A DNA stretch of 64,000 bases, from positions 25,592,923 through 25,656,922 of the forward strand of contig CP099847.1 in the NCBI GenBank assembly GCA_030062745.1, read 5' to 3'. The DNA is from Capitulum mitella. Lineage: Eukaryota; Arthropoda; Thecostraca; Pollicipedomorpha; Pollicipedidae. Below the pieces are notes generated by a model that saw nothing but the letters and a program-made list of their open reading frames with translations, searched no databases and was not told the origin of the DNA. Position numbers and translations under genes: made by a program. Shown here one piece after another: positions 1-64,000 of this stretch. Within the stretch, counting starts at the first letter, position 1, and the number at the start of each line of letters is the position of its first letter.

Positions 1-2755
1 GGCGCGGCCCCGGCACGTGACACTCGAGAGGGGCCTAATGAGGGGCGCTAACGAGCGGGGGGCGCGTCGGCCGGGTCAAGGCGGCGACCCCGCGGCGGCG
101 CCTCGAGGGACGGCCGGGGGACGGTGGGCGGTGTCAGGTGGCGGTCGGCCGGCGCGCCGTCGCGCCGCGGCGGCGGTCAACTGGCAGCGTGCAGCGCGCC
201 GCGCCGCGCCGCTGCCAGCCGGATCATTCATCCTCGAAGGACGTGGCAGTGTATCAGGAGGCGGCGGAATTGATGGAACGGATCCGGCCGTCAGTCGCCG
301 CCTGAAATATACGCAGCGCGCGTCGCAATCCACTGGACAGCGGCGGCAGAGTGGAAGGGCCGACTGCTGGCCTCGCAGCCCGCATTGCAGCCAATACCTC
401 GGCGCACTGCGCACCCCTGCAAAGTAAACAGTTTTTTTTAATGAAGATGCGTTTCTCCAGTCACCAACACTCTTGCGGGATATACGCCAGAAGATGAGAT
501 TCGGGTAAATTTCTTACTGTTAAAGATGTACATCTGATCTTTCTTATATTTCAGATAAGGTAGTCTTGGAACATATGGAGTTCCGGATTATAGATGCTAC
601 CCGGCATTCCTACATCATCAAGTATGTTTCCTACATATGGGCTATAAGAGGACTCTCCTCGCTGAACCAGTCATCGTCCAGTACGCCGCCTTCGTGAGAC
701 ACTGACATTCTGAGACTCCGCCCACCTGGCCTGGCGGTCGTATAATCTAATGACGGCTCTGCACACGATCTGTGAACCATCGACAGCCGGGCGCTTCGCA
801 GGTATCCGGCAGTAAACGCCGCGACGATTTCGCGGAAACTGACCGGCCGAGCGAGACATCGGACCGGCTTGCCGAATTAGCCCGTCTTGCGGGCCGGCCG
901 TCTCGCGCCTCGCGTCGTCTTCCGCGTGTCGGGTCCACCTACAGGCGTAACGAAGGAGGCCAATGGGGCCATGGCACCATTTGGGGGGGTGGAAATTTAA
1001 GCTTTATTACGCGCCAAGGATGGAAATAAATACAAATCCCCGGAGCTCGAAAATAAAATGGTCTAAATCCGAGAAGTTTTCAGTTCTCAGAGAGTTGGTT
1101 TGTCGTGGCCTCTCCTTGGCGAAATCCTCGCTGCGTCCCCGGGTCCCCTCAGCCCTGACATCGCCCAAAAAACGCGCCGGCGGGGGTGCGACGGAATCGG
1201 CTGCCGCGCTGTGTTCGCCGTCTCCAGGCCCGGCTCGGCGGCGAGGCACCGGCCCGCCTGTGGTGGCTCGTCCCGGCGGCAGGGACAAAGCCTGTGACAC
1301 GGCCGACCGTAAAGCGCGTCGGCGGCGACCATCTCCGCTCCCGGGAGTGCCGCTCCCAAAGGTCGGGGTCAAATACCTCTCGGCCGAGCCAAGCGCCGCT
1401 CGCGCCACTCGTAGCAACAAAGCTGGCGGTCGCCGCCTCAAAGATGAAAGACGTACCGAGAGGGGAGGAATGAAGAGTGGTTTCGCGGCGTGAGGTTCAC
1501 TTTTGGAAACGTGCTGATGCTGATGCATGTGACTCGTCACGTGCGTGCCTTTTTTAATTCGCTGCATGTTTTTCTCCACGGCGATTAAATGTACCCGGGT
1601 TAAGAACATACGAGGATCTAGACAGCAGCTGCCTTCCGACTCCGTGTTTTTCATCTGTCTCCGCGTGTGGCATTTAATACTTGCTCCTGCATTGAAAATT
1701 CGTGCACATCTCCAATCTGCACGCACGTTACCGCCTTGATTCGCATCCCGCTGAGCAGTTTCTGGATGCTATCTCTGGCCACTCCAGAAGGGATTTCGAT
1801 ATGTTCCATTACATGCTGACCAGGATTCCGACCTCAATCAAACCTCCACAATATGACTCCGTTAAACCTGATCACGCCTCAGTTTAAGTTGCAACCACTC
1901 AATTTCTGTCACGACGAGAGTAAATTCGACAGCGGTGGTCCATTTAGCTCCAAAGCAATATCCGTTTGCGGTCATGCCAGAGCTGTTGAAGCATGATACC
2001 ATTCCCATAGTTGCATTCCCTTTTTATTTTGACTACCACAATTATGAGGATTCTGAGTAGCGTGTTGGTTCCTGTAGGTGTTTTACCGGGCATTTATTGT
2101 CAAAATTATGAGCATTTTGTCTGCCTGCTCTTATTAACCACTAGAAGCTCTCGCAACATTATTCTTTATTTCATTTTTGGCGTGCTTGTTACATACATAT
2201 TTAGCGCTTAATTGCGTCTTTAGTTTGGTGTCGTTGGCGCTGATACGATTTATTAATAAGTATCAATATAAGCATTTGACGATCGCTCAAAACATTGCAA
2301 ACAAACGTAACGCAAAAAGGGTCATTGGGCTGTACTGTTTTGTTGCACCACAGCTGTATCTGCCCAGCTTCTTGTCGTGAACTTAAGTACATTGTCTTGC
2401 AGGCCGTGCTCCGTCATTTCAACAGAAACAACCCTTCTCCACCAGCCATGGCTGCTCCATGATATGCGCTTTTTCGTCGCGGAAAATATGCATCTCTTTG
2501 TGGAAAAATGCGCCGCGAACACGATGAACCGGTTTAACCTGCCGCCCGAGACCAGGGTGTGGTGCGACCAAAACCAAAATCTACCAGTCCGACCAGATGC
2601 AACCTGTCATTGAACTCCCAAATGTTCGCGCAGACGGCGGGGGGACTGACCTCAGGGGGCGATGGCAGGCTGAAATGAGAACACTGCCACCCGTTCACCT
2701 CGAGCACAGCGGCGGGGAAGGCCGACCGCAGCCCTCTGTCGGACGCGGCACGACC

Positions 2756-2804
2756 GGCCTGGTCTGTTGCCGGGAGAGCGGTACCCGTGAGCGGCCTGGT
2801 CTGT

Positions 2805-2865
<61 letters not shown>

Positions 2866-2895
2866 TGCCCATGCTCGGTCTGGTCCGCTACAGGG

Positions 2896-2927
<32 letters not shown>

Positions 2928-3150
2928 GAGCGGTACTCGTGTTATGTCTGGTCCGTTACAGAGAGAGAGAGAGAGAGAGAGGGGGGAGAGAGTGGTGCCC
3001 ATGCTCGGCCTGGTCTGTTGCAGAGAGAGAGAGAGAGTGGTACCCATGCTCTGCCTGGTCTGTTGCAGAGAAAGCGGTACCCGTGCTCGGCCTGGTCTGT
3101 TACAGAGAACAGTTCCTGTGCTCGGTACCTGTGGTCTGTGACCGAGAGAG
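2756..3150. repeat. GA microsatellite inside a minisatellite
   Basis: A unit of the form GGCCTGGTCTGTTGCAG followed by a variable (GA)n run and GTGGTACCCATGCTC recurs about eight times. The longest pure GA run lies at about 2808-2861. GA length varies from unit to unit, so this is a compound minisatellite/microsatellite and not a plain dinucleotide tract. The open frames through it are low-complexity artefacts. Confidence 0.9.
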
Positions 3151-3262
3151 GCGAGGTGGTTGTTAAATATAGTTTAAGGGCGACAGAGAGGGGAGAGAGA
3201 CAGAGCCAGAGAGCCGATCTGTCACCGAAAGAGCTGGTGGCGGCGCCACAGCGGCAGCTTGT

Positions 3263-3297
3263 GTTACGCCTGCCGGATTCACTCCGGCAGGCGTAAC
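3263..3297. repeat. Perfect 15-bp stem hairpin
   Basis: GTTACGCCTGCCGGA (3263-3277) is followed by a 5-nt loop and its exact reverse complement (3283-3297). It lies at the edge of the GA minisatellite, in intron sequence. No function is assigned. Confidence 0.85.
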
Positions 3298-4693
3298 AAG
3301 CGTGACAAGCCTCCGGTTTTCACTCGGGAGTGGTTCTGAGAACGTCGGGAGCGAGCGGACTCGTGGAAGGGATGCCGCCCAAGCTGCAGGTGCGAAATTG
3401 TACCTTTCGATGAGTAAGGTCAGGTGAAAAAAGAAAACACTGAGACTGGAGATGATTGAAAATGAAAACGGAAGTAGGGGAAAACTAAGGAATTATATGG
3501 ACTGCAGCAATCGATTGCGGTTCAAAAGATCGTGATGGAAAAGAATGAGTTGGTGTGCATCTTCATCTGAAAATGCAGTTCTAGGAAAACCTATTTTCAC
3601 ATGAAAAAATGATCGGTTTTGCTCTTAATCACAATATCACTCACAAAGATCATGTACTTCAAATTCGAATGAACCAGATAAGTAATGACTACCTTCGCAA
3701 ATATTTATTAAAACTTACTCTGGCAGTGTCTTGTTCACTTGTTCACTTCAGTTTAAGGATTTTCGGCATGAGCGAAATGAGGCGAAATGAGCGAAGTACA
3801 GTAGGCGTTTCCTGGATTTTTGTGGGTTTTCGCGTAGTTTCTGAACCAATAACAAATTGAAAGGCTATGTCAAATCACGCTCGTACATGTTCATGATGCA
3901 CTGATCTTGGGTATACGGGTACACGTAGACGGGAAGTTACATTAAACTGCAGTATTATGGGTTCGTCACGTTATTGAACCGTGCTAAGTTCAGAGCAAAA
4001 CAAAGCCCGGTGTTCCAAGTTAGCCAATCTTTGGTTGCGTGCGGCACGCAGCGTGCAGCCTGGAAGTTCAGAGGGCCGATACAGTTTGTCAGCTTCTTCC
4101 GCGACCAGTGGCTAACCAGACGGCGAAGTTTAAAGCTGGAGTCACGCAAATCCAGGGATAGCTTCGTCTTTTCCGTTTTTGACTGTCATATGCACCCGAC
4201 TTATTGGATAAAACCGAAACGTGTATCGCGTTTTTTTTGCGGTAGGTTGTATGAATAGGCACAAAATGTGTTTGAGAAAAGTCTACCATCCAGAGCAAAA
4301 CAGTAATGACTACGCAAATTGAGGCGGAGGAACTGAATAGGGTCAAACCTATCAGTGCCCAACAGACGGCTGCTGAACGGCGCGGAAGGCTGGGAGCCTT
4401 AAGTAACTGCCGCTTCCGAAGTTCCTGAAGGGACTCAGAAAACTATGAATATCGTTGCGCAGCCCAAATGGAAGAGGTTAATTGAACTGGGGCTGGCGAT
4501 AATCGCTACCTTTTGATGAATAAGTAATCAGGGGCTACAGATTTGCTGGTGTTGACTCGTCCTCGTGAGACAAACAAGCCCGATTCTAAACTACCTTAGC
4601 GAAAGCATTAACTGTGGACCAACTTTATCAACGGAGAATGATGGGGATACGTGGCGTGCTTCAAAAACTCTGGACGCAAGAGGCTGGCTAGAG

Positions 4694-4694
<1 letters not shown>

Positions 4695-4730
<36 letters not shown>
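4695..4730. repeat. (GA)n microsatellite
   Basis: About 18 uninterrupted GA dinucleotides. Confidence 0.95.
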
Positions 4731-4732
<2 letters not shown>

Positions 4733-5854
4733 GGCACTTCTGGCACGGCCGCTTCCAGCAATATCAGTTCTCGTTTCGTCGGTTCGCCACCTGGGACCAG
4801 CGCATTCAGACCTGATCCGTCCGCAGACAATGCATAAACCATGGGACCGTCTCTGGGAGGCGGACACCTGGGAGCTATAGCTTTGTGTTGCAGTGGAGAT
4901 GTCAGCCGGCCTGATTGCTGCCAACAGGCCGCCATCGAGCACCGCATGGCCTAGTGGGTGGATGGGTAACTTCGTTGGAGATCAAAATATGAATAAATAT
5001 CTCATTGAATAAATATCTCATGATATTTGCATATAACTGCATGTTAGTGTATTCATCACCACCTCGATATCCTTAAATCCGCTTATAATTAGTCTGTTTG
5101 TAACGGAAGTTCGGCCATAGCGAAGCAATTTGTCTGGTCCCCTCAAAATCCAGTTCAAAAGGTCGACTATAGCGAAGCATCATTTTGGCATAATTCCGAG
5201 TTTTGCAAAATTTAGGGCAATTTTTGGTCACGCGAAAAACACCGATCTCCTGGAAAGCATAAAACAGGACAAGAATTCTTCAGTAAACTCTTGTTTATTA
5301 CGCAAAATCTTTAAACCGGAAACAACCTCGCCAAAGACGAAGGCATTTTTAAATGGGGGTGCCAAAGGAAGTACCTTTCTTTGATGAGGGCACATTTGCT
5401 TCTGGCCTGCAGAAAATTCGCACTTAGCACTCGCGCTGGCGAACCTCAGAATAATGCGTTTTAATGGGGTTGGGGCACGTTTTCCCCCTTTGATCTACTT
5501 AACCGATCGCAACAGAATTTCGCGGGAACAAAGTCTGCATTCCCCTTGTACGTTCCCCAGAAAAATGGATGACTTACGTTCTGTCTATTTAGGTCAGAGT
5601 AGTCAACTGTCGAATTAGTAGAGTCCCTGCTTTCTCCAAAGCTACAGGACCGATGACAGCACAGTTTTGTAGATTATCGGTTCATACCATGCTTTAACAT
5701 CCCGCGAAACGAGGTCGGCTTAGGTCAGGTCAAACCAGGCCGCCCCATGTAAATCTTCGAAAATGCTGCATCTCGCCGAAATTGGTCATTATGCAATCTG
5801 GTCGGTTGTTAGTAGGTAAGATATTCTTGTATAGCCATACGTTATGTGACTTAC

Positions 5855-7073
5855 TTAACCCTATTCCCGGAGGGCTAGACGGTATGCCCGATTCCCGGCA
5901 GGGGGGGGCGGATTCGGCCCCCCCCTGAGATCTCGAGAACTACTTATCCGATTTCATCACAACAAACGGCAATCGATTTGCCGTCACGTGAACTACATTT
6001 TGGTAGAAAGAAATTTTCAAAATTTTGAAATTTGTGGATACAGGGGGGCAAAAATGTCAAAATGGGGGGTACTTTTTGACTTCTTATAACTCCGTTGTTT
6101 ATGGACCGATTTCGATGAAACTGGCATCAATCGAGAGATTATGGATAGGGCTTTTACCATGGGTATGCAAATTTGAAATTTTGAGAAAATTCATGGGCGT
6201 TCACAGGGTTTCAAAAATAGGGGGATTAGTTTTCCAATAACGGAATGAACAAAAGAGGCCAAAACACTTTTTTAGCTTCTGCTAGGCATATTATGCTAAA
6301 GAAGTACAAATCGCATTACAATGTTTGTATAATGTTAGCATAGGCGGTGCCAGGGACATAAAAAAGGGGGAACTGTCATGGTCACACGTTTCTCAGATCA
6401 ACTTGTGACCTTTGACCTTAAATGACCTCCAGTGACCTTGGGGTCACCTGGAATGATGTCGTGTGCATTCAATATTATCTGTAAACGTTTTTAATCGATT
6501 AAATTCACTCTATCCCAAAAAATTCATTTTTTGGCTTTTGCGATATAGGGTACGTGCACTGACATTTTAGGTCATAGCTCCGTGACCTGACCTGATATCA
6601 AGCTGAAACTTGGTACACAAGTAGAGGGCATCTTTCTACGTCATATATATTCCGGGTTTGGCATTTGAAAAAACGGTGCCGAAATTATTGCGAAAAAACA
6701 AATTTTGACTTTTGACCTTGACCTGACCTTGTAAAGTGACCTCAGATAAACAAAATTACATATGCACATTGCCCAACTATTTAGCTATATATTCATATAA
6801 AGTTTTAAGTTCTATGTTAAAAACTCTGTTTTTGGCAGACATTTTCCTTTTACCCTCAACATGGCCAAAAATGACCTGAGGTGCCTCCCAAAAACGTTGC
6901 CTGGCTCCGCCCCTGAGCAAAAAAAAATTTCGAAATTTTGTCACGGCGCGTAGAAGGAATAGCTAGGAAAAGTGACCAAGTTTCGTGAAGCTGCGTCAAA
7001 AAGCCTGGAATTGGCAAGCAAAAAACCCGAGGGGGGGGCGGATTCCGCCCCCCCCTGCCGGGAATAGGGTTAA
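5855..7073. mobile_element. piggyBac-like non-autonomous element, copy 1
   Basis: The element is bounded by TTAA at 5855-5858 and 7070-7073. The 5' terminus reads CCCTATTCCCGG and the 3' terminus is its perfect reverse complement CCGGGAATAGGG. A TTAA target duplication with inverted repeats starting CCC is typical of piggyBac-superfamily transposons. G-rich and C-rich runs next to GGATTC sit just inside each end. The internal 1,211 bp has no transposase-length ORF. It includes a distinctive run of TGACCTTTGACCTT-type motifs near 6400-6440. A second diverged copy lies at 47671-48867. Superfamily assignment is inference from termini only. Confidence 0.75.
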
Positions 7074-8745
7074 GCCGAATGAGGTTATCTGGGGTCATCT
7101 CATGCCAACAGAACACATGTTCACAACATGCAACTGAGTTCGTTCCGGCGCATGCAGGGAGAAATAAGTAATTTTCTTTTACGCTAACTGGCGTTGGATA
7201 ACTTAGTCGACCTGGCCTAGTTTTTTATGCATAGCTTTAAGGAAAGTACAGTTATCATTCGGTCATGATTCTGCACCACTCTCCCATGTGATCCATTTAC
7301 AGAACACTGGATTTTTATACATGTTCCCGGTTGACCTCGACTGACCTTACCCGGGCTACCCGTGCCTTTGGATTGGAAATGTGTCGCATAGGCGAACTCT
7401 CCGCAATGCTCTGCAGCCGGCTGACCGGCAGAACCTATTCCGCACGCAGATAATGTCGTCCCTTCGGCCCGGCACGCGTGCCATCATCCGTCAAAGACGA
7501 AAGATAGCCGCGTGAACGGCTTCTCGACTTTACTGGGCTGTATTGGCAAAAGTTACCGGATGACGTTGAAAATTTAAACGCCAAAAGATTAAGAGTTCAG
7601 CAGAAAACGCACAGAATTCCCTCGCCCTCGCTTCAAACCAGGGGATGTTATGCGCAGAGAAGCATGGGGAGGGGGGACTTTTTGCACTTGCCAGTGCAAA
7701 GTTCAGTCATAACATAGGCTGAGTCAGCAGTGAGGCCGGCAGCCAGAACAGCGTGCTTCGGTACGACAAGGATACGACGAGCAGGCGGAGGAGAACGCAC
7801 CCAGTTGTTTTTCTGAGGGTTCCACGATGACTGCACTGAGCAACAAACGATGTTTTATTAACATTGAACATTTTATTAACATTGTTTTATTAACACAGCA
7901 GAAGATTAAGATGTCAGCAGTAGATGAGAAAGGGGGTCCCATGGCCAAGAAAAGCAAAATGCTGGAGATTTCAAGATTCCAACCTCGACATTGTCAACGA
8001 TTCTTAAGAGCAAGGATGACACCAAAAGAAAGCTATTGTTGTCGTTCTTTGTTTTTTTGCCTTTTGATAATTCATATCATTTTCATTTAATATACGTTTG
8101 TTTTGTGGCTTGTACTATAACGCAGTCTACGTATAACGAATTTTCACGAAGGTCCCTACAAATCCGTTATAAGCGGATTTTACCGTACTGTGCCCACAAA
8201 TACTTGTAACAATACCAACCTTTTTCCTGCTATTGACTTGCTTATTCACCAAACGAATTGTCCTGTAAGGCGCCCTGGTCAACCCACGACGGTCATTCTT
8301 GTGTTTGCATTAATTTTAGCATCTCACTGTCAGATTGACCTGATCCCTGCCTTCTCCCGGAGCAGAAGCATCTCACTATCAGACTAGCCTAAATCCTACC
8401 CTCCTCCGAAGTAGTAGTGCGCAGACGCACTTCATGCATTTCAAGCACTTTATTCCATACTTCCGAATAGTTCTCCGCCAACTGTCTATTGAAGAGCACG
8501 CCATGCGGCAAAACGTTACTGACCAGTCGGCGCAGACGAAGATGCATCACAGACAGCGAGCGCCCTTTATGCCATTCGTCATCGTGTAAATGTCATTCTT
8601 TCCTCCATGCGGTTCGAACTCTTTCTCAGTTGCCTCCAATCAGTCTTCTCTTATTGTATCGGATTATAGCTGATAGAGTCGGCTTCATTTGCATAAACTC
8701 ACTGATAAAAAGTCACTCCCCTCTAAAAAGTCACTCACTCCTTTG

Positions 8746-8890
8746 CCCCCACTCTTTTTCTTCTCTACTCTCTCTCACTTCCCAACTTTTCCCCTCCCTC
8801 CCTCCCATCTCTTCCCTTTATCCTTCTCTCAACTCTCCCTTATCTCTCTCTTTCCCTCTCTCTATCTATCTACCTCTCTCTTCCTCCCTC
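8746..8890. repeat. Long polypyrimidine (CT-rich) tract before LNS2 acceptor
   Basis: About 140 nt of CTC/TCC-rich sequence on the + strand ends about 25 nt before the exon acceptor. It may act as an extended polypyrimidine tract for the exon at 8915. Confidence 0.8.
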
Positions 8891-8914
8891 TGACCGAGCT
8901 TGCCCGTGTTGCAG

Positions 8915-9064
8915 AGAAGCCCCCCTCGGAGGCGACGTTCCGCGGCCAGGAGTACATGACCTACGACCTGACCAAGACGGGCGGTGGCGCCATCGCCAGC
9001 ACCAGCGACAGCCTCTCCATGTTCTTCAAGACCCGCCAGCCCAACGGCCTGCTGTTCTACACAG
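8915..9064 (+). CDS. Nrx-1: Neurexin exon: start of LNS2
   Basis: The exon follows GTTGCAG (phase-1 entry) and ends ACAG before gtgtgt (phase-1 exit). The translation E-KPPSEATFRGQEYMTYDL...SMFFKTRQPNGLLFYTG contains the opening strands of LNS2. The ATF(R/K)G, YDL, FKT and NGLL(F/L)(Y/H)TG motifs are invariant in neurexins. Its 5' boundary corresponds to the position of canonical splice site 1, just after EGF1. It joins the 14216 exon in phase to give YTGDGDDYMTLALK. Immediately downstream the donor sequence runs into a 23-bp minisatellite. Confidence 0.93.
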
Positions 9065-9990
9065 GTGTGTGGTCCTGTGGTACTGAGGTGGGTACTCCGG
9101 TGGTACTGAGGTGTGTGGTCCTCTGGTACTGAGGTGTGTGGTCCTGTGGTATTGAGGTGTGTGGTCCGGTGGTATTGAGGAATGTGGTCTTCTGGTACTG
9201 AGGTGTGTGGTCCTGCGTTACTGAAGCGTGTGGGCCGGTGGTACTAAGGTGTGTGGTCCTATGGTACTGAGGTGTGCGGTCCGGTGCTACTGAGGTGTGT
9301 GGTCCTCTGGTACTCAGGTGTGTGGTCCTCTGGTACTGAGGAATGTGGTCCTCTGGTAATGAGGTGTGTGGTCCTCCGTTACTGAAGTGTGTGATCCGGT
9401 GGTACTGAGGTGTGTGGTCCTCTGGTACTGAGGTGTGTGGTCTTCTGGTACTGAGGTGTGTGGTCCGGTGCTACTGAGGTGTGTGGTCCTCTGGTACTGA
9501 GGTGTGTGGTCCTTTGGTACTGAGGTGTGTGGTCCGGTGGTACTGAGGAATGTGGTCCTCTGGTACTGAGGTGTCTGGTCCTCCGTTACTGAATTGTGTG
9601 GTCCGTTGGTACTAAGGTATGTGGTCCTATGGTACTGAGGTGTGTGATCCTCTGGTACTGAGGTGTGTGGTCCTCTGGTACTCAGGTGTGTGGTCCGGTG
9701 GTACTGAGGAATGTGGTCCTCTGGTACTGAGGTGTCTGGTCCTCCGTTACTGAAGTGTGTGGTCCGGTGGTACTAAGGTGTGTGGCCCTACGGTACTGAG
9801 GAATGTGGTCCTCTGGTACTGAGGTGTGTGGTCCGGTGCTACTGAGGTGTGTGGTCCACTGGTACTGAGGTGTGTGGTCCGGTGCTACTGAGGTGTCTGG
9901 TCCGGTGGTACTGAGGAATGTGGTCCGGTGCTACTGAGGTGTGTGGTCCGGTGCTACTGAGGTGTCTGGTCCTCTGGTACTGAGGTGTGT
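9065..9990. repeat. 23-bp minisatellite grown from the exon donor (about 40 units)
   Basis: The unit is approximately GAGGTGTGTGGTCCTCTGGTACT, starting at the very first intronic base of the upstream exon. Variants CCGGTGGT, CCTCCGTT and GAATGTGG are interspersed. Almost every unit recreates a GAG/GTGTGT donor-like hexamer, so the authentic donor at 9065 is followed by dozens of near copies. Confidence 0.93.
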
Positions 9991-11224
9991 GATCCGGCAA
10001 CACGAGACCGGTGCTGGCCGGGAGAGGCCTCGAACCCGATAGTCATGCCTTGGTGCATAGGCATAGGAACGGGGGGTTCCGTGGACGCCATGGCACCCTC
10101 ACTTTCCGTGAATGCTGAACATTCACCCTATGGCGATCCATGGAAAGGATCGACTCCAAAATTAGTTTTGTTACCCCCACTTTCTGAGACGTTCCTTCTC
10201 GAATGCCTCGGTGTCACCGCAGCTTGAACGTCTGCAGGTCATGAACGTTTGCTCGGAAACGGTCGAAGGGCTGGTCGGAGCGAATTTTTCACTGCAAATG
10301 GGTTACGCAATCGCTGGTAAAACATGACGTAAAGTGTACAGAACAATGTTCTCGTTCCTAAGGATGCGATGGGAAGCAGTAACAAAAACTATTCAGTTTA
10401 AAGCCGTTTTCTTTGCACTGCGACACAAAATGCTGTTTTTGTGTCATGTGTTAACTTCTCTGCATCTGCATTACGTGCAAAATATCTCTCAACCACAACA
10501 TTTTTAAACCACATGTCTAAACATTAAACGGCAAGGTCTCTGCTAGCGTTTTGCATCATATGTCGAGTGTACTTCACCATGCGATCAGTGCGCAGCTCAG
10601 ACTGCATACAGTTCGCGCGGCTCTGGCGTGGCCCTGTCTCTGACCAATGGCTGGCCTCCAGTCAAACGCGATTCAATCAAATTCAATCAAATTCAATCAA
10701 AGGGATCCACTGGCGCGCCGTCTCGAAAGGGCAATCTGAAGTGCATTGTGCGTGCACCGTACTGCACTGTAACGGTGAAGTTTCCCCGCAATTGCCTCTG
10801 CGATCCGATTGCAATCGACTGTCATCACGCAGGCTGGACAATCACGCGAACGTCGTCCGGCACAACGTCTGCGACCCGCTTTCCAATAGTCTCCGCACTA
10901 CGATTCCATCGGACCCCCCCCTCCCCCCTCCCGGCAACTTACACCCGCCGTGGGTGCACCGTGAGCCGAGCGGGCCGCAGCGCCCTCACGTGTCCCACCT
11001 CTGCGCCGTCCTGCCGGGTCGCCGCCCGTGTCGCCGCCGGCCGCGGACGACACTCTCACGGGCCGGCCGGCCGGGGCGGCGGCAGCGGCGGGGAGGAGCC
11101 GGCCGCGCGTGTATTGATTCTGTCGTAATCGGCCGGCTGGGACCGGCTGACCCGCCGGGCCGGGCCGGCCGGGCCGCGCCCGAACCCGGCTGCGCTGGCC
11201 GGCTCTCGCGAGCAAATGGTCAGC

Positions 11225-11790
11225 GTCGGATATGGCGGAAAACAGCGGGGAAAAGAGCTGTCGGATCAGCTAGGTTCAGCGTGTGACAGCGGAGGACTGA
11301 GCTGCGGACACAGTTCCGGACAGCGGAGGACTGAGCCGCCGACGTAACTGCGGACGGCGGAGAACAGCGCTGCGGATAACGAATAACTGAGCTGCACAGC
11401 GAACAGAGGACTGATGATACAGATGAGGATACAGATGTTGACAGCAGAGGACAGAGCCGCTAGCACAGCCGCGGACAGCTGTGGATAGCGGTGGACAGCT
11501 CCAGACAGCTGCGGAAGGCGGCAGACACGGACAGCGACAGCATCGGACGGAAATTCTGTAAGCACTGCACATTGATTCGGCAACACCAGACGGATATTCG
11601 GACAGCAGTGGACAGATAACTGGACATCATCAGACAAAGATTCGGGCCGGACTCGAGCTGAGGAGTTGAGGCGGCCGGAGCCGAGGCTGGTAGCGGCAGA
11701 GCCGTGGACAGCAGCGGACAAAGCTGCGGACTCGTGAAGCTGCAGACACGCGGACTGACAGGCAGAGCTGATGGACGGATGGAGTGTATA
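11225..11790. repeat. Degenerate CGGACAGC-rich tandem repeat field
   Basis: Many variants of GCTGCGGACAGCGGAGGACTGA recur with irregular spacing. Open minus-strand frames here are Ser/Ala/Cys-rich and repetitive and are rejected as genes. Confidence 0.75.
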
Positions 11791-13250
11791 CATAGCGCGG
11801 ACGCCGGGGAGTTGTAGTGGTTACATGTACCCACAATCCTACAAGCTTGGGATATAAAATGTTGACCCTATTTTTACTTTTTGACTTCTTTTTACCGATA
11901 TAATGCTGTTCCCAGCTTTCCTGTACGCTATGCTTAACACATACAGCCATTCCAATCGTTTTTGATGTCCATATATCCCGCTTTTAGGCGAGTTTGTATT
12001 TCCCACTCAGAAAACCATGGCGGTGCCAATGAGAGCACGCAAACATTTACGACAACGAACTAACGGATGCACCAGCGAGTAGACACACGAGCATGTACAC
12101 GCTGCGTTTCGGAAATAGTGAGCCACCTACAAATTGGTGGAAAAAAGATGACAGACTCAGTCAGACAGCCCGACAGACGGCGCAAACATTCGGACTTAAA
12201 AACGGGAACAGACAGACTGGCAGACGTACAGATAGACGGACAGTCAGATCGGCAGACAGACAGACAGAATATGGTCTACGTTTTACGGGACGACCAACGA
12301 CCGTCGGGATGGAGCAGCTCCCGCTCGCGTGGACATGCCCGGTGCTCCCGGGGGCCGCCCCGGCACGCACGGCCGCCCGAGGTGAGCGCACAGACAGTCG
12401 GGACGCTGACAGAGCGCCGGGCCCGTCAGCCGCCCTCTGTGGGAAGATGATCGATATGGAAGCGCCGGCGGCCAAGCCCCCAGCGCCCGGGGAGATCCTC
12501 CGCGTTCGAAAGATAGTCTGCAGACGGCAGGGAGCCGCAGAAGGTCCCTCGGATGCATCTAACACTCGTAAAATCCTTCGTCTAAGAGACTGGAAAAACC
12601 GGCATTTTTGACCAAGTATCTGCCATTAGCGCGGACGCCGTGCGCAGTCCTGCGACCGAATACTTCGCGGTCTTTTTGGCGCCTGAGAAAACATGGATCT
12701 GTTATTCAATAATGGAAGCTCATTAGCGAAACAGCATTTTGCTAATGAGCCGGAGAGCGCACAAGAAGGTTCTTCGAATATCGGTGTTCCATTATGAGTG
12801 GCTCGACTTGACCAGACCCAGCCAAGAGGTTTCGAGAGTTCGGACATCTCCAGACACTGGCTAGGATTCGTTAAAAACCATATAGCACTCTTCGTGTTGT
12901 ATCATTTCCCCACTTATTTGCGGAATTTATTGATGACCGTTTCGCGAGTTCTCTCACGAATTACGCATGTTCTTTGCCCCGCGATGTATACTGAAATGCA
13001 TCTATGTTACACCGATTTTTATTGAATTTTATTGAATTGTCGACAGATTAGGACGACACCTCAAATATAGACGCCTAATAATCTATAATTTATTTTTATC
13101 AACGACGCTTGGCTCAGTATTATCTAGCCATGATCCAGAAACAAAGCAAGCTCTTCGGAAACTTGTACATGTTCCAAAGGAATACTTCAAAGCGAAAAGC
13201 CCTGTGATTTTTAAGAAATATTTGATGGAAACAGTCTGTTTCCTGAGTTT

Positions 13251-13254
<4 letters not shown>

Positions 13255-13296
<42 letters not shown>

Positions 13297-13300
13297 TATG
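13255..13300. repeat. (TA)n microsatellite
   Basis: A near-pure TA dinucleotide run of about 45 bp with one C interruption. Confidence 0.95.
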
Positions 13301-14215
13301 GCGGTCTTTGTCCCCTCTTCTGAATCTCAATTATAGATCATCTTATTTGTAAACGTAGAGTATTTCATACGATATCTAAATACGTTTTGTTACATATCAC
13401 ATAAAAGGCTACAGTATTAGATACGGTATGTTAATATTCTTCTTAAACATTCCACTTTTCATGTGATAGGGCGGCGTAATGCTTTTTATGGACTTAAAAT
13501 GCAAGTAAGTTTGGATCAAACATTTTCCATCAGTAGATAATTCTTTTCTCTAAGAATGTTGTACGTTTATTTAAGAGTTAACTATGGATTTCATGTTCAT
13601 TTAGCGACTACGGAAAAGATGTTTGCGCCTCTCACGCTTTGTTTTGCTTTGTTTTTTAATTGCTCAGAAATCACAGCAAACAATATCATGGGTGTGCTTG
13701 AACTTAAACTTACAGACCCCGAGGATAAAATACGGAATCAAACTGATCAGTTCCTTTGTTTAGTTTCAGTGTGAAATGCAACAGAAGTATGCATAAACTG
13801 AAGTGTTTAAAAGTTTCATTTAAAATCTGAAAGTAATGCGTCAGGCAATGCTCTTCATGCACCACGCAAGGCGTCTTGTTCACAGAAAAGGACCCAGTAA
13901 ATGCCGCACTCATAACCATGCGAGTTTAACATCCACGACTCTTTCGATTTTCCGAAGTTGCGCAGCAAAGAGACAAAAAATTATTTCGAAGACGTCCGCG
14001 AACAATTTGGTTGCATTTAGATGCGCACGTGGCGTGTTCTTGTAAACATCTATTGGACTGGAGGCTCATTCTTCTTCCCTAGACGGAGACGTGCAATGCT
14101 ATTAAAATAACCCCACTTTGATCTGCTGAACTCGTAAAAGACGAGCCTGAGTGTTTGATCTAGCCTGAACTCGTTTCGCTTAATCGAACGCCTCACGCCG
14201 TGATGCACGTTTCAG

Positions 14216-14304
14216 GGGACGGGGACGACTATATGACGCTGGCGCTGAAGGACGGCTGGATCAGTCTGGCCGTCAGCCTGGGCAGTGGAGCTCTGCGATC
14301 TCAG
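14216..14304 (+). CDS. Nrx-1: Neurexin exon: LNS2 strands, DYMTLALKDGWISL
   Basis: Acceptor TTTCAG ends at 14215 and donor CAG/gtgaga begins at 14305. The exon is 89 nt, entering in phase 1 and leaving in phase 0. It encodes GDGDDYMTLALKDG and SLAVSLGSGALRSQ, matching the LNS2 segment around the Ca-binding rim (vertebrate DYVNLALKNG...NLGSGAF). The last 33 nt of this exon plus 30 nt of intron form a 63-bp unit that is tandemly repeated downstream. Confidence 0.92.
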
Positions 14305-14445
14305 GTGAGAGGTGACGCGTCTCTTCAGCGTGACGTCAGCCCGGACAGGGCAGCTGGGCGGTCCAAGGCGAGAGGCGATGTATCACTTCAGCCTGGCACT
14401 CTGCCGGGAACAGCGACACTGCGGTCTGAGGCGAGAGTCAGGCGG
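14272..14445. repeat. 63-bp tandem repeat spanning exon end and donor
   Basis: Units begin at 14272, 14335 and (partial) 14398. Each contains the copy of GTCAGCCTGGGCAGTGG-like exon sequence followed at the same offset by the donor (GTGAGAGG at 14305, then GCGAGAGG at 14368 and GCGAGAGT at 14431). The copied donors have become GC, so only the first is a canonical GT donor. Confidence 0.85.
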
Positions 14446-17026
14446 TTATGTTTGCTCTGCGCTGTAGCCGGTATATAAAGTGCGCGCATAGGTCTGGTGA
14501 TTCTGGGGTCAGTTTCAATGAACCGAATTCGTCCGACGCCGAAATCGTGCGCTCTAAACGCCAGTCATTCATAGACGACGGGAACGGGTGGCTTCGGAGG
14601 CAGCTGTTTACATATATTCGGAAATCTGGCATCAGTCCCGTGTCGTTGCACGGAAAGAACGGCATTTTTCCTGCAGCGACCCTGGAAACTTCTTTTCCTT
14701 TCATCACAGCAGTCCATCGTTGCAGTTGTTTTACCTTTTCCAGCTTTTCGCCTGAGGCTTTCGTTCAGTCGCAGCCTTTTCTGGACTGCCAAAACAATTT
14801 GCAGATTTAAAAGTGAGCTTGGCGTTTCTTAAGCCCAGGCTCTTTCAGCTGCTGCCACAAAAAGTAAACTTCCTGTGTCTCTGGCGTCTGGGGTGCGACG
14901 CTGCGGCTTTGGCGGTCTTTGGCGAAAGACAGGCAATAAAGGGCAACTCAATTAAAGCCCACGAACGAGAGGAGGTTGTTCCCCGTCCATCATCTTCAGA
15001 GAGACGCGGCGACGGCGCTTTTTGGAGCTCTGTGGTATTCTCTTCATATTACCTTGAGACACCAGTTTGATTATCTTGACGGGAATCTTTATATTCTTTA
15101 TATTATCTTGACTATCTATCTTCATTCTTATGACTAATCTATCTTTATATTATCTTGACACACCAGTACTGGCATCAATATTTTGGTGTCCTTTACCACA
15201 CGGAAAAAGTAGCTGCCAATTCTCCGGCGTGATCTCCAAGAGGTCCGATCCAGGACGCCATGGTAACGTGTTCGGCTTGCTTGGCGCACTTCCGTAGAGC
15301 GGGCCTTTTAGCGTCGACCCGAGCTTGAAAACGAGACCACTCATTCGCCGCTGTGGGGGTGACGTCCATGCATAACAAGACAGTTCCGTCGCACACCGGA
15401 ACATCTCAAAAGCCTTCAGCACGCCGGCGCCGCCCGGCGTTCTGAAACCTCGTCCGACGCCGCGGGCGGCGGGACGCTTCGTTGACGCGTCATCAGACGA
15501 ACCAATCTGGCAGCGCGGCGTCCGCTGCGACGACTCGCGACAGCTCATCTTCTCAACGGGGCGGCGCTGCGGTGCGCGGCGCGCCTTCAAGGCCGGCCGG
15601 CCTCCGTCGCCGCTGACGCTCGCCGCGAGCGTCGGTCGCGACGCCAGGATAAACACGCGTGTGCGTCGTCGGCCGGTTTTATGATGAACCGTCGGACCGA
15701 AGCGGCTCCGCGACCGACGGCGGGGTTTTCGTCGGTTTCGACGCGCCGGGAGGCGGGGGCACAGGGAGTCCTCAGGTGGGTCGGCTCGGCGGCCAACGGA
15801 TGCAAGAGCCCGGCCGGCAGTCTGCGACCCGCAGAAATGACCCAGCCAGACTAGTTGGCTTGAGACCGCACGTCGAATGAAAAATGAGAGGCCGAGTCGG
15901 GACTAGCGGGTGAGGTGCTCAAAACAGACTCGATGTTACACGAGCTCATATGATGGAGGCTTATGATGCCGATTTTATAAGGAATGTGCATTTTTTACAT
16001 CGTTATTTTCTATGCCTCACAGCTGCACCACATTGTCACATAATTCTTCTCTCTTGTTCCGAGCGGTCAGGCAATCAAGTACTCAGAAGATTAGCACTCC
16101 GGAGACATTTGCCGGAAATGGGTGACAATGTTGGCAATAACTCTCCCATTTACGAATCGCCATTTTTGACTGAGTATCCGTTATGCATAAGAAAATACAG
16201 CAAGGACGGGCTTCTGAACCTCTCGATTCCTCCAGCTTACTTGCATGAGATCAAAATCGTGCGGACCGGGCATATGACAACATTGCGGAGCCTTCTCGAC
16301 GAGAGCCATAACGGCCTGACGCCTGAGGCGAATGCAGCCGTGCTGCTTGGCACGCCACCGCGAAAGCCCCTCCGAAGCCCGCCTGACCGTCGGCGCGGCT
16401 GGCGCCGGGGCCCGGCTTCAGAGCGGCCGCCGACGGATTGCAGCGTTGCCGTCGTGTCCCGTGCACCGCTGCCGGTCGATGATCGACGGCCGACGTGCGG
16501 CCGATGTTCGGCGGCCGGCGCCAGCGCGACTCTGGCTCGAGCCCAGCCGCGCGCCGCCGGGCCGACGGACGGCGGAGGTGTGCCCGGCCGTCTTCTCCAA
16601 CCTGTCGCCGATCGACCGGCGGCGCCGGCCGCGCGCCGACGATAGGCGGCTTCGGCGCTCGATAGCGCGCGCGCCAGGCTTGTTTTCAATTTGGACGGCT
16701 CGATCGTGTTCTCCGCCCTCGGATGATTGCGCGGCCGGATTACACCGCGCTGCCGCCGTCCGCCGTCTGGGCGAGAGGGAGGGGCAAGAGGACTCCGGGC
16801 GTCCAGTGCGTGTGCTGCGGAGGTCTGCCGACTAGCAACGCAGCCAGGTGAGGGACAGAGGCGGCAGACGTTTCTTCCCCAGGACTATTCCTGCCATTAT
16901 TTAACGTAAAGTGAACTTTGATGGTCAGACGATTGGCATTGTTTATACATTTTTCAGGCCCTTGCCCATCGTTTCCGACCTTCCCCGCCGCACCGCTGCC
17001 GCTGACGCGCCCCTCTGCTGCCGCAG
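14446..17026 (+). other. Intron, LNS2
   Basis: No exon was recognised. A CpG-rich segment covers about 15410-15760 and another covers 16330-16680. Long open frames on both strands there reflect high GC (few stop codons) and have Arg/Ala/Pro-biased composition without domains. Confidence 0.65.
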
Positions 17027-17099
17027 GTGCGGCCTCCGCGGTGTCCGGTTCGACGACGACCAGTGGCACAAGGTGACCGTCGACCGCAGGGTGAAGGAG
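17027..17099 (+). CDS. Nrx-1: Neurexin exon: LNS2, RFDDDQWHKVTVDRRVKE (phase anomaly)
   Basis: The exon follows CTGCCGCAG and ends GAG before gtgggt. The frame GVRFDDDQWHKVTVDRRVKE is clearly LNS2 (the DxxWH motif) and leaves in phase 0, exactly at splice site 2. However, the first bases read VRPP in the phase supplied by the preceding exon (phase 0), while RFDDDQWH needs entry one base off. In fly Nrx-1 the equivalent stretch is, from memory, VRPQSVRFDDHQWH. The two halves therefore both look right but in different frames, suggesting one missing base near 17038-17042 in the assembly. Confidence 0.85.
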
Positions 17100-18839
17100 G
17101 TGGGTACAGCACGCGGCCGCAGCGGCTCCCGCTCGGCGCACCAGGAGACGCATGCGTGTGATGAGCCGCTGGCCGAGCTTGTGTGTCATACCAGCGTGGA
17201 GACCACATTGCTGCTTAACCGTATTCTAAACCACATTGTTCCTTAACAAAGCGATTCCATGGGGAACCCAAAAAGACTAACGCAAAGTCGTCGCCGCGGT
17301 TAAGACGTTTCCTCGCGACATCGTCTGCGCTTTTTCCAAAAGCGCGTTTTTCTGATCCGAAGCAGAACGCAGCCCCTCCACGGAGTCAGAGCAGAGCTCT
17401 GCCGTGACGCCTGGCCCTGCTGCCGGGAGCGAGCCGGCCGAACTGCCGCCAACTGCACTGTCAGTTCGGCCGCCCCGCGCGGCGCCAGTTCGGCGGGCGG
17501 CGCGCGCCCGCCGCCCGACTGGCGGCCGCCCCCTCGTATATAATGCCTTGTCAAATAAACGGGCCAGGCGTCCTCATACCGCGTCACTAAATCACCTCTT
17601 GAAATATCGGCCCCATTCGCTAGCTGTCGCCACCCCTGAGCCGGCCTATCCGTTGCGACCGCGGTCCCTCTCTCGCCGCTGGCGGCCGCTGGCGGCCACT
17701 GGCCGCCCAGGCGGGCCGCGAGAGCGCCCGGGGCGATCGACCGTGACGGAGGCCGGCCGGCGGCCCTTCGAATGATCCCGGCACGACCGTCTGTAGAGTC
17801 GGCGGAGCTCTCCTATGAGTTACGCCGTGTGTTAACCCGAAGAAAAGAACTCCAGCTCTGGAACTGAGATGCTTCATAGGTACGGTCTTCGTGCCGTGAT
17901 TTGGCAACCTTTCCGGTCTTCTTTTATGTTCCGTATTTTTTCCTCGGATTCTGCGCGGAAATGAGGCTTCGTTGCAATGGATCCGTCCGCACAAAATGCG
18001 CTAAAAGGATTCCCTTGTTCAAATCTGAAATTGAACTGCGATGAAAGCTCGCCCGGCATAGCAACAGGCTCAGCGCCGATGTGATGGCTGTAAATAAAGC
18101 AGTCTTGAAACGCGCTGGCTTGAGCCTCGGTGGCGTGGCTTTGATGCACGCTTGGCCAGCTGAGAGGTTCGTGAAAGGGCACGGAACGCTTGAAGCTCAT
18201 GCTTAATGTGCGGTGTGAACTATATTCTCTTATCCCTGAAGCCTCACAGTCTTCCCACAAAGTCAAGTCATGCATAATTCTGGCTCATGCTCTAAATGGC
18301 TTAAACTTAACGGCAATACGCTGTTGTTCGCATAAAATTATGTTTAAGTAGATGCAACATTTTGCGACAGTTTTAAACATTGACGTGATGAGGGCTTCCA
18401 GGATACTTCCACGATTTTAACGAATATCTGAAGGAATTTAATGAAGGGTGGCTCCCTGAACCCTTTAACAGCGTTTTTCTTAATCTGAGATGTTCACCCA
18501 CTTTGCATACACCAGGTGTCAGCAAGCAAGAACAGATTACTATTTAATACGCGAAATGCTTGCACATGTTATCGAACAAATCATCGTAATGAGCCGAACA
18601 TATTGTCATCAGAATGGCACTTTGTGAACTGTTTGCCCCATCTTGCCCTGTTCACGTTGCCTGTGCAATGATCTTCTGCACTGCTCTTCCCCCACTCGAA
18701 GTAACCGCATGAGCCCGCCGGAGGCAGCACCTGTTTGACCCCCGCGCCTGTCCGCTGTGCCCTCGTGCGCGCGTGCTCCGCCCGTGTGCTGTGCCGGCGT
18801 CCGTCTGACACGTGGGCCTCTTCCCATCACCGGCTGCAG
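17100..18839 (+). other. Intron 5' of SS2 microexon
   Basis: A CpG-rich block lies at about 17390-17770. No other exon or repeat of note was recognised. Confidence 0.6.
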
Positions 18840-18869
18840 CTTGTGGGCTCCGGCCACAGCGTGTGCTAC
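18840..18869 (+). CDS. Nrx-1: Candidate SS2 alternative microexon (10 codons)
   Basis: A 30-nt segment sits between an acceptor (CACCGGCTGCAG) and a strong donor (TAC/gtgagtat) and encodes LVGSGHSVCY. Its flanking exons both use phase 0 and meet precisely at canonical neurexin splice site 2 (RRVKE / VSINVDG). The insert keeps frame and places a Cys near its C-terminal end. From memory, vertebrate SS2 inserts (ending LHCS) and the fly sequence (SFCRL) do the same. Skipping it gives VKE-VSI and inclusion gives VKE-LVGSGHSVCY-VSI. No transcript is available, so the use of this exon is inference. Confidence 0.6.
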
Positions 18870-21800
18870 GTGAGTATCCGGCCGGCCTCCGGCTGTCTTC
18901 AGCATGCCTCTGTGTCGGGCCGGGCGGTCGCGGTGGTGGGCGGCTGCGGCGCTCCTGTGGGGGCTGACGCCGCGGGTGACGGGGGGGGGGAACTCGGAGG
19001 GAGACGTCACACTGAGGCCTGCCGGTCCGCCTCGCCGGTCAGCAGAGTCAGGCACTCAGCGAGAGCCGGCTCGGGCGTGACTGCCGACTGCTCGCTCGTT
19101 TCTCATCAGCCCGCTCTGGACTGCCTGTCGCGACGCCCCAGGGAGAAGAAAGGAGTCGCTGCGTTAAACTCTTACGAGTCCAGGAAACGTGAGCGGGAGT
19201 CTATCCTGGGCGGATCTCGGGGACGGCGGTGCCTCTGCCGTCGCCCTCGCCGTCGCTGCGCGCTGGCCGTCCCGACGGCGCCGCTCGACCGGAAAACGTC
19301 TCTCCCGAGCCGGAGTCGTCTCTGCAGCAGGCGCGCTGCCAAGCGCCGGCCGTGCGACGGCCGCTCGCCTGCCGCCGCCGGCGCCTACCCGCCCCGCCGC
19401 GACGCCCGCCGGCCTCGCCACGGGAGACACGGCGAGGCGCATAAAGACGGAGAAACGCTCGGACGCGGCCGCCTCGGAGAATGAGAACGGCGTCAGGACG
19501 GGCGGTCGGAGCGGGAGGCGCGAACCAAACGGGCTCGGCAGCGGAAAGTTGCCGGCTTACGACGCCGGGAGAAGATGCCGATCACTTTACATTGCAAATG
19601 TCGCGAGCAGTTTGGAATTATTCGCGTTCAGTCGTCTGATTCGCAAGGTAACGTCAAACCTTTTGTCCTATGCATCTGAAGCGAAAGAAAAACGGAGACG
19701 CAGCGCAGTTGCACTGCTCCCTCAGTGGTCCGCCGCGCTCACGCGCCCTCGATGGCGCCTCGGGTCCCGGGCCGATGACGGAGCGGCCGAGAGAGGTCTG
19801 TCTCTGACCGGCCGGTGAGCGATGCTGGCCGTCGGCCGGGGGGCATCAGGCGGCCGTGTCTGCGGCGGACCGGCGCCTGACCGATCTGGGCCGGCGCGGG
19901 CCGCCGCGTCGCCGGCGACCGTCGCCGCGAGCGATGGCCGAGTAACGAGCCCGCCGCGACCCGGCCGACCCGGCGCTGACGGATCGCCGAGCCCGCCGCC
20001 AGACCGACGTCGGGCAGGCCGGGCCGGCGCGACACGGCGGCGCGCCGCAGGACACCGCAGGGCCGGGACGGGTCGAGGGGGCGGACCAGGCTCATTGGCA
20101 CGGCAGCACACTGCAGGATACGGCAGGACACTGCGGGACACGACAGGATACAACGCGGTCGTGGCTGTGTCGAGGATCCGGGTCCGGCTCGCTGACGGGA
20201 TGCGGATGGATACGGCAGCATACTGCACCCGATGACCGACCACACCAGGCCGGGGAAGGCACGCTGTGACACGGCAAGACGCTTTGGGACAGGGTCGTAG
20301 CAGCACTTACCCTCCGAAGTATCCAGAGTCCGCGAGCAGGACCTGTGTCGAAGCCATCCCAGAAACGAGGTCTGTTTTAAACCCACTTGACCGGTCCCAG
20401 CTCGTCCATATCCTTTCCGGATTTAGCGCTTAAACACGCGTGTCATTGTCCCGAGCCCGTCGCATTAATCCGTCGACGTATATGCTCATCTCCTAAACTT
20501 GTCCAGCCGGTCCCATGGAATGGCCGTGATCTCCTTCTTTGTACAGTCCTATTCCAGTTACGCGGGATTTAACCTGACTCCAAACCCATCAGAAATCTTC
20601 TACTTGCATCTCGGCTCTTTCAATGGACTGGATGAGACCCCTTCTCACGCTTACCATGAACCCAACCCGACCCTCCGAGACCAGGCATGTTTCGCGCGAT
20701 CCCCCTGAGTCACCCTTGGCCCTCATAGAGCCGTTTTGATTCTGCCAGAACCATCTTGACCCTCCAACAGCCTTCCTGGTCCTCCTAGAGCCATCCTGAC
20801 CCTTCCACGGAGCCGTTCTAGCCCTCCCATAGCCGTCCTGGTCCTCGCAGAGCCGTTTTGGTCCTCCCACAGGGCCGTCCTGGTCCCTGCGGAGCTGTAC
20901 CAGCCCTCGCACAGCCGTCCCGGTCCTCTCGGAGCCGTCCCGGCCCTCGAAGAGCCGGAGCTCCCGCCGCCGCGCCGGCCCGACGACCGGGCGCGGTTCG
21001 GCGCGCGCCGTCGCCCGCAGACGGCCGGCGGTGACCGATGGCGGCTCGCCGGCGGTCAAGGGGACTGCAGCTGGCGTCGCCGCCGGGGGCGGAGCTCTGA
21101 CGCAGATCGCCGTCTGCTCCTGACGGCCGCCGCGCTGTTCGGCGCGGTTTACGGCCAGGACACTGTTCGGCGCAGAGCGGCGAGCTTTATATTGGACAAA
21201 CAGAGAACGTTCAGTTGCCGTCATTATGTCGTGCCGTGCGTAGCTAGATGCGTAGATCTGTGCATGCGTGGACGTCTCTCAGATTTTTTCAGGTCGGATA
21301 ATCGCGGTCCTAGTCGGTACGTCTGCACTTACGTTCCATAAGATTTATGAGGTCGAATATCTCCGCGCGGGTACTTGATGGGCCGCATTAGTGAACGAAA
21401 TGAAACCCGGCTGGCGCCTGTGCCAAACGCCGCCGGGCCGGGTCATAATTCTGTCGTCATTCCCCGGAGCCAATTCGAATCAGTCAGCGTGGCGCGGCCG
21501 GCGGCGGGTCAAAGCCGCCGTCTGCCGCTGAAAAATGCCACGCCGGCGTCCGCGACCCACGCCGACAGGCGGAGGTGGGCGTATTTCCTGCGCCTGATGC
21601 CGACAGGCAGAGGAGGACGTATTTCCCCGCCTGACAGCGGCAGGCGGAGGCGAGCGTTTCCTGCGCACCGTCCTCCGCCGCCCCGCGGCTCCTAAGGCTG
21701 CCCTGTGACCTTTCCAAAACTGAAGGCTGCATTGGTAGTTCGCTAACACGTCCCACTGGGGGAAACTGCCTGGGGGACAGCCGGTTACGGCGCGCCAGCG

Positions 21801-21887
21801 TGTTCGGCTGTCCCGTTTTTGTACCGCGGTCCACCGCACGTTCTCCGGTCCCACCGCCCTCACGTGCGCCGACCGCCGCCTCCGCAG
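18870..21887 (+). other. Intron 3' of SS2 microexon
   Basis: Very GC-rich from about 19190 to 20090, with long spurious ORFs on both strands. A GGACACxxCAGGATAC-like degenerate repeat lies near 20095-20240, and a roughly 27-bp minisatellite at 20705-20958. No exon recognised. Confidence 0.65.
20705..20958. repeat. Roughly 27-bp minisatellite (AGAGCCGTCCTGGTCCTC)
   Basis: About nine imperfect units of the type AGAGCCGTCCTGGTCCTCC with CCACAG linkers. The minus-strand ORF across it (repeated GQDG/EDQDG) is a repeat artefact. Confidence 0.8.
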
Positions 21888-22046
21888 GTGTCGATCAACG
21901 TGGACGGTGTGTACACGGAGCGAGGTCCCACGTCGGGGCCCTTCACCTACCTGACGTCGTCGCGGCTGTTTGTGGCCGGGAGTAACGACGCCCGTCAGCT
22001 GCCGGGCAGCCAGGCCAGCCACAACTTCGTCGGCTGCCTCAGGAAG
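21888..22046 (+). CDS. Nrx-1: Neurexin exon: end of LNS2, NFVGCLRK
   Basis: Acceptor CTCCGCAG and donor AAG/gtgggt; 159 nt, phase 0 in and out. It encodes VSINVDGVYTERGPTSG, then FTYLTSSRLFVAGS and SHNFVGCLRK. The F(V/M)GCL(R/K) motif with its conserved Cys closes LNS2. It pairs with the next exon (VEYTADSLHL) as in fly (CLRKVEFSADTLNL). Confidence 0.94.
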
Positions 22047-23152
22047 GTGGGTGGAGGCCGACCCCCGCACAGAGCGTGACGACCGCCGTCTCACGACCAC
22101 TGCAGGCTTTGCGGCCCATTAGGCTGAGCCGAAGCTTAGGATATGTGGTTTTTGTGGATTGCTCGGCCCTCCAGCTGTCAAATATTACAGATGGTCGCTG
22201 GCATTGTGACGTAACTCCGTTGTTGAAATCCGAATTGGCTGCTTTCTCAGGTGCTTCTACGGTGGAAATTTAGCAAAATGACGGAAACGTTCTAAATTAA
22301 AACATAACCATACTGGACTTTTAAATATGCTTGTGAATGTTGAGGGATGATGTGCACGGAAAGTGTTTAATCCTCTAAAAAAATAAAAGCAACGGACATC
22401 ATCACCATCGTGTCTTTGTCAAGGATTGTTATTTCATAAACCTGCAGTTATCTTGCTAAAACCGAACATGGTCAGGTGATCATCCATGCAAGGTATTAAA
22501 TTGTAACGATAAAACAGTCGTGCTGATCGTTGAACGATCATCAGATGTTCTTATACCTTTTCACAGCCGTTTTTGTAACAATGAGCATGAATGCCCTGCA
22601 TTTAAATCATGAAAAACAGGGACGTCTCAGGAAAACGGTCTTAGGACGGCGCGGAAGTTCCCGAATTTTCTGCTCGATTCCTGACGGTTCTCAGATACGT
22701 TCCGTTTGTCTCAGTCCAAAATCCCTTTCCTGATGGGTGTGGTGCGCGAGGTTTGCACTGTAGGGTGGTAGAGGATCTTGCGAGTCGTGTTCTCTCGGTG
22801 AAACGGTCGACAGGGATGGTTGAATTCCAATGTGTACTGCGCGAAGAACGTTTAGAAGGTTGCCTCGAAACAAGGGCAAGCTTTCGCAACTTCCTAAAAC
22901 CTTTCTGTGCAAGTTTACTTTTCAAGACCGGTAATTGTCCGTTAATTTATGTTGTGTCTTCCTGGCCCATATGCTTTTCAATAGCTGTTAATCTTACAAC
23001 TTTGTGAGTGCCAAGATCTTGCTTCATATTTAAAATATACTAATCTGCAGCCTACAAACCATTTCAGTATAACTGTTTCATGCTAAGACGTGTGGAGCTC
23101 GGCGACTATTGTTTTGGTGACCCGTGCAACATGACCTTCCGTTGACCCGCAG
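22047..23152 (+). other. Intron, end of LNS2
   Basis: About 1.1 kb of relatively AT-rich sequence. No exon or repeat recognised. Confidence 0.6.
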
Positions 23153-23305
23153 GTGGAGTACACGGCCGACTCGCTGCACCTGGACCTGATCGAGCTGAGC
23201 AGGACGGGCAACAAGCTCATGTCGGTGCACGGGCGGGTGGAGTACATGTGCCAGACGGTGGAGGCCGCCGACCCCGTCTCCTTTGCCTCGCGCGGCTCCT
23301 ACCTG
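23153..23305 (+). CDS. Nrx-1: Neurexin exon: LNS2 C-terminus to LNS3 first strand
   Basis: Acceptor ACCCGCAG and donor CTG/gtgagg; 153 nt, phase 0 both ends. It encodes VEYTADSLHLDLIELSRTG, a linker with the LNS2-closing Cys (EYMCQT) and the first strand of LNS3 (DPVSFASRGSYL). It continues directly into VLPSWVAPKTGSISF of the 31600 exon. A potential internal donor (ACG/gtggag at 23258, phase 0) could join the cassette at 28915 instead. Confidence 0.94.
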
Positions 23306-26187
23306 GTGAGGATCGTTCGCGCGGCGTGGGCCGACGCGGTGGGGGCTCGAACGGCGCCGCGAAACGACGTCGGCGGCACGTCGGAAGGGTTTAACGGGCG
23401 TCCGGGAGCGGCTGCTGCTCGAATCCGGCCGCATGATCGATACCGATTATCGAGCGCCGATAGCATTGAAGTATCGGCGGTGCTTCTGCAGTTCCATGCG
23501 CTAAGACGCCGTTGGTTTGGCTACGGCCAGCTGTTTATTATGATAGAGACATCAGCAGCAGTTAAGCCATCAGCTCAGCTCATATTTCGCGGATCAATGG
23601 AGCGAATGGCAGGCGCTCCTAGCAATGTTGCGTAACCTGGAACAGAATGGTCTGATCCTGAATTGCAGGAACATCGTTCCCGTCGCGACAACAAACGTCG
23701 CCAATCGTGTTGTCGCAACAGCAAAGGTTAATGCATACATACCTGGATTTGCTTTTTAGCCGGTTTTAGCAATGCCAGCCCATTTGATCTTTCACGTACT
23801 TGTGCTAAAGTGGTTCGGCTGAGCACCGTTAGGGTGGTTTTCGTACTCGCTGTAGATTTAGAAATCCGGCATACAGAGATGGGCTGCACTGTCCAGTTAT
23901 AAAGTATTGATCGTGTCAGAAAAGGGGGACGCTCCCCATGATTTTATCTGCCCGCTTCGTTTTAAACAGATTTAACAAAGCCTTACGCTGTAAAAATGAT
24001 TGCTATCACAAGAACACGGACTGCCACCACAATATTTGGTCTCGCCTCAAAAAGACGGGTATTCGTCGGACACTCAGGAAGCATCAGACACCGAGCGGGA
24101 AAGTGGTCCTCTCCTGAACCATTTCAAATAATGACGGCCAAAAATTTCACTGCAATATACTCTGGCGACGTTTCCAATTCCCTGTGCCTGCCACGTAGGA
24201 ATCATGTATGGATTTTAGGCCCAGTGTTGTTGGCCGTCGGCGTTTGCATATGATTTATGCATTTCCAGAATTCCAGTGGATAATTTAATTCTTCACTGTC
24301 ATGCGAGAGAAGCGTAAAGGCCACCAATTCGTTTTTCAAGTCACTCGACTCTCGACAGCTATGTTCCACCTCCCCGTGTCCGTTACCTGCCATCTGCGTG
24401 TTACCTTAACTATTAAAGTGCTGAGTGCAACCCAACCGCTCTCTGCATAAGTTTTGATTTCCTGAATTCGGTCAGATTTTTGTTAGTAAAATGTGCGCTT
24501 ATATGACTTCATGCATATTTCATTCGAAAACGAATGGTGTCTGTTGGTAACTTTTGGAGGTGGGATGCCCATGGATGTCTAGTTCCACGGTTGTGAGTCA
24601 CGCTCGGACTTTGCGGCCCAAACCCCGCGTCTGCCGCGTGGCCGGGTCCGCCTCTCAACCGCCTTACCTGGGCAACTCCCCGAATAAACACGACGTACAT
24701 GACCTCGGGGCCGCTGCCCGCGTCGATGGCGACCAATCTCCGAGCGTGCCGAAAAATCCGCACTCAGCGCTGATTTCGGCGGGTCTAATTGCCCACGTCT
24801 GCAGGCCGGGCCTTCATCAGGTCCGACGGCGGCCGGCCGTCCACTCCGCCGGCCTCCACATATCGACCTCACGTGCGGCAGGGCGGTCACTCGACCGCTC
24901 TACTAGCGGCCGCTCCACCAATCAGCTCGTGTGTCACCGGAAATGGTCGTGTCTGGTGGGGGGGGACTTGACACACGGACCCGGCAGGAGGGAGTGCGTG
25001 TGACACATCGGGCCGATCAGGCTGCCGCGCGGACCGGGACGCCGCAGGGCGTCGGGCCCAGACAGGCCGCCTCCCGGCTTCAGTAAGCGGGTCTGGGGCG
25101 GTCCAAGGCTGCAGGATAGGACCGCCGCCACCGCTCCGGTGAAATCCGATGCGCGGCTCAGTTTACGGCCCCAACGTAAAGCTGTCCGCTCTGAGATGGG
25201 TCGCAAGCTGAGTTCGCTGCTAATTTCAGCGATCATTTGCGCGAAATTGTGATATTTCCTGCATGGTGATAGCCTTAGTTCAGGTCGCTTCAGCAAATTT
25301 CTACTGAGACCCGATTTTGATCACGGAACGTCAGTTAGTCCTTTGAGCGAGACACACAGATACAAATGAAACCAAAAGGACTAGCTTTCATTCCAAGACC
25401 TACTCATATATGTTGAGGAAATCAGCGACATGGCAAAAGCCTGACGGCAACAAGGAGTAGAACGACAGTACTTGTTAAGCTTAATTTGACCTGACGCTAC
25501 CCTGACTATGTTGAAAATAATGTTGCTTAAGACTGTATTTGCCATGTACAGCTATGGTCTGGCATTTAAATTTCCCCATCATTCATTTCGTGTTCCAAAC
25601 GGCCAGAGGCTCCTTAATGAATCAACAATGTGGGGGCGGCGATGGCCGCTGCATTTCCATGCGTCATATTCCACCCCCGTCCAACGGGCCAGCTACATAA
25701 TTGATGGATTAAAAGCCCTTGGTTATAATTGGGTGCCACCAGGCATGCAGATCCGTTTCATTGTTTAATATGTAGTGTCACATGAGACCACTGCGTTTCG
25801 AAGAAAACCGGCCAGGACTTCTGCTGAAACTGTGTCGAGAGAGGAAACATAAATTCCTGGCCGCCGCCCGGGCCAGTTGCATACGGCGCTGGACGAGTTA
25901 ACCGCCGCGCTCCACGCGCGGGACTGCAATAGTCGGGAGTAATTAGCTGTTGACGCTGGGAGCGACGTCAGTTAAATGAGAGGCTGTTTCATACTTTGCT
26001 TGTTTTTATTTTCCAGCCGAGCAGTTGGTTTCCCGGACGCGATATTTTGTACTGAATTGATCTGATTAGGTTCCATAAACCACATTAGCCCAGTTTTGAA
26101 GCGACTTTTGTGGCGGGATCAAGTTCTGAGAATAAATTTTTGTGTTGTTTAGACCGTAGTTTGCGATGCTTATGCTATCCGCGGCAT

Positions 26188-26188
26188 A

Positions 26189-26225
<37 letters not shown>
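26188..26225. repeat. (TA)n microsatellite
   Basis: A run of TA dinucleotides interrupted by TGTA. Confidence 0.95.
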
Positions 26226-26227
<2 letters not shown>

Positions 26228-27898
26228 GACGTCGATTGAGTATAATACAAAGTGCGGGGAATAACTTGCGATAGGACTGAATGACATGGTTGCCCCGTTT
26301 TTGCAAACATTCTTGCACGTTAACTTGATTCCCGTACTAACTAATTTTGAAGAAGCATAGATCAGCAAGTGTTTGGAATGTAACTGTTACCCCGAAAGGT
26401 CCAGGGCTAAGTGTACATAGCCCACAATACCAGTGCATCTGTCCAGTAGCAGTACGTCAACTGACGTAACAAAAATCGACCAAAACTGCAGCGACGCATC
26501 TCTAATGCCGCAGTCGTTGTCTCCAACATCTCCGGAGAGCGTTTGTCCACACGCTCTTCGTGCGGCTCCATCGGTCAGGTCGGAGATCGTTCCCGAAGAA
26601 CATCGCCTCTCCGTGTTCAGTGCGGGGACCGGGTCGTGGACAGGCCGCCGAGCGCGGGGGTCCCGCCGGGTCCCGCCGGGCCCCGCCGGGGCTCTCCGCC
26701 GCTCCGGCACCCGGCGCCCGGGCCGCCGTTCGATCCGGCAGGCCGGCTGGGGCCGCTGGCATCACGGCCGCCATCACGCCACCGTTGTCCCGGTTCGTCG
26801 AAGTCACGACGTCCAGTATCGCTTCGGACGGACGGACTGGTCAATGGCCGTGGTGAGGCGGTCCGTCCCGCCGTCTGCGTCGTTGTCTTGGTTACACGGC
26901 TGCAGTGGCGAAACTCGGGAAATCCCGGCTGTTTCGACCGCACGTCGAGTGCAATTCCCAGTACTACTACTGACCACCATAATACACTGGTGTCGAAAGG
27001 ATGATAAAAGGCTTATGAAACATCACTGGCGACGAGAACATCATGTGTAAAAACCGGTCGGTCAATCTGCTCGGAAAACAATTGCATTGATCACCTACTC
27101 AACCTTCTACCATGGCAAACGTTTAAAAGCAGTGCCGATCTGTTCTGTTGATGAGGTAGCTGCAGCACCCATTGGCGGTCAGTGACGACCCAAACCTCTG
27201 CCGGCTAGCGACATTTGGCTGCTGATAGACTGCGATCATGTGAACCGCCCGTCGCAGGGACTGCCTTGGAGGCCACCCGCGGCCTCCGCAGGTGCCGAGG
27301 CTGGTCCACTGCCGGTCCACTGCTGACAGTCTTCTCGACGCCTGCGAGTACTTCCGGAACCTCTGCGATCAGAGTCCGCAGCCATTGTGTCGGGTTTGCC
27401 ACCCTGCGCCGGCCGTGGGCTTCCATCAGAGACGAGCGCCCTCCGCCCAGGACTTTGTCCGGGCTCGCGCAGGCACGTCACGTCCGTGTCCGCACGAGCG
27501 GCGGTGTACTGAGGCGGTCGCGGGACGGTGCCCCGCCGGTGACCGTCGCCTCCCGCCAGAGTGGCCGGCCGCCCGGCCGGTGCTCCTGCTGCCGACCACG
27601 CTGCAGCCAACGGTGGCCATTGGTATTCCGGGCCGGCACCGGCAAAGCGCCCTCTTAGGCGAAGAGCCACGCCGGCCAAAGTGCTCTGCTGTGATGGCAT
27701 ATCATCCGGGGTATATTGTTTTTTCGTTTTAGAACTGGGCTGAAATCCGGAGCTGAGGCTGAAGAGCACGTTCGTTGAGCGGAGCCGCGGGGCCCGCGCT
27801 TTGCTGCTTATCTTCAGATGGGTGGGAGATAATGTCCTCGGTGCTGAGCCGAAGCTCAGCCCGGAATGCCCGGAACTGTGGTACGGACCCGTACCCCG

Positions 27899-27930
27899 GT
27901 ACCTTGGTACGGGTACCCGTACCAAGGTAC
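27899..27930. repeat. 32-bp perfect palindrome rich in GGTACC/GTACC
   Basis: The sequence from 27899 (GTACCTTGGTACGGG...) to 27930 equals its own reverse complement with no loop. It sits in a local field of GGTAC/CGTACC words from 27878. It could extrude as a cruciform or mark a palindromic repeat. No function is assigned. Confidence 0.9.
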
Positions 27931-28914
27931 TGTGGCATAGCTGTCGGTGGCTGGATTGGGTCCGTGCGAACGACAGCTATTCAGCGATAGGGACTCGTTC
28001 CGTTTTTCCAATGACTGCTTCTTCCACTGATTACTCCCAGCGTCCTAGCAGACAGGCTGACTGTTTTATCCGCAGAACTGGCCCCGTCTGCCTATCTTCA
28101 GAGCCAAGAGCTACGTCGTCGGTGTACTGGGACTGCGACGCACGTTTGCTGGTGAACGGTGTTCCGGGAGGGAAATCTGTCCGAAATTCTAAGCGGTGTC
28201 AGCGCGGTGTGTCGTTTTCATCGCTGCTGGTGTAGTAGTACTGTACTGCAATTACTGCAACCATCCATGTTCAAACATTGCAGTGCAGGTAATCCTTTGC
28301 ATTCTAGGGAGAGTAAAGCCACTTTCGCAGTTTACATGTTATGTTAATCTTGCTTTGGCCAGAAACATACGTACATCATTATCGATCCCTCAACTTGCAC
28401 GTACCAGAGGTCACAGCGTGAAACTTGAACTTCTGCTGCACGCCCCTAGTGCCCTGGTCTCGACAGTACCGCCTCTGGCCGTGACCACTAACCCCCCCCC
28501 GCCGTGTTCCTAGGGCTGCAGTGAAGCCGGGCCTGGTGCTGTTGCCGCGGCTCCCCCCTTCCCCCTTGTTTTGTCCGTCGTGTCTGTGTGCCAACGGTGT
28601 GTCGCGCCTCGAGGGAGCACCGCTTGGCCGCGCCGCTGTCCGGCCAAAGTCGCGCCGCTGTCGACCCGTGCCCCCGGGAATCGCCGCCGGCGTATTTGCA
28701 GCGCTCCCGGCTGCCGGCGGTCACGTGACGGCCGTGAATGCGGCCAAGTGCGTGCCCCTCTCCCGCTGGCGGCCGCGTCAGGAACGGTCGGCACGCCGAC
28801 GCCACGTTCTGCGACGTGGGAAGCGGGTTGGGGAGGGGTGGTTGAAGACATGAAAGGATGACTGAACGGCGCAGCCGGCGGTGAGAGTAAAGCGTGTCGT
28901 GTTCTCTCACCCAG

Positions 28915-28965
28915 GAGGACAGTAGATCTGTGCCGATCAGTCTGCTCACGTCGGCGGCCAACCTG
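28915..28965 (+). CDS. Nrx-1: Candidate alternative cassette exon at LNS3 start
   Basis: A 51-nt segment lies between a good acceptor (GTTCTCTCACCCAG) and a strong donor (CTG/gtaagg), phase 0 at both ends as required for this intron. It encodes EDSRSVPISLLTSAANL. Its last twelve residues (VPISLLTSAANL) align with the end of the upstream exon (DPVSFASRGSYL) at P, S and L with conservative changes elsewhere, so it may be a diverged duplicate of that exon end. It could act as a simple insert or, with the internal donor at 23258, as a replacement first strand of LNS3. Unproven without RNA. Confidence 0.45.
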
Positions 28966-29744
28966 GTAAGGACCGCCTAGCGTCCGTCGGTGGACCGTGC
29001 TGCTCGCATACCCTTTCCGTTGCACCGGTGGCTCGCTCCCGTTCTGTTCATTTGTTGCGGACCGATGCGACTGCTGTGCTTTGCTGCTGGATGTTGTTCG
29101 CTGCTGATACCCTGTTATGAGGCTGTGAAAGATAGCGCCTGTTCGATGTTCACTCGCAGCTTGGCCACGCTTGAGCACCCTAACCCTTGACTGACTATTG
29201 TGGATGCGCGCACACGGCAGCACCTGAGCACCTGAACACCCGCAGTTCGCGAGTTGGTGATCATGTTTTGGACCCTACAGTGTACATATATGGTTCTCAG
29301 AGACCAGCCGAGATATGCCATGTTCGGAAATGTATCAGACAAGATGGCGTTTATCCAGGCTCTCAGAAAATGGCTAGGGCATCGTTTTAGTAACCAGCTC
29401 TGAAACCCGTCGCTTAGCTGACCTTCTGTTAGATGTCGCCTCATAAACGTCAGAATACCGAAAATAACGACGTAAAGAATGACAAAATCACCACTCGACA
29501 TGCCTGAGTTCACATGGATTTACTTTTTTTGTTTTTGCATGGTCTAGAACTGGCCTCTGAAACACTACCGCGGCCCTTCCCACCTCTGCGTCTTGCCCTC
29601 CACATGCTACCTTAATCGCCATCCTCGAGCTGTTCTGTCTCTCCTGCTTCCTGAAGGCACCTCTCTGAATGTACCTGTGCCTCTCTCCAGTCCCGTTTTC
29701 CGTAGCGGTTTGTTATATCTGTTTCCCGCAGACACACCAGATAA

Positions 29745-30497
29745 CCGATACCATACCCACAGCCGTCTCCTACAACCGTCCCCTACACGCGTCTCCATCA
29801 GCTGTCTCTTGCAGCTATCTCATACAGCTGTCTTCTACGGTGCTCTTGCACAGTCGTCCTCCTCAGTTGTCTCCTCCACCTGTTTTCTACAGCCATGGGT
29901 ATAACCAAGGGGAGGGCTGGAGAGACATGCGCCCTCCAATTCTGGCAAAATGGGCTTTTGCCCCCCCCCCCCAATTCTGGTCGGAAAGTGGACGTTTTAC
30001 GCAATCTCCCGTCGAAAAATGCAGTTTTGCGTCAGATGGTCCCGAGATTCTGATTTGCTCCCTCCCCGATTTCTGGGCTACATGTGGCTACATCCATGCC
30101 TAAAGCCATCACCTACAGAATCTCGCATGGCCATCCCCTTTACCGTCTCCTGTAGCTGTCTCCTATAGTTGTCTCCCTCAACCGTCTCCCTTTTCCGTTT
30201 CCTTCAGTCGTCGCGCATAACCGTCTCTGTCTCCTACAGCTGTCCCGTACAACTGTCTCTTACAGCCGTCTCCTGCAGCCGTCTCCTGCGGCGTTTCCTA
30301 AAGCCGCCTTCTGCAGCTGTCTCGTATAGCCGTCTCCTACAGAGTTGTCTCGTACAGCCTTCTCCTACAGCTGTCTCCTACAGTCGTTCCCTGTAGCTGT
30401 CTCCTACAACCATTTCCTACAGCCGTCCCCTGCAGCTTTCCCCTGCAACCGTCCCCTACAGCCGACCCCTACAGCAGTCTCCTACAGTCGTAGGGGA
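29745..30497. repeat. Roughly 15-bp minisatellite (CAGCCGTCTCCTA)
   Basis: Imperfect units of the type TACAGCCGTCTCC / TACAGCTGTCTCC recur over about 750 bp. The array is broken at about 29902-30103 by unrelated sequence. Confidence 0.85.
29902..30103. mobile_element. Probable small inserted element inside the minisatellite
   Basis: About 200 bp of non-repeat sequence with a poly-C run (about 29961-29974) interrupts the CAGCCGTCTCC array. It starts near GGTATAACCAAGG and ends near TGTGGCTACATCCATGCC. The CCAAGGGG and GGCTACATCC ends resemble the ends of the element at about 57150-57434. Boundaries and class are uncertain. Confidence 0.4.
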
Positions 30498-31519
30498 CAC
30501 CTGCAGCGGTCCCGGGCCGGGGCGGCGGCGCCACCGTCGGTGTCGCCGCCGCCCCGGCGCCGCGACAGCTCCTAATGAAGCTGGCCGCCAATCGATGGCG
30601 CTGGCCGATGCCGCCGCCGCCGGCCGGAAGCGCGGCCGGATGCGGGCGCCGTCTGCACGTGAGCGGCCAACAGGCGGCCGCCGCCGCCGCCGCCGGCCGC
30701 CCGACGGACCGCCGATTTGCGGCGGCGCGCCGGATCCGGCCCGGGATAGCGCGCCCGCCCGCCGGCGGAAATTGCACCGATGCGTGGCCTGGATAGCTGG
30801 GATCGCGCCTCGGCGCCGCCGAGATGCCGCGCTCCGATCGCGGCCGCCCCGGCTGGTGTTGCTGACTGCGGCGCGCGCAGGCGGGCGGTGCAGCCCCGGC
30901 CAGCGAGCGGATGCACGCCGGACGCTGCATGCGGCCGCAAGCCGACCTTCCTTGGTTCCGACCCGCGCTGTTAGGAGTCGTCTTGTCGATATGGTGTCAG
31001 CTCGTGCCGCGGGCAGGCTGTGTTGAGTCTGGCTGCCTTACCTGCAGCGCACGCTGGCTTCGCTATCGCGGCTGCCTTTTCGGGGGCCAGTTTCAGATGC
31101 TTGACGATGGTGTGGAAAACCACATCGAACTCGTTTGCGGGCGAGATCCACTTAGATCAGAGGTGTGTTTCAGTGCTGGAGCATGGATGCCGCCCTTTCT
31201 CTTTGCTGTCAGTTTTCAGATGCCACGTTATTAAGTGGTCTGCCGTGTAGCTGTTTCGATATCTGGGGATTTGGAGCTCTGTCATCGCCGAAATCAGTGC
31301 TAAAACGACCTGTAAAAGTTGATCCCTAAACACCACCAATCAGTGGACTGGCTTGTTCGCCGCTACAAGTCCACTTTTAGTTTCGCAGTGTTGTTGTAGA
31401 ACCGGTTTATTTTTGTCGCTTATAAAATTGTGAAACCTGTAAAAAAGGAGCGAATGCATGAAGATAGAGAGAGAGGGGGGGGCTTAATTATTGGGTACTT
31501 ACTGTCCCCGGATTGTGCC

Positions 31520-31615
31520 GTCAGTGACCTCTGTTCTGCAGCCTGCCAGGTTATTTCGCCGTGGATCTGCTCACTCACCTCTCTTCTGCCGTCTGCCAGG
31601 TCCTTCCGTCATGGG
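31520..31615. repeat. 50-bp duplication of the LNS3 acceptor
   Basis: CTCTGTTCTGCAGCCTGCCAG (ending about 31549) and CTCTCTTCTGCCGTCTGCCAG (ending 31599) lie exactly 50 bp apart. They are followed by related GGTTATTTCGCC and GGTCCTTCCGTC. The second is the authentic acceptor and the first is a decoy copy including the exon's first bases. Confidence 0.75.
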
Positions 31616-31704
31616 TGGCGCCGAAAACGGGCTCCATCTCCTTCAAAATCCGCACCAACGAGGCGGACGGCCTGATCCTGTTCAACAAGGGCAGCCGCGA
31701 CATG
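31600..31704 (+). CDS. Nrx-1: Neurexin exon: LNS3, TGSISFKIRTNEADGLILF
   Basis: 105 nt, phase 0 at both ends, acceptor GTCTGCCAG and donor ATG/gtgagc. It encodes VLPSWVAPKTGSISFKIRT and ADGLILFNKGSRDM. The SISF(K/D)(F/I)RT and (D/N)GLI(L/V) motifs are the LNS3 core strands. Confidence 0.94.
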
Positions 31705-34700
31705 GTGAGCATCGCCCTCCTGGAGCCGCGCAGTGGCCGGGCTGTCAGTTCCAGCCCGGTGCCATGGTGTGCCAGACCAACGGTGGCGTTTTTAATCAGC
31801 GAGCCGCCCCCGGCGGTACATCTGGCGCTACATCACCCGTTAAACGGCCGACGACGATCGAGGCTTCACCGCGGAAGATTAAATCTAAATTAACGATGCT
31901 GTAAATTTGAGGAGCCAGAATCTCGGGCGGCCGCGGGCCGCGCCCGGGCGAACAGCTGTCGTCAAGGGATTTTAGGTGGCATAACCGAAGCGGCAACGGC
32001 CCTGCTCCGGAGAGGAACACCTCGCGGGCCGGTAACTAACTCGTCGCTCTGGTAGGGGGCTTCGTTTGTCGCCGCGAACAGTCTGGCGGAGCGTCATTGC
32101 CTCGGTCGTCTGGGGAGCAGAAATCAGGTGCTGTGTGAAACGTAAGGTTTCGTGGCGGAGGTCATCATTTCGATGAAAGGGCCACCAGGGCTGAGCTGAT
32201 TTAGCCGCACTGCTTCGTAAAACATGAAGCTGCGGTAGCAATGCTGTTTTTTCGCATTTTTCTCAAGTAGAAGTATTTAAAAGGGACGCGTTATTTTTCA
32301 CGCGCAGCGTGCATGCAGATATGCTTGCTCACGACGTAAATGGCGCTGGTCATGCGGTGGGTGGAACACGTTTCGTCATCGGGATGGCGGATCAGAGACG
32401 CTGCCATGTCAGGTGTATTTCTCCGGACCACTTGACCAGCCGGCCACTGGCGGATCTGGGGGGATCCATCTCGGCCATACCACCCCCAGCCACGATTAGG
32501 GGGGGGGGACAAACAGGCATTTGGCCCCCGCCCAAAAACACATGGTTGTTACCACACAACCAGAGCATGAAGTCGCTGGACAAATCGAACAAAAACAGCG
32601 GCCAGCGGCCTGAAGACTGTAGCCACGGCTAGGAACAACAGTTCTGAGTTAGTTTAACTTGCTAGTTAGCTTAGTTTAATAGACTGCTGGCGGTCCGTAT
32701 GTTTGAGCCGGTATCAGTCACTAGTGAGAAGCGGTCAGGACATCTGACTCTCTGCTGATTTGCAAAGAAACGTAGCGAACCGTTGTGGTTGTCTTTCCGC
32801 CGGGGGTTTTGCTCTGTTTGCGCATTGGTAGCGAGGCTGAATACATTCTTATAGCCGCTGAACCCGCCACTGCAGTCAGCGAGAATTCGGCGGACTGGTT
32901 TCGCTAAACTCAAGCGGGCTCCGCGGGCCTGCATAGCAGCAGGGGTCAGCGCGGGGCGGACAGTTTAGCACGCATGCCGCTGAATCACCCGGCGCTTCGG
33001 GCAAGTTCAAAGCAACAATACTCGTCTGAAACTGGAGCGTGCGGTGGCGACCGCATTCTGCGATCTCTAGTCGCGGGCCGCCCCAGACCGCCGGAGATGA
33101 TGGTCTCGAGGTCCGAGAGGCTAGGCGGAAAACCCACCACGGCAGGCTGTTTCCTGCCCGTGAACCGATCACGGTAGTCTGAGAAACTAAAGACATCTGA
33201 CTGCTGCGCCGGAAACACCAGCATCTGCGGCGGTGGTGGCATTTAAGACCAAAAGATAATACATACTAGATGCGACAGGAAGTATTAAACCTTGCATAAG
33301 CGCGCGGTAAATGACAGTTTTTCACAATGTTCTCGCTGCATATTACAACGTGTACACAAATAAACTCTATGCATGCTTCCTGTAACGTAACGTTATGTTA
33401 ACCTTGCTATCCATATCTTTGAATCATCATTGACTCATCATCACTGAATCATCATCGTTACTGAATACCGGCACGTTACGTAAGCGGAGTATTCCAGAAT
33501 GATTCGGCTGATATGTACAGGTTTCACATGCCCCGCACCCACCACAACAATCCTGGCGATCAGGAGATGCAGATCCTGTGGGCAGTGCGATGGCGAGATG
33601 ACTGCCTCGGGAGGTCACGGGCTGGCACCGCTGGCCGGAGACAGGTCTGATGGCCGCTGGCTGAGGACAGACCTGAAGGCCGGCTGGGGACAGGTCTGAT
33701 GAGTGTTGGCCGGGGACAGGTCTGATCGCCGCTGGCCGGGGGCGGTCTGCGGGCCGCCGGGCGGTGACGGTTCCGCCGGCGGCCGTGATTCGATATGGGC
33801 CGCCGGGCCGCGCGGTCTCGTCCACTGACGCTGGCCGTCATTTGTCATCCTTTGTTCCTGGCCGCCGCGTGCCGGCAATATTGAACCCGGCCCTCGGCCT
33901 GCGGTCACTGAGTCGCCGGGTTTAAATCCCGCGTCGACAGTTCCCCTCTCTCTCTTTCTCTCTCTCTCTCCGCTACGCACGAGATGTGTTTACTCTCCGC
34001 GCCAAGATTCCTGGAGAGGCTTTTCGGAGGAGCATTGCGACCGGCCGGCGAAAACCCGCTCCATTTCTGCCGGCCGCAGCGATGCTGCAGTATCACGATT
34101 TCTTGCCAGTCTTCAGCGGAGAAGATAGCGCTGTTGACGTGTTTTTCTGCCTCCGCGTTTCGCGGCGCCGGCACCGTTGATCTTCAGTTCGGCCGGCGGC
34201 GGACTTCAGCGCCTTCAGCTGAGGCTCAGCCGCCGCCGGCTGAATGTGCCGCCGAGTTGGCCGCCGTGCTGGTGAGCTCCCACGCGCTGCTGTGATGTGT
34301 GTATCATCGCGCTGGACTTCAGGCTGCTCGCATCCGCGGGGCTAATCCGAACAGAGTAGGAGATGGAAAACATGAAGTTGGGTGGCAATAGGCTTAGCTG
34401 GGAGATGACGACCTGCAGTGATTTAAAACCGCAGTCAGATAGGAATCAGTGATCTTTGCAGCAAGGAAATCGTGTGTTATGCTATCTATCCAAAGCGCTT
34501 CATCCGTCTTTGCCTCAAGCACCCTGGTTCCAAACTTAAAAAATAAATTGGATTGTCCAAAAAATGTGGCTGAGCACATTTTTACCAGTCGTTTCTACGA
34601 GATACCTGGGATCATCCAAAATGCAATTAACAAAGAAACAACATTCTGACGTCACCTATCAATCGTGACGAAATTCAAGTCCTCTGTTAACGTTCGCTGG

Positions 34701-34951
34701 TGTCCGTCCTCCTGTGTCGTCACGCATCGGCCCCAGTACGGTACAGAGGAAGAGGGCGCAGGTCGAATTCCCGGGAAATCGCTTTACCACCGCGGAAATG
34801 TAGTTTTAAGTCATGATGTGTGTTTTAAATGGGATTTTCAAGCTGCAACCTATAGAGCGGCTATCTCAACACAAAACACGTGGTGGAGGCGGAACAAACC
34901 CTTAGCTGTGTTTTTGGCGCCTCAGCCTGACCGCGCGGCGCGCCGTTCCAG
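31705..34951 (+). other. Intron, LNS3
   Basis: Contains a short G-run element at about 32450-32560, a roughly 28-bp minisatellite at 33628-33755 and a CT tract at about 33945-33971. No exon recognised. Confidence 0.6.
33628..33755. repeat. Minisatellite GGCCGGGGACAGGTCTGAT
   Basis: Four to five units of GCTGGCCGGGGACAGGTCTG with variation. Minus-strand ORFs with PASGDQTCP-like repeats are artefacts of this array. Confidence 0.8.
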
Positions 34952-35144
34952 GACGACATGTTCGCCATAGAGCTGGTATCCGGCCACGTGTGGGTGCACG
35001 TGGACCTGGGCTCGGGCGCCGCGCGCGTGCAGGGCACGAACCGGCGCGTGGACGACGGCCTCTGGCACGACATCGCCGTGATTCGGGACGGCAAGAAGTG
35101 CCGCATCACCGTGGATGGCACCGCCTCCGACTTCTTGACGCCAG
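34952..35144 (+). CDS. Nrx-1: Neurexin exon: LNS3 core, DDMFAIELVSGHV
   Basis: Acceptor CCGTTCCAG and donor CCAG/gtgagc; phase 0 in, phase 1 out. It encodes MFAIELVSGHVWVHVDLGSG, then RRVDDGLWHDIAVIRDGK and ITVDGTASDFLTPG. It carries the LNS hallmarks FAIEL..GH, DLGSG, V(D/N)DGxWH and the ITVDG strand. Confidence 0.95.
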
Positions 35145-35692
35145 GTGAGCGCGTGGCGCCCCGCGCCCGCCGGGCTGGCCGGCGAAGCTCGTGATACGGG
35201 AGAGAATGGCCGCTTCTCAGGAAGAAGCCCCAGGCGTGCGGTGGCGGCGAGGACTGGTCGATTGTGCGATGGTGTTGCTAGCGCAGAGCATGAAGGCGAA
35301 TGAACTTTTCACTCTTTTGGGGCATATATAATGTAAATGCATATATTTACGTGCATATACATTATATAATACAGAAAATATTAGAAATCAAAACTGGAAA
35401 ACAGAAAACTGAATACCAGAGGTCCAAAGAGGAATTGTGAGTGAACGTTGTACTGCTTGAATCGCAGAACATATCAGAACACAAGTATGTGGCCGATCAC
35501 GAGCCCTTGTGTTAGTGCCAATGACACAGCATCCTTGCAACGTTTTCCGACAAAAATTCTGAATTCTGATCGGGCGCTGCTCTGCGGCTATCCGGCCTCG
35601 CGCCGGGCTGCCGTCGAGGTTCCGCCGCCCGTCAGTCGTGTCACGTCACACCGTCACGCCGTGACGCCCGCCTGACCGCTACCGTCACGCAG
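35145..35692 (+). other. Short intron, LNS3
   Basis: 548 bp, AT-rich in its middle. Nothing recognised besides splice sites. Confidence 0.6.
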
Positions 35693-35884
35693 GCAACCAC
35701 AAGCGTCTGGACCTGGAGGGCACGCTGTACGTGGGCGGCCTCGGCACCGACTACGACCTGTTCACGATGCCGGCCCAGGTGTGGTCGGCCACGCGCCGCA
35801 TCGGCTACGTCGGCTGCCTGCGCGACCTGGTGATCAACGAAGGCGTCATAGACCTGGCCCGCTACGCCCGCCGGCAGGACAGCG
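35693..35884 (+). CDS. Nrx-1: Neurexin exon: end of LNS3, YVGCLRDLVINEG
   Basis: Acceptor GTCACGCAG and donor AGCG/gtgagt; phase 1 at both ends. It encodes LDLEGTLYVGGLGTDYDL, VWSATRRIGYVGCLRDLV and DLARYARRQDS. The LYVGGL, VW(S/T)A and YVGC(L/I)RDL motifs are diagnostic for neurexin LNS3. Confidence 0.96.
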
Positions 35885-36135
35885 GTGAGTGGCTGGTGGC
35901 CGGACGCAGGGCGGCTGTCAGTGTTTGGTGACCGATGGGCAACTTTGAGTATTTGGTGACGGAGGACGACAGCGGTGAGTGTCAAGGAGTGTCAGGTGAC
36001 TGGCTGGTTGACAACAGCGACCGGCGGGACGCCGGCGAATGGTGGCCATGTAGGACAGCGGTGAGCATCTGGTGATTGCGAAGGGAGGCGGTGAGTATCT
36101 GGCAACAGAACAGGACAGCGGTGTTTGGTGATCAA
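35885..36135. repeat. Roughly 30-bp degenerate repeat of the exon donor
   Basis: GACAGCG/GTGAG, the exon-donor sequence at 35885, recurs with GT at 35975, 36061 and 36121 and a related GGCGGTGAG at 36091. Spacings are about 30 bp or multiples of it. Between them lie GTATTTGGTGAC / GCATCTGGTGAT variants. Confidence 0.8.
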
Positions 36136-39100
36136 ACGACAAACCACGGCGGCCCAGCCGCTGGACAGTGACAAATGGGAGAGACGGTCATTTGGTGTTA
36201 CTGAATTAATGCATTACATCCTTGCTATGCATTTCGAAAAGCTGTTTTTGTCGCCATTCAGTGGATAAGAGGCGAATCGGCAAGTATGCTGAATAGTGAA
36301 TAGTGGCACAAATATCACTTTTCACTGAGATGCGCTGGTGTTAGGGGCGTGTCGATAGCTAAGTCGTTTAAGCTTCACACGATACGTATACGCCCGGACG
36401 GCCACGTTTGTTGCTCACAAAGCCTTCCAGATCCACGTCTTCCAGTGAGCGTTTTGCCGTCGACCGAACCCAGACGTTGAATGGTGATCATAAGGGTCCA
36501 GCGGTTCGAAGTGTGTGGTGCTGCTCCTTAGTACCGCCGACCCCAGATCGCTCATGACTGAAAACGTTCACATTGCCGCAGCTGCCGTGCAACTCCTCCA
36601 TTGGTCGTTCGAAAGATGGCTGGAGGTATGTGAAAATTACTTGGCGGGGGGGGGGGGGGCGGAGGGTTGAATAAGGTTTTAGACCGTTCCTTGTCAGTCA
36701 CTGCCATAGGCCTAATAGTGTTGAAATATTTGAAAAGTGGGAGTCTAGACCTTCCATCCCTTGCCCTGAAGGATCTTTAACCATGGTTCGAAGCCACAAG
36801 TTCACTGTCATGGGCCTTATAATGTTGAACTCTTTGAAGAGTGGGAGTCTAAACTTTCCATCGCTTTGCCCTGCAGAATCTTTAACTATGGTTGGAAGCC
36901 AAAGATTTTAAGATGCCATCCTTATTCATTTCTGTCCAATGACGATGAATTCATTCGGGTAATGCTGCAGTAATGGAAATGACACTCGATTTTTAACGCT
37001 GATTCTGACCAAATGCCTGACCTTTTGTGGTGTCGGTGCGGGTAACCTTTGGCCTCATGCTTGAGTGCTGGTCACGCTACGGTTCTTGGCATCAAAGCTC
37101 CAAGTGGCTCGCTCAGTCTGCTAGTCACGCTAAAGTTAAGCGCTACAGCAGAAATTACGCGCGCGTTGACTTAAGTAGTAATTAAATCATGCCAGTCTGA
37201 TGCGAACTTTGCCGTTCTTGAAAATTAATTAAAACTCAAGCCGCTTATGCAGAACCACGCCGATTTTTTACACAAGACTGATTTACACCATTTACGCTGA
37301 AAACGCTGTTCTCATTAAAAGAGGAATGATTAACTTGAGTGGAACGACCTTGATAAACCAGTAGGATGCCATCTTTGGCGCATGGCAAGCACGGTGTACA
37401 TTGTTCGTCTTTAAAGCTGTAGCATGTTTTAGGACATTTTTTGACTATTTATTTCGTCTGATTGCTTTTGTAATTTGAAACGATATTTATCGACCTATTT
37501 CGCTATTTTAAATTTAAAAGTTGCACGTCTTGTGCCTATGATATTGTTCACTGTCATTATGCAGCGATCAAAAAACACCCATAGAAAAAAGGTCTAAGAG
37601 CGAAAACATTGCATCTGGAGTAAACAAGTTGTGAGCCTGCAGAAAATGTTGTCATCGGGCCGGGCCGGTTCAGCCAGACCAGTCTGATGATCTGGTGCCT
37701 AGCTGAATAAGACTCACATGTCGTACAGCCTTGCCGACAAGAAGTTACGAACATTGGATTTCATTTCTTATTTGTTCATCCACCTTTTCATCATCTTTAA
37801 GCCCGATCATTGCCCTCGAAATCCCTTCTTATCGGCGCAATTAAAGCGCAAATCAGATCTTTCCCCTCATCCCATAGCTCCGAAATGATCAGAACTGGAC
37901 GATGGAGCTCCGTCTGTAACCAAACCAATCTGATTTGTCTCTTTGTTGCCCAGTATTTTCTGGTTGTAACCTAACCATTCGTGGCTTCGACGGACAAACT
38001 CGTGAGTTGTTACGCAAGAAATGTACATGAATAATGTGTGTGCTTTAACATCCTGCCATGATATCGCGTTGCGGTCATGCCGTGAAAGGACCATAATAAG
38101 TCATGACGGTGCAGAAGGTGTTGTTATGGCTCTGTTCCCTTCATTCGGAGCCACTGCACTTCAGTTTTCGAGGTGCTTGTTCCGTTTGTGGTGTCCTGGC
38201 CTCTCCATTACCGCATACCTCTCGACGGAGACAGAAAATCTAAAAACAAATCGGCAAAGAACGTGATAAAAGTACATTTGGATCAGCTGAAAGTGAATAT
38301 AAGCTAAATATAAGTTGATGAGCCGATCCCAACAGACAAATTGGACAAGAAGGTACAGCACTAACTGATGGCAAGAAAAAAGATGCGTTTTTGTACCAGT
38401 TAACCCACCCTTGACAGCCTTTATTTATTTATGATATATGAAGACATGACTTGCATCTGCAAGATACTGCCACCATTAAATACCCGCTGCCGTAAGAACA
38501 TGAAGATCCATGTTGCAACCAGTTGTCTCTTTATCTTCGAATCGCCGTCCGTGAAGAGTTCAGAAGTGGTTGATCAGTGATTGCCTTTTGAAGACCTTCC
38601 GTCAGCCCCAGTTCTGACGTTTGACCTTTGCCCTCGGGCGTATTGGCGCCCTTTGGGCGTCCCCCATGACTACCTTTCCATCTGCGGCCGTGCTGTGACC
38701 TTTAACCTTACCCGGATGACCCCGGAGGATGTTCATCCGATATGACGGCAATATTTTTCGTCTCATTTCGCCCCCAGCTGCGGCCTGTGCCTCCTTTTAC
38801 GACGAGGTCTTTCCTGTCCCGGGATGAATCAGGCTTTATGCATTCCACGGCCCGTCAAGATCCTCGACCAGTCGCTCTCTATCAGACGGTTGTGCTTCTC
38901 GATATAGACCTTCTCCTTTGCTTCCAGGCAGTTCAGTGTTGAATCCTCCACCATATTTTTTGGCGGTTTAGGTTTTGCGTCATTGAGCATCTGCACCATG
39001 CGTTTTGGTTTTGAATTAGTAGCCTTCTGCCTCAAGTGGTTCAGTGCTGACAGAATGCCACTCGGGGCCGTCACACTGATCAGTGACCCTCTGCCTTCAG

Positions 39101-39147
39101 GAGGTTCATTGTTGACGGAGTGTCTGATCAGGGACCCTCTGCCTCAG
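36136..39147 (+). other. Intron between LNS3 and EGF2
   Basis: Contains a 14-G homopolymer at 36646-36659, a 104-bp direct duplication at about 36690-36905, and near its 3' end repeated copies of the EGF2 acceptor (about 38925-39156). No exon recognised. Confidence 0.6.
36690..36905. repeat. Two-copy 104-bp direct repeat
   Basis: Both copies share GTGGGAGTCTA (about 36738 and 36841), TTTAACCATGGTT / TTTAACTATGGTT and a common GTCACTGCCATAGGCC / TTCACTGTCATGGGCC start. Confidence 0.8.
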
Positions 39148-39175
39148 ATGGTTCAGTGCTGACGGAGTGCCACTC
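38925..39175. repeat. Repeated copies of EGF2 acceptor and exon start
   Basis: CTGCCTCAAGTGGTTCAGTGC (near 39028), CTGCCTTCAGGAGGTTCATTG (near 39091) and the authentic CTGCCTCAGATGGTTCAGTGC (near 39140) are three related acceptor-plus-exon-start copies. A weaker fourth lies near 38920. The first copy even retains TGCCACTCGGG from the exon. None but the last has an open EGF frame. Confidence 0.75.
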
Positions 39176-39294
39176 GGGACCACCTCACTGTGAGTCCCAG
39201 CCGTGCATGAACGGCGGCCAGTGCTCGGACGGCTGGAACAGGTTCATCTGCGACTGCACCATGACCAGCTTCACCGGCCCAACCTGCACAGACG
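39148..39294 (+). CDS. Nrx-1: Neurexin exon: EGF2 domain
   Basis: Phase 1 at both ends, as usual for EGF exons. It encodes [15 protein letters not shown], then [18 protein letters not shown] and [16 protein letters not shown] with the six EGF cysteines. The CxNGGxCxDGWNR(F/P/Y) motif matches neurexin EGF2. Two phase-compatible acceptors, CCTCAG at 39147 and GTTCAG at 39156, differ by three codons (DGS), so tandem-acceptor use is possible. Confidence 0.95.
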
Positions 39295-39637
39295 GTGTGT
39301 GGCCCGACAAAGAGGAATATTCCGCTACACGAAAACGTGCAACTCCGTGGGAAGCAAAACCAGAGCTGGTTTTGTTTCTTTAGCTCTGGAGAAGTCAGTC
39401 CAGTGGCTTAATGCACCTTGTGTTTGCTTTGTATGCACGGGTTGTGGATGTGCAATGTGCAGATTCATTTGATTTGTGGGACTAAGTCTGCCTTCAATAC
39501 CGGCACGTATTTCATTATTCCACAGTTTACCCATTTGCATTATCAAAGTGTTACAAGATTCAGGCTACTGCGCGGTGTTGTCGAGATGACTTTGGTCTGC
39601 CCCTTTCTGAGTGCGGGCGCCTGCCGTGTGCCACCAG
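39295..39637 (+). other. Short intron EGF2 to LNS4
   Basis: 343 bp, no features recognised beyond splice sites. Confidence 0.6.
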
Positions 39638-39751
39638 AAGCGACCACGGTCAGCTTCAACGGGACGCAGCACTTGATTGTGCCGCTGCACGGCGAGCAGC
39701 ACACTGAGGCCGACGACATCACGCTGCGCTTCAAGACTAGTCTTCCCTCCG
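39638..39751 (+). CDS. Nrx-1: Neurexin exon: start of LNS4
   Basis: Acceptor GTGCCACCAG and donor TCCG/gtgagg; phase 1 at both ends. It encodes EATTVSFNGTQHLIVPL and HTEADDITLRFKTSLPSG. The (F/Y)(N/D)GS/T and TEADD(I/V)(T/S)LRF motifs mark neurexin LNS4. Confidence 0.94.
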
Positions 39752-41241
39752 GTGAGGGAACGGGGCGGGCCGGCCGTCAGCTGAGAAGGTCGGAGTGAAG
39801 GTCGAGCCAGGGCCGGTCCCGGGACGGCCGGCCGCCCAGTCCTGTTCTGCTTGTTGTAGGGGGACTCGAACAGCAGACAGCCGTGCCCGCAACAAGGAAA
39901 TAGGCACTGGCAAATACTGTCGTTGAAAAAAGCGAAATAAATCACGGTTTGGTTATAATTTTATGTGTGATGGATAAAGGAATGAGGAATCGCATTCTTA
40001 TCAGTTCGCTGCTGCTATATTCGCCACTGTGGGGCTCTGCCTGGCGGTATTCGCACCCGATGACAAAGGTTACAAATTTCATTTGATAAAGCCATCACTG
40101 CGAAGAGTTAAATATGTCGCAATTTGCCGCCGGCAAAATCCCTCACCCCCAGCACAGACGGAGCCCTGAGCCGCCGGCCGAGCTCGGCCTTATACGCGAC
40201 GGTGACAGGGTCCTCGCTCATCAAACATTCTCGTCCGGGAAAGTTTTAAGCGGAGCTGCTCGGACTGCACGACTTCGGGAGGCCGCAGGAGCATGACTCA
40301 GCGCGGTGGCCAGGGCCAGCGGCTGCCAGACAAAGCCACGACCCCAGCGACCGGCGCGACCGGCTGAATGGCGCCATTGGCCAGGCGGGCGGCCTTTTCG
40401 GCGCAGTTCGGCAGCGGAGCCGCCGATCGGCCGGACGGCCGGCCGCGGCGCTTCCGCCGGTGGAAATGAGGCGCCGTGAAATCCGCGACCCCGGAACGCT
40501 GATTAGGTCCGGAGCGGGACGCCGCAGCTGCAGATTCGGGTTTCGAAGTGTGATCAGAAATAGACGATTTGGGCACGAGGTGTCCACGTTGTTTAGTGCT
40601 GTTCAACGCTAAATGGCTTGCATGTAGTATCAACTTGTTTTGTTCCTGCCTACCCGCAGTTTGTCAATAGGGGGACAGCGCGTGTTTCCCGTTGGTGCAC
40701 CAAGTGCAGCCATTAGTTTGCTAGCGCAAAAGGAAAGAAACAGAAATGCGGTGCCAATATTTCCATCAGCCGCTATGACCAGATCAGGGACCATTTGCTT
40801 CTCTCAACGACAGGATATTCTGCATGCATCAGCGAGGCCCCGGTAGAGACGGCTGCAACACGAAACGACCACACGCTGTCGGCTAGCGACTGCCTGAGAC
40901 CGCGCGGTACGCCGCAAAGAAATGCAAACAGCAGCCACACCGTGAACGTATACTTCCCTCGTTTAATTTGCATTGAAATGACCTGCTTTCGCCGGGTCTG
41001 CAGTTACATGACGGTCTGCGCCGAGCGACGTGATCCGACCTGTCCTGACCTGCACGATACAGCCTGACCCGTCCGAACAGCGTGGCGCCGCAGTGTGGCG
41101 TCTGACCTGCGCGACATGACCTGACCCGCCGGACCTCGTGACCGACCGACCTGACCTCGTCTGGACCGTGTGACACGACCTGTCCTTGTACGACGTGCAG
41201 CGCATGGTCTGGCCATGTCTGAACCGTACCTGTGCCGCCAG
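39752..41241 (+). other. Intron, LNS4
   Basis: Contains a GC-rich region at about 40130-40520 and a field of GACCTG-type words at about 41030-41200. No exon recognised. Confidence 0.6.
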
Positions 41242-41342
41242 GGCTGTTGTTCGCCACTACTGCCGGCAATCCAGACCGGGTCGAGCTGGCCCTCAGCAGC
41301 GGAAGGATACGGCTCACCCTGAGGATCGACGACACGTACAAG
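41242..41342 (+). CDS. Nrx-1: Neurexin exon: LNS4, GLLFATTAGNPDRVELAL
   Basis: Acceptor TGCCGCCAG and donor AAG/gttggt; phase 1 in, phase 0 out, 101 nt. It encodes GLLFATTAGNPDRVELAL, then SSGRIRLTLRIDDTYK. It ends at the position of canonical splice site 3 in LNS4. The donor GTTGGT is weaker than its neighbours, which fits a regulated site. Confidence 0.93.
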
Positions 41343-43393
41343 GTTGGTGCTGTCGGACGCGACGTGGTCCGTCACCAAAACACGCTGATACGCACGTGTT
41401 CTTCTGCTGGTATGCTTTCGTCCTCGCGTCGTGGTGTAGAAACAATGGCGGAATGATTCTCTCGCTCTTTTTCTCTCTCCTGCACTCAGACACACACCCA
41501 CTCACTCACCTGTTTATCCCTCTTTCTTCCGTTTAAGTCCTAATACGAAGCGTCAGCCATATAAATCTGTTGTGATCGCCCATGGAACTGCGGACACAAG
41601 CATCTCGCCGCCCGCTAAAAACAGTTTTAGACCGAAATGTTAGCAGACCTGAAGACTGGTGTCATAAAATGAATATCTGGGGGTGTTTCTCAACACTGCA
41701 ACGCCGCCCAGTCACCATTCAATGCCAGCAGTGTCTGCCCGTCGGTTGTGACGTCAGCGACAAACCTTCGTCAGCTGGCGCACCGGCCGCAGCTCTCTGC
41801 CGTCCGTCCAGTGTTCCTGGACCTCTCGTAAACGGACGCCGGCGGGCCCATTTGACCGACTCCGTTTGGTATTTCTCCTCACGTTCGGCGGCGATCGCCA
41901 CTAATTTGCCGTATCGACCCGATTTTACGCGGTCATATCGAGACGGCGCTGCCGTTTGTTAACCGGGCCCTGTCGTGGGCGGCGGCGGCGCCGGCGGCGG
42001 CGGCGGCAGCGGGGGCGGCGGCGGCGGCGGGCCGCGCTCTGTTGGGGTGGTGGCCGGCTCGGGGCGTGGCGACGGAGGCTCCTGGGCCCTGTTCGAGGTC
42101 CTGCTTGCGGAGTTGCACAAGCCGTATGCTTGCGGCCAAACACAAGCGCTGTACGGGAATGGTCGCAAGCATTCGCAAACAAATCCAATTCAGAACACAT
42201 TTTCTACATTACAACTTTATTGAACAATACAAATTTACAGTCTTTTACGCTGTATCGAATATTTCACGTACGCAAATGATAACAGTTCGCGACTCCACTT
42301 CCGCCATACTGTCTGGCCTGTCTGCCGTGCGGTTGCTTGCGGTGGATTTACCTGTTTCAGCACAAGCAGCGCAAGCAGCCGCAAGCAAAATGCTTTGAGC
42401 TTGCGCGACATTGTTTACCTCGGCGCTTGAATTTCATTACTGTGTCTCTGGCTACGAGGTTGCGCAAGCAGCCGTAAGCAGGATCTCGAACAGGGCCTGG
42501 TCCTCTACGCAACGACGGAAACTGAGGACAAGCTCAGCATAGGAATGCCACGGCTTGGGACGGGCTCGGGACTTGTTTTCGGGAAAACCGTGACCGCTTT
42601 CCCCGATGGAGGTTATTCGGACCTGACCAAACGAACGCACTGCTCACTTTCACGCCCTGTCCACCGCGGCTGCAGCCTGTCGGATCAGCGGCGTCGCGCG
42701 GCCGGTCAGGATCTCCTATCAGGCAGCGGCACACACGCAGGCACACTCTCCACGCGCAGCCCGGGCGGCCGGCCGCCGCCAGTCTCGGTTATCGCCGCTG
42801 GAGCCGGGCCAGGTCCGAGCTGCCGGCCGCCGGACAGTGACCAGACCCTGCAGACGGACGGCGCTGGCGCCCGCTCGGCCGCCGCGGCGACCGCGACAAA
42901 AACAGGACCCGGCCGGCTGCTGTTTTGCGCGGCCCGCGCCGGCGGAGAGCGTAGGCGGCCCACTGTCGGCCCGACTGTCGGCCGCCCCCGGCTCGCGCAG
43001 GGCGCGGCCAGTGCGGGAGAGCGTTGTTTTTCTATGCAGTTTTTGTTCGCGCAAAACGCGTGCCGCGCAGACTACGCTTTTATGGTCTCAGCCACAAAGG
43101 ATTTCCGCGCCGTCTGGTTTGCTTACGTTTCAGCGCAATTCGCTGGACCTTCCTGCATCGTTCTCACGTTGCAGGACATGTACATGTACGACTGAACTCG
43201 GACAAAGATGCATCCAGCCTCACCAGACTTTCTGGTGTGGAGTCAAAGGTCGTCGGTGAAATACCATAAAATGCATTAGATATAGTTTGCTCCCGAAACA
43301 TTTCGACATGTTTTTGAATCAAAAGCAGCCATGTTTATGCTTTGAGCGTCTCATCTTTTGCAAGCTCTTCATCAAATCGCCTCCTCTTCGCAG
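41343..43393 (+). other. Intron at canonical splice site 3
   Basis: Contains a (GGC)n tract at about 41975-42035, an inverted-repeat element at 42086-42496 and a GC-rich stretch at about 42740-43020. I could not identify an SS3 insert exon with confidence. Confidence 0.6.
42086..42496. mobile_element. 411-bp element with terminal inverted repeats
   Basis: The left end GCCCTGTTCGAGGTCCTGCTT and the right end, whose reverse complement is GCCCTGTTCGAGATCCTGCTT, are inverted copies with one mismatch over at least 20 bp. CTGG lies directly outside both ends (42082-42085 and 42497-42500) as a possible short target duplication. There is no transposase ORF. It is a MITE-like non-autonomous DNA element of unknown superfamily. 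Confidence 0.65.
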
Positions 43394-43502
43394 CGCATCC
43401 ACGCGGGGCAAACGCTCAACGACAACCAGTGGCACCGCGTGGTGATGAAGCGGCGGAATCGGGACATCCAGATCATCATCGACAACGAGCGGCCTCTGAA
43501 CG
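43394..43502 (+). CDS. Nrx-1: Neurexin exon: LNS4, LNDNQWHRVVMKRR
   Basis: Acceptor CTCTTCGCAG and donor AACG/gtgagc; phase 0 in, phase 1 out. It encodes RIHAGQTLNDNQWHRVVMK and IQIIIDNERPLN. The LNDNxWH(R/T)(V/I) motif followed by a basic RR strand is typical of LNS4. Confidence 0.94.
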
Positions 43503-45627
43503 GTGAGCTGCCGGCAAACGGCGAGCCTTCATCCCTGCTTTGCGGAGGAGGTTAACCTGTCTCCTGCTCTCTGTCCAAAGGCACCTCCAAGCGGGGTTCT
43601 TTTGAAGCGGAAATATAGACAGCGAGGAGAGAACATTCGTGCGTGGAGGAGCTGGCCTGCTGCGCATTTCATGAATATTTTACGTTCGGATCCCGGGCCC
43701 CCTTCCATTCGGAAAAGTCCTGAGTGAGGCCACGGCTCCGCCGGTGGGAGGGCAGCGCGAGCTCTCGGCAGAGCGGCGGCGGCGCGGCGCCGGGGGACCG
43801 TTTTGGCTGTACGGCTGCAGCGATGCGGCTCATCTGCATGGCCGGCCTCGGCGCCCGCCCGGCCCGAATGAGCCATCAGGTCGCGCCGGAAGACCGCCCG
43901 TAAACCGGTCCGGGGCGGCTTCATATAATCGCGGCAGGACGACTGCATGGGCCGGGGGCGGGGCGGCGCCGCGGAGGCCTCCGAACCGTTTCGACGCGGG
44001 CGGCCGCCGCCCGTCGGCCCCGCCCGCCGCCGACGTCCCTCTTTCCGGCCCTCTTCTCCAGTCTGTCTCGCTCTCCGGCCAGTCGGAGCGCCGGTGCCCG
44101 GAGAAGCGCCACGCTTCCGGCCGGAGGCGGCCCGGGCCTGGCTAGCCGCCATTCACCGCCGCCCTCGCCGCTTCCGCCGCCGCCGGAGTCGCCGCCACTC
44201 CCGCCTGACTTATCGCGTCGGGCTCGGAAAGTTTTCACGTCCGCTCGGTAATCGAGGGGCCATGAATAACAGATGGCGGCGCGCTGCCAGTCTGCATCCC
44301 CGCCCGCGCGGCCCGGTCGCGCCCGCGCACCGCCGCATATTCATCACCGGCCGGCCTTCGTGGGCGTCCGTCGCCCGGATTTCCTGCGGCAGCCGCGGAA
44401 CGACCCGTGGACGTTTAACGATGTAAATTCCCCGGTGACGGCGAGTCCGACTGCCCGGCCGGCGGCGTCTCAGAAACCCACCGCTCTGGGCGAGTCGGCG
44501 ACGGCTGCGAGAACGCGCACCCTCCCCGCGGCACGCGCCCGGCTGGAGCGAGTTCTCACTCGGCGGCCCGCCAGTGGCGACGGGCGGGCGCCGGCCTCGG
44601 CAGCGGAACTTCTGCGTCCCGCACGACCGAGGCGGTTCCGGGAACGTCAGAGGCCTCGCCGGAGACCCGGCAGAATTCTGCGCTCGGCGTCCAGTTTCCC
44701 TGAATGTCGCGCCATGGCGCCGCCAGAACTGGGGCGGAAAACAAGACGTTCCGCATGATTTGAGTGCGGCACAGTCTGGCGGCGTTGTTCTCGTCAAAGC
44801 GTTGTCAGACACACGGCGCCGACTGGTGTCGGCTTGCGCGGGCATCTTTGAGTCAACGGCTCTCGCCGAAATATTTTGGCAAATGGGCTTGTCGATCTGC
44901 TGCAAGACTGGCGGCAAGACGAACTACATCTCGGTATGCCGAGTGGATCATCTTGCCCCGGAATGAATTGTCCACTTTGTTTCCTTTATTTCATTTTTCT
45001 CTGAATATTTCATTGTCTGGATGGCTTTATCTAGTCATCCAAAGTGCTGCTGGGGAAAATGACATAAAAAACACAAGCAACCTGGGCGAAAACAAATCTT
45101 GGCTCGGATCTCCAAAATGTGTGTTCAGTACAAGAAATGCCCTGTTTTTCACCAGCACAGTTAAGGCTGGTTAACGTTAGTACCTTACACTTTACGTTAC
45201 GACAGAGTTCATCAGAGTCGTCTGCGTCCTTCTAAATCTTCGAAAATGGGACGGCAACCTCACCTCATATATTATAATAACTTGGCGGCGGGCGCATAAT
45301 TGCAGTGCCGTGAACTCCTTCGTCTTGGATTGCTGCGGGACAACTCCTGTTGCATAACAGTAGTGACATAACCATGGGCGAGCACTGTCTCTCCGATGAC
45401 ATGCGATGATCGCCTATTTTCCGCCCCATTATCTGCACGCCACCTGGAACCAAATACGTCTCTCTCTCCGTCTCTCTCTCTCTCTCCCTCCCTCTCTCCC
45501 TCTCTCTCTCCCTCTCTCTTTCTCTCTCTTTCTCTCTCTCCCTCTCTCTCTCTGTCCCTCTCTCCCTCTCTCTCTCTTCCTCTCCCTCTCCGTCTCTCTC
45601 TCCCTGCCTCTCTCTCCGTCTCTCCCT

Positions 45628-45683
<56 letters not shown>

Positions 45684-45845
45684 TTCCCTCTCTCTCTCAG
45701 TCTCTCTCTCCCTGTCTCTCTCTCCCTCTCTCTCCCTCTCCCCCTCTCTCTCTCCCTCTCTCTCCTTCTCACTCTCTCTCCCTCCCACTCTCTCTCACTC
45801 TCCCTTCCCCTTGCCGTGCGTGTGACCGTCCCGCCCCGCCGGCAG
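43503..45845 (+). other. Intron, LNS4
   Basis: Strongly CpG-rich at about 43730-44740, with many spurious long ORFs. A CT-rich microsatellite occupies 45455-45800, directly upstream of the acceptor. No exon recognised. Confidence 0.6.
45455..45800. repeat. CT-rich microsatellite before the large LNS4/LNS5 exon
   Basis: About 345 bp of (TC)n with CCC and TGTC interruptions. Like the tract at 8746-8890 it abuts an acceptor. The Ser/Leu and Arg/Glu open frames on both strands are low-complexity artefacts. Confidence 0.93.
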
Positions 45846-46454
45846 AGCACCTCGAGCCGAACCTGTCGGCGCTGCGCACCAAGTTCCTCCACATCGGCGG
45901 CATGTCGACGTCGTCCAGCGGCGCGTTTGGCGCGCCGAACCTGGTCGGCCACCTGCAGCACTTCTACGTGAACGGGCAGCCCGTGCTGGAGCTGGTGCGC
46001 CAGGGCCACCTGAACGGCACGGGCGGCTCGGCGCGGTTCGGCCGGCAGCGGCCGGCGCCGCTGAAGCCCGTCACCTTCCAGTCGCGCTACTCGTTCGTCG
46101 CGCTCGGCCAGCTGCGCGCCTACTCCTCGGTCAACGTGCACTTCCAGTTCCGCACGCTCGAGCCCACCGGCCTGCTGCTCTACAACGGCGGCAGCGGCCA
46201 GGACTTCCTCGCCGTCGAGCTGGTCAACGGCCACGTGCGCTACGTGTTCGACCTGGGCGATGGCGCCATGCACGTGCGCGACAACCATCACGGCACGCTC
46301 AACGACAACAACTGGCACGCGGTGACGATCGGCAGGTCCGACTCGCACCGGCACCACGCGCCCACGCACATGCTCATGGTGGACGAGCGGACGGTCACCG
46401 TCACCAGCATGGGCCCGAACAAGAACCTCGACCTGCAGGGTCTGCTCTATGTCG
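45846..46454 (+). CDS. Nrx-1: Neurexin large exon: end of LNS4 and most of LNS5
   Basis: A 609-nt exon, the largest of the gene, with acceptor CGCCGGCAG and donor GTCG/gtgagg, phase 1 at both ends. It encodes the end of LNS4 (FLHIGGMS, PNLVGHLQHFYVNGQPVLEL), a linker and then LNS5: PVTFQSRYSFVALGQLRAYS, VHFQFRTLEPTGLLLYNGG, DFLAVELVNGHVRYVFDLGDG, LNDNNWHAVTIGR and NLDLQGLLYVG. The VTF..(R/K)(Y/S)S(Y/F)VAL and (D/E)F(L/I)(A/V)VELV(N/K)G motifs are neurexin LNS5 signatures. Confidence 0.96.
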
Positions 46455-47029
46455 GTGAGGAAACTCGACGACGGTTACGTCTCTCCGGTTTTCACCCTTG
46501 TATAGTTAGCGGCCGTTGAGTTTGGAATGGAGAAACTCCTAAACGTAATGTTAAAGAAGCGTGGTAACCAAGGGCATAACCAGCATTTCTTAAGGGGGAG
46601 AGCTCAGTGTGAAGTGAAATCATACGAAAATCGCCTACCGGGAAGACCATGCGCAATGGTTTTCACAAAGAATGCGGGACTAAGGGGGGGGGGGCGCCAC
46701 CAGGCTGCGTCTGTGGTGGTAACTCCGAAGAAACACTGTTTTGTTTCACCACGTTTCCGTTACGTTAAGTTAAGGCATAGCTATATCACTTATCAGACAT
46801 ACCTTTATCATGACCTAATCGACAGACTAGAGGGACCAATGAGCGAAACGCCCCTAAGCCCCAATAACCAACCAACCAACCAATGAGCGAAAGGAACGTA
46901 AGCCGCAGACTCAGAGCGGTCGGCTGAACACCGCAGCACGGCGTTTTCCGGCCTCAGACCTGGTACCGTTCCCGTTCGACCACCTGCCGGCCGGCGGCTG
47001 ACCGCCGCGACCCGGGCCCGGTGCCGCAG
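46455..47029 (+). other. Short intron, LNS5
   Basis: 575 bp. Contains a probable diverged repeat with an 11-bp poly-G near 46684-46694 and an (ACCA)n stretch near 46868-46883. Confidence 0.6.
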
Positions 47030-47191
47030 GTGGAGTCCCTGACGAGGTGTACGGCCGGCTGCCGGCCGAGGTCAAGTCCCGGTTCGGCTACAAGGGCTGC
47101 CTGGCCAGCCTGCAGCTGGGCGGGGAGGAGACCGCGGACCTGGCGCGGCACCCGGTCATCCCCAGCAGCTCCGTGGTGGCCGGCTGTGTCA
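47030..47191 (+). CDS. Nrx-1: Neurexin exon: end of LNS5, GCLASLQLGG
   Basis: Acceptor GGTGCCGCAG and donor GTCA/gtgagt; phase 1 at both ends. It encodes GGVPDEVYGRLPAEV, then YKGCLASLQLGGEE and PSSSVVAGCVS. The F/Y-(E/Q/K)-GCLAS(L/V) motif and the SSxVVxGC linker match LNS5-EGF3 in other neurexins. The last 32 nt and the donor are included in a 65-bp tandem repeat that runs downstream. Confidence 0.95.
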
Positions 47192-47400
47192 GTGAGTGAT
47201 ATGTCACTCCCACGAGGATGGTGTCCCCGGCAGTTCCGTTGTGGCCGGCTGTGTCGGTGAGTGAGGTGTCACTCCCACGAGGATGGTGTCCCCGGCAGTT
47301 CCGTGGTGGCCGGCCGTGTTGGTGAGTGAGGTTTCACCCCCATGAGAATGGTGTCCCCGGCAGCTCCATGGTGACCGGCTGTGTCCGTGAGTCTGGTGCC
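47160..47400. repeat. 65-bp tandem repeat duplicating exon end and donor (4 copies)
   Basis: GTGAGT occurs at 47192, 47257, 47322 and 47387, exactly 65 bp apart, each preceded by a copy of CAGCTCCGTGGTGGCCGGCT-like exon sequence and GTGTC. Intron part: TCACTCCCACGAGGATGGTG. The authentic donor is the first. Confidence 0.93.
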
Positions 47401-49351
47401 GTTGTCAGGACGATCTCTGTTGGCTCTGTTGACTGGTTTGGCGCGGCGGGGCCCTGCCTGGTATTGTTTGGTTCGCGTGGTGGATAATCGGCTTGTCGGT
47501 CTGGTGACTTTTATAAGTGGTTCCTTTCTGTACTGGTAGATCAATGCGGCCATAAAAAGAAGACACGAAATTCCATTTGGACGTTAGTAATTCAGTGAAG
47601 AACGCGGCAGAGGGTGTTCTTGTGGCATTTTTTGTGGTGCCATAGCGTGTTCAGCCGTTCTCGTGAGTATTTAACCCTAATCCCGGAGGGCTAGCGGTAT
47701 GGCCGATTCCCGGCAGGCGGCGGATATGCGCTCCCTGAGATCTCAAAAACTACTCGTCTGATTTTATCGCAACAAATGGCAATCGATTCGCCATGATGTA
47801 GACTACATTTCTATAGAAATAAATTTTCAAGATTTTGCAAAGGGCGGATATAGGGGGCAAAAAAGTCAAAATGAGAGATATTTTTGGACGTCTTATAACT
47901 CCGTTGTTTATGGACCGATTTTGATGACAATGACATGAATCGAGAGACTATGGATGGGGATTTTACTATGGGTCCATACATTTGAAATTTTGAGAAAATT
48001 CATAGGCGTTCACAGGATTTCAAAAATAGGAGGATTAGTTTTTCAACAACTGAATGAACAAAAAAGGAAAAAGCATTTTTTTGGTTTGTGCTGGTCATGT
48101 TATGCTAAGGAAGTGCAAATCGCATTACAATGTTTGTATAATGTTAGCATAGGCGGTGCCAGGGACATGGAAAAGGGGGAACTGTTATGGTCACGTTCTT
48201 CAGATCAACTTGTGACCTTTGACCTTAAATGACCCCCAGTGACCTTGGAGTCACTTGGGATGATCTCATGTGCATTTAATATTGTCTCTAAAAGTTTTCA
48301 GTCATTTGAATTCATTCTATTTCAAAAATTCCACTCACGACAATTGTGATATAGGGTACGCGCACTGACATTTTAGGTCATAGCTGCGCGACCCGACCTG
48401 ATATCAATCTGAAACTTGATACACAAGTAGAGAGCACCATTCTACGTCAAATACATTCCGGGTTTGGCATTTCAAAAAATAGCGCCGAAATTACTACTAT
48501 GAAATTTTGACTTTGACCTTCATCTGACTTTGTAAAATGACCTCAGATGAATAAAATTATATTTGTACGTTGCCCATCCATTTACCTATACATCCACATA
48601 AAGTTTTATGTTTTATCTTAAAAACGCTAGTTTTGGTAGTCATTTTCCTTTTACCATCAACAGGGCCAAAAATGACCTGAGGTGCCTCCCAAAAACGTTG
48701 CCTGGCTCCGCCCCTGAGCGAAATAGAATTACGAAATTTTGTCGCAGTACGTATAAAAAAGCTAGGAAAAGTGATTAAATTTCGTAAAGCTGCGTCAAAA
48801 GCCTGGAAGTGGCAAGCAAAAAACACGATGGGGCGGATTCAGTCCCCCCGGCCGGGAATAGGGTTAAATAACATATCTACCCGTTCCAAGACACAGAGCA
48901 TTGAACGCCTGATCCTCGGATTAGATCCCAGAGCCCTAAGACGCAACAGACAGCGATAGATGCAGTTCGCCGCTTTGTCTGAAAAAAACGGAAATTTTCG
49001 ACACTGGGATTTTTTCCGTCCGACAACTCCGATACAAGTGGTTTCGCCGAGGTGTTCAAGTCCTACAGCCTCGGACGATATGGCGACTGGCACGTCCCGG
49101 CCACTGCCTCAGGATGTGCATGGGATGAACGCATCAGCATTTTCCCCGGTTGGCGTTCCTCGTATCAGTGTTCTTTCCCTTGGAACACCAGCTTCGTTCC
49201 GCCACCGTCCTGCCCGAGAACATTTATCCGATAAGCGAATCCTCCGCGTAGCCTGCACTCTCCGTCAGTGCGTTCATCTGGCGATGGAAGCACGCGCTCA
49301 GCGGGCGCCCTGCTTGGGGTCATCGGACGGCTTTGACCTGTGTGTCTCCAG
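47401..49351 (+). other. Intron between LNS5 and EGF3
   Basis: Mostly occupied by the second piggyBac-like element (47671-48867). The rest shows nothing recognisable. Confidence 0.6.
47671..48867. mobile_element. piggyBac-like non-autonomous element, copy 2
   Basis: TTAA at 47671-47674 and 48864-48867 flanks termini CCCTAATCCCGG and CCGGGAATAGGG. The interior is collinear with the element at 5859-7069, for example TATAACTCCGTTGTTTATGG, the TGTGACCTTTGACCTTAAAT motif and GGTGCCTCCCAAAAACG. It has scattered substitutions and small indels (1,189 versus 1,211 bp). It has no coding capacity. Confidence 0.78.
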
Positions 49352-49471
49352 GCCCTGATTCGCGCTGCTCGCCTGACTCCTGCAAGAACAACGGCCTCTG
49401 CAAGCAGGACTGGAACTCGTACACCTGCGACTGCAACCTCACCTCGTTCGTCGGCCCGCGCTGCACCGAGG
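49352..49471 (+). CDS. Nrx-1: Neurexin exon: EGF3 domain
   Basis: 120 nt, phase 1 at both ends, acceptor TGTCTCCAG and donor GAGG/gtacgg. It encodes SPDSRCSPDSCKNNGLC, KQDWNSYTCDC and NLTSFVGPRCTE with six cysteines in EGF spacing. The NxGxC.(Q)xW(N/D)(S/A/G)(Y/F)xC(D/E)C motif matches EGF3, which precedes LNS6. Confidence 0.95.
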
Positions 49472-51077
49472 GTACGGCACGATCTCAGGGAGATTGGTTT
49501 GAATTACTGGGGTAACTGCAGGGAACGTATAAAGTGCATTTCGGGACCATATCGGGATGCTAGTTGAAAGCTGTATGTAAGTCCTGATTGGGCTAGTGCC
49601 GGGGAAAGTACTGAAAATGCCGAGAACGTATGGTGATTTGTGATGCATCGTGAATCACCCGTGGAATACTGGAGTGTCTGAGAATAAAGACGTTCGTTGG
49701 GAACACCAGGGAATACGTTGGGAATCGCAGGGCTTGTTCATTAAAGCAACGTTTACAGCATAACGTTTGCACCGAGGATCAGACATGGGTGTGTTGTGGA
49801 CTACATGAGGTTATGGTGGGATCGCTGGGTTTACATTACAGATGCCATGACATTATGCTGGTTAAGACTTGAAAGTATGAAGGGGCGTGCCACGGAAATG
49901 GAATCATGAAGTCTAGGTCGAAAAAGGAGGATGTGTAACGGGAAACACATAATACGTGTAGGGGAGGCAAAAGCACGTCATGTAGCATACGCGATGTCTC
50001 CGGAATGGTGCCGCAAGACGGCGGACCCTGCCAGGAAGTTTTCACGGTTCGACTGTCGAAGCATGAGCAGACTCCGAACTTTCTTCACGAGATTTCGACG
50101 GCTTGCCGCGACCGATGTGCTCACCAGCGTCTGGAGGCGGGTCTATGAACTATGCATGAAGCAGCTGGTATTAAACTCCCGGAAGAAAAGCATTTTCCTG
50201 GTATAGAATCTCGGCAAGCCTGAAGAATTCCCACAAATAGCGCGGACAGGCGGATACAACCTGGTCTCTCAATCATATTTATATTACGTGGTATCTTCCC
50301 TCCCCCAAAATGTCGCTGTGGGTCTAGACATTTGCCCGCGGCTAACAATCCTGTTGGAGCACCGTGTGGACCAGATTTTCTGGAACCTGCCTCTGAGAGC
50401 CTTTTTCGAGTCGTTTCAGCCATCTCGAAAGCGGCAAAAGTCGCCGCTTCCCATCTGGAAGTCGTGACTTACGAGTGCCGTTACGTCTAGCGCGTGGCGT
50501 ATCTGGTTAAAGCCCTAAGTTACGAGTGCCGTCAATTCGAGCGCGTGACATATCTCGCAGAGATGGTAAGTTAGTGGTACTGTTCCTCCACACGCTCACC
50601 GCCCTCCGTTGACTTGGTGATTCCAGGCGACATGGGCTCCACCAAGAGTGAGGGGAATGCGGGGAGGCGTCCCGAATTTCTGCGGAGTTACGATCATAGT
50701 ATCTGCATGCATACAAAGACGCTCATTGCCTACTTTGGTTTTTGGTTCCGTTCCTGCTCATTCCCCCTGTGTGACAGGGAAGAAACCAACACTGTCTCAC
50801 GCGAACGGAATGGTCGCGCAGACCACAGAACGCTAAGTCTTGACCTTGAGTGATGGCGGTTTAAAGACACGTCAGAAGAGCCGACTGATTTGGGGCCAGG
50901 GCAACATTACTCCAGACTATGACCTGCAATGCTTGGTCGGGGTCTGCACGATAGGCAGACTTCATAAAGACCTTGGGCCCATCGCCGTCCATTCCAAATA
51001 ATAAAGTTTTTAGTTGAAACAAAACAACACAAACATTAGCTTTTTATCCTCATCGAAGGCCCTAGAGCTGCTTGAAG
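49472..51077 (+). other. Intron between EGF3 and LNS6 (5' part, possible beta promoter)
   Basis: Relatively ordinary AT-balanced sequence. By position it would contain the promoter for a short beta-type transcript if the exon at 51078 is real. An AATAATAAAG stretch lies near 50997-51006, but no firm core promoter motif can be named. Confidence 0.4.
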
Positions 51078-51153
51078 ATGCTAGAACTTGATGCTGCTAG
51101 AACCCTAGGCTTGCTGATCTGCTTCCTCACACTGTTTCCGATATCGACGTGCA
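51078..51153 (+). CDS. Nrx-1: Candidate beta-neurexin first coding exon (signal peptide)
   Basis: An ATG at 51078 (A at -3, in-frame stop TAG at 51063) opens MLELDAARTLGLLIC, FLTLFPISTC, a plausible signal peptide with a hydrophobic core. It meets a donor (TGCA/gtgagg at 51154) in phase 1. The next gene exon (LNS6, 52027) needs exactly a phase-1 partner, giving ...ISTC-K-STSYEFG. Vertebrate beta-neurexins arise from a promoter in the same intron and also join a short signal exon to LNS6. The product would be signal peptide, LNS6, stalk, TM and tail. The n-region is not basic, a mild weakness. No transcript evidence. Confidence 0.45.
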
Positions 51154-51212
51154 GTGAGGATGCCCTCAAGTCTGCCGCAGGGCTGGAAGTCCTCAGCTGT
51201 TGGTCTGCGGCG

Positions 51213-52026
51213 TTCCTCCCGCCGCTGGATCAGCGGCCTGCCCCAGGTCCGCCCTCACCTCCCGCCGTCCGCTGGATCAGCGACCTGCCCCAGGTCTGCC
51301 CTCACCTCCCGCCGTCCGCTGGATCAGCGACCTGCCCCAGGTCTGCCCTCACCTCCCGCCGTCCGCTGGATCAGCGACTTGCCCCAGGTCCGCCCTCACC
51401 TCCCGCCGTCCGCTGGATCAGCGACCTGCCCCAGGTCCGCCCTCACCTCCCGCCGTCCGCTGGATCAGCGACTTGCCCCAGGTCTGCCCTCACCTCCCGC
51501 CGTCCGCTGGATCAGCGGCCTGCCCCAGGTCTGCCCTCACCTCCCGCCGTCCGCTGGATCAGCGGCCTGCCCCAGGTCTGCCCTCACCTCCCGCCGTCCG
51601 CTGGATCAGCGGCCTGCCCCAGGTCTGCCCTCACCTCCCGCCGTCCGCTGGATCAGCGGCCTGCCCCAGGTCTGCCCTCACCTCCCGCCGTCCGCTGGAT
51701 CAGCGACCTGCCCCAGGTCTGCCCTCACCTCCCGCCGTCCGCTGGATCAGCGACTTGCCCCAGATCCGCCCTCACCTCCCGCCGTCCGCTGGATCAGCGA
51801 CTTGCCCCAGGTCTGCCCTCACCTCCCGCCGTCCGCTGGATCAGCGACTTGCCCCAGATCCGCCCTCACCTCCCGCCGTCCGCTGGATCAGCGACTTGCC
51901 CCAGATCCGCCCTCACCTCCCGCCGTCCGCTGGATCAGCGACCTGCCCCAGGTCCGCCCTCACCTCCCGCCGTCCGCTGGATCAGCGACCTGCCCCAGGT
52001 CCGCCCTCACCTCCCGCCGTCCGCAG
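51213..52026. repeat. 47-bp minisatellite (about 17 units) ending in the LNS6 acceptor
   Basis: The unit contains CTCACCTCCCGCCGTCCGCT, GGATCAGCGACC and TGCCCCAGGTCTGCC. GGATCAG recurs every 47 bp from 51227 to 51979. Units differ by C/T at a few positions (GACCTG/GACTTG/GGCCTG, GTCTGCC/GTCCGCC/ATCCGCC). The last unit diverges after CGCCGTCCGC to become CGCCGTCCGCAG, the authentic acceptor of the exon at 52027. All three + frames stay open across the array. Confidence 0.95.
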
Positions 52027-52205
52027 AGTCCACCAGCTACGAGTTCGGCGCCGGAGGGGGCCAGATCGACTACGAGTACGCGCCGGACCGGAGGCCGGAC
52101 AGGCGCGAGGACCGCATCGCCGTCGGCTTCAGCACCACCAAGCCGGACGGCACCCTGCTGCGCATCGACTCCGATACGCACGACGACTACCTCGAGATCA
52201 AGCTG
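52027..52205 (+). CDS. Nrx-1: Neurexin exon: start of LNS6
   Basis: Acceptor GTCCGCAG and donor CTG/gtcagt; phase 1 in, phase 0 out. It encodes ESTSYEFGAGGGQIDYEY, DRIAVGFSTTKPDGTLLRI and DDYLEIKL. YxF(G/S)xGGGQI.Y and R(I/L)A(V/I)GFST mark LNS6, the domain that binds neuroligin and cerebellin-type ligands in vertebrates. It is also the first exon shared with any beta isoform. Confidence 0.95.
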
Positions 52206-52737
52206 GTCAGTGGCGAGGTGGTCAGGGTCGGCCAGGGGTCGGACAGTGAGTGGCCAGGCGGTCAGCGGTCATCTGATTGGTGGTCAGTAGACAGTCGGTA
52301 GGCGGCCAGCGGTCGGGGGCCAGTCAGTGGCCAGGCGGTCAGAACTCAGTCCGTCTGTTGTCACGCGGTCAACAGCCAGTCTATAAGCGGTCAGTAGCCA
52401 GTCATCAGTCTGGCGGTCATTGGTCAGGCAGTCATTGGTTGCTGCTGAGAATGGTGTGTGTTTGTCACGTCGCGCGGATCAGAGCGGTAGGGTCGCAGAA
52501 TGGAATCGATGCGTTCGGCGCCTTATTCACTAATGCCAAAGGCAGCGAGTTTCATTGTAATGCGGCCAATCGTGCGTGACAAACAGGCGCATTGTTGTGG
52601 GCGAAACGTCAGGCGATTGTGAGTGCTCGGAACACATCCAGAGGATCGTGATGACTTCCTCAGAAAGTCTTGAAAAAATCCAAACCATTTCACTGCGAAC
52701 GTTCCACTAAACTATCGAACCGTCTTCTCTTCCACAG
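52206..52737 (+). repeat. Short intron with degenerate GGTCAGTGGCCAGGC repeats
   Basis: From 52206 to about 52440 variants of GTCAGTGGCCAGGCGGTCAG recur, resembling the donor sequence itself (CTG/GTCAGTGGCGAG). The remaining 300 bp show no feature other than the acceptor TCTTCCACAG. Confidence 0.7.
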
Positions 52738-52909
52738 ATCGACAGCAACGTGTACATGGTGTACGACGTGGGTTCGGACACCTTGTCCGTGTCGGACCTG
52801 GGCGTCCGCGTCGACGACGGCCGGTACCACGTGGTGCGCGTGTTCCGCAACGGCCCCAACTCGACCCTGCAGCTCGACAACCGACCCGTGCAGACCAAGT
52901 ACCCGCGAG
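52738..52909 (+). CDS. Nrx-1: Neurexin exon: LNS6, ending at splice site 4
   Basis: Phase 0 in, phase 1 out, donor CGAG/gtgaga. It encodes IDSNVYMVYDVGSDTLSV, VDDGRYHVVRVFRNGPN and STLQLDNRPVQTKYPR. (V/I)(N/D)DGxYHVVRF/V and (A/S)TLQ(V/L)D are LNS6 motifs. The exon ends exactly where canonical splice site 4 lies (vertebrate ERYPA / GRQ), in the same phase. Confidence 0.95.
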
Positions 52910-55468
52910 GTGAGAGGCGCCGCCTTCGGCCGCCATCTCCGCAGCGGAGGTGCCCCTCGCCGCAGCGCCTCGGAGAAAATGGCCTCCGGCTACAACCGCC
53001 GGAATTCTCGCGGATTCCGTCCACGCCGCGCCCTGTAATTGGCCGGAGGCGGAGGATTTGGAATAAGGCGCTTGCGCCGCGTGATAAGACCTGCTCCGAG
53101 CTGGGGCTCAAGTCTCGGTCGTGCCGGTGTTAAAATGTGAACCGCCGGCAGCCCGTCGTCTTTACATTACAATTTAACGACGTTAGGGTGTAATGCAGCA
53201 TGTAGTTAGGAAGGGTGTGCAGTCTTGCTCCGGACTAGGAAAATGTGCATCGTTCGTATAGGAGCACGTGTAAAGTCACAGTGATTCAATGGCAGACAAC
53301 GCACGACAGCTGTTATGTTTAGCGAGAGCTCATAGATTACCTGTGTTCTAGCGCATCGGAGCCAGAAGGGCTTTTGGAAACGTTTCTGTATTTGACGCTG
53401 TCTGTCTGTGGGTAGAATGTACGCTCTTGTTCCACGCATGTAAGATAGACTTCATTCTTTAAGTATCACCAGTCTTTCGAAGTTAGAAGTGACCTCTCGT
53501 GTGAGTTTACCCGTACCCATGCCCCACGCCGTTCCATAATTAGTTTGCCCTGCAAGGCAGTGGGATCAGACAATATCCCGACGCCGGTAACCTCTAAAGG
53601 GCGTCTAAATGGGCAACACCATGATTTACAATCAGTCCCAATCGTCCGACCTTGGTGGTCTGCCCGAGCGAGCCCCCCCCCCTTCCCCCGGCCCCCGTTC
53701 GCGGCCGGTGACCGCCGGCCGCCGAACGGCTGAGCGGGCGGCTCAGCCGTGAGGCGGCTCTGAGCTCTGGCTGGCACTTCCACAGAGCTGCGACCCCCGG
53801 CCAGGAGGCGGCGCCGCTCAGGTGACGTGACGTGACGTGACGTGTGTGTGACGTCATCTCTGACGCAGGCCTCCGCACCAGCACCGCCTTTCCGCCGCAC
53901 CCGCACTGCGCGATCACCGATGCACCCTTTCGATGCACCAGCGAGCACCGCCGCACAGCCGTGTTGGTTTTCCGAGTCGCTGCTCTTCGGTGTGTTCACT
54001 CCTGCACCCATCTGAGCCGTGTCGGTCCTTTGTATCCGGGCCGACAGTACTGGGTGGATCTACAGAATTTCTGTGTTTGGACAGATGCTCTTCATCGTTC
54101 TGTCTTGACCAGCTCTTCCGAAAGCTTTACCGCGACGGAAAACTTCGAAGATGTATGTAATCCAGGATGAGGAGAACCTTGTTTTGCTTTTCTTAGTGTC
54201 GGTGCTCCTGTTACTCTCCTACAGAACTGCAGATGTGGCCGAACATATCGGGAAGGGCCAGTCCACAGGTGGCAGAAATGGTGGGGTCTTCTGGGTGCAC
54301 AAGCGGTGGGATGCATAGATTCTTAAACGCGTGTTTAAGAATTTAAGAAGAACGTTTGAGAAGCGTCCTAAACATCCAAACACTGAACTATTTGCTGCAG
54401 AAACTTTGGGGTACGCGTTTTCCGGGATAAGGCAACAATAATCACATCATAGCACTCGGAAAATGTGTCTATTTTGTTCCACTGGCTAGATTTGTTCCGA
54501 CGACACCGAGCCTAACCATATAAGCCTCAGCCCGTATACTTTTTTATCTGGTGTGGCACCGCGTTACGTATTTTTGTTCCAGGGGAACTTGTCCGGTGTT
54601 CGATGATAGTGACTAGTTAAGATTTTATTAGGGTATGTTTCTGTTGTCTGTAGAATGTCTTGCACGTTAGCAGACAAATGTCGCTGTTAGAAAAAAAACA
54701 GCTGCCAAAAACAAAATCTCGTGAATCACGTAAACGTTTGAGGCCTGGGATCGATAAGATCCCGTCAAAATGGGGGACTGATATCTGTCTACCTGTTTTG
54801 GTATTTTGATCAGGGTACGTAACACCAATAAAAATTATGTTTTGTCATTCCGGTATCATCCATACAACGATATCATATTAGTTCATTTGCATGTTGCGTT
54901 TTAACGGGAATCTCAATCTAATCTTCTGTTTCTTCTCGAGTTGCACAATATTTACGTGCCGAATGAAAATGTTTGCCATTTTTAAGGCCACCTGAATCGC
55001 TGAAATTAAATTATCTGTTATTTATTTCAGTCGCCCAGACCATTCAACTTCGATACAGACCCTTGCGCCTTCCCGTCAAAAAAATGTTTGGGGCAAGGAC
55101 GTTTTTGGGTCGTTTCTTTTTAGTCAACATCCACAGGGTTTATGTCTCATTTTCAGGGAAGTAGAGGTCATGGACCCCTGCCCCATGTTCTTCGGCTTAT
55201 GTTCCAATATCTGTTCTGAAAGCAAGCTTTCCTCCAACTCCATCTCAAACTGAAATCGATTTCCCCTGCCAGGCTGCGTTGACCTTTGCACCCTAAGAGG
55301 GAACACTGTAAACCCCGAATCCTTGTGAAGGTCATCAACATAACCCCCCACCATTACCATTCTCCGCCCCCCCCCCCCCGTCTAATCTCTGTTCCCCTGT
55401 AAAGGTCGTCCGTCTGACCTCTGCTCTCCTCCGAAGGTCATCCGTCTGACCTCTACTCCTCTCCGAAG
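52910..55468 (+). other. Intron at canonical splice site 4
   Basis: Contains GTGAC repeated four times followed by a palindromic TGACGTCA (53849-53856), a C12 run near 55369 and a three-copy acceptor repeat (55390-55475). No convincing phase 1-1 cassette resembling the vertebrate SS4 insert could be found by eye. Confidence 0.55.
53849..53856. promoter_or_regulatory. CRE-like TGACGTCA palindrome
   Basis: A consensus CREB/ATF octamer preceded by a GTGAC pentamer repeat, in the SS4 intron. An 8-mer can occur by chance, so function is speculative. Confidence 0.25.
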
Positions 55469-55475
55469 GTCTCCA
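55390..55475. repeat. 32-bp tandem repeat of the LNS6 acceptor (3 copies)
   Basis: AAGGTC occurs at 55402 and 55434, and AAGGTCTC, the authentic acceptor-exon junction, at 55466. All are 32 bp apart and separated by CCGTCTGACCTCT(G/A)CT(C) polypyrimidine copies. Confidence 0.85.
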
Positions 55476-55698
55476 GCACGACGTGTTCCACTCGCCTTCT
55501 CTGGTGACGGTCGGCGGCGGCCGCAGCCCGTCGCGCCGCTTCGAGGGGCTCGTCTCGGGCGTGGTCGTCAACGGCCACCGCGTGCTCGACCTGGCCGCCG
55601 ACAACAACGAGGACGTCCGGCTGGCCGGCGAGCTGAGGATCCACGCGCTGCCCTCGCGGCTCAAGAAGGAGTACTTCCGGCGCAGTGACGTCCAGGCG
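55469..55698 (+). CDS. Nrx-1: Neurexin exon: end of LNS6
   Basis: Acceptor CTCTCCGAAG and donor GCG/gtgggt; phase 1 in, phase 0 out. It encodes GLQHDVFHSPSLVTVGGG, RRFEGLVSGVVVNGHRVLDL, AADNNEDVRLAGEL and KKEYFRRSDVQA. VxVGG, F(E/A/Q)G.(V/L)SG, NG.(R/K)VL(D/N)(L/M)A and the charged juxtadomain match LNS6 C-termini, but the conserved Cys of other LNS domains is absent, as usual here. Confidence 0.94.
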
Positions 55699-56324
55699 GT
55701 GGGTGTGGAGCGGTCCCCCGCCCGGGATAGGCGTGGACCCGTCTGGCGGCTGGGGTCGGGCCGACTGGGCAGGGGTGAGGTGGTCGGGCCATACCCGATG
55801 AAGTGTCCTGATGCTGTGGTGTGCTACACCAGCTCATGGTCAGTTATAGACAAGGAGACACTCTGATGGTGGGTTGAGGTTCAATGTTTTCCAGCGGAGC
55901 CGGACGAATGGGCTTGTCTCGCATTACTGATGCAACAGTGTCAGTAGCTGTTCACTAGAGTCCACGAGAGTCCGAGTCCAAATCTTGGTACAAAATGTCG
56001 TGGTTAGCGGCATTCAGGTGGAGCAGCCGGGTCTGCATATCGCACTAATCTCTCGTAGTCGTCTCTTGAACGTTGTGCCTTTTTTGTGAATTGAATTATC
56101 ACGACCCGCAATCCTGCCATCCCATTTCAAGTCCTGGAATGTTTAGCATTTGAAAAGATACAGTGGACTGTGTTATGGAGAATCAGTAGAAACTATAGCG
56201 CATGGTCTTCAAGGTGCGTGCAAGCTGTCATACTTTTTTATCACGATCGCCACGTTTTCATCTGTTTGCGTTGCCGTGGACTCCAGGAACACATGCCGAC
56301 TCTAGTTGTCGATCTCGCCACCAG
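55699..56324 (+). other. Short intron, stalk
   Basis: 626 bp, no feature recognised. Confidence 0.6.
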
Positions 56325-56448
56325 GCGGCGGGCGCGCCGGGACCATCTCCCGGCATCAACGACGACCTGATCTATTCCGGAGCCGGCTCCGGCTGCGGCG
56401 AAACCGACGACCAGGAGCAGTGCTTCCCCGTCTTCAAATCGGACACGA
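56325..56448 (+). CDS. Nrx-1: Neurexin exon: stalk, DDLIYSGAGSGC
   Basis: Acceptor GCCACCAG and donor ACGA/gtcagt; phase 0 in, phase 1 out. It encodes AAGAPGPSPGINDDLIYSG and AGSGCGETDDQEQCFPVF. The DDLI(Y/F)SGAGSGC motif, with two cysteines in an acidic context, is the arthropod Nrx-1 juxtamembrane stalk as I remember it from fly. Confidence 0.93.
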
Positions 56449-57650
56449 GTCAGTGCCCCCCGCCCCCCCCGCCGCCGGGCGCCGGGCATATTTCCCTGAG
56501 GCGGCGGTCACCTCCTCCGGCCGTGAATCCGGCGACCCGGACGGGTCGTCGTGGGGCCCGACCTGGCCTGCGGAGCGGACCGCCGAGCTCGGTGCAATAT
56601 TGATCGGGCGCTGGATCGGAGCCGGTCCAGCGGCGCGGTCGCCGGAGAGGCGCCTACTTTACCCGGAGGCGGTCCTAATATACCGGAATAATTGGCGCGC
56701 CGCGCCCATCACTCGGCGGCCGGCGACGCCGACCGGCTGGAGTTATTAGACGGGCCGAGCCCAATGAGGCGGCCCTCGTGTGTGGCCCTCGTGCTTAATT
56801 GAGCTCGAGTTATTGGCGTCTGACTCCCACTTGTCGACGTTAGAGTCTTCAATAATTCCGAGGGCGTGGAAGATAAACCAATCAAGCCAATGTGGCCAAT
56901 AATCCTGAGGGCATGGAAGATAAACCAATCAAGCCAGTTTGGCTCGTCTTATGTGCAGCATGCGTTTCTACCCCGCCAATGACTGAATACTGAAAATGCG
57001 ACGTGATCGCGACAGTTTTGGACTACGTTAAAATCGCAGGGAAAGGGTGTTTAGATTCTGGGTTTTGGCGTGTCATTTCTCCAATGATGCGTATTTTTCC
57101 GAAAAGAAACGGACCAAAACGTTTTTGCTACTTTAACCTTTTTGAGGAGGACCAGGCACGTAGCCAAGATTTCTCTCGGGGGGGGGGGGCAAATGTCAGA
57201 TTTTGTCATATCGCACTGGCATATGACAAAATTTGTAGAAAAAAGGAGCAGTTTTATGTAATTTACCTCATATTTAACGCATAGAAAAACAACTGGATCT
57301 AATGTTTGCTTTTGGGACATATATATGACCACTATTCCATATTTGTGCGAAATTGCCATATATTTAATGTAGACCGCTCGGTTCAGGGGGAGGGCATGGC
57401 CCCCGTGGCCCCCCTTGGCTACATCCCTGTGAAAGACAAATCTAAGAAAATGAAACATCGGCAACATAACGGACTCCCTGTCAATCAAACGAGTCTGAAC
57501 ACATGTTCCAAGTAGCGTCGTAGCTTCCTACGGCTCTGAACGTCAGCCGTATGCTCTGGAAGTCCATGGTATGGACGGCGTCATCAGTAAAGCTCCAAGT
57601 GCCTTTATTCTTTAATGCAGTTTTGACTGTGTTCCGCCGTTCTTTTTCAG
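56449..57650 (+). other. Intron, stalk
   Basis: GC-rich at 56450-56740. A short inverted-repeat element occupies about 57150-57434. No exon recognised. Confidence 0.6.
57150..57434. mobile_element. MITE-like element, family B, short copy
   Basis: The left end ACGTAGCCAAGATTTCTC and the right end, CCCCCTTGGCTACATCCCTG, are inverted relative to each other (GTAGCCAAG). An 11-bp poly-G follows the left end. The interior (TTTTGTCATATGCCAGTG and ATGGAATAGTGGTCATAT on the minus strand) matches the longer element at 62512-63272 in opposite orientation. Confidence 0.6.
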
Positions 57651-57806
57651 AAGACGACCTCGTCACGCCGGTGTACATCCGGCCGACCAGCCCGCCGCGG
57701 CCGACACCGCCACCGTCCGGCAAATCCTGCGACGACGAGGACTGTCTGCCCGGCTCGGGCCAAGCTCCGGACGAGGTCACCACGGGGTCAGGAGACGCCG
57801 GCCGAG
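57651..57806 (+). CDS. Nrx-1: Neurexin exon: stalk, DDLVTPVYIRP and CDDEDC
   Basis: Acceptor TTCTTTTTCAG and donor CGAG/gtcagc; phase 1 at both ends. It encodes KDDLVTPVYIRPTSPPRP, GKSCDDEDCLPGSGQAP and DEVTTGSGDAGR. DDL(I/V)TPVY and CDDEDC are also in fly Nrx-1. The clustered acidic/Cys motif and SG dipeptides (GSG, possible glycosaminoglycan sites) fit an extracellular stalk. If the donor is not used, the frame continues to TAA at 57872-57874. Confidence 0.94.
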
Positions 57807-58078
57807 GTCAGCACCAAGCCAGCCGGCTGGCTGCCGATGCGCCGAGGCCTGCGAAGTCTGAGAGCGTCGGTTAACGTCTCGCTGATGTCGTTAGAGGTTT
57901 CTAAAGCGTGTCAAGCCTATGGGGAAGTTGGCCTCGCGCAAGTGTGTGTGGTCCCGAAACGGCGGGCAGTTAATGAGCACTAGCGGATGTTTGTCACGCT
58001 CTATTACCAGGCGAAGTATTTCCGGGGAAACAGCCCTGTGACCAATCCGAATAGGGGCAAGGCGCGTTTAAAAACGAA
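57807..58078 (+). other. Last intron, 5' part
   Basis: The whole last intron is 357 bp, and its 3' 85 nt are coding in the candidate gamma isoform. No core promoter element could be firmly identified. GTTTAAAAAC at 58066-58075 is too close to the ATG to serve as a TATA box for it. Confidence 0.45.
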
Positions 58079-58666
58079 ATGAACATTTGGCTTTTGATTC
58101 TGCCTGTTTCCGCCGTCGGATGGGCCTCCTGTGTGACCACTCTTCGTCCCGACGTGCCCTCAGGCAACGGCCGGGCGCCGCCGACCACCACCTCCAGCAC
58201 AACCACCACCACCACCACCACGCGGCGCACGACCACGCGCTCGTCGCCCACGACGCGGTGGCGGCCGAACACGCGGCGCACGACGCCGCGGAGGCATATG
58301 TTCACGACGGAGCGGCGCGTGTGGCCGACCTACCTGCCGCCGCCGAAGCAGCAGCCGTCGGTCGGGCCGCCGATGCCGCGGCCGAACCGCGCCGACCCGG
58401 GCGAGTACGTGGCCATGATCATCGGCATCATCGCCGGCATCCTGATCGTCCTCATCGTCTGCATCCTGATCGTGCTGAAGGTGCAGGGCCGCGCCGAGCG
58501 GCGCTTCAAGGCGGACGAGGGCAAGGCCTACCTGGGCCAGCGCGGCAGCTCGCCGGCGCCGCCGCTGCTCGCCGCCGGCACGACCGAGTTCGGCGCGCCG
58601 CCGCCGTTCGCGCCGCGGCCGCCGCGGCCCAAGAAGACCAAGGACGTGAAGGAGTGGTACGTGTAG
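58079..58666 (+). CDS. Nrx-1: Candidate gamma-neurexin ORF (195 aa, signal peptide plus anchor)
   Basis: ATG 58079 (G at -3) opens MNIWLLILPVSAVGWASC, a textbook-length signal peptide, preceded by an in-frame TAG at 58052. The frame runs without splicing through the acceptor of the last exon into the Thr-rich stalk, TM helix and PDZ-ligand tail. The product would be a membrane-anchored neurexin stub lacking all LNS/EGF domains, which is the definition of gamma-neurexin in nematode and mouse. Requires a promoter inside the last introns. The upstream 85 nt could instead be ordinary intron that is open by chance, but the hydrophobic start in the correct frame makes that less likely. Overlaps the constitutive last exon. 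Confidence 0.5.
   Translation: MNIWLLILPVSAVGWASCVTTLRPDVPSGNGRAPPTTTSSTTTTTTTTRRTTTRSSPTTRWRPNTRRTTPRRHMFTTERRVWPTYLPPPKQQPSVGPPMPRPNRADPGEYVAMIIGIIAGILIVLIVCILIVLKVQGRAERRFKADEGKAYLGQRGSSPAPPLLAAGTTEFGAPPPFAPRPPRPKKTKDVKEWYV
58164..58666 (+). CDS. Nrx-1: Neurexin last coding exon: stalk, TM, cytoplasmic tail, stop
   Basis: Acceptor GTGCCCTCAG, phase-1 entry, stop TAG at 58664-58666. It encodes a Thr/Arg-rich, probably O-glycosylated stalk (PPTTTSSTTTT), a Pro-rich segment, one TM helix beginning EYVAMIIGIIAGILIVLIV (about 58406-58480), a basic stop-transfer (KVQGRAERRFK), a Pro/Ala-rich cytoplasmic region and the terminal KTKDVKEWYV. The EWYV end is a class II PDZ ligand, expected to bind CASK/Mint-type scaffolds. 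The intracellular tail is about 60 residues, shorter than in fly. Confidence 0.96.
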
Positions 58667-59760
58667 GCGCGCCGGTAGTGATATTCCTCGTTGTTGGCGC
58701 GCGCGCGCGCGGTAGGCGCGCCGGCGCCGCGCCACCCGCTCTCGATGTACCCGAATCTCGTTCCGTGTTACCGTGTTCTCGCTTTTATAAGATGATTTCA
58801 TACGTGGTGTTTTGCTTTGGCCGCGGGCGGCGGCCGGCCGCGCGCCGGCGCCCTCGGCCGCCATCCAATCAAACCGTTTTGGCGGCGCGCCGTCCGCCCG
58901 GCGGCGCGCCCGCTCGTTGTGCGTGAGAGGTGGGACGTTGTGTGCGGCGGCCCGGCGCCGCCGTCTGGCTGCTGAGGTTGTCGGCGTGGGGCGCTCGCCC
59001 CGTGCCGCCCCGGTTCGAATGGTGAGGCTGCCCGCTCCGAGTCTATAGTATTCCCGTGCTTGCGAATATATCAATTCCGGGCAGGTCCATGCCCACTCGG
59101 CCCAGTATAATAATACACTCCATATCGGTGACGGCGTAGTTTATTGCGGATTGGTTCAGTGGCTGTGACAGAGACGAAGCTTTCTGCTTGGCAGATCAAA
59201 TGAAAGTGGCCGAAGAGACTGACAGAAAATTTGATTCTCAAGGCATTTGTAAACAGGAAACGTTGCTCGAACCGAAAAACCCAAACATCACATCCATATG
59301 TGATCATCGATATTGGTAGGCATCAAAGTAATTTGCAAGTCAGCCGTCTCGATGGAAGATAGCAACGACTTGCCAAAGCTGTCGTCAAGTGACATTGATT
59401 AACCCCCTTTACAGACATTTCAGGCAGCTGTACATGTCTTTTCACCTGAAGGTATATCATGCAACTGCAATATTTGTATTTGTTAGATGACCCAAGAGTG
59501 TTTTTAGTACTGTTTGGTCTTACAAACCAAAACAGGGTGCAACTGCGACATGGGAATTTTGAACTTAGATTTAGAATATTTTTAATGTTGAGTTTTTGAA
59601 CAACATCTTCACTTTACGAACCAACAACGTTTGCCTTGGGCGCTTCATTTTAAACTACTGTTTAAAATGAATTTTGTCGAGCTCAGATGTTACACGCCAT
59701 CCAGCCCTGCTGGACGTTAGGGGTCTCAGGAAAGCTCAGCCTTGCCTTGGTCTAATTAGC
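58667..59760 (+). other. Nrx-1: Neurexin 3' UTR / flank
   Basis: Starts with a GC-rich (GCGC)n-like stretch near 58697-58711 and a CpG-rich zone to about 59030, then becomes AT-rich. No AATAAA was found close to the stop codon, so the 3' end of the transcript cannot be placed. Confidence 0.4.
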
Positions 59761-59784
59761 TGCGCCGAAACGTTCCGATATCAT

Positions 59785-60105
59785 TCGTCGGCAGTATCAG
59801 CCAGCATCAGTCGACATCGGTCGAGATCTGTCGGGCCCCGGCATCAAACGACATCAGTCGGCCAAAGCGCCTAGTCTACATCCATCGATATCAGTCGGAT
59901 GTCGACGGATGTGATCACATCAGCCCACACCATCCAACATCAGCAAACACCAGTCGGTCACGACGTCAAGACATCAACCAACATCAGCGGACATCAGCCC
60001 GCATCATCCAACATCAGCAGAGATCAGTAGACCACGGCGTCGAGACATCCGCCAACACCAGCGGACATCAGCCCACATCACCCAACGTCAGCAGACACCA
60101 GTCGT
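59785..60105. repeat. ACATCAG-based minisatellite with about 73-bp higher-order unit
   Basis: A CATCAGYSGACATCAG-type core recurs. A higher-order period of 73-74 bp is visible from CAGCCC at 59921, 59995 and about 60069. Located 1.1 to 1.4 kb beyond the stop codon. Confidence 0.85.
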
Positions 60106-60618
60106 CGGTTCCGTGTTCGGCCGGGACCAAGAGTCGGCACTTCTGCCGGAGCTGGCCGCCCGGCGCCGAGCTGCAGGCCGGGTCTGCTCGGAGCAGGCGC
60201 TGAAACAGCCGACGGAAGGTCACGACCCGGTGGTGGCGCGAGCCCAGCCGGCCAGCGGCAGCCACCCCCCAGTTCTGAACACCACCATCGGGCGCCCACG
60301 GGAATACGCAGTCATTACGGCCTCTTGGGACATGTCGTGACTTGTAATGAACAGCAAAGACGGTACACAAGGTATCGTTTTTTACACAGTGGAAGCGGTG
60401 ATCACTTTCTACGCATTGGGAAGCTTTACTGTTTGATCACAACCGTTTGGAGCACGCATTCTGTCGTTTTCTTCACAAGACGACTACTCAATCAAGACCT
60501 TACTTTGCTGGAAGAACCGCCAGCATAGGAGGATACGTACCTCCGGAACAACACAGTCAACCCGGTGAGCAACACAAGTGTGGGCGATTGAGGCCACATT
60601 TGTGGCGGTTGAGCCCAC

Positions 60619-60775
60619 GTAGGCGACTGAGTTCGCCCTGTCCTACAGCGCCCTCGCGCTTAGATGTGTCGGAGACGCACGTGAACGCCGGGTTGGCGGC
60701 CAGCATGACCGTGGTCTGGGCGTCCTGTCCCGGCGGCTTGTGCGTGGCCCGCAGACACTCGAGCGGGCGCAGTGA
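60619..60775 (-). CDS. Possible minus-strand exon of an unidentified gene
   Basis: On the minus strand an acceptor (CTCGTCAG) is followed by an open frame SLRPLECLRATHKPPGQ, then DAQTTVMLAANPAFTCV and SDTSKREG, ending near TAC/gtgggc. GC-rich third positions resemble the neurexin exons, and the composition looks like an ordinary globular protein, not repeat. It could be the next exon after 61186-61322 in phase 0. I cannot name the family. Confidence 0.35.
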
Positions 60776-61185
60776 CTGACGAGGTCGGTTCTCACGCAGC
60801 TCGGCTGCAGGCTGTGAGCTGTCTCTCGCGTGGCTGCGGCGGTCAGGGCGACGGTTGGGGCAGAGGGCCAGCAGACGGCGTACGCGGGAGGTGGAGAACG
60901 ATTCGGAGGCGCAAATGGAGAGCTGGCTAGGCCAATGCACCTAGGTGGTGTCATGGTAACTGGAGAACACGAGCTGGTACGTATCACCGATGTGGGGAAT
61001 TTATCTGCTGACTCATACTTTGGAACAGACCAGCTCTCAGAAAAATTTCAAAGGTGTCCCAGGTGGCGATGTGCCCGGAAAAGTTCACCGACAATCTTCG
61101 CGAACCAAATCGAATCAGACTGTCACAAATCCCCCGGAGCCCGAGCTCAGGAGCGGCAATAGCGTGCCTCGTCCGCCGGATCGAC

Positions 61186-61322
61186 CTCCGTGAGCGCTCG
61201 GCAATCGCCGGCTAGCCGTCTGCTCAGCTCGGACGCCAACGCGATCAGGTTGGTGATGCTGCGCTGCATCGAGTTTTGGAAGCTTTGCTCGCCGTTCAGA
61301 GCAGAAAAGTTGATCCTGTTAG
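61186..61322 (-). CDS. Possible minus-strand exon, helical segment
   Basis: A minus-strand frame INFSALNGEQSFQNSMQ, RSITNLIALASELSRR and LAGDCRALTE is amphipathic and helix-like, after an acceptor ATTCTCACAG and before a weak donor GAG/gtcgat. If the donor is not used, a TGA follows at 61147-61149. Together with 60619-60775 it suggests a convergent neighbour gene. Identity unknown. Confidence 0.35.
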
Positions 61323-61399
61323 CTGTGAGAATCGGGTCGGATAATATGAGGCTCAGCGGTACTGGGAGCGGTACTGGAAGGCTGCAACTCACTGCGAGA

Positions 61400-62500
61400 C
61401 CTTCACGCAAGCTTCTGGCGATTTAACTATTGCTGTCTTACCAAATCAGGAATTAAGCAGTTCCATGTTAAAGTATTTGGCTATAGAAGACATTATAGAA
61501 GGCTAAGATTCCTCCCTGCGATGAGTCGTTCAGTTTGTCCAGGAGGAAAAAAGTGAGCGGGAACGGAGCCAGGTGCTTGACTTGAAAAGTCAACCAGAGT
61601 CCTTCCTGTCTTTTCGCAAGGCCGCCACATGACGCCTGAAAAAGAATGCAGCGGAACATTAGGTTTTCGTGAACGTTTCGTTTATACGGGTGAACGAAAT
61701 ATTCTATATATAATAGCACCACACGTAAATATTCTATGTTTTAAAGTCATGTGCACAATTAATTTGATTTGCGTGCAGACACCATGTAAACGCTACCAAG
61801 TTATGCAAATGCAAATGTAAATGCTAGTGTAAACGAGACACCTTTGCGTATAGCACCTGACCACATTTATTCACCTCAATACTTCAGAAAGATCTGAGTG
61901 AGGAAAACCAAAGAACATTTATTCTAACACGCCAACCAAGGGAACGTTTATCGCGAATAGAGTTGGCGCTGTTTACGGTTGAGAAGTTCCTCCACGATTC
62001 AGACTGATGACTTAGGAGCGCCTTACCGGCGTTATTAATGGACACGTCGGGGCGCTCCTCTGCTTTGTTTACGTCATCGGCCGAGCCTCAGACTACAGCG
62101 AGGTGAGATCCAGCCGCTTCACAACAAGACTGCCGCCGGTGGCGGGAATTCATTTGCGATTTCGTACGCTACCTGTCGAGCCTGTGACAAAACGATCTAT
62201 GTCGAAAGCGCGACATCTTGACGCTGTTTTCGCATGTAAGACATGCTTGGAACGCTCAACCGTGGCAGCCTTACAAAGATGGCCAATCACGAAATGGTCA
62301 TGTCCCACATTTACTGCGACGGCTTCTCAACGCTCCATTTCATCCCAAAATGATGTCTTCTGACTCGCCCGGGACAGCAGCATACACAGCGAAAGCTTGG
62401 CTTCAGCTGGCACTGTCATTCTCCGACTAACCGCGGCACGGCAGTCCAGGACCCAAAATTACCCTCCCTTTGTGGCATTTCAACAGTCCAAAACGGTATG
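61400..62500. other. Intergenic or intronic sequence
   Basis: AT-rich sequence with no recognisable exon or repeat. Confidence 0.5.
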
Positions 62501-62511
62501 TAAGATTACCC

Positions 62512-63272
62512 AGGGACGTAGCCAAAGCAGAGGGGCATGGGGCTCCCTGAGCCAAGAGGTCGGCACTACACATTTCGCGATTTCGCAGGAATACGGAATA
62601 GTGGTCATATGTATGCTACAAAAGCAAACATCCGTTATTCAACGTTAGACGTTTTATAGAATCGTGAAGCGATTATTTTACGGTTCGTTCATGACCGGTT
62701 TCAAACCTATCTCGGGTTCGTCGTCAGGTGGCACAGGCACGGAACAGACAGTTCACGATAAACCGAAACAGCGATTACAGATTATGAGAAAGCGTTACGG
62801 TAATAAAATATCAAAACACGTGAGCTTAACCACCTCATTACATATTTACCAGGTAATGAAATGGTTAAGCTGACGTGTTTTGGCATTTTTCTTGCCGCAG
62901 TGCTTTTGCGTAGTCTGTAACCGCCGCTTCTGTTTGTCGTGAACTGCCTGCTCCGTGCCCTTGTACCGCCTGACGACGAACTCGAGACAGGTTTGAAACC
63001 GGTCGTGAATAAGCCATAACCTGATCGCCTCACGATTGTATTAAACGTCCAACGATTCACAGCACATGAGTCCATGAACTGTTCAAACCATTGTTTTTCC
63101 TTCGTCTTACGTATGAGGTCAGTTACATAAAATTGTTGCTTTTTCCAATAAATTTTGTCATATGTTAGTGGCATATGCCCGTCTCATATGTCACTGGCGC
63201 ATGCCCACGCCTTACGCCAGAGGCATATAAGATTTGACATTATCCCCGCCCAGGGAAGTCCTGGCTACGTGT
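62512..63272. mobile_element. MITE-like element, family B, long hairpin copy
   Basis: The left end CAGGGACGTAGCCAA and the right end GGCTACGTGTCTG are inverted. Inside lies a large imperfect inverted repeat (about 62640-62860 versus 62870-63055), with paired words such as ATGACCGGTTTCAAACC / GGTTTGAAACCGGTCGTGA and AGCTTAACCA / TGGTTAAGCT. Outer parts match the short copy at 57150-57434. It is a foldback-type non-autonomous element. Minus-strand ORFs inside it are not genes. Confidence 0.65.
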
Positions 63273-63274
63273 CT

Positions 63275-63560
63275 GAGACGATCTGAGCCTGTGATGTGGC
63301 AGGTCAGGATGACAAAGAATGACCTGAACGTGGTGACGTCTTGACAGTTCAGGTTGATCTCAGATGGCTCGACCTTGTTGACGTCACGATATGCCAGGAT
63401 GGGTTTAGATGACCTGACCTCGTCAACGCTGCAGCAGGCCGGGATAACCTGAAACGACCTGACCTTGTTGTCGTCGCGGCAGACCAGGACGATCTGACCT
63501 TGTTGACGCCGCGGCAGGCCAGGATGACCTGGCCTTGTTGACGTCGCGACAGGACAGGAT
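63275..63560. repeat. Roughly 47-50-bp minisatellite (GACCTTGTTGACGTCGCGGCA)
   Basis: Five to six degenerate units containing GACCTTGTTGACG, then CGCGGCAGGCCAGGATGACC. It lies directly downstream of the minus-strand ORF stop at 63586. Confidence 0.8.
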
Positions 63561-63585
63561 GACGCGGGCGCCGCGCCTGTTCAGC

Positions 63586-63894
63586 CTACAGACCGCTGCC
63601 GCCGCTGGCGCTGGCCACCAGCGCCGAGCACCCGTCCAGCCGCGGCTCGGAGTTGGCGTCTGCCGCCGGCCGGAGACGCAGCGCCAGCGCCGCAGCGCCC
63701 AGCGCCACCAGCACACCTAGCGGCCAATCGGTGAGCAGCGGCAGCGCCAGCACCGCCGGCAAGGGCGGATGGCGGCGGCGGCGGCGGGTCGACTGACGGT
63801 CGCCGGGGCGGAGCCGACCGGCGCCTGACGCACGAGTCGAGAAGAGGAGGGCAACGCGCCGCCGGAGGATACTGTCCTGGGTTGTCGGAACCAT
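63586..63894 (-). CDS. Possible minus-strand terminal exon with a hydrophobic segment
   Basis: A 102-codon minus-strand frame ends at TAG. Its C-terminal half contains PLPAVLALPLLTDWPLG, VLVALGAAALALRLRP and a short polar end, resembling one or two membrane segments with GC-rich third positions. The N-terminal half is Arg-rich and less convincing. A splice acceptor (GACCGTCAG, near 63795) would trim it. Could be coincidental in GC-rich DNA. Confidence 0.22.
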   Translation of the reverse strand: MVPTTQDSILRRRVALLFSTRASGAGRLRPGDRQSTRRRRRHPPLPAVLALPLLTDWPLGVLVALGAAALALRLRPAADANSEPRLDGCSALVASASGGSGL

Positions 63895-64000
63895 GAATGA
63901 CGATTGTCCCGGAGTTGTCTACGGCTATGTTCTCCTCGGGAGTCGTGCTGCCAAACATGAGCATCTCAACTGATCGACGACAAGAGCGGTGCCAACCCGC

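Follow-up and report, generated by a model that had tools for sequence, protein, structure and literature searches.

The alpha-neurexin gene of the barnacle Capitulum mitella carries short tandem arrays on the intron side of nine of the 39 exon-intron boundaries recognised in the window, the 64,000-nucleotide stretch that we analysed (C9:25592923-25656922; the genome comprises 477 Mb in 16 contigs). The best present account is that tandem duplications spanning splice junctions are tolerated, perhaps mainly in long introns. The local excess is real, and it is post hoc, as the idea was suggested by the same window. General targeting of splice junctions is unsupported by a first held-out test, and selection for decoy splice sites is unlikely.

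Most of the gene body lies inside the window on the plus strand, running from LNS2 to the transmembrane segment and the C-terminal KEWYV; the first exon and the EGF-A exon are two further exons upstream, in fetched flanking sequence. The stitched protein matches PDB neurexin-1-alpha chains at 3.2e-251 and contains laminin-G and EGF domains (Pfam), and the hydrophobic segment and the KEWYV end were read from the sequence. LNS-EGF-LNS repeats, a transmembrane segment and a PDZ-binding C-terminus are all those of an alpha-neurexin. The gene model was built from homology, phase and splice consensus. Exon phases agree over the recognised junctions, with the exception of one missing small exon in the interval between E2 and E3.

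Each boundary was represented by a 55-mer (30 exon and 25 intron bases) and compared by local alignment with 800 bp of its own intron, a score of 30 or more being taken as positive. Among the first 35 sites of the window nine were positive and the other 26 scored 12-23; four sites added later (E12, E19) scored 16-20 and three neurexin sites upstream of the window 15-16. Intron-side copies are thus present at 9/39 boundaries in the window and 9/42 in the gene, counts that leave out the borders of the missing small exon. The nine positives, scoring 30-80, are exactly the sites at which the initial annotation had reported arrays, and all of these arrays are present (Table 1). Each spans or abuts an exon boundary and is built of head-to-tail units of 10-100 bp, as in a minisatellite. 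Four of the nine are called directly by Tandem Repeats Finder, which also picks up part of a fifth (52399-52439); local alignment revealed the others. The arrays had further been said to carry the splice signal together with the exon edge. This holds for most of them, as the match crosses the exon boundary at seven of the nine sites and includes at least seven coding bases at five (E2, E6, E8, E9, E14). It does not hold for the two arrays flanking E16, which merely abut the exon.

Table 1. Exons bearing arrays, and their arrays, in the alpha-neurexin gene (window positions; a slash marks the splice junction).
Feature	Position	Strand	Description	Score	Exonic bases in match
Alpha-neurexin gene body	8915..58666	+	20 recognised exons		
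Exon E1	8915..9064	+	start of LNS2; donor after 9064		
E1 donor array	9063..9995	+	23-bp array, 40.6 units; begins at the final two exon bases, followed by the E1 donor itself, AG/GTGTGTGG	52	0-11
Exon E2	14216..14304	+	donor after 14304		
E2 donor array	14272..14440	+	63-bp unit, 33 nt of it exonic	35	33
E6 acceptor array	31521..31614	+	50-bp unit, two copies across the acceptor	36	15
Exon E6	31600-31704	+			
Exon E8	35693-35884	+			
E8 donor array	35875..36123	+	degenerate array after the donor	31	7-10
E9 acceptor array	39023..39190	+	acceptor and exon start, about three copies including the real one	61	17-43
Exon E9	39148-39294	+	EGF		
Exon E14	47030-47191	+			
E14 donor array	47159..47392	+	65-bp array across the donor, 3.6 copies, 33 exonic nt per unit	80	33
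E16 acceptor array	51222..52024	+	47-bp array, 17 units, 97% matches	46	none
Exon E16	52027..52205	+	LNS6		
E16 donor array	52206..52440	+	GGTCAGTGGCCAGGC-like units, identified by eye, in a degenerate array	30	0
E18 acceptor array	55378..55471	+	32-bp array, 2.9 copies, each with an AAG/GTC acceptor	41	2
Exon E18	55469-55698	+			

The arrays differ in anatomy and age, from units that are 97% identical through to degenerate ones. In the E1 array an AGGAATG variant recurs at units 5, 12, 21, 28, 32 and 37, the spread pattern that unequal exchange would leave. At E2 a clear copy (14335-14395) and then a weak third one follow the real junction; both downstream copies of the donor are GC, and the reading frame is open up to 14476. 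The degenerate array at E8 repeats a core, CAGCGGTG or GCGGTGAG, at 35970, 36056, 36088 and 36116, and that at the E16 donor begins at the first intron base with a score only just at the threshold. In the 32-bp array the last copy is the real E18 acceptor. The 47-bp array ends 2 bp short of E16, and no AG stands at the real acceptor position in any of the 17 units (CCGCTGG versus CCGCAG/AG), although each has a different CCCCAG internally.

A reading frame that begins with an ATG at 51078 also runs open through the 47-bp array and into LNS6. A coding role in a beta-neurexin-like first exon was considered; gain or loss of one unit would break the frame, since 47 is not a multiple of three.

The nine arrays do not form one repeat family. 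In pairwise comparison the units are mostly unrelated, as had been claimed from first inspection, and a single shared family was rejected. The exceptions are three of the 36 pairs, E8 donor with E14 donor, E8 donor with E16 donor, and E16 acceptor with E18 acceptor, which beat all 30 shuffles. On another chromosome the 23-bp array has a match (L005, 66%), but this proved to be a different array and gave no lead. It is extremely improbable that assembly or polishing created or enlarged the arrays. The 47-bp array, at 97% uniformity, could be mis-sized, but the others either show 82-88% similarity between units or are so degenerate that Tandem Repeats Finder misses them, like real old repeats, and the same junction-array anatomy is seen at other loci.

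Within the gene, the count of nine exceeds every null that we used at threshold 30. When the 35 sites were shifted jointly round the window, nine was never reached in 3180 shifts (mean 2.4); random gene positions gave p = 0.0008, and GC-matched positions, again for 35 sites, an expectation of 3.65 (p = 0.008). For all 39 sites, with controls away from junctions, 4.6 were expected on matching for GC, 2.6 for GC and purine content, 1.2 for GC and entropy, and 1.4 for four features, with p ranging from 0.03 down to below 5e-6. At threshold 40, which five sites reach, p varied from 0.0003 to 0.27 across nulls, the weakest being the GC-matched comparison (5 versus 3.5 expected). A chance pile-up, in a repeat-rich gene with long introns that was noticed because many windows were read, would draw on the local background: about 7.5% of neurexin background intron positions have local copies. 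The GC-matched expectation and the lack of an excess in the held-out genes described below also point that way. Since five arrays include at least seven coding bases and the site shifts never reproduced the count, we nevertheless judge chance alone to be an unlikely explanation.

The position of the arrays gives a second view of the excess. For 23 Tandem Repeats Finder arrays in the gene (unit at least 10 bp, merged by hand), an edge lies within 5 bp of a junction in three, versus 0.24 expected (p = 0.0016), and four overlap or abut a junction, versus 0.90 expected (p = 0.0096). The initial annotation had proposed a test of array edges within 20 bp of splice sites; within this gene such edges are in excess at 5 bp and less clearly so at 40 bp (4/23 versus 1.7 expected, p = 0.08). 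Of 21 pseudo sites that resemble a donor or acceptor and lie outside the nine arrays, one has copies, versus 9/39 real sites (p = 0.08).

When neurexin positions were binned by distance from the junction and both sides were searched, local copies were found at 23% of positions at the junction, 21% at +15, 15% at +30, 18% at +45 and 23% at +60, then at 13-18% at 90-120 bp, 9-13% at 160-600 bp and 14-16% at 800-1000 bp. The excess therefore extends over roughly the first 60 to 120 bp of the intron and is about twofold over the gene's own introns; it is larger against most matched positions. Inside exons, 45-60 bases from the boundary, the figure is 3% (1/39 positions at threshold 30, none at 35), and among 141 exon-interior positions about eight (donor-side test) and five (acceptor-side test) reach 30 and none 35. 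Part of the pattern may be one of detection: the constrained exon-side copy could make old duplications easier to recognise and yield an apparent excess of up to about twofold.

A stronger proposal is that a mutational process targeted to splice junctions, such as breaks or slippage at R-loops or paused polymerase, seeds minisatellites there preferentially. The window excess at threshold 30, the array edges that hug junctions and the scarcity of copies at pseudo sites would all be expected on this proposal. It sits less well with a neurexin rate as high 60 bp into the intron as at the junction, with the weak excess over GC-matched positions at threshold 40, and with the fact that it was formed on the very window that shows the excess.

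Genes elsewhere in the same genome offer an independent sample. An exon finder trained on neurexin was run on stretches chosen via laminin-G matches and on both flanks of the window. On the 20 window exons it gave 15 exact calls, three overlapping ones and two misses, and at scores of at least 20 it made two false calls on the plus strand of the window and three on the minus strand. Some held-out edges are therefore wrong, diluting the held-out rate; we judge this effect too weak to account for 3% versus 21% in neurexin. The sample comprises 160 boundaries, taken in twelve selected gene pieces and strands from exon calls that score at least 20 and leave a minimum of 300 bp for the search. It leaves out calls on other strands and those in the remainder of the flanks, which were scanned over 84 kb upstream and 99 kb downstream. 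The pieces include V-ATPase subunit A, a ubiquitin hydrolase, two Caspr-like paralogs, agrin- or perlecan-like, cadherin-like and other genes; Pfam supports seven of the nine pieces scanned (L032, L035 and the C1 Caspr-like piece being outside the scan), and names beyond the Pfam level are those we presume to apply.

Five of the 160 boundaries are positive at a score of at least 30, or 5/142 without UNK1 and UP1, two pieces with no Pfam match that contribute 18 sites and zero positives. Neurexin differs clearly from this sample (9/42 versus 5/160, p = 0.0003). At the held-out junctions the rate is 4.4% of 158, lower than the 10-14% seen 30-400 bp into the introns, so general enrichment is unsupported in this small sample. 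The pooled one-sided background away from junctions is 1320/9735 (13.6%). Individual pieces range from 0 to 37%, half of them not exceeding 3%, and it is some of the repeat-rich ones that produce the contrast between junction and interior. Each of the four pieces containing positives beats its own background (1/18 versus 3.0%, 1/18 versus 3.7%, 1/8 versus 3.0% and 2/14 versus 0%), which favours targeting. Across all 160 boundaries, a small sample mostly from short introns, no junction enrichment was found in unrelated genes, and we regard a targeted process as improbable. The initial annotation had inferred a recurrent process acting at splice sites: what stands is that junction-seeded duplications recur and are enriched in this window, and what lacks support is the extension to splice sites in general, for which absence of genome-wide enrichment had been named as the refuting outcome and is what was seen within this small sample.

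Junction-array anatomy does occur outside neurexin, in the genes for V-ATPase subunit A and ubiquitin hydrolase. The V-ATPase exon starting CLGNPDREGSVSIV (L023, about 4221) has a 61-bp copy directly before its acceptor, made of 42 exon-start bases and then a polypyrimidine-AG, with an older partial copy farther upstream. V-ATPase subunit A is a highly conserved protein, and the exon boundary is therefore firm. An array with units that include the last 20 exon bases lies just beyond the ubiquitin-hydrolase donor (minus strand, L017, about 2668). Of the three other held-out positives, an agrin-like donor has a single copy 209 bp downstream with one exonic base, a cadherin-like acceptor adjoins a degenerate array, and the fifth (L034, score 38) reflects similarity to the start of the preceding exon, with no array. 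At scores of at least 26, copies are found at 2/26 boundaries in the whole upstream flank (one belonging to a duplicated cuticle-protein exon, the other to a probably false exon call close to where neurexin starts) and at 4/69 in the whole downstream flank (V-ATPase, ubiquitin hydrolase and two calls lacking homology support).

Intron length is the best lead, short of proof, on why neurexin stands out. In the pooled data introns of at least 2 kb have copies at 9/36 sites, versus 3/146 for shorter ones (p = 3e-5), and long introns appear to carry most cases. The effect is confounded with gene, as the long class is mostly neurexin. Neurexin alone gives 8/26 versus 1/16 (p = 0.12) and the held-out genes 1/10 versus 2/130, the latter from 140 of the 160 sites (three positives) that lie between two called exons, missed exons being assumed absent; among long introns alone, neurexin (8/26) and the held-out genes (1/10) give p = 0.39. 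One tentative reading, which we consider rather unlikely, is that junction-seeded minisatellites accumulate selectively at the ends of long introns, where exon-defined splicing would pick the exon-proximal copy and shield the duplication, as short, intron-defined introns would not. If so, past duplications of splice sites could be read from the arrays as from a fossil record, and the arrays would contribute to the lengthening of introns.

The splice signals within the copies bear on a different possibility, namely that selection favours the copies as decoy or alternative splice sites in the regulation of neurexin isoforms. Several observations would suit it. Neurexins are heavily alternatively spliced, and the E18 acceptor appears to correspond in position to vertebrate splice site 4. 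Both upstream E18 copies keep AAG/GTC, and all three E14 copies keep GTGAGT, two of them with G at -1 versus A in the real donor. Elsewhere the signals decay: GT is kept in 32/40 downstream copies at E1 and in 0/2 at E2, the E1 array column that holds the donor T is one of its less conserved (33/40), and AG is absent from its place in every unit before E16. If an intronic copy were used, it would shift the frame or introduce a stop in six cases out of nine (E1, E8 and E14 donors; E6, E9 and E18 acceptors); the E2 copies are open in frame, and at the E16 acceptor the array is open for 964 bp upstream. Splice signals kept so inconsistently speak against decoy selection, which the initial annotation had raised. 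As the main cause it is rejected by this test of copy conservation, and we hold the reading to be highly unlikely overall. As reported in part of PMC2570956, twelve alternative splice sites are in use in bee neurexin, and splicing data for the barnacle gene would therefore be telling.

We propose that the arrays probably arose by ordinary tandem duplication in a minisatellite-rich genome, duplications that span a junction being tolerated since the exon-proximal copy still splices. Tandem duplications would occur repeatedly and independently, and some would include or touch an exon-intron junction, giving two splice sites. Splicing from the exon-proximal copy, presumably the site in use, would leave the protein unchanged, so the duplication would survive. 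The surplus copies would then be free intron sequence, able to expand by slippage or unequal exchange, to diverge and to decay. Slippage or gap repair may have made the initial copies; the junction flanks are plausible slippage seeds, being G/T-rich after donors and pyrimidine-rich before acceptors. Long introns may tolerate such copies better.

Evidence that we count in favour of tolerance can be summarised as (i) intron-side copies at the nine sites, with coding bases at five, and their rarity within exons; (ii) the V-ATPase and ubiquitin-hydrolase cases, the commonness of junction-free copies (2.6-7.1% of positions in the window and its flanks score at least 30) and the lack of enrichment in the held-out genes; (iii) the neurexin rate at +60 bp, the same as at the junction, and the higher rate in long introns. 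Against it we count the difference between neurexin and the held-out genes, together with the confounding of intron length with gene. Tolerance by itself predicts neither array edges within 5 bp of junctions nor an excess over matched positions.

If junction-spanning duplications are routinely tolerated, exon edges would be a steady nursery of minisatellites and spare splice sites, which matters for alternative splicing and for how introns grow and are gained. Concrete cases that can be counted come from the neurexin gene and the V-ATPase exon, and the long-intron excess makes the idea testable.

Our search of the open-access literature found no published genome-wide enrichment of minisatellites at splice junctions; individual systems of related kind have been described. 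In IFI6, two downstream minisatellite units serve as splice donors, according to the part of PMC4526556 that concerns them. The likeness is that units supply donors, as the E1, E8 and E14 copies, each with a 5' splice site, could (those at E2 being GC). The IFI6 units described there are used as donors, whereas the neurexin copies are known from sequence alone and occur at nine sites in one gene. In human segmental duplications, minisatellites with units of about 30 bp lie at exon-intron boundaries and can change splicing and make introns, as set out in part of PMC2812944; that work, to the extent described, covers many recent paralogs with transcript evidence, as opposed to many arrays in one gene seen in DNA. 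For C. elegans, sections of PMC4039745 associate CeRep25B and other intronic minisatellites with alternatively spliced regions. CeRep25B is there one dispersed family, unlike the neurexin units, which are mostly unrelated and locally derived. A potato tandem duplication across an intron-exon boundary, presented in portions of PMC4974935 with the AGGT model of intron gain, took in the 3' intron end together with the beginning of the exon, a layout shared by E9, E6, E18 and the V-ATPase exon. The potato event, as presented in those portions, made a new intron, whereas the neurexin copies appear to sit in existing ones. Junction minisatellites are thus already known as a kind, and their density in one gene is the unusual part.

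Joined directly, the E2 and E3 exons of the neurexin gene would have incompatible phases. A small exon of 3n+2 bases is therefore expected between them, and none was found in the interval searched (14304-17027).

Several arrays lie apart from the nine at neurexin junctions. The intronic 13-bp array consists entirely of acceptor-like units, the nearest recognised exon being more than 1 kb away. The CT-rich array ends 43 bp upstream of the E13 acceptor and was left out of the nine. On another chromosome, a separate G-rich array is 66% like the 23-bp array at the E1 donor.

Similarity between exons was seen in other genes. The cuticle-protein-like family of the upstream flank (L006-L009, minus strand) has eight near-identical exon calls in series, one exon having its acceptor and start copied about 360 bp upstream. 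Two consecutive exons of a cadherin-like gene, 630 bp apart, have in common their acceptor region and the 26 coding bases that follow it (YNLNIH/YNESIH), a similarity that may reflect either gene conversion or chance. A large open frame elsewhere contains the residues RSVDDVLLLT, which look reverse-transcriptase-like; it is perhaps a telomerase or element gene.

Features and their positions (window coordinates unless another stretch of the genome is named)
Feature	Position	Strand	Source
ATG with signal-peptide-like start MLELDAARTLGLLICFLTLFPISTC	51078-52205	plus	start-site scan
Second signal-peptide-like start MNIWLLILPVSAVGWASC	58079-58666	plus	same scan
13-bp array GTCTCCTACAGCC, about 20 units	30229-30491		
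CT-rich array, about 340 bp	45459-45802		
G-rich array	L005 1480-2030		
Cadherin-like exon starts	L034 3600-4364	reverse	
Open frame	L018, about C9:25681455-25682120		

Two possible starts of short neurexins came from a crude start-site scan, in which two of the five plus-strand hits were the transmembrane segment itself. The frame from the first ATG is open across the 47-bp array for the whole of its 17 units and enters LNS6 in phase, at the place where vertebrate beta-neurexins start. Such a frame may mark a beta-like first exon, or it may have arisen by chance. The second start runs in frame into the stalk and transmembrane exon, an arrangement that resembles a gamma-type short neurexin.
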